NCBI GenBank assembly: GCA_945787885.1
Contig: CALZJF010000002.1
Span: forward strand, 1 to 33,263
Direction: 5' to 3'
Length of the DNA: 33,263 nucleotides
Source of the DNA: an uncultured Bacteroidales bacterium
GTDB taxonomy: Bacteria; Bacteroidota; Bacteroidia; Bacteroidales; Bacteroidaceae
In this document: one piece after another, positions 1 to 33,263 of the stretch
Numbering within the stretch: the stretch's first letter is position 1
How the letters are laid out: each line of letters opens with the position of its first letter
Made by a program: the position numbers and the translations under genes
The notes under the pieces: model-generated
What the model was told of the DNA's origin: nothing
What the model saw: the letters and a program-made list of their open reading frames with translations, nothing else
The model's database searches: none

Positions 1-50
<50 letters not shown>

Positions 51-242
51 ATCATGATGAAGAGTGCGCGAGAGACAAGAGAAAGGAGGGAGGGAGATTT
101 GGAAGGAAGAGAGGAGGACTAACTGAAAACACAGAGGAAGCAGATGGAAAGGCAGAGAACGCTGGGGGCAACGATGACATCCTGTCATGCTCCCCCTCCA
201 AGATTAACCAACATTCAACTACAGCAAGCATGGAATAAAAAC

Positions 243-330
243 AACAGCAGACATGAAGCGAAACATCAACTGACATGAAATGAAACAACAGCAGGCATGA
301 AACGAAACAACAACAGACATGGAAGAAACG
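243..330. repeat. Four degenerate 22-bp tandem repeats
   Basis: Four consecutive 22-bp units (243-264, 265-286, 287-308, 309-330) share the core GACATGAAACGAAAC with a few substitutions each. There is no spacer between units, so this is not a CRISPR. The array lies in a stretch without credible genes (51-470), shortly before an IS21-like multi-repeat, so it may be part of a decayed mobile-element end. Confidence 0.7.
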
Positions 331-370
331 AAAGTGTACAACACTACGTTCTGGCGAGATGCTGCCTCGC

Positions 371-466
371 AAGTGGCCACATCCGCCCCTCACGGTGTTC
401 ACGTTCACCCCTCAAAGTGATCAGTTGAAGACGAAAAACAGCGTCGGGAATCATGGAAATCAGGAA
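371..466. repeat. IS21-like terminal multi-repeat, copy 1 (remnant)
   Basis: Roughly 20-bp degenerate units of the form AGTGGCCA...CGCCCCT, GTGTTCA...CACCCCT and AAGTGATCA follow each other, then a GCGTCGGGAATCA-type segment. The same order of motifs recurs at 24043-24153. Multiple short repeats at one end are typical of IS21-family elements; no IS21 transposase is present, so this is at most a solo end. The family assignment is inferred from pattern only. Confidence 0.45.
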
Positions 467-470
467 AACT

Positions 471-654
471 AAGTAGGTGTTCAAAATTAGTTTTATGTTT
501 GGATGCTCTATTTGGATGCAGATTTTAGTCTTGAAATAAAGGAGCATAGCGGGCTATGTGACTGTTTTCAAGGCTGAAAGATGCGCCAAAGAGAGTGTTC
601 AAGCCTAAGTGGCATAAAGAAAGCTTAGTATAAACTAATTTTGAAGACCTACTT
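471..654 (+). mobile_element. MITE-like foldback element, copy A (184 bp)
   Basis: The terminal inverted repeats are AAGTAGGTGTTCAAAATTAG at 471-490 and its complement at 635-654, matching at 19 of 20 positions. The interior is itself an imperfect palindrome around a small central hairpin (CATAG 545-549, loop CGGG, CTATG 554-558). It has no coding capacity. Copies occur at 6194-6354 and 32281-32477. A non-autonomous element moved by a transposase elsewhere is the simplest reading. Confidence 0.8.
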
Positions 655-699
655 ATGACGGTTAGACTCTGTCGCCTTACTTCAATACGCCCTGCATGA

Positions 700-1011
700 A
701 CGCGAGTTCGATGTAAGCCCTATGCGATAAGCATGCTTTTGCCGATGATTTCGATATTCATGATGAAGGAATATGCGCTCAAATCAAATGCAAGGCGGCG
801 TTACCACCGTGATTCTACCCTGTCAAAAGCAGGAATCATGCTAATCATGATACTGCTTCATGATTCAGACCACCCTTGCCTGAAGCATTTCCATCAGGAA
901 AAGATGTGCGAACACATGTCTGCCATGCTGCAGGCTCTGCCACATTTCGTACTGAAAGAAAGCTACTCCGACTGCCTCTTCTCAATGGAGCGGAATATGC
1001 CACTGCCATGA
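700..1011 (+). pseudogene. IS982-family transposase N-terminal remnant, frameshifted
   Basis: The reading frame from 733 contains the segment LSKAGIMLIMILLHDSD followed by CLKHFHQEKMCEHM. This resembles the N-terminal part of Bacteroidetes IS982-type DDE transposases, where a similar L-S-x-x-E-I-M-x-I-x-I stretch precedes a C-x-K-H-x-Y-x-E-x-V-C-x-H-x motif. The expected upstream residues (FADDF..., about 740) are in a different frame, so an indel separates them. The catalytic region is missing and homology fades after about 960. It is a dead fragment between MITE copy A and the abiE genes. Confidence 0.6.
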
Positions 1012-1202
1012 CAAGGCAGTTTCACGATGTCAGTGAACTCCTTAGCGAACATTCCCTCAGACAAGCCGTCGGGAAACTGGCTGGAACAGAAACACAGCTG
1101 TTGGAGAAGGATAGCAAGAAGCAAATGTGTCGGTACATCGAAAGCGATGCTAACCAAAGAATACTCGAACAACTTCGGAACGACATACGTAAGATTATCT
1201 GA
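1008..1202 (+). CDS. Unrecognised 64-residue fragment
   Basis: An ATG at 1008 opens a 64-residue frame with an amphipathic, charged C-terminal half (LLEKDSKKQMCRYIESDA) ending in a Lys/Ile-rich tail. I do not recognise it and see no ribosome binding site or promoter of its own. It follows the IS982 remnant directly and could be the decayed tail of some other gene. The translation has plausible protein composition, but short length and setting make a functional gene doubtful. Confidence 0.2.
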   Translation: MTRQFHDVSELLSEHSLRQAVGKLAGTETQLLEKDSKKQMCRYIESDANQRILEQLRNDIRKII

Positions 1203-1305
1203 TACAAAACCAATTGGAGGTGCTAAACTGTCAAATATATGTTAATAAATCATGGCTAATGAATATATTTTCGAACAAACGGACTACAATTAGAAATAAA
1301 TGTAG

Positions 1306-1313
1306 TAACTTTG
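1306..1313 (+). promoter_or_regulatory. Putative abiE promoter -7 box
   Basis: TAACTTTG matches the Bacteroidetes -7 consensus TAnnTTTG and lies 23 nt before the abiEi ATG at 1337. No convincing TTTG -33 element is seen at the usual distance. Confidence 0.5.
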
Positions 1314-1336
1314 TACATGAGATAAAGTATAAAGAC

Positions 1337-1909
1337 ATGGAAGGCAAGAGATACAGCAACAGTTTCACCTCCTCAGAAATGGTAAAGGAAGAAGGACGGG
1401 CAGCATATTATAAACTGCTGGACAGCGTGCGTGATGGTGATACAGTACGCATCAAGCGCGGAGTATATGCCACAACCGAACAATTGGCTGACACGATGAT
1501 AGATGTGCAGGCCATTGTTCCGGGCGGGGTGCTGTGCCTTTTCTCCGCTTGGAACGTGCATGGGCTTACCACCTCGCTGCCACAAGCCTACCACATTGCC
1601 GTGAAGAGAGGTAGGAAAGTCACGCTCCCTGTCTTCCCCAAGGTTGAACTGCATCACATCATAGACACGATGTTTGACATAGGTGTCGAAGACCAGATAG
1701 TCAGCGGCTATCGCATACAGATATATAATAAGGAGCGGTGCGTATGTGATGCCATAAAACACCGCAACAAGGTTGGCATGGACGTTTGTGCTGAAGTGGT
1801 AAACAGTTATCTGGCACTACCCAGCAGAAACCTTTCCCTGCTTTTTGACTATGCCGACAGACTGAGAGTAAAAAGAATCCTTGAACAGTATATTGCGCTA
1901 AAGCTATGA
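1337..1909 (+). CDS. abiEi: AbiEi-family type IV antitoxin (transcriptional regulator)
   Basis: This 190-aa protein has the layout of the AbiEi/DUF6088 antitoxin group. An N-terminal winged-helix-like part contains GDTVRIKRGVYAT (a short beta-hairpin typical of the family), followed by the LCLFSAWNVHGLT region and a C-terminal domain with ERCVCDAIKHRNKVG. In characterised AbiE systems the antitoxin represses the operon and counteracts the toxin without binding it. ATG 1337 was chosen over an upstream in-frame ATG at 1214 because it lies just downstream of the TAACTTTG box. Its stop overlaps the next gene's start (ATGA), which implies translational coupling. GC content is lower than in the core genes downstream, consistent with transfer. 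Confidence 0.8.
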   Translation: MEGKRYSNSFTSSEMVKEEGRAAYYKLLDSVRDGDTVRIKRGVYATTEQLADTMIDVQAIVPGGVLCLFSAWNVHGLTTSLPQAYHIAVKRGRKVTLPVFPKVELHHIIDTMFDIGVEDQIVSGYRIQIYNKERCVCDAIKHRNKVGMDVCAEVVNSYLALPSRNLSLLFDYADRLRVKRILEQYIALKL

Positions 1910-2781
1910 GTGAAATCAAAAACTACGGAAAATCTATCAGGGCAAGACTGCTCAATGTAGCCAAGCAGGAGGAAGTGTTCTATCAGACCATCCTGACCAG
2001 ATACTTTCAGGAGCGTCTGCTGTATCGCATTTCCCAAACACATTATCGTGAGAACTTCTACCTGAAAGGCGGTGCGCTGATGTACGCCTACGAGAGGTTT
2101 GCCGCGCGCCCCACATTGGACATAGACTTTCTTGGCACTCACATCAGCAATGATGGTGAGCGCATAGTTGAGGCGTTCCGCGAGATATGTTCGGTTAATT
2201 ACAAGGAGGATGGTGTACAGTATGATTGCGACAAGATTGCCACCCAAAACATCACCGAGTTCAAGGATTATCATGGTGTCCGTCTGAGTATTCCTGTGGC
2301 AATGGATACCATTGCGCAAGTGCTCACGATGGATGTTGGTTTTGGCGATGTGGTTACACCATATCCTGTTGCATTGGACTATCCTCTGTTGTTGGAGGAT
2401 TTGCCCGAAGCAAGCATCCTTGCCTACTCCACAGAAACCGTAATTGCAGAGAAGATGCACGCCATCATAGATTTGGCCGACCAAAGCAGCCGTATGAAAG
2501 ACTATTACGACATCTACCACCTGCTTACATCATTCCAATACGACTCAGCCATTTTACACGATGCCATCAACCGCACTTTTGAGAATCGTCATACAGCCTA
2601 TAATGCCGACACAATGTTTTTCAGGGAAGACTTCCCCAACCATCCTCAGATGCAGGTTAGATGGACAGCTTTCCTGAAGAAAGCTACCATCAATAGTGCC
2701 CTGTCATTTCCTGAGGTGGTGCGTTGGCTTCAAGACACATTAAGACCATATTGGACAGCATACGGTCGTATGCTGCACTGA
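1906..2781 (+). CDS. abiEii: AbiEii-family nucleotidyltransferase toxin
   Basis: The 291-aa product has the motif set of AbiEii/MenT-type nucleotidyltransferase toxins: KGGALM at residues 54-59, the metal-binding LDIDF with D72 and D74, TVIAEKMHAI with E182 and K183, and KDYYD at 198-202. Family members transfer nucleotides onto RNA targets such as tRNA acceptor ends or bind GTP, arresting growth; they act in phage abortive infection and plasmid or island maintenance. All expected catalytic residues are visible, so the toxin looks intact. It overlaps abiEi by four bases. The RNA target cannot be told from sequence. Confidence 0.85.
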   Translation: MSEIKNYGKSIRARLLNVAKQEEVFYQTILTRYFQERLLYRISQTHYRENFYLKGGALMYAYERFAARPTLDIDFLGTHISNDGERIVEAFREICSVNYKEDGVQYDCDKIATQNITEFKDYHGVRLSIPVAMDTIAQVLTMDVGFGDVVTPYPVALDYPLLLEDLPEASILAYSTETVIAEKMHAIIDLADQSSRMKDYYDIYHLLTSFQYDSAILHDAINRTFENRHTAYNADTMFFREDFPNHPQMQVRWTAFLKKATINSALSFPEVVRWLQDTLRPYWTAYGRMLH

Positions 2782-2917
2782 CCGGACTTGGTTACTTAGA
2801 ATCTTTTTCGATACAGACTTAGTTATCAACTATCATCTCCAGCTCACTAATAAACAAGGGGACACCCGTAGAATTCCACCGCAAGCAACCAAAGATACAG
2901 AAAGAAGCGAAGAATAA

Positions 2918-3151
2918 ATGAACTTCTTTCGGCATGTCCAGGTGGTCTTGATAGCCAATCTGCTCATCACCGTACTCTCAAGAAGCATCAAAAGGAATTG
3001 CGCATTCTCCCAGGTTGTCACCATGGTGCGCCTTACGCTTATGTACTACATCGACTTTGTCGCATTTATGGAAAATCCTGACAAAACATGGAACAACATT
3101 CTGACCAAGGAGGAGCAAAAAGCACCACCAGAACCTTCGCTTTTCGATTAG
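2918..3151 (+). pseudogene. IS4-type transposase C-terminal fragment
   Basis: The 77 residues read like the C-terminal end of a Bacteroidetes IS4-family transposase: HVQVVLIANLLITVLSR, then CAFSQVV, LMYYIDFVAFMENPDKTW and a terminal PSLFD. In intact relatives this follows the last catalytic motif (Y-x-x-R-W-x-I-E), which is absent here. The fragment starts at an internal Met and has no upstream transposase body, so it cannot be active. Downstream, 3176-3208 forms a short hairpin (GTCCGAAG/CTTCGGAC), possibly a leftover of the element end. Confidence 0.6.
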
Positions 3152-3253
3152 GGGGGCTTACTTTTGGAAAAAAGAAGTCCGAAGCCTGATTTTACTGGAC
3201 TTCGGACAGGGTTATCTGGCACTTTTGAGTTTTACCGGACAGCAATAATAAAT

Positions 3254-3272
3254 AATTTTGCACACCTACTTA
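3254..3272 (-). repeat. Solo MITE terminal repeat on the far side of the abiE island
   Basis: TAATTTTGCACACCTACTT is the inverted counterpart of the left end of MITE copy A (471-489), matching at 18 of 19 positions. It is followed by a second end-like motif (ACCTACCTTA, 3275-3284), which matches the termini of copy C. No element body is attached. Confidence 0.6.
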
Positions 3273-3292
3273 GTACCTACCTTATATAATAC

Positions 3293-3352
3293 AAGTTTCG
3301 CAAGTTCAATCTCGTAATGCGTGTGCGTTACCGGATTGGACTTGCGAAACCT
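3293..3352. terminator. Long hairpin between island and bspA-like gene
   Basis: The arms 3293-3311 and 3334-3352 pair over 19 bp with G:T wobbles, and the loop pairs further (GTAATGC with GCGTTAC). On the plus strand a T6 run follows at 3361-3366. The hairpin lies 37 nt past the stop of the minus-strand LRR gene, so it may terminate that gene or the island transcript. Confidence 0.5.
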
Positions 3353-3388
3353 GTATCCTGTTTTTTAAGAGGCAGGCGTGACCGCGGC

Positions 3389-4342
3389 TTACCGTAGCAC
3401 TTTCTTGCCCTTCACGATATAGATGCCCTTGGGCTGCGCGCTGAAGTTTTTCATCGTTCCTGCGCGGCTACCGTTGAGATGATAGACGGGCACTGCCGTT
3501 TCTCCTTCAACGGTCACTGCCGTAATGCCGCTCTGCTCCTCTTCCACGATTTTGTAGGCATTCCAAGGGTCAATGCCATAGTTCGCTGATGCTCCAGTGG
3601 GCACATAAATCGTTTCGAGCGACTCACACCAATCGAAGATACCACCTCCTGTTGCAGGCGGCGTTTCGCGGTTCGCATGGACTTCTGTCAAGCCCGAGCA
3701 ACCACCGAAGCAACGATATCCCAAACTGGTGACGGAGTTGGGAAGTGTGATGCTCGTCAAGCCCGAGCAACCATAGAAGCACTTATATCCCAAACTGGTG
3801 ACGGAGTTCGGAAGCGTGATGCTCGTCAAGCCCGAGCAACCTTCGAAGCAAGATTCTCCCAAAGTGGTGACGGAGTTGGGAATCGCGATGCTCGTCAAGC
3901 CCGAGCAACCCAAGAAGCAATATCTTTCCAAACTGGTGACGGAGTTCGGAAGCGTGATGCTCGTCAAGCCCGAGCAACCCCAAAAGCAAGATCTTCCCAA
4001 ACTGGTGACGGAGTTGGGAAGCGTGATGCTCGCCAAGCCCGAGCAACCCTCGAAGCAAGCATATCCCAAACTGGTGACGGAGTTCGGAAGCGTGATGCTC
4101 GTCAAGCCCGAGCAATCTAAAAAGCAATATTCTCCCAAACTGGTGACGGAGTAAGCGGTTCCGTCCACTGAGACGGTCTCAGGAATTACAACTGCTCCTA
4201 CGTATTTGTGGTTACCAGTCGTCACGCTGGCAGTTTTGTTTTTCGTGTCAAGATAGTAGTAAATGCCATCCACTTCCACATGGTACGCCCAAGCGGAGAT
4301 GACTCCCAAGAGGAGGGAAAAGAGTAAGAATAATTTTTTCAT
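3389..4342 (-). CDS. BspA-like leucine-rich-repeat secreted protein
   Basis: The 317-aa protein starts with a clear signal peptide (MKKLFLLFSLLLGVISAWA). Residues about 60-225 are seven near-identical 23-residue repeats of the LRR_5/BspA type, each with a CF.GCSGL core and an ITLPNSVTSLG strand. The C-terminal tail KGIYIVKGKKVLR resembles a short type IX sorting tail. BspA proteins of oral Bacteroidetes bind fibronectin, fibrinogen or other bacteria; here the ligand is unknown. The DNA repeats are 69 bp (see the separate entry), so copy number could change by recombination. It is read alone, convergent with the island and with its own -7 box. Confidence 0.85.
   Translation of the reverse strand: MKKLFLLFSLLLGVISAWAYHVEVDGIYYYLDTKNKTASVTTGNHKYVGAVVIPETVSVDGTAYSVTSLGEYCFLDCSGLTSITLPNSVTSLGYACFEGCSGLASITLPNSVTSLGRSCFWGCSGLTSITLPNSVTSLERYCFLGCSGLTSIAIPNSVTTLGESCFEGCSGLTSITLPNSVTSLGYKCFYGCSGLTSITLPNSVTSLGYRCFGGCSGLTEVHANRETPPATGGGIFDWCESLETIYVPTGASANYGIDPWNAYKIVEEEQSGITAVTVEGETAVPVYHLNGSRAGTMKNFSAQPKGIYIVKGKKVLR
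3687..4169 (-). repeat. 69-bp tandem repeat array in the LRR gene
   Basis: The string GTCAAGCCCGAGCA (GCCAAG in one copy) recurs at 3687, 3756, 3825, 3894, 3963, 4032 and 4101, exactly 69 bp apart. Units differ mainly at the codons between GLG and CF. The repeat is a whole number of codons, so gain or loss keeps the frame. Confidence 0.9.
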
Positions 4343-4406
4343 AATATGTTATTGTTGAAAGGTTTGTCATGCATCAGTTCTGCAGCCCGCAGGTCGTTTC
4401 GTGGGA

Positions 4407-4414
4407 CAAATTTA
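4407..4414 (-). promoter_or_regulatory. Putative promoter -7 box of the LRR gene
   Basis: On the minus strand this reads TAAATTTG, a full match to TAnnTTTG, 64 nt upstream of the start codon at 4342. No good -33 TTTG is seen. Confidence 0.5.
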
Positions 4415-4632
4415 CGTGTTCTAACAGTCTTGAACCTTCTTTTGACAATAATTCGAAATTGTTCGAACTACCCCTTCCTATTTTGCAATGCAGTATTTAC
4501 ATAATTCGATATTGAAGTTATTGTCTGATAAAAAGCAAGTTTTCGTTGGTATCAATACTTAGTTATCCTGGTTGTCGTTTTGATTTTTTTGACGACAACA
4601 GGGACAACTTGGGACAACTTTTGGAGCACCAG

Positions 4633-4785
4633 GGAAAACCCGTGTCTGTCACCCTTCAGAAAAGCCAAGCCGATTTCTCATTCAAAAACAGCCCCTTGCG
4701 ATGGATGCGAAATGGCTCCAACAATCCATTTTGCATCCATCGCAAGGGGCTTGTCCCGGTTTTTCCGGTGCGTGACAGACAAAGA
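4633..4785 (-). terminator. Probable metK terminator with 26-bp stem
   Basis: Arms 4688-4713 and 4725-4750 (core CCCCTTGCGATGGATGC) pair over 26 bp almost perfectly. On the minus strand, downstream of metK, the stem is followed by GTTTTTG. An outer, weaker complementarity (GTGTCTGTCAC near 4641 with GTGACAGAC near 4782) widens the structure. The rest of 4415-4632 is AT-rich spacer with a smaller hairpin at 4568-4602 (GTTGTCGT/ACGACAAC) and no gene. Confidence 0.6.
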
Positions 4786-4862
4786 GTCTTGGCGGTGGCC
4801 TCCGAAATTTGCCGGAGGAGGCTAAAGACGGCGCACCACAAGCATCCGGCAGGAGGCAGGCA

Positions 4863-6158
4863 CTACAGTCCGAACGCCTCCTTGATGCGCTCAACATAGT
4901 CGAGCTTCTCCCACGTGAAGAGCTCCACGTCGTCCAGCGTCTTCGCCGGCTCGCCGTAGGTGGAAGAGAAGGTCTTTGAAACGGTGCGACACTGGCGGCC
5001 CATGTGGCCATAGCGTGCCGTCTCCTCGTAGATGGGACGACGCAGGTTCAGGCGTTCCTCAATGGCACGCGGACGGAGGTCGAAGAGTTCCTTCACCTTG
5101 GCAGCGATTTCGCCATCCGTCATCTTGACGTGGCTACGGCCGTAGGTCTCCACGCAGACGCTGACGGGCTCTGCCACACCGATGGCATAGGCAAGCTGCA
5201 CGAGCATCTCGTCGGCAACGCCGGCTGCCACCATGTTCTTGGCAATATGGCGGGCAGCGTAGGCAGCACTGCGGTCCACCTTCGAGGGGTCCTTGCCGGA
5301 GAAGGCTCCGCCGCCGTGGGCTCCCTTGCCGCCGTAGGTATCGACGATGATTTTCCGGCCCGTCAGTCCCGTATCGCCGTGGGGGCCTCCGATGACGAAC
5401 TTGCCCGTGGGGTTCACGTGGTATTTGATGATGCTGCGCTCGAAGAGGGCTTTCACCTCCGGGGTGTGCACGCGCTCCTTCAAGACACGGGGGATGAGGA
5501 TGGTGGTGACATCGCGGAAAATCTGGTCGAGCATCATCTCGTCGGCCTTCTCCTGACTGCCCGCCTGCTCGGCGGTGATAAACTCATCGTGCTGCGTGGA
5601 GACGACGATGGTGTCGATGCGCTGGGCATGGCCGGCATCGTCGTATTCTATCGTCACTTGGCTCTTGGAGTCCGGACGCAGATAGCGCATCACCTTGCCC
5701 TCACGGCGTATCTCGGAGAGGACGATGAGAATATCGTGGGCGAGAGAGAGAGGGAGGGGCATGAAGGTGTCGGTCTCATTGTTGGCATAGCCGAACATCA
5801 TGCCTTGGTCGCCCGCGCCCTGCGCCATAGGGTCGGCACGCTCCACGCCGCGGTTGATGTCGGGGCTCTGGGAATGGAGGGCGGAGAAGATGCCGCAACT
5901 CTCAGCATCGAATTTATATTCCGACTTCGTATAGCCGATGCGGGCGATGGTATTTCGCACCACTTTCTGCAAATCGACCGTGGCGGTCGTATTGAGTTCG
6001 CCAGCCAGCACCACCTGGCCCGTGGTCACGAGCGTCTCGCACGCCACCTTGGCATTGGGGTCGTAAGCAAGGATTTCATCAAGGATAGCGTCGGAAATCT
6101 GGTCCGCCACTTTGTCGGGGTGTCCTTCTGACACGGATTCGGATGTGAAGAGATACAT
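4863..6158 (-). CDS. metK: S-adenosylmethionine synthetase
   Basis: The 431-aa enzyme makes S-adenosylmethionine from methionine and ATP in the cytoplasm. Visible signatures are the N-terminal [13 protein letters not shown] (ATP/metal site), [12 protein letters not shown] in the middle and [19 protein letters not shown], the second family signature. Start ATG 6158 gives [16 protein letters not shown], the usual beginning; a TTG two codons upstream is less likely. Length is slightly over the bacterial norm (about 385-400), as often in Bacteroidetes. The upstream region to 6640 contains no gene but holds a MITE copy and a SAM-II-like aptamer, which would make metK subject to feedback by its own product. 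A strong terminator-like hairpin follows. Confidence 0.97.
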
Positions 6159-6193
6159 AAGCAAGTAATAAAAAAATATTTTATGGTAAATGT

Positions 6194-6354
6194 AGTAGGC
6201 AATTTATGATGGCTTGCGTGTTTGAACGCTCCCCTTGGCGCATCTTTTAGCCTTGAAAACAGTCACGGTTCACTTATAATATGGCCGCCGTGCTCCTTTA
6301 TTTCAAGACTAAAACCTGCATACAAATAGAGCTTTCTAACACAAACACCTACTT
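6194..6354 (-). mobile_element. MITE-like foldback element, copy B
   Basis: Read on the minus strand, the interior closely matches copy A (for example TTTTAGTCTTGAAATAAAGG and GTGACTGTTTTCAAGGCT). The end at 6336-6354 carries AAGTAGGTGTTTGTGTTAG on the minus strand; the other end (6194-6206) is degenerate and shortened. The central hairpin is kept but altered: CACGG 6264-6268 with CCGTG 6288-6292 and a larger loop. It lies 35 nt upstream of the metK start. Confidence 0.75.
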
Positions 6355-6529
6355 AGATTTGTTTTCAATGATAGGAGAAAACGTAAGCCACAAAGGAAAA
6401 CCAACTCAACTCTGCAACGCATCAGGCTATGCACTCCTGCCGTATGGGCACAAAAAAAACTGTCCACCCTCGCCCCGACGATGCGGGATGCAGGAGAACA
6501 GCAAACCAATCTTTCAGCCTTCAAAGGGG

Positions 6530-6632
6530 AAACGCCTTCCTTCGCCAACAGCGGCGAGAGAAGAAGCAGGAAGCGATTCCGGCGTTTTAGCATTTTTTTG
6601 CGAGGTTGCAAGCAGTCAAATCTGTCCTCTTT
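6530..6632 (-). promoter_or_regulatory. Candidate SAM-II riboswitch upstream of metK
   Basis: On the minus strand, 6632-6581 holds the conserved SAM-II segments in order: GATTTG (6622-6617), TTGCA (6611-6607) and GCTAAA (6591-6586), with GAGG (6629-6626) pairing to CCTC (6605-6602) as stem P1. Spacings (5 and 15 nt) are close to those of known SAM-II aptamers. The 3' end AAACGCC (6587-6581) is complementary to GGCGTTT at 6536-6530, a possible competing stem and expression platform. P1 has an extra ACA before GATTTG, which is unusual. The aptamer would begin within about ten nt of the predicted transcript start. The match is from memory of the family, not from a covariance search. Confidence 0.6.
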
Positions 6633-6645
6633 GTTTTTACACCAG

Positions 6646-6679
6646 CAAAAGTAGCGCATTTTTTCATGGCGACACACAA
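6646..6679 (-). promoter_or_regulatory. Putative metK promoter
   Basis: The minus strand has TACTTTTG at 6653-6646 (TAnnTTTG) and a TTG at 6679-6677, 23 nt upstream, slightly wider than the usual 19-21. Transcription would start near 6638, right at the 5' edge of the SAM-II-like aptamer, giving a leader of about 480 nt. Confidence 0.45.
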
Positions 6680-6699
6680 GGTATCCTGTTTTTTTTGCA

Positions 6700-6707
6700 T
6701 AACTTTG
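6700..6707 (+). promoter_or_regulatory. Putative tsaE promoter -7 box
   Basis: TAACTTTG ends five bases before the tsaE ATG at 6712. It is divergent from the predicted metK promoter. The spacing implies a leaderless or nearly leaderless transcript. Confidence 0.5.
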
Positions 6708-6711
6708 CGGC

Positions 6712-7131
6712 ATGAAAATCGAAATATCAACTCTGCATAACATTCATTCGGCGGCACAGGCTTTTCTGGAGGCCACCGACGTGAACCGCGTATTTGCCTT
6801 CTACGGCAAAATGGGCGCGGGAAAAACCACCTTCATCAAGGCTCTCTGCGAGGAGCTGGGCGTGGAGGATGCGGTGAACAGTCCGACGTTTGCCATCGTC
6901 AACGAATACTACTCTACCCGACTCGACGGCCCGATTTTCCACTTCGACTTCTATCGCATCAAGCGCATAGAGGAAGCGTTCGACATCGGCACGGACGACT
7001 ATTTCTACTCCGGAGCTCCCTGCTTCATAGAATGGCCCGAACTCATCGAGGACATTCTGCCGGAGGAGACGGTGAGAGTGAGCATCGAGGAGCAGCCCGA
7101 CGGCACGCGAACCATAGAATTTGAAGACTGA
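6712..7131 (+). CDS. tsaE: tRNA threonylcarbamoyladenosine biosynthesis ATPase TsaE
   Basis: The 139-aa P-loop protein supports the TsaBD complex that adds threonylcarbamoyl to A37 of ANN-decoding tRNAs. The Walker A motif is GKMGAGKTT at residues 32-40, followed by the family motifs SPTF (57-60), HFDFYR (77-82) and EWPE (107-110). Length is normal. The ATG at 6712 is the only reasonable start because the next in-frame Met lies inside the Walker A motif. No Shine-Dalgarno-like sequence precedes it and a -7 box lies immediately upstream. About 120 nt separate it from the sigma factor gene. Confidence 0.95.
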   Translation: MKIEISTLHNIHSAAQAFLEATDVNRVFAFYGKMGAGKTTFIKALCEELGVEDAVNSPTFAIVNEYYSTRLDGPIFHFDFYRIKRIEEAFDIGTDDYFYSGAPCFIEWPELIEDILPEETVRVSIEEQPDGTRTIEFED

Positions 7132-7250
7132 CAAAGGCGTTGCCCCAACCCCGCCGTACAGGCTTTTGCGCGGAAAACGCAGGCATTCTCAAAAAAACTG
7201 GGGAAAACCTGTAACTTTTTCAACCTTTTTCCCGTCATACCAACAGAAGC

Positions 7251-7808
7251 ATGACCCATCTTGACATCAAACGCGACCTGCTGCCACTGAAGGACCACCT
7301 CTTCAGGCTGGCACTGCGCATCGTCACTGACCGTCCTGAGGCAGAGGACATCGTGCAGGACGTGCTGGTGAAAATATGGGAGATGCGCGACACGCCGACA
7401 TTCCGGGAGATTCAGCATCTCGAAACGTATGCCCTGACCATGACGCGCAACATGGCACTCGACCGTCTGGAGCAGCAACGCCTCCGATACATTCCGCTCT
7501 ACGGACGGACGCAGGAGGGCGACGAGGACTACGAGGCGCAGAGCCTGCACGAAGACATTGCTGACAACGCCGCACTGCCCGATCAGCGCATGGAGCACGA
7601 CGAAAGGAGGCTCTGGATGCAACGCTTGCTCAGCGAGCTGCCAGAGAAGCAGCGCACCATCCTGCAACTGCGAGATGTGGAGGAGCGGACGTATCAGGAG
7701 ATTGGCGAAATCATGCAGATCGGAGAATCGGACGTCAAAGTGACGCTGCACCGGGCCCGACAGGCTTTGAAACGTATCATCACAGAAAGGAAATCTCATG
7801 GATTATAA
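7251..7808 (+). CDS. ECF-type RNA polymerase sigma factor
   Basis: The 185-aa protein has sigma region 2 at about residues 13-80 (EAEDIVQDVLVKIWEMR, then ALTMTRNMALDRL) and region 4 at 120-176 (LPEKQRTILQLRDVE, TYQEIGEIM, VKVTLHRARQALK). There is no sigma-1.1 or region 3, so it is an ECF-type factor of the Bacteroidetes group. Its last 11 bases overlap the next gene, a membrane protein likely to act as its anti-sigma partner. It is not adjacent to the SusC/SusD genes, so it is not an obvious FecI-type regulator of that operon. A weak TAACTTTT box is at 7212-7219. The regulon is unknown. Confidence 0.92.
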   Translation: MTHLDIKRDLLPLKDHLFRLALRIVTDRPEAEDIVQDVLVKIWEMRDTPTFREIQHLETYALTMTRNMALDRLEQQRLRYIPLYGRTQEGDEDYEAQSLHEDIADNAALPDQRMEHDERRLWMQRLLSELPEKQRTILQLRDVEERTYQEIGEIMQIGESDVKVTLHRARQALKRIITERKSHGL

Positions 7809-8313
7809 ATATATAGAACAACTGCTGGACCGATACTTCGACGGACTGACCAGCACGGCCGAGGAGCAGATACTGAAAATATTCTTCAGCCAGCAGGACA
7901 TCCCCGCTCACCTTGAAGCCTATGCCGACATTTTCCGCTTCGCCGCTGAAGAGCGCGCGGCAGAAAAGCTGGGGGAGGATTTCGACGAGAGGCTGATGGA
8001 GCGGATGGGCATGAGGGAGGAGGCTCCCGTGCTCCGCGTGAAGGCGCGCCGCATCAGTCTCAGCGAGCGTCTGCAACCGCTGGGACGCGCCGTGGCAGCC
8101 GTGGCCATCGTGGCGCTCGTGGGCGGAAGCATGCACCGCGCCTATGTGACGAACATCATCGAGCCCATCGAGCGGGCAGAATACGCTGACATGCAGCGCA
8201 ACGATTCTGATGCCGACCCTGCTGGGCAGGGACTGCCGCAGCGCGTCATCGACGAGGGGCAGAAAATGGCTATCACCGTCGATTCGCTGGGGCAGACTTC
8301 GCAGGCGGAATGA
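7798..8313 (+). CDS. Membrane-anchored anti-sigma-like protein
   Basis: The 171-aa product begins with MDYKYIEQLLDRYFDGLTS, TAEEQILKIFF and PAHL, a start shared by Bacteroidetes proteins encoded right after ECF sigma genes and often misnamed pyruvate-ferredoxin oxidoreductase. Residues about 97-112 (RAVAAVAIVALVGGSM) form one transmembrane segment, leaving an acidic cytoplasmic N-terminal domain and a periplasmic tail of about 55 residues. The topology and the 11-nt overlap with the sigma gene suggest sequestration of the sigma factor at the membrane. No ZAS zinc motif (HxxxCxxC) is present, so it is not a classical zinc anti-sigma factor; function is inferred from context. Confidence 0.7.
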   Translation: MDYKYIEQLLDRYFDGLTSTAEEQILKIFFSQQDIPAHLEAYADIFRFAAEERAAEKLGEDFDERLMERMGMREEAPVLRVKARRISLSERLQPLGRAVAAVAIVALVGGSMHRAYVTNIIEPIERAEYADMQRNDSDADPAGQGLPQRVIDEGQKMAITVDSLGQTSQAE

Positions 8314-8441
8314 CTGCGCCCTGCGCTCCCCGCACAGCTTTCAATCGCCGCGCAGCAGGCTGACGCACAGCGGAAAATGCGGCACGGACACCTGATTTCA
8401 GAGAAAACAATCTTTGCTTACATACGATTAAAACGCAAGTT

Positions 8442-8476
8442 GGCCTGACGATGTGAATCGCCAGGCCGCTTTTTTT
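8442..8476 (+). terminator. Intrinsic terminator of the sigma/anti-sigma operon
   Basis: GGCCTGACGAT (8442-8452) pairs with ATCGCCAGGCC (8457-8467) with one mismatch and a GTGA loop, followed by GCTTTTTTT. It lies 129 nt past the anti-sigma stop. The space 8314-8441 holds nothing recognisable. Confidence 0.85.
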
Positions 8477-8520
8477 GCGCAATATCGCGCCTTTTCTGCA
8501 TTTTTATGGGCTGAAATCAG

Positions 8521-8528
8521 TATATTTG
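8521..8528 (+). promoter_or_regulatory. Putative glyS promoter -7 box
   Basis: TATATTTG matches TAnnTTTG, 88 nt before the start codon at 8616. The leader carries a small palindrome (GCTTGAAATTCAAGC, 8541-8555). No -33 TTTG at the normal distance. Confidence 0.5.
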
Positions 8529-8615
8529 CCAGCATATATGGCTTGAAATTCAAGCTAATAGGCCTTAAGATTTACATAGAATCAACTTACAAACTTTCGA
8601 ATATCATTATTCATT

Positions 8616-10157
8616 ATGGCACAAGAAGACGTTTTCAAGAAAATCGTTTCCCATTGCAAAGAATACGGTTTCGTATTCCCTTCCAGCGACATCTACGACG
8701 GACTCGGAGCCGTGTATGACTACGGTCAGAACGGTGTAGAACTGAAGAACAATATCAAGCAATACTGGTGGCAGGCCATGACGTTGCTGCACGAGAACAT
8801 CGTGGGCATTGACAGCGCCATCTTCATGCACCCCACCATCTGGAAGGCGAGCGGACACGTGGACGCCTTCAACGACCCCCTCATCGACAACCGCGACAGC
8901 AAGAAACGCTATCGCGCCGATGTGCTCATCGAAGACCAGATTGCCAAATACGACGAGAAGATTGAAAAGGAGATTGCCAAAGCCCGCAAACGCTTCGGCG
9001 AGGCCTTCGACGAGGAGCAGTTCCGCGCCACGAATGCACGCGTGATGGAGCATCAGGCCAAGCGCGACGCGCTCCACCAGCGCTTCTCGGACGCCATGAA
9101 TGCCAACAACCTGGAAGAGTTGCGCCAGATTATCCTCGACGAGGAGATTGTCTGCCCCATCAGCGGCACGCGCAACTGGACGGACGTGCGCCAGTTCAAC
9201 CTCATGTTCTCGACAGAGATGGGCAGCACCGCCGACGGCGCACTGAAGGTGTATCTCCGCCCGGAAACGGCACAGGGCATCTTCGTCAACTACCTCAATG
9301 TGCAGAAGACGGGCCGCATGAAGATTCCCTTCGGCATCGCACAGATCGGCAAGGCTTTCCGCAACGAGATCGTGGCACGCCAGTTCATCTTCCGCATGCG
9401 CGAATTTGAGCAGATGGAGATGCAGTTCTTCGTAAAGCCGGGCACAGAACTCGAATGGTTCGAGAAATGGAAGGCTACGCGCATGGCCTGGCACCAGGCA
9501 CTGGGCTTCGGCGCGGAGAACTACCGCTTCCACGACCACGAGAAGCTGGCACACTATGCCAACGCGGCTTCGGACATCGAGTTCCACATGCCCTTCGGCT
9601 TCAAGGAGGTGGAAGGCATCCACAGCCGCACGAACTTCGACCTCAGCCAGCATGCCAAATTCTCCGGCAAGAAGATTGAATACTTCGACCCCGAGGTGAA
9701 TGAGAGCTACACGCCCTACGTCATCGAGACTTCAATCGGCGTTGACCGCATGTTCCTCAGCGTCATGTGCCACAGTTATGAGGAGGAGCAGCTCCCCGAC
9801 GGCCAGACGCGCACCGTGCTCCATCTGCCGGCGGCCCTCGCTCCCATCAAGCTCGCCGTCTTCCCCTTGACGAAGAAGGACGGCCTGCCCGAGAAGGCGC
9901 GCGAAATCATCGCCGACCTGCAGTACCACTTCCGCTGCACGTATGAGGAGAAAGACCAGATCGGCAAGCGCTACCGCCGCCAGGATGCCATCGGTACGCC
10001 CTTCTGCGTCACCGTCGATCCTGATACGCTGACGGACGGCTGCGTCACGCTCCGCGACCGCGACACCATGGAGCAGCAGCGCGTGCGCATCGAAGACCTC
10101 CGCGGAATCATCGAAGACAAGGTGAGCATCGTCAGCCTGCTCAAGAAACTGAAATAA
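8616..10157 (+). CDS. glyS: Glycyl-tRNA synthetase (dimeric class II type)
   Basis: The 513-aa enzyme charges tRNA-Gly. It is the single-chain, eukaryote/archaea-like alpha2 form, not the alpha2beta2 GlyQ/GlyS form. Evidence: the N-terminal FVFPSSDIYDGLGAVYDYG and AIFMHPTIWKASGHVDAF blocks, class II motif 2 around residues 248-275 (FRNEI, REFEQMEMQFF), motif 3 GVDRMFLSVM near 374, and a C-terminal anticodon-binding domain from about 405 (PIKLAVFPLTKKDGLPEKA). All core motifs are present. It stands alone behind its own -7 box, and the FKBP-type gene follows after 54 nt. Confidence 0.97.
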   Translation: MAQEDVFKKIVSHCKEYGFVFPSSDIYDGLGAVYDYGQNGVELKNNIKQYWWQAMTLLHENIVGIDSAIFMHPTIWKASGHVDAFNDPLIDNRDSKKRYRADVLIEDQIAKYDEKIEKEIAKARKRFGEAFDEEQFRATNARVMEHQAKRDALHQRFSDAMNANNLEELRQIILDEEIVCPISGTRNWTDVRQFNLMFSTEMGSTADGALKVYLRPETAQGIFVNYLNVQKTGRMKIPFGIAQIGKAFRNEIVARQFIFRMREFEQMEMQFFVKPGTELEWFEKWKATRMAWHQALGFGAENYRFHDHEKLAHYANAASDIEFHMPFGFKEVEGIHSRTNFDLSQHAKFSGKKIEYFDPEVNESYTPYVIETSIGVDRMFLSVMCHSYEEEQLPDGQTRTVLHLPAALAPIKLAVFPLTKKDGLPEKAREIIADLQYHFRCTYEEKDQIGKRYRRQDAIGTPFCVTVDPDTLTDGCVTLRDRDTMEQQRVRIEDLRGIIEDKVSIVSLLKKLK

Positions 10158-10211
10158 CTGCCGCCATACACGACGGACATTTAACGCCACACACTACCAT
10201 TGACAGAGAGA

Positions 10212-10868
10212 ATGAAACGAATCCTCCACACCCTGCTGCCCCTCGCCCTCGCCGCCGGACTGGCGGCCTGCTCGGAAACCTCTGAGGAGAATACGGAATA
10301 TGCCAACTGGCCTGAGCGCAATGAGACGTTCATGCGCGATACGCTGGACCATGCCAAACGTGCCGTTGCCGCTGCACAAGCCCAATGGGGCGACGACTGG
10401 GAGGCGCACTGCGAATGGCGCGTATATCCGAGCTTCCAGAATGCGGAGGGCGGCGTGACAACGTGGCAAGACAGCATCGCCGTCCGCGTGGTGGAGCGTG
10501 GCAATGGCAGTGGATTCCCGCTTGCCACCGACTCTGTCCGCGTCACGTTTGCCGGACGTCTGATTCCGACAGACTCGTATGCCGAAGGCTATATCTTCGA
10601 CCATTCGGGGATGGGCACCAAGATAGCGGACATCATGGACACGCGCTACGAGGTGCCGGCCATGTTCCGCGCGGGCTCCGTAATCGAGGGCTGGACGACG
10701 GCTCTGCTGCGTATGCGCATCGGCGACTACTGGCGGGTGTTCATACCGGCGAACATGGCGTACGGCACGACGGGAGCGACGGGCATTCCCGCCAATTCCA
10801 CCCTCGTCTTCGATATGCGCCTGAAGGCCTTCTACCGCGTAGGCACGGTGCCACCGTCCTGGAAATAG
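10212..10868 (+). CDS. FKBP-type peptidyl-prolyl isomerase lipoprotein
   Basis: ATG 10212 gives a 218-aa lipoprotein with a signal peptide ending in the lipobox LAAC (Cys20). An alternative TTG at 10200 would only lengthen the signal. Residues about 90-213 form an FKBP domain: VRVTFAGRLIPTDSY, FDHSG, VIEGWTTALLRMRIGDYWRVFIP, MAYG and IPANSTLVFDMRL, the usual C-terminal strands. Such proteins isomerise X-Pro bonds in periplasmic or outer-membrane proteins. It probably shares the glyS transcript, since no promoter is obvious between them. A strong terminator follows. Confidence 0.9.
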   Translation: MKRILHTLLPLALAAGLAACSETSEENTEYANWPERNETFMRDTLDHAKRAVAAAQAQWGDDWEAHCEWRVYPSFQNAEGGVTTWQDSIAVRVVERGNGSGFPLATDSVRVTFAGRLIPTDSYAEGYIFDHSGMGTKIADIMDTRYEVPAMFRAGSVIEGWTTALLRMRIGDYWRVFIPANMAYGTTGATGIPANSTLVFDMRLKAFYRVGTVPPSWK

Positions 10869-10960
10869 ATGCGTCCGGCAGTTGTCCCTGCGTCCGGCAG
10901 CCGGCAGAGTGCCCCGTAGGACCTCAAAAGTCCCTGATTAGTTCCGAACCTTGAAACGAA

Positions 10961-10998
10961 AAGCTCCCTAAATCCGTCCTGGACTTAGGGAGCTTTTT
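10961..10998 (+). terminator. Intrinsic terminator after the FKBP gene
   Basis: The arms 10961-10975 and 10981-10995 (AAGCTCCCTAAATCC against GGACTTAGGGAGCTT) pair over 15 bp with one wobble and a 5-nt loop. A T5 run follows, and A-rich sequence precedes it, so it could work both ways between this operon and the convergent M6 gene. Confidence 0.9.
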
Positions 10999-11057
10999 AT
11001 ATGGCCTTGCGGCTCTTCTGCCTTGCCACAGACGAGGGCTGCAGAGCCGTTCGTCCG

Positions 11058-13274
11058 TTACCGTACCACTTTCCTGCCGTTCACCACATAGATACCGCTG
11101 GGAAGGCTTTCGAGATCAGAGCCGGCATAGCGGCCGGAGAGGGTGAAGATGGAGGTGGAGGCAGGAGCGGCATCCATCTTGACATCATCAATGCCTGCCA
11201 CCCATCCGGCAAAACGATAGATGCTGACGCCCGTCTGAGTAGCTTCGCTGCCGCACGCCATGCGGGTGTTGTCGGTGAAATAGTTGATATAGCCCGTGGA
11301 AGAGGAGCCCAGCTTGATGGCAGCCTGACCATCGGTGATGCTGATGGTAGCCAGGCAGGAGGCATCGGTCTTGGTGGCCGTCGTCAGCGCACCGCCGCTG
11401 CCAGCCTTCAGATAGGCGTTGCTGCCGTTCTGCTTGAACTGCAGTCCCCACTTCTTGCCGTCGGCGGTCTTTACAGCGCGGAACACCTGAATGTCATCAT
11501 TTCCCATTGCCTTTCCATCTTCAGGGAGATAGATTTGTGCAACGGCTTTGGCAGAAGCACAGGTGTTGACGTTGGCAGCCATGCGCTCCGTCTCATTGAC
11601 GAGGATGATGCTGTCGCCGCTTGCCAGCTCATCGATGGAATTGACGCGCTGGAAGATGCGGCCGTCAGACGCCGTAGTGGTGATGAGATTGCGTGCGCCG
11701 ACATTGAGGGTGATAGTGCCGTCGGTGTGGCGTACTATCTGCTGGATGCTGTGTTCCGTATCCGTACCGCCGTCCCACAGATTGAGCTCGGGCATGTCGA
11801 AATTAGCCACGCCGTAGAGCTGTGCGGGGCGCACGGTGCTGTTGATTTTCTCTTCGTTGGCAGCAACTACCATCGCCATCTTCTGGTTTTCAGACACATT
11901 GACGGTGTTGTACGCCCAACTCTTCTGGCTGTAGTGATAGCGCGAGACATAGAGTCCGGAACCACTGCCCGAGGGCGACCACTTGCGCTCTTTGACATTC
12001 TCGAAGATGAAATAGTCTTTCTCCGACCCGCCTACACGGACGAGGAACATGGAATTGTCGTAGTCTGTATCAGGGTCGGCCAGCGTGACGGCTTGCGGGT
12101 CCTTGACTTCAGGAATGGTGAGCCATCCGAAGTAGCTGCGCTCATACGCCGACATCGCCACGGGATTGTAGCCTGCATCGTTGTAAGGCCCCACGTCCAT
12201 GATGTCCCACATGCCGAAGGGCTGGTTGCCGGCGTAGGAATAGGTGGAGTCGTAGAAATCGGGGAGGCCGATGGCGTGAGAGAACTCGTGGACGAAGGTT
12301 CCCATACCGCTCAGGGTATTGCCCAGCAGTTCGTTACCGACGAAATAACCTCCGAAGCGGGTGCCGCCGATGTTGCTGCTGCTGTAGGGAAACTCGTTCT
12401 GATGGGGCCAGATGGTGTTTTCATCGTCACTGGTGGCTTCGCCTTCGCCGGCATAGAGGATGCAGACGATAGGCACATTGGAGGTGGCATCGCAGATAAA
12501 TTTGGAGAAATCCACACCCTGAGCCTGCGCAAGCTGAATGGCTTCCTTAATCATGGCAAAGGCATTCTTGTCGCCCGGGCCCTTGCCGGCATTCTCCCCG
12601 TAGTAAGCATAGCCCTTGCTGAGCGTCACTTTTGCCACGATGTCGTAGTGGGGGTCAAACATGCCACGGCTCTGGTCGTAAAAATAGTCGCGGACGCTGC
12701 CATGAATCGGATAGGGAACGCCGGGGATCGACGAGAAGCCCTCTTCATTATAATAGCGGTCCATGAATTCAATGGTTGTAGTCTCCTTAAACTTCAAATC
12801 AGCATATTCCACCATGATGACGGGGAGATTATACTTTCCGATGCTGGGATGCACGCCGAGCGCACTGACACCATACTTGCCAAGGCCGTCGGTGGTGTTG
12901 GCATAGTGTGCGCGCTGGGGTGCGGTATGGGCATTGAGGGCAGCACGCTCCGCGGCATACCGCTCTACGGTCAGGGCATTTGCCGCAAAAGAAAGCTCGG
13001 CATCCGAGCGTTTGGCAATGTCGTGAACGCGCACAGCAGTGGGCTTCAGACAGCCGTCCTGCACGTCGGCATATACCAAATAGCCCTCGGCATCGCGAAT
13101 GACGATTTTCCCGTCAAGAGTGGTATAGAAATCCAGACCCTTGTTGCCGTGCTTGTAGAGCATGACGGTAGAGCCAGCACCGTCGGAAATGGCAAAGGGA
13201 ATGTGTTGCGGACGGATGGCACTGGCAGACAGTGCAACGAAGGCAGCCGCAAAGAAGGTAAAGATTTTTTTCAT
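11058..13274 (-). CDS. Secreted M6-family metalloprotease
   Basis: Start ATG 13274 yields a 738-aa protein with signal peptide MKKIFTFFAAAFVALSASA; an upstream in-frame extension has no signal. The catalytic zinc motif HEFSHAIGLPDFYD is at residues 329-342 (His329, Glu330, His333, then Asp339), typical of M6 (immune inhibitor A-like) peptidases. The C-terminal third (about 530-700) looks like beta-rich accessory domains, and the tail LPSGIYVVNGRKVVR resembles a type IX sorting tail. It probably degrades extracellular protein. It has its own promoter and lies just downstream of the SusC/SusD operon in the same direction, supporting a shared role in protein use. Confidence 0.9.
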   Translation of the reverse strand: MKKIFTFFAAAFVALSASAIRPQHIPFAISDGAGSTVMLYKHGNKGLDFYTTLDGKIVIRDAEGYLVYADVQDGCLKPTAVRVHDIAKRSDAELSFAANALTVERYAAERAALNAHTAPQRAHYANTTDGLGKYGVSALGVHPSIGKYNLPVIMVEYADLKFKETTTIEFMDRYYNEEGFSSIPGVPYPIHGSVRDYFYDQSRGMFDPHYDIVAKVTLSKGYAYYGENAGKGPGDKNAFAMIKEAIQLAQAQGVDFSKFICDATSNVPIVCILYAGEGEATSDDENTIWPHQNEFPYSSSNIGGTRFGGYFVGNELLGNTLSGMGTFVHEFSHAIGLPDFYDSTYSYAGNQPFGMWDIMDVGPYNDAGYNPVAMSAYERSYFGWLTIPEVKDPQAVTLADPDTDYDNSMFLVRVGGSEKDYFIFENVKERKWSPSGSGSGLYVSRYHYSQKSWAYNTVNVSENQKMAMVVAANEEKINSTVRPAQLYGVANFDMPELNLWDGGTDTEHSIQQIVRHTDGTITLNVGARNLITTTASDGRIFQRVNSIDELASGDSIILVNETERMAANVNTCASAKAVAQIYLPEDGKAMGNDDIQVFRAVKTADGKKWGLQFKQNGSNAYLKAGSGGALTTATKTDASCLATISITDGQAAIKLGSSSTGYINYFTDNTRMACGSEATQTGVSIYRFAGWVAGIDDVKMDAAPASTSIFTLSGRYAGSDLESLPSGIYVVNGRKVVR

Positions 13275-13352
13275 GCGAGTATAAACAGGCGTATAATAAG
13301 TAGTAGGAGGGAAAGGGCTTTTCGGCACAGCGCAAAGCAACTCTTTCTGCGA

Positions 13353-13383
13353 CAAAAATACGACATTTTGTATAAAAGCACAA
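13353..13383 (-). promoter_or_regulatory. M6 protease promoter
   Basis: The minus strand reads TTG at 13383-13381, 20 nt, then TATTTTTG at 13360-13353, a good Bacteroidetes promoter. The leader would be about 75 nt. Confidence 0.65.
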
Positions 13384-13460
13384 GCGGTGCAGGCAAGACT
13401 GCACGGGGGAAATACTTTTTAACGCAATTTTGCCGTTGAGACGGCGGTTTTGGCAGGGGG

Positions 13461-13481
13461 CTCTCAGTCGGCGACTGAGAG
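13461..13481. repeat. Perfect 9-bp hairpin
   Basis: CTCTCAGTC (13461-13469) and GACTGAGAG (13473-13481) form a perfect stem with a GGC loop between the terminator of the upstream operon and the M6 promoter. The surrounding 13384-13546 has no gene. It could be an operator or a second terminator; no T-run follows. Confidence 0.4.
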
Positions 13482-13546
13482 AACAGGCTACGGAGAGGGG
13501 GCGGGCGGGGGAAAACGGACGGCAGAAAGAGCAGACAGCAGGATCA

Positions 13547-13587
13547 GAAAAAAACAGTGCCGGAACCACGGGAGTGGATCCGGCACT
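13547..13587 (-). terminator. Terminator of the SusC/SusD operon
   Basis: AGTGCCGGA (13556-13564) and TCCGGCACT (13579-13587), with an inner CCAC/GTGG pairing, form a strong stem. On the minus strand it is followed by GTTTTTTC. It lies 65 nt past the stop of the last gene of the operon. Confidence 0.9.
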
Positions 13588-13652
13588 ATCGGTGTGTCTG
13601 TCAGCAGCTGAAGCTATAAGGCCTCAGAAGCTGGGCGATGCAAAATCTGAAA

Positions 13653-15293
13653 TTACTTGAGGATGGTCTTCTTGCCGTTAGCGATAACGAAGCCGTTGGC
13701 GTTGTTTACGCGCTGGCCAGCTGCGTTGTAGAGGACAGCCTTGCCATTGTTTTCAACCTCAACGTTTTCGACACCAGCGACGCTACCCTGACGGATGCGG
13801 AAGGGCTTAGCGTTCTTCACGCCACCACGACCAACGACGTAGATGTCAGCATAACGACCCTCAACGCCAGCGGGAAGAGGCTGGCACTCGAAGATGAGCG
13901 CGCTGTAGCCAGACTGCTCACGGGGTTCGTCGGATGCACCAACAGAAAGCCACTCGGGCAGACCTTCAATTTCGTAGTTAGCACCGATAGCTTCGCCATT
14001 CTCATCGTAAGCGAAGAAGGGAGCAGCAGTCACAACGGGGACGTAGCTTACAGAATTTTCTTCAGTAACTGCACCGTGGTCCGTGCCGCAGGTCTTGCCG
14101 TCCTCGCTGAAATAGAGAGACGTGTAGTAGTCGTTCACGGGCTCTACGCCATCGAAGAAGCAATAAGTGTACATCATCGTGGTATAGAAGTAATCCTTAC
14201 CGAAGTAGTAGTAAGCCTTGGAGCCATCAGCAGCGATAGCCTCCAGACGAGTAGGACGGCAGGTTTCGAGCAGATAGGGGTCTTCAACGACAGCCAGACG
14301 GAACTCAACGTCAACGCCAGGCTGGTTGTAGCCTTCAATCTTTACAGCGTAAGCATAATCAACAGAGAAGGGGTCAGCCACTACGTCGCCGAACTCATTT
14401 TTCGTCTCCTTGTAGAAGGTGACCGTACCATACCAGAACTGCTGACCATCCTGATTCGTTTTGCTACCCGACACTTCAGCTGACGAGCAGGTGAGCTCTT
14501 CCTTCTTCTCCAGAAGCTGATAGCCCACGCCTTCTACGTACTCATAGGTATAGAGGGTGAGGGTCAGGCTCTTGCCAGCGAGGGGATCCTCCTGATAAGA
14601 GATGAAGGGAAGCTCAAAAGCCTCGGTGTACATGGTCGAAGGGGGCTGCTCGAAGAACATCACCATACCGCCGATTTCTGCACCGGCACCCTGCTGGATG
14701 AGAGACTCCTCCAACACAGAACCCGTACCAAAAGCAGGACCATCAGAGAAGCCAATGTAAATTTGATCCACGAGCGGACTGAAGTTCATCGTGGGCGATA
14801 CATCGTTAGCCACAGCCGTAAGCTCATCGGGAGTGAAAGAAGAATTGCCGACGGTGATGGTGGGGGAGCCATAACCAACGAGGAGACCCTGATTCGTATC
14901 GTTGTAAAGGTTAGTACCCCAAGTCATGACGAGGTCGTTGTCCACGTTAGCATACTCAGTGAGGTCAGTGTCCCCGATGCTCCAAACGGCGGCGGCAGGA
15001 TTAACACACCAGTTAGGATAGGTGACAGGTGCAAGACCCGGTACAAGATAACCAGGAAGATTGCCAGTGAAAGTATAAGCACTGTGGTAGCAGCCCTTGG
15101 GACGACCGTAGAGCACGCCATCCTCGATGCTACGCTTGGCAACGCTCGCCTTAGCGGTAGCAGGAGAAGCCTTCAGCGTCTGGAGACCCTTAGCGTAGTC
15201 GATAGGGTTTGCCTGAAGAACCATGTGCTGATGCTGTGCGCTTGCGCTAAGGGAAGCGGCAGCCATGGCAGAAAGGAAGATAAAATTCTTCAT
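13653..15293 (-). CDS. Secreted protein with BACON-like segment and sorting-type tail
   Basis: The 546-aa protein begins with the signal peptide MKNFIFLSAMAAASLSASA. I do not recognise its main body, which is rich in Tyr, Gly and Asp. Near the C-terminus (about 440-510) a segment with LPEWLSV, LIFECQPLPAGVEGRYADI and a final Arg-Gln-Gly resembles BACON domains, which often mediate surface attachment or mucin binding. It ends in a tail (VIANGKKTILK) like a type IX sorting tail. It is the last gene of the SusC/SusD operon, 38 nt after the DUF4302-like gene. Its codon usage (many GCT, GGT, CGT, GTT) differs from the GC-ending codons of its neighbours, which suggests high expression. It may be a surface substrate-binding protein. 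Confidence 0.75.
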   Translation of the reverse strand: MKNFIFLSAMAAASLSASAQHQHMVLQANPIDYAKGLQTLKASPATAKASVAKRSIEDGVLYGRPKGCYHSAYTFTGNLPGYLVPGLAPVTYPNWCVNPAAAVWSIGDTDLTEYANVDNDLVMTWGTNLYNDTNQGLLVGYGSPTITVGNSSFTPDELTAVANDVSPTMNFSPLVDQIYIGFSDGPAFGTGSVLEESLIQQGAGAEIGGMVMFFEQPPSTMYTEAFELPFISYQEDPLAGKSLTLTLYTYEYVEGVGYQLLEKKEELTCSSAEVSGSKTNQDGQQFWYGTVTFYKETKNEFGDVVADPFSVDYAYAVKIEGYNQPGVDVEFRLAVVEDPYLLETCRPTRLEAIAADGSKAYYYFGKDYFYTTMMYTYCFFDGVEPVNDYYTSLYFSEDGKTCGTDHGAVTEENSVSYVPVVTAAPFFAYDENGEAIGANYEIEGLPEWLSVGASDEPREQSGYSALIFECQPLPAGVEGRYADIYVVGRGGVKNAKPFRIRQGSVAGVENVEVENNGKAVLYNAAGQRVNNANGFVIANGKKTILK

Positions 15294-15331
15294 ACACGTT
15301 ATTATTAAAGTTTATACTGAATAATTTAGTC

Positions 15332-16708
15332 TTATTGGACGTCCACATTCTCCTTCGGCTTCATCTGCAGGACAAACCATTTGTTCGGGTTCGTCTTGGA
15401 AGTCAGACGGATGTAGGAGAGGTCGAACGCCGTCTTGTGCTTGCTGATGGTGAAAGTGTCGTTGAATACCTTTTCGATGACAGGCTGCACACGCGTAAAG
15501 TGATTCTTGCTCATATTATTCTTCTCCTGAGCCGGCTCAGCATACTGGAACGTCACGCTCTCCTCCTCAGCACTATAGTTGAAGTAATAGGTGAGCGTCG
15601 TGCCCGACTGCGACTTCGGATTATAGTTTACGGTGAGACGCAGCCTGCCGTCAGTCGTGAGAATAATATTATAGTCCGTAGGACCATATTGAGGATTGGC
15701 ATCATGATAGGTGTTATACACCTGCTCCATAGCCGCAGCCACATCGTCCGACATCCCTGCGCCACGCTTCAGGAAGAAGGTGTTGTTGCCGATGGCCTCC
15801 TTGAAGAATGCCACGGGCTCATAGCCGCAGATGTAAAAAGCAGGATTGTCCACGCTCTCGAAGAGGTCCTTCTCCGCGTCGTAGCGATAGTCCTGCACGG
15901 TGACGTCGCCGAAAGTCTTGGCATCGCGGAAGCGGAGATAGTAGTCATCGCCACGCTTGGTGACGAGGAAGGGATTGAAGCTGGACTGCGTCACGGCATC
16001 GCCACCCACGGGATAGATGGCAGGAATGCCGTCGCCCGCATCTTCGAAGATGCAGACGCTGTCGCCAAAGTGGATATAGTCGTTCGAAGCGGCGTTCGCA
16101 GGGAACATGGTTGCCTGGAATGTCTTGACGTCCGTGAGGTACGCCTCATAGTCCACTCCCTCCTCGATGGGAGTGAGGAGATTGTAGGTGCCGCGCTTCT
16201 TGCCCTTGAGCATCATGTAAGAAGCATCTTCGGGGGCATCGACGATGATGAACTCATAGTCGCCGCCGATACCCGTACCCGTCTCGTCGTTGCCGAATCC
16301 CGATGTGATTCCCACGTCTTCGGGGTCGGTGAAGGTGTGCAAGACATCGTTGAACGTATTGAACGTCAACACCGGACCATTGTCGGTGATGACCTCCCAT
16401 GCCGAGACATCGCTCTTATAGACACCGCCGCTGAGGATATTGTTCATCGAACACTTCACGGAATGGTCTTCGTTGAAATCCATCAGCACGAGGTAGCCGT
16501 TCCCGAAGGGCGATTCGTTCTTCGTCGTGGGATATAACTGCACAGCCCATCCGTTGGGCTGCGCGGTGAGGCGCGCAGAGTAGAGGTCGCTGGCAGCGTT
16601 GAGACGCTCCGCAGCACTCTGGTCGAAGAGCATGTCTTCCTCGTTGGAGCAGGCGGTGAAAGCCATTCCTGCACCAATCATAGCCAAAAGGATGATATTT
16701 TTCTTCAT
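15332..16708 (-). CDS. DUF4302-like lipoprotein of the SusC/SusD operon
   Basis: The 458-aa protein has a lipoprotein signal with lipobox AFTAC (Cys20) followed by SNEED. Features typical of DUF4302 proteins are the AAERLNAASDLYSARL start, NGWAVQLYPT, a YLVLMDFNEDHSV strand and MLKGKKRGTYNLLTP near residues 165-185. DUF4302 lipoproteins are found in Bacteroidetes next to SusC/SusD pairs and HExxH lipoproteins; their function is unknown, but a surface-exposed binding role fits. It starts 22 nt after the metallohydrolase stop. No catalytic motif is visible. Confidence 0.8.
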   Translation of the reverse strand: MKKNIILLAMIGAGMAFTACSNEEDMLFDQSAAERLNAASDLYSARLTAQPNGWAVQLYPTTKNESPFGNGYLVLMDFNEDHSVKCSMNNILSGGVYKSDVSAWEVITDNGPVLTFNTFNDVLHTFTDPEDVGITSGFGNDETGTGIGGDYEFIIVDAPEDASYMMLKGKKRGTYNLLTPIEEGVDYEAYLTDVKTFQATMFPANAASNDYIHFGDSVCIFEDAGDGIPAIYPVGGDAVTQSSFNPFLVTKRGDDYYLRFRDAKTFGDVTVQDYRYDAEKDLFESVDNPAFYICGYEPVAFFKEAIGNNTFFLKRGAGMSDDVAAAMEQVYNTYHDANPQYGPTDYNIILTTDGRLRLTVNYNPKSQSGTTLTYYFNYSAEEESVTFQYAEPAQEKNNMSKNHFTRVQPVIEKVFNDTFTISKHKTAFDLSYIRLTSKTNPNKWFVLQMKPKENVDVQ

Positions 16709-16730
16709 GTTTGCTGTATTACGGGGACCG

Positions 16731-17951
16731 TTATTGAGGATTAGCCTGCAGCTCCTTGAAGCGATAGACTTCCTGGCGGAGCTTGTCCATCAGCGTCTGT
16801 CCGTCTTCGACGGTCATCAGGCGGTTCTGGAGATTTCCGAATTTATCCAGCACGAAGTTGCCCTCGCTGTCGGTGACATACGTGCGGCGCTGCACCTCGC
16901 GACGGAGGTCGTCGAGGGAGATGCCGAAACTCGTGCGGAGATAGTCGCGCACCATCTGCACCTTCTGGAGGATGACGGCACGCCCGTCAACGCCCGTCTC
17001 ATGCAGCCACTGCACCTTGCCGTCGGCATCGAGGACGACATTGCCGTTCTCATCGCGTACGCACTTGCGGCGGTAAATCTTGTGTTCGCCGTTGTCGCTC
17101 TCCTTGAAATAGCCGATGGTGTCCTTGTTGCAGCCCGGCTTGATGAGTTTGTTGTAGGCAGCGAGGTCATCGCAGTCAATCTCCTCCCACTCGTAGGTGG
17201 CAGTCTGGAGGAGTTGCACCCACTTCAGGGTATCGACGGTGATATAGTTCGCCATGGTCTCCGCCCAGTCTTCATCCTTCGCGCTGGAAGCGTAGGAACT
17301 GGTGAATCCGAGTCCGGCCTTCAGCGAGTCGGGGGAATCGCTCCATCCCGAAGCATCATAGGCATTGTTGGAGATGACGTTGAACGCCGTGGGGTGGAGA
17401 TAGGTCTGGTCGAGGATGTGGGAGAACTCATGATGCATCGTCTTGAAGAAGTAATGGTTCATGTTGTCCACATCCTCGGGGTTGAGGTTGTTGACGTTGT
17501 AGAGGTTGATCTTGATACCGCTGCTGGCATCACCGAGCGTCTCCGTACCCTGCGAGGGGTTGTAGTTCTTCGAGCCGCAGACATGGATGACGCGTGGGCT
17601 GTAGAGTTTGAGGAACTCCTCGCCGACGATTTCTTTGTAGATGTCATACCAGAGATACTTCGTCAGCACAGCGAGGTCAACGCTCTTGTCGTAGTCAGGC
17701 GGCGTAAGGTTCTTGTTCATATCCGACCCCTTGTCTTCAAACCGGTAGATGAACTTGAGGTTATAGGGCTCGAGGAATTCCTTCTTGCAGAATGTGTCGA
17801 GGGGGAAGGTGTATGAAGTACGGTCCAGGATATCAATGGCCGCATTGGTATCGAAGATGGAGGCGGTGAAATCATCGTCGGAGCACGATGTGACGCCCGC
17901 TCCTACAGCTACTGCGGCGGCAGCCAGCCAAAGTCTGATTTTCGTTTTCAT
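16731..17951 (-). CDS. Substrate import-associated zinc metallohydrolase lipoprotein
   Basis: The 406-aa lipoprotein has lipobox GVTSC (Cys23). The zinc motif HEFSH is at residues 174-178 inside MHHEFSHILDQ, followed by a long segment with HPTAFNVIS and NAYDASGWSD. This is the signature of the HExxH lipoproteins that accompany SusC/SusD genes (TIGR04549-type). The family is believed to cut a polymer at the cell surface before import; peptide hydrolysis is likely but not shown. It starts two nt after the SusD stop, so it is translationally coupled. C-terminally, residues 320-400 are charged and helical. Confidence 0.88.
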   Translation of the reverse strand: MKTKIRLWLAAAAVAVGAGVTSCSDDDFTASIFDTNAAIDILDRTSYTFPLDTFCKKEFLEPYNLKFIYRFEDKGSDMNKNLTPPDYDKSVDLAVLTKYLWYDIYKEIVGEEFLKLYSPRVIHVCGSKNYNPSQGTETLGDASSGIKINLYNVNNLNPEDVDNMNHYFFKTMHHEFSHILDQTYLHPTAFNVISNNAYDASGWSDSPDSLKAGLGFTSSYASSAKDEDWAETMANYITVDTLKWVQLLQTATYEWEEIDCDDLAAYNKLIKPGCNKDTIGYFKESDNGEHKIYRRKCVRDENGNVVLDADGKVQWLHETGVDGRAVILQKVQMVRDYLRTSFGISLDDLRREVQRRTYVTDSEGNFVLDKFGNLQNRLMTVEDGQTLMDKLRQEVYRFKELQANPQ

Positions 17952-17953
17952 CT

Positions 17954-19696
17954 TTATTCGCTTTTAACACGTAATGATTCGTAGTCAATGCTGAACGAAC
18001 GGGTGTCTTTCGCGACGGGAGTGCGCGAAGACTCCATGCCGGCAGAGAGAGCTTCCCAGGGCACCTCGATGGCGCGGCGCGGATCGTTGACCTCGAGGCC
18101 GATGGAATCGCCCTCCAGACCAATGATGTGGCTGACGGGCAGGCCCCAGCGCTTGATGTCGAAATAGCGCATGCCCTCGAAGACATTTTCAAAACGACGG
18201 AAATCGTTCAGACAGTTCATCAGGGCGACGGCATCTGCGGGGACGACGAACTTGCTGCTGAGCTGGCGGGTGAAGTCCCAATTCTCGAAGCAGTTGTAGT
18301 TATCGGCCTTGTTGTAGTAGGCGCTGAAGACATCGTCGGTCATGTACTTGAGAGATTTACCCTCGACGAACTGCTTGTAGTCGCTGGGCGACATGCTGTT
18401 GATGCTGGAGTTCCAGTAGAATTTGAGGTCGCGCTTGGCATCCTCATAGCGTCCGAGCATGATTTCGGCCTCGGCACGCTCCAGGAGGAGGTTCATGCTG
18501 GTGAAGGCGCGGTAGATGATGTGGGGAAAGCCCGTGCCGGCAATCTTGTCGGCATACTCGAACTCCTCGAAGATTTTCGAGCTGATGAAGCCATAATCGC
18601 TGGCGGAGCTGCTGAAGAGCATGCCGGAGACGACGGCTTGCGGGGGGCAGATGTAGCCCGACCAGAGGGGCGATTGATGAACCATCATGGCACCGCGTGC
18701 GCAGGGTCCGGCCACGGAGTAGCGATAGCCCCATGCACGGCGCTGCAGGAGCGAGTTGGTGCAGAGGAGCATGAGGTTGTTGTTGCGGTCAGGGTGCTGC
18801 CACGCCTTGGCGAAATCGTCGGCCGTGGAGCAGTCGCCGAAGACGGAGTAGTCCATCATCATGCGCTGCATCTGCGCGCTGTCCGTGGAGAGCACGGCAT
18901 CGGCATGCTTGATGACCTTCTCATACTGGCGTGCGAAGAGGTAATAGCGTGCGGCGAAGGCGTGGGCGGCATTGACGTTGAAATGATATTTCGGCGCCGT
19001 ATTGTAGTTATAGTCGCTGACGTACTTCAAGCCCTCTTCGAGGTCTTCGCCAATCTTGCGGTAGGTCTCCGCCACATTGGAGCGGTCATAGTCTTTCGAA
19101 ACGACATCCTCCACCGTCGTGACGTAAGGCACGCCGACATCCTGCTTGCTCGTCTCTTCATCCTTGTACGGCTGTGCGAAGAGGTTGACGAGCATGAAGT
19201 GGTTGTAGGCACGGAGCAGATGAGCCTCTGCCCACGCACATCTGAGTTTGTCGGAGAACTTGGCAGGGTCAGCGTTTCCGCCCTCCATCTTTGCGATGGC
19301 CTCGAGGGCATGGTTGACGCTGGCAGTGGAGGCATAGTATTCGCCCCAGATCATGCCCGGCGAATCGTAGTCGCCGTAGGTGGCCGTCGTTGCAGGTTCG
19401 AAGGCATACAGCTCATTGTCGAAGCGGGAGAAATGGCTGTAGTTATAGTGTGAGAGAATCTGCTTATCGTTGGTGCTCGAAGGCAAGTGGGGCGACTGGT
19501 TGTCGAGAAGGTTGTCGCTCGAGATTTCCCCGAGCCAGCAGGGTGCAGCTCCGGGATAGGATGCAATCAGCAGGCTTACCACCTTGTCTTCGCTGTCAAT
19601 CTCCGTACGCTCATCGGGCGTATGGTCCAGGAAGTCGGAGCAAGAGCCGGCAGCAATGGTCATAAGACCCATGAACAGCGTTTTGATATGTTTCAT
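17954..19696 (-). CDS. SusD/RagB-family nutrient-binding lipoprotein
   Basis: The 580-aa protein has lipobox AAGSC (Cys19) and SDFLDHTPDERTEI, the usual SusD beginning. TPR-like helices follow (for example LRCAWAEAHLLRAYNHFMLVNLFAQPY near 150-175), and the C-terminal part contains FRRFENVFEGMRYFDIKRWGLP, the typical RagB/SusD end. It caps the SusC barrel and hands substrate to it. It lies 187 nt behind SusC, a wide gap for this pair. The sequence does not reveal the ligand. In the RagAB system of Porphyromonas the pair imports oligopeptides, and the metallohydrolase next door hints at the same here. Confidence 0.95.
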   Translation of the reverse strand: MKHIKTLFMGLMTIAAGSCSDFLDHTPDERTEIDSEDKVVSLLIASYPGAAPCWLGEISSDNLLDNQSPHLPSSTNDKQILSHYNYSHFSRFDNELYAFEPATTATYGDYDSPGMIWGEYYASTASVNHALEAIAKMEGGNADPAKFSDKLRCAWAEAHLLRAYNHFMLVNLFAQPYKDEETSKQDVGVPYVTTVEDVVSKDYDRSNVAETYRKIGEDLEEGLKYVSDYNYNTAPKYHFNVNAAHAFAARYYLFARQYEKVIKHADAVLSTDSAQMQRMMMDYSVFGDCSTADDFAKAWQHPDRNNNLMLLCTNSLLQRRAWGYRYSVAGPCARGAMMVHQSPLWSGYICPPQAVVSGMLFSSSASDYGFISSKIFEEFEYADKIAGTGFPHIIYRAFTSMNLLLERAEAEIMLGRYEDAKRDLKFYWNSSINSMSPSDYKQFVEGKSLKYMTDDVFSAYYNKADNYNCFENWDFTRQLSSKFVVPADAVALMNCLNDFRRFENVFEGMRYFDIKRWGLPVSHIIGLEGDSIGLEVNDPRRAIEVPWEALSAGMESSRTPVAKDTRSFSIDYESLRVKSE

Positions 19697-19883
19697 ATTC
19701 TGATAATTTCTTTTGTGAGGTTATGTGGGAACGTCAGCCGTGCGCTCTTCCGCAGGATGAAGAACTGCAGGGAGCATGATGCGCGCGCCGCTCTCATATA
19801 TTATATATATAAGGGGAGCCTTCAGCGCGAAGCTCCGCGCCCGCTTTCGGGGAAGAGCCGCAGCAGGGCTGGCAGAAGCCTGA
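19697..19883 (-). other. susC-susD intergenic region with GC-rich hairpins
   Basis: On the minus strand there is a stem GCGCG/CGCGC and an overlapping GGAGC/GCTCC stem (about 19815-19850), then an AT palindrome (TATATATATAATATAT, about 19796-19812). This could be a transcript-processing or attenuation site that lowers the level of downstream genes. No gene is seen here. Confidence 0.3.
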
Positions 19884-22800
19884 TCAGATACCCAGACGGA
19901 GCGTGAAGGTGAACTGCTTCGAGAGCGGAGTGGCCACACCACCCGAGTTGACGAACTCAGGGTCTTGTCCGTTCAGCTTCTTGTCAGAATAGAGGAGGCA
20001 GAGGTTGCTGGCATCGATTTTGAGCGATGCAGTGCTCAGGCGGATCTTGCTGAGGAACGTCTTGGGGAGTTCGTATGTCAGCGAGATATTCTTCAGACGG
20101 ATGAAACCGCCGTCTGCCACGCGCGCCGTAGAATAGTTGTAGGCGTTGTAGGCATAGGAGAGGGAGTTGTCGTTGTAATACTGACGACGGCTGGCAATGG
20201 CGGGGATGTCCGTCACATTTTCATCGCCCGGCATCACCCAGCGGTTCTTGAACTCCTTCGACATGGCGCTCATGTCAGAGTAGGCAGCCGAGAAGACGGG
20301 TTCGAGGCGAATCTTGTTGCCGAAGGAATACGTGATGAAGACATTGAGGTGCCAGTTTTTCCAGTTCACGGCGTTGTTGAAACCGCCGGTGAAGGTGGGG
20401 TCGGTGGGGCCCTCATACTTCAGGAAGTCGAGGTTCTCGAACTCCTGGAAGTTGATGTCGCTGGTCGTCACCTCGCCCTTCTCGTTGATTACCTGCGGAA
20501 TACCCTCATCGTTCAGCCCTACGAAGGGGATGGAGAAGAGGGCGCGGTGGGGATAGCCTACGCGGGCGAAACCGCTGCTGGAGACGAGGTCGATGACGCG
20601 GCTCTGGGAGAGGAGGTCAGTGATTTCCGTCGAGCAGTAGGCGATGGTGAAGTCGGTGCTCCAGTTCCAGTCAGTCGTGCGGATGTTGTGGGTAGAGAGC
20701 GTACCCTCGAAGCCCTTCGACTTCATGGAAGCCACATTGGCAAACTTGCGGATTTCGCCGCCGACGCCCTGGGTGTTGAGGTAACCCATGAGGTCGAAGT
20801 TCTCGCGCCAATACACATCGGCCACGAGGTTGATGCGGTTATCGACGAAACCGAGGTCAAAACCGATGTTGAACTCATTCTTCTTCTCGTAGGTCAGTTC
20901 GCTGTTGGCCAGCTGCGAGAGATAGATGGCGGTCTCCTGCTGGTCGCCCTGCGGACGCCAGATGTTGGCGGCGCGGAAGATGGCGAGGGCATTCGATGCC
21001 GCACTCTGCTCGCCCACGAGCGAATAGCTCAGACGGAGCGTACCGTGGCTGAATGCGTTGTTGGTGGCGGCCATCCATGCGCGGAACCATTCCTCCTCGT
21101 GGGCGTTCCATGATGCGGAGACGTTCCACGTCGGGAGCCAACGGCTGTTGCTGGAGCGTCCGAGCTGGTTCGAGCCGTCGTAGCGTCCGGTCATATTGAG
21201 CGTATAGCGTCCCTTGTAGGAATATACGGCGTTGGCGAAGAAGGCCATACGGCGGTTCCAGCTCTTGGCGAAGGAGTTGATGGAGGTTCCCTCTTCCTTC
21301 AGCTGCTTGTAGAACTCGGGGGTGATGGTCTGCAGACGGCTGTTGTTGAAGTCCACGCCATACACTCCCTGCTCGCTGGCATCATAGTTGGCACTGTTGG
21401 CCTCCATACCGCCCATGATGTTGAAGATGTGGGTGTTGTTCCAAGCGTTGTTGTACTGGATGGTGCCGCGGAAGTCCACCTGCGAGACGGCGTTGCGGTT
21501 CAGGATATAGATACCGCCCGTCGGCATGACGGAGATGGGGCGGGAGTTGGGTTTGTCGGGGTCCTGGTACAGATAGGGGTTGTTGTACATGATGTTGGGG
21601 TTGTCCACACCTGCACGGTAAGCCTCTGCCTGGTTCGACTCGTTGAGGATATCGTGTTCGCGGTTGCTGCGGTTCGTGCGGTAACTTCCGAGCACATTGA
21701 CCTCCAGACCTCTGATGGGCTTCCAAGCCAATTCGCCCTGGAACTTGATGTCCATCACATCGATGTCGATGAAGTTGTTGTCCAGTTCCTTGAAGATATT
21801 GAATGCAGCGTAGTTGCGTGTATAGGTAGCATTGGGGTCGAGCGTACGCGAAGTGTTGAGGGCGTAGCTGAAGGGGTTGATGTCGAAGTCACGGCTGACG
21901 GCACCGCTGACGACATCGACATTCTTGTTGAGCGTGCCGGGCGCCTTCTGCTTACGATAGCTGGCATTCGTACGCATGGTCAGCGACACCCACTTCGAGA
22001 TGTTGAACGTGGCATTGACGTTGGCCGTATAGCGGTTCACCTCGCTGTCCTTCGTCCAGCCCGGATCGACCATGGCCGAGAGCGAGGCATAGAGGTTCGC
22101 CTTGTCGCCACCCGTAGCGATGCTGACGGAGTGGTTGTGCATGACGTTGTTGTTGAAGAGGAGGTCGAACCAGTCCGTGTTGCGGAACTCGGCCTGCTGC
22201 AGATAAGCGTTCATGGCCGACTCGGTGTAGGGGAGTCCGAACTGTCCGTTCGTCTTGTTGTACTGGTCGATGAGGGTGTACATCTGTCCGTACAGACCCG
22301 ACGAAGAACTGTTGGCGAGCGATGCCAGTTCGAGCCAGCCCTTCTTCTCCATCTCGCGGTAGATACCCATCTGCTCCTGCGAGTTACAGATGTTGTACTC
22401 GTTGTAGCTGGGCTTGCGGCGATAGGTGTATTCGCCGGTATAGTTGATGGAGGAATGTCCGGCACGTCCTTTCTTCGTGGTGATGACAATCACACCGGCC
22501 ATCGCGCGCGCGCCATAGATAGAGGTGGCACTACCGTCCTTGAGCACCTGGAAACTTTCGATGTCGTCAGGGTTCAGACCGGCAATGGCGTTGGAGATGA
22601 GGGTCTCGGCATCGCCCGACGAGAGGTCGTCGGCACTGACGCTGACGGCATCTTCCATGATGACGCCATCGACCACCCAGAGGGGGCTGGAGCTGCCATA
22701 GATCGACGTTGCACCACGCACACGAATCTTCGGCGCAGTACCGAATGTGGAGGAGACATTCTGCAGACTCACACCTGCCACACGACCTTCGAGGGCGCGG

Positions 22801-23210
22801 CTGATGTCAGGCACACCGTCGAGCTTCACCTTCTCGGCATCCACCTTCGAGGTGGCACCCGTGAAGAGACGGCGGTCCGTCTTCTGCATACCCGTGACGA
22901 CAACTTCACCGAAGGAGTTGTCGGACATCGACATCACAATCTTTACATTGGCAGACACATTGACCGTTGCCTTGTCCATACCAATATACGTGACACTGAG
23001 TCGCTTGGCCTTGGCAGGAACATTCTTGATGACGAAACGACCCTTCTCGTCCGTCGTCGCACCGATACCCGTGCCTTCCACGATGACGTTGGCACCGATA
23101 ACGGGCTCGCCGTCTGTATCGACGACAACACCTGTGACCTGCTTCTGTGCGAAGGCCGTCCCGGCAGAGAGTGCCATTCCGGCCAGCAGAAGCGTCATTT
23201 TTTTTGACAT
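19884..23210 (-). CDS. SusC/RagA-family TonB-dependent outer-membrane transporter
   Basis: The 1,108-aa protein has a signal peptide (to about residue 21), a carboxypeptidase-regulatory-like domain (about 23-95, VTGVVVDTDGEPVIGANVIVEG), the TonB-box-like GEVVVTGMQ at 101-109, a plug (DGVPDISRALEGRVAGVSLQ, then VLKDGSATSIYGARAMAGVIVITTKKG) and a long beta-barrel ending in QFTFTLRLGI. It imports a substrate bound by SusD using TonB energy. It is the first gene of a five-gene operon behind a near-ideal promoter 390 nt upstream. The N-terminal extension lacks an STN domain, so a direct Fec-type sigma signal is unlikely. Confidence 0.96.
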   Translation of the reverse strand: MSKKMTLLLAGMALSAGTAFAQKQVTGVVVDTDGEPVIGANVIVEGTGIGATTDEKGRFVIKNVPAKAKRLSVTYIGMDKATVNVSANVKIVMSMSDNSFGEVVVTGMQKTDRRLFTGATSKVDAEKVKLDGVPDISRALEGRVAGVSLQNVSSTFGTAPKIRVRGATSIYGSSSPLWVVDGVIMEDAVSVSADDLSSGDAETLISNAIAGLNPDDIESFQVLKDGSATSIYGARAMAGVIVITTKKGRAGHSSINYTGEYTYRRKPSYNEYNICNSQEQMGIYREMEKKGWLELASLANSSSSGLYGQMYTLIDQYNKTNGQFGLPYTESAMNAYLQQAEFRNTDWFDLLFNNNVMHNHSVSIATGGDKANLYASLSAMVDPGWTKDSEVNRYTANVNATFNISKWVSLTMRTNASYRKQKAPGTLNKNVDVVSGAVSRDFDINPFSYALNTSRTLDPNATYTRNYAAFNIFKELDNNFIDIDVMDIKFQGELAWKPIRGLEVNVLGSYRTNRSNREHDILNESNQAEAYRAGVDNPNIMYNNPYLYQDPDKPNSRPISVMPTGGIYILNRNAVSQVDFRGTIQYNNAWNNTHIFNIMGGMEANSANYDASEQGVYGVDFNNSRLQTITPEFYKQLKEEGTSINSFAKSWNRRMAFFANAVYSYKGRYTLNMTGRYDGSNQLGRSSNSRWLPTWNVSASWNAHEEEWFRAWMAATNNAFSHGTLRLSYSLVGEQSAASNALAIFRAANIWRPQGDQQETAIYLSQLANSELTYEKKNEFNIGFDLGFVDNRINLVADVYWRENFDLMGYLNTQGVGGEIRKFANVASMKSKGFEGTLSTHNIRTTDWNWSTDFTIAYCSTEITDLLSQSRVIDLVSSSGFARVGYPHRALFSIPFVGLNDEGIPQVINEKGEVTTSDINFQEFENLDFLKYEGPTDPTFTGGFNNAVNWKNWHLNVFITYSFGNKIRLEPVFSAAYSDMSAMSKEFKNRWVMPGDENVTDIPAIASRRQYYNDNSLSYAYNAYNYSTARVADGGFIRLKNISLTYELPKTFLSKIRLSTASLKIDASNLCLLYSDKKLNGQDPEFVNSGGVATPLSKQFTFTLRLGI

Positions 23211-23596
23211 AGTATTCCTGTTTTGCTTATTTGTGCTTGATTATGCTGATTCTTTCTTGAACTTCTACCTGCCTGTTTTGAACAGTCTGTATATAAGTCC
23301 GTCGTGGTTTTTGTGTTTAGTCACTGCAGGGACTGGGGGATGAAGCTCCTGCGCCTGAGCGATTCCTGCGCCTGCCCGCAGTGCGCGCAGACGCGGATGC
23401 TGACAGCTGCGAAAAACGGCCTAACGCAAACGCTGCGCCCGGCTCTAAAGCCCCCACGCTTCAGGGATAAAGCGGCGAGACCCTCACCGAGAGCACCCAC
23501 CTCGTGTATGGCAACGCAAACGGCCGAAAGAGCAAAAATGCCGCTTGCACTGCGTCAATGAGCGCTTCCTTCTGTCGAAGACTACGCTATATTGTG
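23211..23596 (-). other. Long 5' leader of the SusC operon
   Basis: About 380 nt lie between the predicted transcript start and the SusC ATG. The minus-strand RNA is GC-rich and contains a hairpin (GCGCA/TGCGT within an outer GCC/GGC, 23417-23443) followed by a T5 run at 23416-23412. I recognise no riboswitch family and no convincing leader peptide. Confidence 0.35.
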
Positions 23597-23627
23597 CAAA
23601 ATTAAGGGTTTAGACAATAAAAGCAAA
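23597..23627 (-). promoter_or_regulatory. SusC operon promoter, consensus Bacteroidetes type
   Basis: On the minus strand TTTG (23627-23624), exactly 19 nt, then TAATTTTG (23604-23597): a full match to the TTTG-N19-TAnnTTTG pattern of the Bacteroidetes primary sigma factor. Confidence 0.8.
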
Positions 23628-23983
23628 CATTTTCCTGACATTTCGCCCTTTTATCTCAAATCCATGACGTTTTTGCTCTATCAAAGTCCCAAAGCGATTG
23701 TTTTCCACAGAGCCTCAGTCGCCAAGGGGGAAGAAACGGAAGTTCGGACATCCCAGGGGCGACGGACTGACAAAAAGATTCTTTCAGGGGGAGGCTGGCT
23801 TTACATTGTCTATCTCACTGCCGCCGTTTCCTGACGTTTTTTCGGATTTCTGCCCTTCGGCGTTGCCATCGTGCATGTCGGAGGCACAGGGGCGTTGTCA
23901 AACGGCTTTTGCAAAACGGAGGAATCCTGGGGAACGCCAAGGCTTCTTTGCCGCATTTGCGGGGGAAATGTAAAGAAAATCAG
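23628..23983. other. Intergenic region without recognisable genes
   Basis: Between the divergent SusC and DUF5009-like promoters the sequence is T-rich to mixed. Short open frames here lack start signals and family features. I see no further element. Confidence 0.5.
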
Positions 23984-23991
23984 TAAATTTG
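23984..23991 (+). promoter_or_regulatory. Putative promoter -7 box of the DUF5009-like gene
   Basis: TAAATTTG matches TAnnTTTG; a TTTG at 23956-23959 is 24 nt upstream, wider than ideal. The leader of about 185 nt contains the IS21-like repeat. Confidence 0.5.
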
Positions 23992-24042
23992 TATCTCCAC
24001 CACATGGGCTGCCCTGAAGCAGCTCTGACGCTCCCCCTCAGG

Positions 24043-24153
24043 AGTGGCCATTTTCAGCCCCAGAAGTGTGCATTTTCGCCCCTGAAAGTGATTGGTTTTA
24101 CCCCTCGGAATGATCACCTGGAGCTGAAAAGGAGCGTCGGAAATCAGAAATGA
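24043..24153. repeat. IS21-like terminal multi-repeat, copy 2
   Basis: Three roughly 20-bp units (AGTGGCCATTTTCAGCCCC, AGTGTGCATTTTCGCCCC, AAGTGATTGGTTTTACCCC) are followed by GAATGATCACCTGG and GGAGCGTCGGAAATCAG. The same order of motifs is at 371-466. It sits in the leader of the downstream gene, without a transposase. Confidence 0.5.
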
Positions 24154-24180
24154 CTATCAGCTAACGTTCTATCTGACACT

Positions 24181-25254
24181 ATGAAACCACAGCAACGCCT
24201 GTCCTCGCTCGATGCGCTGCGCGGACTCGTACTCTTCCTCCTCGTCTTTCTGCAACCCACGCTATGGAGTCTGCTCACACGCCTCGGCACTCCCGCCGCC
24301 ACTGCCCTGCTCTATCACTTCGACCACGAGGTGTGGGAGGGCTTCCGCTTCTGGGACCTCGTCATGCCGCTCTTCCTCTTTATGAGCGGCACATCGATGC
24401 CGTTCTCGTTCTCCCGATTCCTGCGCGGCGAAGCGCCGATGCGCGAGGCATACCGCAAGGTGGGGCGGCGGTTCGTCATCCTCTTCCTCCTCGGCATGGT
24501 GGTGCAGGGCAATCTGCTGGGCCTCGATTTCTCGGCCATCTATATCTATACGAACACGCTGCAGGCGATAGCGGTGGGCTATGCCATCGCCGCCTTCCTG
24601 ATGCTCCACTTCAGCTGGCGCGGATGGCTGGCAGGGACGGCGGTGCTGCTGCTGGGATATGCCATCCCGATGACGCTCTGCGGCGACTTCACCCTTGAGG
24701 GGAACCTTGCGAGCCGCATTGATGCCTGCGTGCTGGGGCGTTTTCAGGGCGACCCCACGTATGCCTGGCTGCTGCCGAGCCTGACCTTCGGCGTGACCGT
24801 GATGCTGGGAGCAATGGCGGGAGAGCTGATTCGGAGCAACCGACAACGGCCGGCCCGCACGTGTCTGATGCTTGCCCTCGTGGGCGTGGGGCTCGCAGGG
24901 GCCGGATGGGCATGGGGGTTCCAGATGCCCATCGTGAAGCGTATCTGGACGTGCAGCATGACGCTCCTCTCCGGGGGCTACTGCTTCCTGCTCCTCGCCG
25001 CCTTCTACGGATGGATGGACGTGCTGGGGCATCGGCGCGGACTGGAGTGGCTGAAAATCTATGGCATGAACTCGATTGTGGCGTATATGCTGGGGGAGGT
25101 CGTCAACTTCCGCTCCATCGTCAGCAGTGTGAGCTATGGCCTCGAGCCGCTGCTTGGGGCGCAGTATGAGACGTGGCTGACGTTTGGCAATGGGCTTATA
25201 CTCTTCGGCATCCTGCGATGGATGTACAGGCAGGGGCTGTTCGTGAAAATCTGA
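24181..25254 (+). CDS. DUF5009 / heparan-glucosaminide acetyltransferase-like membrane protein
   Basis: The 357-aa integral membrane protein starts with RLSSLDALRGLVLFLLVF, the hallmark of NagX/DUF5009-type acyltransferase-like proteins, and has about ten hydrophobic segments (for example FWDLVMPLFLFMSG, VGYAIAAFLML, LLSGGYCFLLLAAFYGW). Relatives include the human lysosomal enzyme that acetylates terminal glucosamine of heparan sulfate using cytosolic acetyl-CoA; bacterial members are mostly uncharacterised and often lie near glycan or amino-sugar genes. It is divergent from the SusC operon and ends at a strong shared terminator. An acyl-transfer role is family inference. Confidence 0.8.
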   Translation: MKPQQRLSSLDALRGLVLFLLVFLQPTLWSLLTRLGTPAATALLYHFDHEVWEGFRFWDLVMPLFLFMSGTSMPFSFSRFLRGEAPMREAYRKVGRRFVILFLLGMVVQGNLLGLDFSAIYIYTNTLQAIAVGYAIAAFLMLHFSWRGWLAGTAVLLLGYAIPMTLCGDFTLEGNLASRIDACVLGRFQGDPTYAWLLPSLTFGVTVMLGAMAGELIRSNRQRPARTCLMLALVGVGLAGAGWAWGFQMPIVKRIWTCSMTLLSGGYCFLLLAAFYGWMDVLGHRRGLEWLKIYGMNSIVAYMLGEVVNFRSIVSSVSYGLEPLLGAQYETWLTFGNGLILFGILRWMYRQGLFVKI

Positions 25255-25302
25255 GGCGGAGGGATCATGCTTCTGCCTTTAGCCCCCAAAAAAGAGAAGA
25301 AG

Positions 25303-25345
25303 AGAGGGGGGTGGGCCAAGATGTTGGCCCACCCCCCTCTTTATA
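25303..25345. terminator. Bidirectional terminator
   Basis: A perfect 17-bp GC-rich stem (25303-25319 with 25324-25340, core GGGGGGTGGGCCAA) has a GATG loop. TTTATATT follows on the plus strand and a CT-rich stretch with T6 on the minus strand. It sits between the convergent DUF5009-like and protease genes. Confidence 0.85.
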
Positions 25346-25392
25346 TTACAGATATTACAGGGACAGAAAACCCTACTCTGACACAGAGCGCA

Positions 25393-28300
25393 TCAGCGGG
25401 CGATGACCTTACGGCCATTCGTCAGATAGATCTGACCGGGAGCGGGATGCAGCACGCGGCGTCCTGTCAGGTCATAGAAGGCTTCGGAAGCGGCTGCGGA
25501 GAGCGGAACATCGGCAATGCCATCGGGAATGGCAGCCTCCAGGACGGTCAGATCCGTGCGGGAGAGCTTGAACTCCTTGATGGTGAAGATGCTCGACCCC
25601 GTCATCGTGGCGACGAGGATGCCGAGATTGACGGGCTGCTTCTCGGAGACGATGAAGGTCATCGAAGCATCGGCAAGGGGCGCATAGCCCAGAGCCTCAG
25701 TGGCGAGGTCATCGCCGTCGGGGAGCGACTGGCCGGGGGCTGCCACGAGATACGAATCGCCGGCGGCACCATGCTGTCCGAACTCTACGCTGAGATTATA
25801 GATGCCCTCGGGGAGCTCCACGGTCTGGTAAGCCTTATGGTTTTCCAAGTCGCCGAAGCCGTCCCACTCCGTCGTCACGGTGAAGTCGTAGCTCTTCTTG
25901 GCATCGACGTGAGCACCCGTGAGAATCTGGCCAATCTTCATGGTGTTCTCCAGCGTCCAGTCAGCGAGCTCGTAGAAACGATTGGCAGTGCTGTTGTTGA
26001 TGGTCTTCGACGTGTGCTTGAACGAGCGCTTGTAGTTGGTGAGGTATTCCGCCGTGACATCCGTCTGCGCACTGCCGCCCTCGGCCAGCGAGAAGACGCC
26101 GAGCGAGAGGCCCCAGGCATCGCCGTCAGGGCCGAAGCCCGAGCGGACACCGGTGTTGCCGCGCGTGCTGCGGTCGGCCACGTTGCCACCGTTCTGGTTG
26201 AAATCATAGTAGAGCACGAGGCCCTCTGCCGCATTGACATCGGCGAGCGGGGCATTGACGGTGGCAGCGAGTTCGTCGGCGGTGAGCAGGCGGTCGTAGA
26301 TGCGGAGCTCATCGATTGAACCGTTCCAGTCGGCAGCGGAAGTGCCAATCTGGAAGGCGGGCATATCGGCAAGGCCGGAGGTGACGGAACCCGTGCCTAC
26401 CTTCTGAGCGTCCTTATAGAACGTGACAACCGTGCCATTGACGGTGACGGCATAGTGATGCCAGGAGCCTGCCTCGACGACGCCGGCGTTCGACTTGGCC
26501 ACCTTGCCCTTATTGCCGAGGCAGAGAGAGCCGTCGGACGCGGTCTTGATCTGGAAGGTGGCATCCGTGGAGCCCAGGCCACAGCAGTAGTCAGCGAGTT
26601 TGCCAGGATTCATCCACCAGCTGACGGTGTAGGCGCGCTGCTCTGCGGGGAGGGGGAGTTCCGAAGTCTGCACAGAAGCCCCCTGCTGGGAGAAGGAAAG
26701 GCCGTTGCGCGAGTCAGCATTGACGACGACGAGACCGCGGGTGCGCGTCAGACGCCCTGTGCCGGCACCGTTGGAGGCCACGAGCGTGAGGTCATAGACA
26801 CCGGGCTTCTCAGCGAGGAAGGCGGTGTTCTGGCCATTGATGACAACGCCGCCGGGCGTTCCGACGAGCTGCCACTGCCAGGAGGTGGGGGCATACTTCG
26901 AACGGTCAGTGAGGAGGACATAGTTGCCCTTCATGACGACGGGGAGGTCAATGTCGAAATCCACGACGGGCTTCACCTCCTGCACCTGCACTTCCTGCGT
27001 CGTGCTGGCGGTATGTCCGAGGGCATCGGTGACGGTGAGGGTGACGTTGTACGTGCCGAAAGCCTCATACGTGGCTCCTGCACTGGCACCACGCACCTCT
27101 TCGATGACGGCACCGGGCATGGACCATACATAACTGCAGCCCGGGACACACGCTGTGGGACGGAAACTGATGCGGTCGCCCGCGCTGACGGCGGTCTTCG
27201 AAGCCGTGAAGGTGGCATCGGGAGCGACGGCATCGCCGATGGTGAAGGTCCGGGTGTCGGTCAGCGTGTTGCCCGAATAGTCGGTGGCGGCGATGCTGAC
27301 GGTGTAAGTGCCCGGCTTCGTGAGCGAGAGCGTGGGCTCAAGCGCGGTGATCGTGTAAGTGTTGCCGGCATCGTCGGGAAGCGTCCATTCGAGATGGTTC
27401 ACATAGTCGTTGCGCGTGGCGGAGAGGGTGAAGGGTTGTCCGGCAGGAGCGGCTTTCACCTCATCGATGCTGATGGAACCGGGAGCGGTGGGGGTGACGA
27501 GATTCGGGGCAGCGGTGATGATGGTGCGCTTGTTCGTCGTGGAGACCTTGGCGTGGTGTCCGCCCACACAGTCAATCATGCGCCAGATGCCATCGGCATC
27601 CTGGAACGACGCTCCCTTGAAGTAGGCTACAAGGCCCTGCGGCAGGACATCGCCATAGAACTCATAGCGCGTCTGGGCATCATAGGCAGCCTTGATGTCT
27701 TCGGCAGAGCGGGCATAGTTCCAGATGCGGATTTCATCGTAGCGGGCCTGCTGGTGGGCATTGCTGGAAGCGGAGGAGGAGAAGACATAGTCGCCGAAAC
27801 CGCCGATGCCGCTATACTGCGTAGAGGAAATCTTGCTTTCCTCCTGGCCGTTGATGTAGAGCACGAGACGGTTCTTGTTGACCACGATGGTGATGAGCGC
27901 CCACTCGTTGGCAACGAGCGAGGACTGCGAGATGGCGCGGTTGGAAGTGTCCCATCCGCAATAGAACTTACCGGTATAGTCGCAGTGCTGATACCACGAG
28001 CCCCAGCCCGGACCGGCGGCATTGTTCCAGTCTGCGAAGGCAGAGGGGCGCATCCAGAACTCGATGGTGGCCTGCTCATAGGTGGTGTTGAAGACATCGG
28101 GGATGGTGAATCCCGCCTTCGTGAAGCTGTAGGCCTCATTCTTTTCAGGCAGGACGACGGGGGCGGCCACATGGCTGTGGGAACTCTCGCGCCCATCGGC
28201 ATAGAGGGCGGTGACGGAGTAGGAGGCCGCCGTGCTCTCCTCGGGGAGCGTGTAGGAGCGGGCATCGCTCCCCACCTCGGCGAGGAGTGTGCCTTCGGCA

Positions 28301-29904
28301 TAGACGCGGAAAGCCTGGAGGGCATGGCCCGAGGGGGTGGGCTCTGCCCAACGGAGCGTGCCATCGGCCATGGAGAGACTGTTGACACCATTGTAGCCGG
28401 CACCATAGACGATGGTGGAGATGATGGTGCGGTTGCCCGAACGGGTGATTTCGAAGGTGCCCGTGGGACCGAGGACGAAGGGTGTCTCTACGCCTTCGAG
28501 GTCCTGCTCATAGTCGATGATACCCGCCTCGTAGATATGTCCGGAACCTGCGTTGAGGTCCTTCTTGCGGGTGATGATGAAGAAATATTTCAGCGGCTGG
28601 TTGCAGTCGAAATTGGAGGAGAGGTCGGTGAGGTCATAGCCGAACTCCATCGGCTCGGTGTGGAGCTTGCCGTCGGCCCACTGTCCGAGCATCGGCACAG
28701 CCGGGGCGGGGTCGGTGTTGCCGTTCTTGCCGTCGCCGGCATACTTGAAGTGGTCCATCGAGATAAGGCCTTCGGGCGTTTCGGCATTGAGGTCGGTGCT
28801 GACGCCCGCCTGCAGGAGGAGTTCGGAACGATGGGAATAGTCCATCTTCAGGCGGATGGTGCGCAGCGGACGGTAGTCTTTACGCACATGGTAGAGCTCG
28901 CCCCACCAGAAGTCGCCGTTGAACTTGCCGTCGGCGGTGAAGGCACTGCCGGCATAGGCATAGGGGCAATAGATGAAGCCGTTGTTGCACCATCCTCCCC
29001 AGGAGTTGACGATGATCCAGGCTCCCTTCTCATTCTTTTCGCCATAGACGCCGTTGCCGTTGAGGTCGAACTCGACGCGGTCGTCATAGCCCACGAGGGT
29101 GAGGGCATGATCGACGCTCGTTCCCCACTTCTTGACGTAGTACATGTTCGTCACGCCGGCTTCATCGTTGGCAGCCGTAGAGGGGATTTTCCCCCAATCT
29201 CCGCCCGATGCCACACCGAGACCGATGAGTCCGCCGGCATGAAAGTCGGTGTCGCCGCAGTGGTTCCACAGCCAGTTTTTGGCAAACTCGCTTCCCGTCT
29301 CCGTGCCTAAGCTGGCGGAGTTGGTGGTGGGCTTGGTGCAACGATAGTTGAAGGCTTCGAACCATTTGTCGTAGCCCGTCATCCAGCCGAAGTTGTCGTA
29401 CGTCTCCTCCTGATAGCCGAAGAGATTGGAGAAGGTCTGGCCGCCATACGTCTTGGCGGAGGGCACGCCGACATTGGTGACGAACTCATCCTTACCGGAG
29501 TTGCCATTCGTCAGGAGCCAGACGAAATGGGTGGGGAAATAGTTTTCGGGCTTCGAGCCATCGCGGTCGCGATAGGCGTTCTGCTCATGAGAGAACATAT
29601 AGGCGATACGCGATGCCGAACCGCAGGAGCCCGCACTCTGATTGAAGACGGGCGGGAAATAGCGAGTGGCAGCATTATTGACGTGGTCGGGGCGTCCGGT
29701 AGCGGCTGCTCCGCGGCGTCCGGCTGCTACTGCCGCCTCATAGCGCGCAGCAAAGCGTGCGGCTGCGGGGGAGGGGTTGAAATTGCCAGAGCGGTAGTCG
29801 GGGAACTTTGTCCGATCTACTGGCACCAACCCTTCTGCCAACGGCTGGGCAAAGCCCACGGCAGCACACGACGAGAGAAGAAGTGTGAGAAATGGTCGTT
29901 TCAT
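25393..29904 (-). CDS. Large secreted papain-like (C1) cysteine protease with LamG and PKD-type modules
   Basis: The 1,503-aa protein has a signal peptide (MKRPFLTLLLSSCAAVGFA). The catalytic residues are visible: Gln89 and Cys94 in FNQSAGSCGSAS, His266 in VDHALTLVGYDD and Asn300 in NSWGG. Between His and Asn lies an acidic DLNGNG loop resembling a calcium site. Then come a beta-rich region, a LamG-like domain (about 588-765), Ig/PKD-like domains (about 800-890, 895-975, 982-1065), a second LamG-like domain (about 1070-1230), a DUF5013-like domain (about 1245-1450) and a tail (IYLTNGRKVIAR) like type IX sorting tails. It is monocistronic and probably works at or outside the cell surface on large protein or proteoglycan substrates. 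Confidence 0.88.
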   Translation of the reverse strand: MKRPFLTLLLSSCAAVGFAQPLAEGLVPVDRTKFPDYRSGNFNPSPAAARFAARYEAAVAAGRRGAAATGRPDHVNNAATRYFPPVFNQSAGSCGSASRIAYMFSHEQNAYRDRDGSKPENYFPTHFVWLLTNGNSGKDEFVTNVGVPSAKTYGGQTFSNLFGYQEETYDNFGWMTGYDKWFEAFNYRCTKPTTNSASLGTETGSEFAKNWLWNHCGDTDFHAGGLIGLGVASGGDWGKIPSTAANDEAGVTNMYYVKKWGTSVDHALTLVGYDDRVEFDLNGNGVYGEKNEKGAWIIVNSWGGWCNNGFIYCPYAYAGSAFTADGKFNGDFWWGELYHVRKDYRPLRTIRLKMDYSHRSELLLQAGVSTDLNAETPEGLISMDHFKYAGDGKNGNTDPAPAVPMLGQWADGKLHTEPMEFGYDLTDLSSNFDCNQPLKYFFIITRKKDLNAGSGHIYEAGIIDYEQDLEGVETPFVLGPTGTFEITRSGNRTIISTIVYGAGYNGVNSLSMADGTLRWAEPTPSGHALQAFRVYAEGTLLAEVGSDARSYTLPEESTAASYSVTALYADGRESSHSHVAAPVVLPEKNEAYSFTKAGFTIPDVFNTTYEQATIEFWMRPSAFADWNNAAGPGWGSWYQHCDYTGKFYCGWDTSNRAISQSSLVANEWALITIVVNKNRLVLYINGQEESKISSTQYSGIGGFGDYVFSSSASSNAHQQARYDEIRIWNYARSAEDIKAAYDAQTRYEFYGDVLPQGLVAYFKGASFQDADGIWRMIDCVGGHHAKVSTTNKRTIITAAPNLVTPTAPGSISIDEVKAAPAGQPFTLSATRNDYVNHLEWTLPDDAGNTYTITALEPTLSLTKPGTYTVSIAATDYSGNTLTDTRTFTIGDAVAPDATFTASKTAVSAGDRISFRPTACVPGCSYVWSMPGAVIEEVRGASAGATYEAFGTYNVTLTVTDALGHTASTTQEVQVQEVKPVVDFDIDLPVVMKGNYVLLTDRSKYAPTSWQWQLVGTPGGVVINGQNTAFLAEKPGVYDLTLVASNGAGTGRLTRTRGLVVVNADSRNGLSFSQQGASVQTSELPLPAEQRAYTVSWWMNPGKLADYCCGLGSTDATFQIKTASDGSLCLGNKGKVAKSNAGVVEAGSWHHYAVTVNGTVVTFYKDAQKVGTGSVTSGLADMPAFQIGTSAADWNGSIDELRIYDRLLTADELAATVNAPLADVNAAEGLVLYYDFNQNGGNVADRSTRGNTGVRSGFGPDGDAWGLSLGVFSLAEGGSAQTDVTAEYLTNYKRSFKHTSKTINNSTANRFYELADWTLENTMKIGQILTGAHVDAKKSYDFTVTTEWDGFGDLENHKAYQTVELPEGIYNLSVEFGQHGAAGDSYLVAAPGQSLPDGDDLATEALGYAPLADASMTFIVSEKQPVNLGILVATMTGSSIFTIKEFKLSRTDLTVLEAAIPDGIADVPLSAAASEAFYDLTGRRVLHPAPGQIYLTNGRKVIAR

Positions 29905-29906
29905 GG

Positions 29907-29948
29907 TATGTGTTTATAAGAAAATAGTATGTGCGTATAAGAAAAACA
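29907..29948. repeat. 21-bp tandem duplication upstream of the C1 protease gene
   Basis: Two adjacent 21-bp units (29907-29927 and 29928-29948) share TATGTG..TATAAGAAAA with four differences. They lie directly before the protease start codon, in the leader or promoter region. No exact TAnnTTTG box is found here. Confidence 0.6.
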
Positions 29949-29980
29949 AGTAAACCATCGGTGAGGAAGAGAGGAATGGC

Positions 29981-30028
29981 AAAAAGAAATCCCTCATCCC
30001 ATCCTCGCTCGGCATGGGATGAGGGATT
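29981..30028 (-). terminator. Terminator after the 698-aa secreted protein gene
   Basis: The arms 29988-30002 and 30014-30028 (AATCCCTCATCCCAT and its exact complement) form a 15-bp stem. On the minus strand it is followed by TCTTTTTG. It lies about 130 nt past the gene's stop. Confidence 0.8.
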
Positions 30029-30158
30029 ATTTCCCTACGAAAATAAGGAAAACTGAGCGTTTTCCACGAAGTTTCGGGTTGAAAAGTGATCAAAAAATCG
30101 AAAAACGACCGTTTTTTTTCTGCAAAAGCGGGGCATTTTCACACTTTCATCGGAAGAA

Positions 30159-32255
30159 TCAGCGCACAAAGACTTTCTGCCGCCGCACGCTGCCATCGGG
30201 GAAGAGGATGGTGCGGACCTGCAGTCCGGGCGTTGTGGGGGAGATGCTGCGCCCTTGGAGGTCGAAGGCACTGACGGAGAGGGGAGCTTCGGCAGGGGCG
30301 GCGATGCCTACCGTGGGATTCGAGATGACATAACGGTCAGACAGAAGGGTCTGGCCTTCGAGGCGATAGACCATTTCGACGGCGAGCTCGGAATAACTGA
30401 GCGGCGAGAAGGAGAAAATCTTGGTATAAGTGCCGCCATAGTCGAAGAAGTTCCACGGGTCGGTATAGGTGACGCCAATCTCGTTGGTAGCTTCCGGCAG
30501 ATAGGGGTAGTCTGAAGTGTTGAAGCGGAAGAGTTTTCCGTCGAGGTAGATGCGGAAATAGAGGTCGTCGAGACTCATGAGATAGCCCTTGACATTGAGC
30601 GGATCATACTGGAGCTGGATGTAGGGCGTCTCGGTGCGCGTCTCGTGGATGACTTCCACAGGCGGATTGGGACGTTCGGGCTGGAGGACGTAGGGCTTCA
30701 GCTCCGTGCCGAAATAGACGTAGGAGCCGTTGTAGCCATCATTGATTTGCGTCTGATAGAGTTGGTCAGTATGATAGGAGCCGTCTGCCGCACGCTCCAT
30801 GATGAACTCGGAGGTTTCCTTGAAACCCATGACATCATCGAGCTCCACGCCAGTGAATGTGATGGGATAATCGCCCATCATGCCCATGTACTGCCCGGAG
30901 GGGATGACGATGTCGTTGCCCTCCTTATAGCCCTTGAGCCATGTCATCTTGGCATCCTCGCAGAATCCGCAGACATAGACTTCCTCGCCCTTTTCAGCGA
31001 TTTCGACAAGGCGGAAGCTGGGGAACTGGGCATTGAGGATGGTGGAATATTGCATCTGAGAGCGAGCGGCATCGTCAGGGGGATAGCAATAGACGCGGTC
31101 GAAGGGGTCGATGCGCTGTTGTTCTGCCATATCGAGCGTGCCCGCACCATCGGCACTTTCTACGGTAATCAGATTGGCATCGATGCGAATGTGTGCCTCA
31201 TCGTCAATGGTTCCTGTCAGGCTGTCGGTCGGGATATAGGTCATATTGCCATATTCATCGTAGTCATAGCTCTGGGCGGGGGTGAAATATATGTCGTATT
31301 GCTGCCCACCCTGATAGATGCCTACATACTGCCCCTTGGGGAATGCGATGCGCTGCCCCGTGCGCTTTCCCCACACCCATGCCTTGGGCATGGAGGGGCA
31401 GAGGCCGCGGACGAAGACGCTATCGCCTTCGCCATACGCCAGCTGTGTGCGAATCTCATATTTATAGGTGTATTTCGTGGCGGTGGTATAGACCACGTCG
31501 CGATAGTCGGCTTGGGCAGGCGGATTGACGACGGTGGGCTGGCCGGGTTTGTAGGTGTCGGGGGTGCGACCGACGAAGAAACGGTCGAAGGCGACGAGAT
31601 TGACGTTCTCTTCCTGCGTACAATGCAGGATTTCAAACTGATAGGGGCCGCCGAGAGGTGGGGTGAAGGTGGTCTCGATGAACTTCCAGTTCTTGATTTT
31701 CTCTGCCCGGCTGCCCGAATAGTCGAAGAGGAGCGTCCGGGTGTCAGTGGCGGGGTCGATGGCAAAGACTTGAAATTCCTCCTTCTGCGCACCATAGCCC
31801 GGGGCAAAGACCCACAGACTGACGTAATGCTCTACGCCGCCCTCCAAGGGGACAACGGGGGAGACGGCACTGGCATGGCGCGGACTCAGGTCGTAGCCCG
31901 AAGTCATATAGCGGTCGCCGTCGATGGCACGGACGTTCTGTATCTGGGCACCCGTGCGCATGAGCTCGGCGGCATCTTGTATGGTCCATGCGTTGGAAGT
32001 CTCAAACGATTCGACATAGATGGCCCCTGCCGTTTCTGCACGCTGGGGTGCATCGTGGCGAATGGTGTTGGCAAGGAGGGGGGTCTGCGGTGAGAGATGC
32101 AGCCGATGCTGGGGAATGGTGTGCGGCTCCGACTGTGTCCGCACGTTTTTCTGCTGTGGAACTGACGGCGGCACTTGTTGCAACGGCAATGTCTGCTGTG
32201 CGGCAGCGGCGATGATGCTGAATAGCAGACAGACGAGAGCGGAAAATCTGTTCAT
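30159..32255 (-). CDS. Secreted protein with jelly-roll-like N-terminal domain and sorting-type tail
   Basis: The 698-aa protein has a signal peptide (MNRFSALVCLLFSIIAAAA) and a Gln/Pro-rich linker (about 20-70). Residues about 80-230 (YVESFETSNAWTIQD, HYVSLWVFAPGYG, FDRFFVG) look like the jelly-roll cleaved-adhesin/MAM-like domain found in Bacteroidetes extracellular proteins. The rest, to about 660, is beta-rich with repeated WLKG/GQYMGMM and WGKR/GQYVGIY segments, pointing to an internal duplication (about 290-330 and 430-470). The tail ends SVRRQKVFVR. I see no catalytic motif; a structural or adhesin role is possible. It shares orientation with the C1 protease gene but ends at its own terminator. 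Confidence 0.7.
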   Translation of the reverse strand: MNRFSALVCLLFSIIAAAAQQTLPLQQVPPSVPQQKNVRTQSEPHTIPQHRLHLSPQTPLLANTIRHDAPQRAETAGAIYVESFETSNAWTIQDAAELMRTGAQIQNVRAIDGDRYMTSGYDLSPRHASAVSPVVPLEGGVEHYVSLWVFAPGYGAQKEEFQVFAIDPATDTRTLLFDYSGSRAEKIKNWKFIETTFTPPLGGPYQFEILHCTQEENVNLVAFDRFFVGRTPDTYKPGQPTVVNPPAQADYRDVVYTTATKYTYKYEIRTQLAYGEGDSVFVRGLCPSMPKAWVWGKRTGQRIAFPKGQYVGIYQGGQQYDIYFTPAQSYDYDEYGNMTYIPTDSLTGTIDDEAHIRIDANLITVESADGAGTLDMAEQQRIDPFDRVYCYPPDDAARSQMQYSTILNAQFPSFRLVEIAEKGEEVYVCGFCEDAKMTWLKGYKEGNDIVIPSGQYMGMMGDYPITFTGVELDDVMGFKETSEFIMERAADGSYHTDQLYQTQINDGYNGSYVYFGTELKPYVLQPERPNPPVEVIHETRTETPYIQLQYDPLNVKGYLMSLDDLYFRIYLDGKLFRFNTSDYPYLPEATNEIGVTYTDPWNFFDYGGTYTKIFSFSPLSYSELAVEMVYRLEGQTLLSDRYVISNPTVGIAAPAEAPLSVSAFDLQGRSISPTTPGLQVRTILFPDGSVRRQKVFVR

Positions 32256-32280
32256 GACGTAAGGGTTTTATATGATTTTG

Positions 32281-32477
32281 TTAAGGTAGGTTCTATAAAT
32301 TAGCTTGCGATGTATTTGCGACTATCGTGCCGTAGTTTTTTGTTTTTCACGAGGGAGCGTAGCGGGCTACGTGACTGAATGAAAGATAAAAAGATACGGT
32401 GCGAGAGGCGTGAAGATATCCAAGTAAAACAGAAACACTGCCTTACATTGAAAACTAATTTATAGAACCTACCTTAA
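32281..32477. mobile_element. MITE-like foldback element, copy C (197 bp)
   Basis: The ends 32281-32303 and 32455-32477 are perfect 23-bp inverted repeats (outer TTAAGGTAGGTTC). The central hairpin CGTAG (32358-32362), loop CGGG, CTACG (32367-32371) matches that of copy A in position and loop, but the flanking interior sequence is diverged. It begins 26 nt upstream of the 698-aa gene's start codon. Confidence 0.85.
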
Positions 32478-32564
32478 GTGTTTTCCTGAATAATAAGGTC
32501 GAACGGTGGTAGGGTATATGTGGGAGGCAGATACCGTCGTTGAAGGATTTTCTGTTTTCTGCGG

Positions 32565-32572
32565 CAAATTTA
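32565..32572 (-). promoter_or_regulatory. Possible promoter -7 box for the 698-aa gene
   Basis: The minus strand reads TAAATTTG. A transcript from here would carry MITE copy C in a leader of about 300 nt. No -33 element is clear. The rest of 32478-32716 has no credible gene. Confidence 0.35.
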
Positions 32573-32716
32573 AGGCGAAACATTGGAACTGCCCTTGCCG
32601 CAGGCTTGCTTTTTTAGAAAAAATATGATGAAAGCGGGGGCGGCACTCCCAAAACAGCTTACACACCATGCACACTCCTATCATTATATATTGGCGCACT
32701 CCTATATATATATAAT

Positions 32717-32754
32717 AAGGGCGCACCAGCGTGAAAACGAGCTGATGCACCCTT
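32717..32754 (-). terminator. Probable secDF terminator
   Basis: The arms AAGGGCGCACCAGC (32717-32730) and GCTGATGCACCCTT (32741-32754) pair over 14 bp with two G:T wobbles, 33 nt past the secDF stop. On the minus strand it is followed by an ATTATATATATA tract rather than pure T. Confidence 0.6.
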
Positions 32755-32786
32755 GACCAAAATATTATGAAACGATATTTACGCCT

Positions 32787-33263
32787 TTATGCCTTCTCCT
32801 GAGCTTTCTTCACCTGCTTGCCGATTACCTTGAGGGCAATGGGGGCAGCGAGGAAGATAGAAGAGCAAGTGCCGAAGAGGACACCGAGAATCATGGCGAA
32901 TGCGAAGCTACGCACGGCATCGCCACCAAGGAAGAAGATGCAGAGGAGCACCAGCAAGGTGGTGAGTGACGTCATGATAGTACGCGTCAGCGTGCTGTTC
33001 AACGATTCGTTAAAGAGACGCTCGGGATCGCGTGTGGGATAAAGACCGATGTTCTCACGAATACGGTCGAACACTACCACTTTATCGTTGATAGAATAAC
33101 CAATGGCGGTGAGGATAGCACCGACGAAGGTCTGATCGACTTCGAGCGAGAACGGCATCCAGCCCCAGCAGATGGAATACATACCGACGATGAGGAAGGT
33201 ATCTACCGTCAGGGCACCAACAGCACCGAGCGAGAAGGCTACGTTGCGGAAACGCACGAGGAT
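32787..33263 (-). CDS. secDF: Protein translocase subunit SecDF, C-terminal end (partial)
   Basis: The last 158 residues of a longer frame that runs past the window edge are present. They match the SecF half: VDTFLIVGMYSI, then VDQTFVGAILTAIGYSINDKVVVFDRIREN (the SecF signature), TRTIMTSLTTLLVLLCIFFLGG and FAFAMILGVLFGTCSSIFLAAPIAL, four transmembrane segments in all, with a lysine-rich tail. In Bacteroidetes SecD and SecF are usually fused, hence the name; only the SecF part is visible here. It uses the proton gradient to help proteins finish crossing the inner membrane. An internal GTG at 33257 should not be taken as its start. Confidence 0.92.
   Translation of the reverse strand: MLVRFRNVAFSLGAVGALTVDTFLIVGMYSICWGWMPFSLEVDQTFVGAILTAIGYSINDKVVVFDRIRENIGLYPTRDPERLFNESLNSTLTRTIMTSLTTLLVLLCIFFLGGDAVRSFAFAMILGVLFGTCSSIFLAAPIALKVIGKQVKKAQEKA

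Follow-up and report, generated by a model that had tools for sequence, protein, structure and literature searches.

Two related families of MITE-like elements in an uncultured Bacteroidales bacterium share a covarying central hairpin with a fold preserved on one strand

The window, that is, the whole analyzed stretch of 33,263 nucleotides from an uncultured Bacteroidales bacterium, contains three copies of short elements with inverted ends, a palindromic organization and a central hairpin (Table 1), all of which had been described in the initial annotation. The complementary hairpin arms also read as described (CATAG/CTATG in copy A, CGTAG/CTACG in copy C and CACGG/CCGTG in copy B), with a longer loop in copy B. 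The copies lie where they had been placed, although the outer limits first given for them included bases of the target duplications. The assignment of all three to a single foldback family holds for A and B taken together; A and C are members of two related MITE-like families, and B is a decayed A-type copy.

Table 1. Elements, core hairpins and target duplications in the window.
Feature	Position	Strand	Description
Copy A	472..653	+	Intact 182-bp element of the AG-ended (A-type) family; ends set from aligned copies
TA target duplication left of copy A	470..471		From aligned copies
TA target duplication right of copy A	654..655		From aligned copies
Core hairpin of A	541..564	+	GGAGC-ATAG-CGGG-CTAT-GTGACTG
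Solitary A-type end fragment	3250..3274		92% complementary to 468-492
Copy B	6194..6353	-	Decayed A-type copy
Core hairpin of B	6260..6296	-	Stem ACGG/CCGT, longer loop; read from sequence
TTAA target duplication left of copy C	32281..32284		From aligned copies
Copy C	32285..32473	+	Intact 189-bp element of the GG-ended (C-type) family; ends from aligned copies
Core hairpin of C	32354..32377	+	GGAGC-GTAG-CGGG-CTAC-GTGACTG
TTAA target duplication right of copy C	32474..32477		From aligned copies

Copy A has four further full-length copies elsewhere in its own genome (95-96% identity), and 39 further copies of C at 96-98% identity were found among the 40 scored of 286 candidates. The arms of copy B are 87% and 91% complementary to copy A, and TA is present at one flank only. 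Copy B is situated in a leader, with a SAM-II riboswitch on one side and a metK-like gene, in which S-AdoMet synthetase domains were matched, on the other. Folding of the whole copies confirmed the long hairpins, with z-scores of -10.9 for A, -10.9 for C and -4.4 for B (the folded stretches for B and C being a few bases wider than the elements), and for each copy none of 200 shuffles was as stable as the real sequence. A search of the window with a covariance model of 61 rows, one of which is the copy A stretch itself, returned exactly three matches, corresponding to A (517-588, 60.8 bits), B (6236-6320, 24.7 bits) and C (32330-32401, 71.4 bits).

The A-type family, including A and B, has ends starting with AGTAGGT and TA flanks, and the C-type family, including C, has ends starting with GGTAGGTTC and 4-bp duplications. 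TA was observed on both sides of 26 of the 27 AG-ended copies. An A/T-rich target duplication of 4 bp was observed in 51 of 70 GG-ended copies (50 of 68 without two elements read in both directions), as compared to a mean of 7.8 and a maximum of 16 in 1000 shuffles; 3-bp duplications were read by eye in some copies. The elements have terminal inverted repeats and are 175-258 bp long (n=97), which is too short for a transposase, two features by which MITEs are recognized. At one locus (L005) an A-type copy is nested within a C-type copy, with the TA doubled. When flanks were joined, matches across the junction were obtained for 3 of 97 in another element and for 6 of 97 at another locus, with two more being self-hits. 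Gene context was determined for 43 of 60 copies in the genome of the window, leaving out 16 with too little flank and one without a flanking ORF; none of the 43 was inside an ORF. Thus, the MITE-like nature proposed at the outset rests on the inverted ends, the A/T-rich duplications, the mutual insertion, the copy number and the intergenic position.

The elements are abundant, as had been predicted from the three copies. The 2.7-Mb genome contains 203 matches to the core hairpin at up to three mismatches, as compared to 1 for the control, and 391 end matches were found in a relative with a 2.2-Mb genome. Of 58 genomes from the genus, which was taken to be GTDB Prevotellamassilia, about 20 carry relatives, and the core shows a patchy spread across the Bacteroidales. 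No match to plasmids was obtained with the C element, and none to phages with the A element. Searches against Rfam at the gathering score gave no element match in 14 loci nor at the three copies; four microRNA-like matches at C were far below the cut-off and were taken as chance. Searches of the openly licensed literature brought up no description of this element family, which is not proof of its absence from print.

The covariation suggested for the central helix is strong: none of 500 shuffles reached the covariation score, the elements being related to each other and the tests hence not independent. The conserved tip reads C-R-TAGC-NN-GCTA-Y-G, and in many families it is set within GGAGC..GTGAC with tandem G.A mismatches. 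Since the 97-element set and the Bacteroidales-wide set were picked by the core, the conservation of the core was judged on end-picked sets and on the core flanks. A search with the ends only, blind to the core, gave 27 elements, and in 25 of them the tip was recognized with 0-4 mismatches. Among the 25, six carry the compensated form GGTGC/GCACC (five) or are near it (one), and in the remaining two of the 27, both G004 loci, the tip is off-centre beside an insert. All 7 additional elements that were found by their ends in G015, G038 and G039 had the tip at 0-1 mismatch. The tip was absent from six shorter end pairs of 45-105 bp, of which L231 is part of a full tip-bearing element, L232 looks like chance, and L212, L213, L222 and L234 are centre-less or broken.

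Paired changes may also arise without selection. Palindrome-driven mutation by template switching is a known process, and in an ordinary MITE with a functionless centre it would copy arm onto arm. The adjacent paired changes from GTAGC/GCTAC to GGTGC/GCACC could then be a single event. Centre-less 79-bp forms at three places in G012, with the junction about alike and one with a 4-bp duplication, fit this explanation as well and suggest mobility of the ends alone, without the centre. Within one genome, moreover, the core is not consistently more conserved than the ends: the divergence per site in core versus ends was 0.047 versus 0.012 for the A192 copies, 0.025 versus 0.010 for G057 and 0.005 versus 0.014 for the C copies, after one misaligned C copy was dropped. 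However, the G.A mismatches by the core (columns 22/49 and 23/48, where the 5' side is free of search-pattern constraint) have stayed uncorrected in the majority of 54 rows, which is not expected from template switching.

A second argument comes from the comparison of the two strands. The fold is preserved on one strand, with G.T wobbles tolerated and A.C mismatches avoided, and this one-strand preservation is new here. Outside the core, a set of 20 elements gave a ratio of G.T to A.C mismatches of 70:32, and a set of 38 core windows gave 135:80. The first set comprises 22 elements below 85% identity, less one that is the reverse reading of another and one without a recognized centre; the second comprises 38 of 43 windows from named genomes, the other five having run off the locus, and since some of the windows are from P. 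timonensis it cannot be counted as wholly independent of the first. Analyzed by zone in 21 elements, the ratios were 39:9 in the inner zone, 31:18 in the middle zone and 4:7 in the terminal repeats; the 23:1 ratio of the core zone is mostly one G.T pair fixed by the search pattern and was kept out of the argument. Recent substitutions in young copies showed no such bias (29 versus 34). The core strand was more stable than the opposite strand in 21 of 21 full elements folded as RNA, excluding the reverse-read element, which is the lone exception in this test, and in 20 of 21 folded as DNA. With a symmetric dummy core it still folded better, in 44 of 54 and 50 of 54 cases. Template switching would give perfect pairs on both strands rather than the excess of G.T observed in the inner and middle zones, and we consider an ordinary MITE with a functionless centre unlikely. 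The initial annotation had left the structure as either DNA or RNA; the excess of G.T over A.C favours one strand acting as RNA or ssDNA over a plain double-strand cruciform. As the excess is confined to the centre and young copies are unbiased, the ends resemble transposase sites in double-stranded DNA, and the centre resembles a single-strand structure (RNA or ssDNA) that aids the spread.

The initial annotation had proposed looking for an autonomous transposase with the same ends, but none was found in the searches made. None was present in the stretches examined of G004 and G057, including those at unpaired ends, nor did an end-pattern search of these two and four more genomes identify a partner. 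DDE_Tnp_1 was absent from the genome of the window, a 91% complete draft in which absence is not proven, and where DDE_Tnp_1 loci and their own ends were examined, no partner with matching ends was seen. DDE_Tnp_1_2 was found in one and IS630-type DDE_3 in none of eight element-bearing genomes. When the loci were scanned with sixteen end motifs, six loose pairs (up to three mismatches) with poorly matching ends were obtained, along with a 730-bp pair in G057 that consists of two centre-less remnants and no transposase. A scan of 163 sequences gave one IS-length end pair, in G004, which was without a duplication and was taken as chance; its left end lies within a tyrosine-recombinase-like ORF, beside HsdS-like ORFs (by eye). 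Two repeated stretches longer than the element in Prevotella ihumii (L309, L272 and L357) showed no transposase between matching ends where they were read, at L309 and L272. L272 adjoins an apparent IS3-type orfA, judged by eye. The elements are called MITE-like because no autonomous partner with shared ends was found.

The core might instead be the one-strand substrate of a Y1/HUH transposase, as in REP/RAYT systems. Like REPs and REPINs, the elements are high-copy hairpins preceded by a 5' tetranucleotide, here GGAG, and inverted core doublets are present in five loci. Y1_Tnp matches were obtained in 12 of 15 genomes, and in the genome of the window an element copy interrupts a decayed Y1 gene. 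The core was absent from the sequence examined around 15 Y1 loci; at one of these (L132, G050) a C-type copy starts about 150 bp from the Y1 match and runs off the contig, but at the other 14 both the core and the end motif were absent from the flanks examined. The elements also have target duplications and long, full inverted ends, neither of which, to our knowledge, is found in REPs. On balance the link to RAYT is weakened and we regard it as unlikely, although L132 speaks in its favour.

The hairpin could also serve the host, as a transcribed processing site, a terminator-like barrier or a stabilizer of neighbouring mRNAs. Copy B lies within the metK leader, 32 of the 43 copies are between co-directional genes, and known MITEs act on neighbouring genes in such ways (PMC10969869, PMC2229807). 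However, the orientation of the core relative to the neighbouring genes displays no clear bias (18 same, 14 opposite), so a transcript is not proven. The core counts, which vary from 0 to 184 among genomes of the genus, and the little sign of constraint in young copies also speak against a host function, which we find quite improbable.

Several known systems resemble the elements in part. MITEs derived from IS5/IS427 have a TA-centred duplication of 2-4 bp, similar to the 2- and 4-bp duplications here, but no matching DDE transposase was found in the genome. Porphyromonas gingivalis belongs to the same order as the host of the window. Its BrickBuilt element is presented as a strictly intergenic MITE in PMC10969869 and as containing a minisatellite in PMC4596501; compared by these descriptions, not by sequence, it shares the intergenic position and differs by the minisatellite. 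RUP and BOX of pneumococcus, as described in PMC3049150, are small repeats with inverted ends, target duplications, stem-loops and insertion into one another, all of which are also seen here. For RUP, IS630-Spn1 is the proposed partner (PMC2229807), whereas no partner was found for these elements, and no IS630-type DDE_3 in eight genomes. The same paper (PMC2229807) describes ERIC/IRU and Correia/NEMIS as shorter than 200 bp, with inverted ends, terminal TA and transcripts predicted to form long stem-loops. The likeness extends to the inverted ends, the TA and the long stem-loop; set apart by description, not by sequence, those repeats are from other bacteria, and the elements here have two duplication lengths in one superfamily and a one-stranded fold of the centre.

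Taken together, we favour, with a probability of roughly 60%, the explanation that the elements are non-autonomous MITE-like DNA transposons with ends that act as double strand and a centre that acts as single strand. A DDE-type transposase supplied in trans would bind the ends as double-stranded DNA. The centre forms a long hairpin, imperfect but with a conserved tip, and is kept by compensatory change across the Bacteroidales. Its core strand would act single-stranded, either as RNA, from transcription that passes through the element or comes from it, or as ssDNA while the DNA replicates or the element transposes. Source copies losing the fold would cease to spread, as suggested by copies within a genome changing without bias and lineages still spreading retaining the fold. 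More tentatively, there may be a Bacteroidales-wide superfamily with a spread that needs the strand-specific RNA or ssDNA hairpin. The hairpin would then be a handle for a factor that comes from the host or acts in trans and is absent from all of the elements. If true, one element would join double-strand transposase ends to a single-strand recognition module.

Bacterial MITEs are usually defined by their ends and regarded as passive products of deletion. In the present elements, which come from several Bacteroidales families and have very different ends, paired changes have kept the centre, and the centre bears the mark of one-strand selection. The elements thus provide a testable case that some MITEs may carry a working structural module and, with 203 core matches in 2.7 Mb and 391 end matches in the 2.2-Mb relative, they are a sizeable force in these bacteria.

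The three copies reported in the initial annotation were confirmed by direct reading of the window, which spans bases 1-33263 of contig C2 in the source genome. Copies A and C are intact; copy B, which runs in the opposite orientation, is related to A but decayed. The conserved central hairpin (the core, GGAGC..GTGAC with a paired stem) matched 104 + 99 times at no more than three mismatches in the source genome, a 2.70-Mb draft of 96 contigs, as compared to a single match for a reversed-pattern control. Since the whole-element searches of this genome scored the best 40 of 113 candidates for A and the best 40 of 286 for C, copy number is better judged from the core count.

Coordinates of the elements and of other features
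Feature	Location	Coordinates	Strand	Remark
Copy A	window	472-653		AG-ended
AbiEii-type nucleotidyltransferase toxin domain	window	1906-2781		type IV toxin-antitoxin; copy A lies some 1.3 kb away
Two strong inverted repeats	window	3289-3356, 4690-4751		arms 84% and 96% complementary; flank LRR gene; unrelated to the elements
Copy B	window	6194-6353	-	AG-ended relative
SAM-II riboswitch	window	6577-6635		
Copy C	window	32285-32473		GG-ended
Decayed Y1-type transposase gene interrupted by an AG-ended copy	L029 (contig C21, source genome)	about 1260-1710		short AG-type end at start of gene
Tyrosine-recombinase-like ORF adjoining two HsdS-like ORFs (by eye)	L157 (G004)	980-3041		as in phase-variable restriction loci

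The element ends are sharp in aligned copies and define two families. The AG-ended copies start with AGTAGGT, are for the most part 182 or 192 bp long in the source genome, and had TA on both flanks in 26 of 27 cases. The GG-ended copies, mostly 189 bp in the source genome, start with GGTAGGTTCTATAAATTAG or a variant. A 4-bp duplication, most commonly TTAA, TAAA or TATA, was observed in 51 of 70 GG-ended copies (50 of 68 without the double readings of two elements read in both directions), as compared to a mean of 7.8 and a maximum of 16 in shuffles. The flank shuffle is uninformative for the AG-ended family because nearly every flank is TA. In a nested case (L005), an AG-ended copy lies within a GG-ended copy, and the TA of the target is doubled. 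When the flanks of 97 elements were joined, junction-spanning matches were obtained for 3 against other elements and for 6 against other loci compared, excluding 2 self-matches. Centre-less forms of 35-79 bp, with little beyond the two ends, were seen at L194, L199, L203, L153 and L213.

The central hairpin had been proposed to covary, and the analysis supports this: among 54 copies picked for differing flanks, the covariation score was reached by none of 500 shuffles. Standard pairs made up 67.3% of the full helix, as compared to 32.8-40.3% when it was slid by 1-3 positions, and 359 cells were altered on both sides in the true register versus 108-176 in the slid ones. The pair just outside GGAGC..GTGAC was A-U in 31 of the 54 copies, G-C in 18 and G-U in 2; the search pattern admitted only C or T on its 3' side and left its 5' side free. 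The result stands with end-selected copies added (61 rows), of which 7 or 8 have standard pairs in place of the core's usual G.A mismatches; in the 54 copies the core mismatches were fixed by the search pattern and by themselves prove nothing.

The innermost part of the hairpin, the tip, was retained in elements selected by their ends alone (n=27), with no mismatch in 13, one in 3, two in 2, three in 1 and four in 6. Five of the last six carry GGTGC/GCACC, and the sixth is close to that form. The remaining two are loci of one 248-249-bp form in genome G004, with the tip off-centre beside an insert. Further end-selected copies of four genomes (G016, G030, G053, G054) carry CATAGC/GCTATG, or nearly so, and the tip had at most one mismatch in all 7 end-selected elements of G015, G038 and G039. 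GGTGC/GCACC replaces the GTAGC/GCTAC stem in G001 and G033, which alters two pairs on both sides. AAGGAG or AGGGAG, which resembles a Shine-Dalgarno sequence, is frequent on the 5' side of the core, and GTG lies 13 bases past GGAG; the resemblance may be due to chance. Two inverted cores about 150-170 bp apart within one pair of inverted ends were seen at L288, L299, L316 and L320, all titled Muribaculaceae, and at the untitled L366.

A double-stranded DNA helix should tolerate G.T and A.C mismatches equally, because a G.T on one strand corresponds to an A.C on its complement. With the arms paired by alignment without a G.T bonus and the core excluded, the G.T:A.C ratio was 70:32 in 20 elements (Wilcoxon p 0.019; G.T more frequent in 15, less in 5). 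For core windows of named genomes, 38 of 43 of which were used, it was 135:80 (25 versus 7 windows, the others tied; p 0.006). By zone, the ratio in 21 elements was 39:9 in the inner part, 31:18 in the middle and 4:7 in the terminal 20 nt; the core's own 23:1 stems mostly from a single G.T pair that the search pattern imposes. Of 22 full elements, 21 had the core strand predicted as the more stable fold in RNA, and the one that did not is another of these elements read in reverse; DNA parameters gave the same outcome for 20 of 21. When the core was replaced by a strand-symmetric dummy, the core strand was still the more stable in 44 of 54 and 50 of 54. Mutation bias is an unlikely cause of the G.T excess, since G.T-making substitutions were not favoured in young copies (29 against 34; three families of 28, 15 and 5 copies). 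Relative to shuffles, both mismatches were depleted in the 54 windows, A.C more so (G.T 88 versus 131, A.C 49 versus 99).

The searches made for an autonomous transposase with the same ends, as suggested in the initial annotation, yielded none. DDE_Tnp_1 had no match in the source genome, and its 5, 17 and 7 matches in G004, G057 and G012 (the latter two taken as Prevotellamassilia timonensis Marseille-P2831T and An873) were not surrounded by matching ends. DDE_Tnp_1_2 was found in one and DDE_3 in none of 8 genomes. Y1_Tnp matched in 12 of 15 genomes; the core was absent from the examined flanks of 15 Y1 loci, and at L132 (G050) a GG-ended copy, cut by the contig end, starts about 150 bp from a Y1 match. 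Draft assemblies lose multi-copy IS, and the partner may therefore be missing from them; these searches found none in G004 (single contig) or G057 (20 contigs) either. Intact Y1 genes at L129, L130 and L141 have other short palindromic repeats next to them, such as CTGGCTGGAAGCCAGTA in the first two, which resemble genuine REPs belonging to these genes.

By crude ORF calling, none of 43 source-genome copies with enough flank lies inside an ORF. Their neighbours are co-directional in 32 cases, divergent in 6 and convergent in 5; the core has the orientation of the co-directional genes in 18 of the 32 and the opposite one in 14. Copy B lies in a leader, with the SAM-II riboswitch on one side and an S-adenosylmethionine synthetase (metK-like) gene, which the riboswitch presumably controls, on the other; its insertion has thus lengthened the leader by a repeat.

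The core and the end pattern were each present in 15 of 58 genomes of the genus (taken as GTDB Prevotellamassilia), and one or the other in 21, counting G041 on a single putative end. The highest count of the end-pattern survey was 391 matches, in the 2.2-Mb genome G054. An exact core scan of named genomes gave at least 105 stretches, and titles among the 80 matches listed include Prevotella, Muribaculaceae, Bacteroides, Porphyromonadaceae and Paludibacteraceae. Under stricter filters, with the best 25 candidates per genome scored, 7 of 197 evenly drawn genomes of the order, the source genome among them, had model matches at E 0.001. The distribution of the core in the order is wide but patchy.

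Inverted ends, TA targets and transcripts that form hairpins are familiar from known MITEs (PMC2229807, PMC10969869, PMC3049150). The elements had no Rfam match, and no account of the family was found in the open-licence literature searched. Its distinguishing features are the one-strand signature and a covarying centre common to elements with diverged ends.

The element ends behave as double-stranded DNA sites and the centre as a one-strand fold. Two observations argue against a role of the fold in spreading. G012 contains centre-less 79-bp forms, of which three, at separate places, have nearly the same junction and one has a target duplication (among the G012 loci, 1 of the 5 short ones and 4 of the 8 full-length ones carry a duplication), and variation of the core versus the ends is uneven within genomes, being higher in the 192-bp AG-ended form and in G057 and lower in the GG-ended family. 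Resident copies within one genome change without the G.T bias, and the lineages that go on spreading keep the fold; the simplest account is that the fold helps the element to spread, and the acting form may be either RNA or single-stranded DNA.
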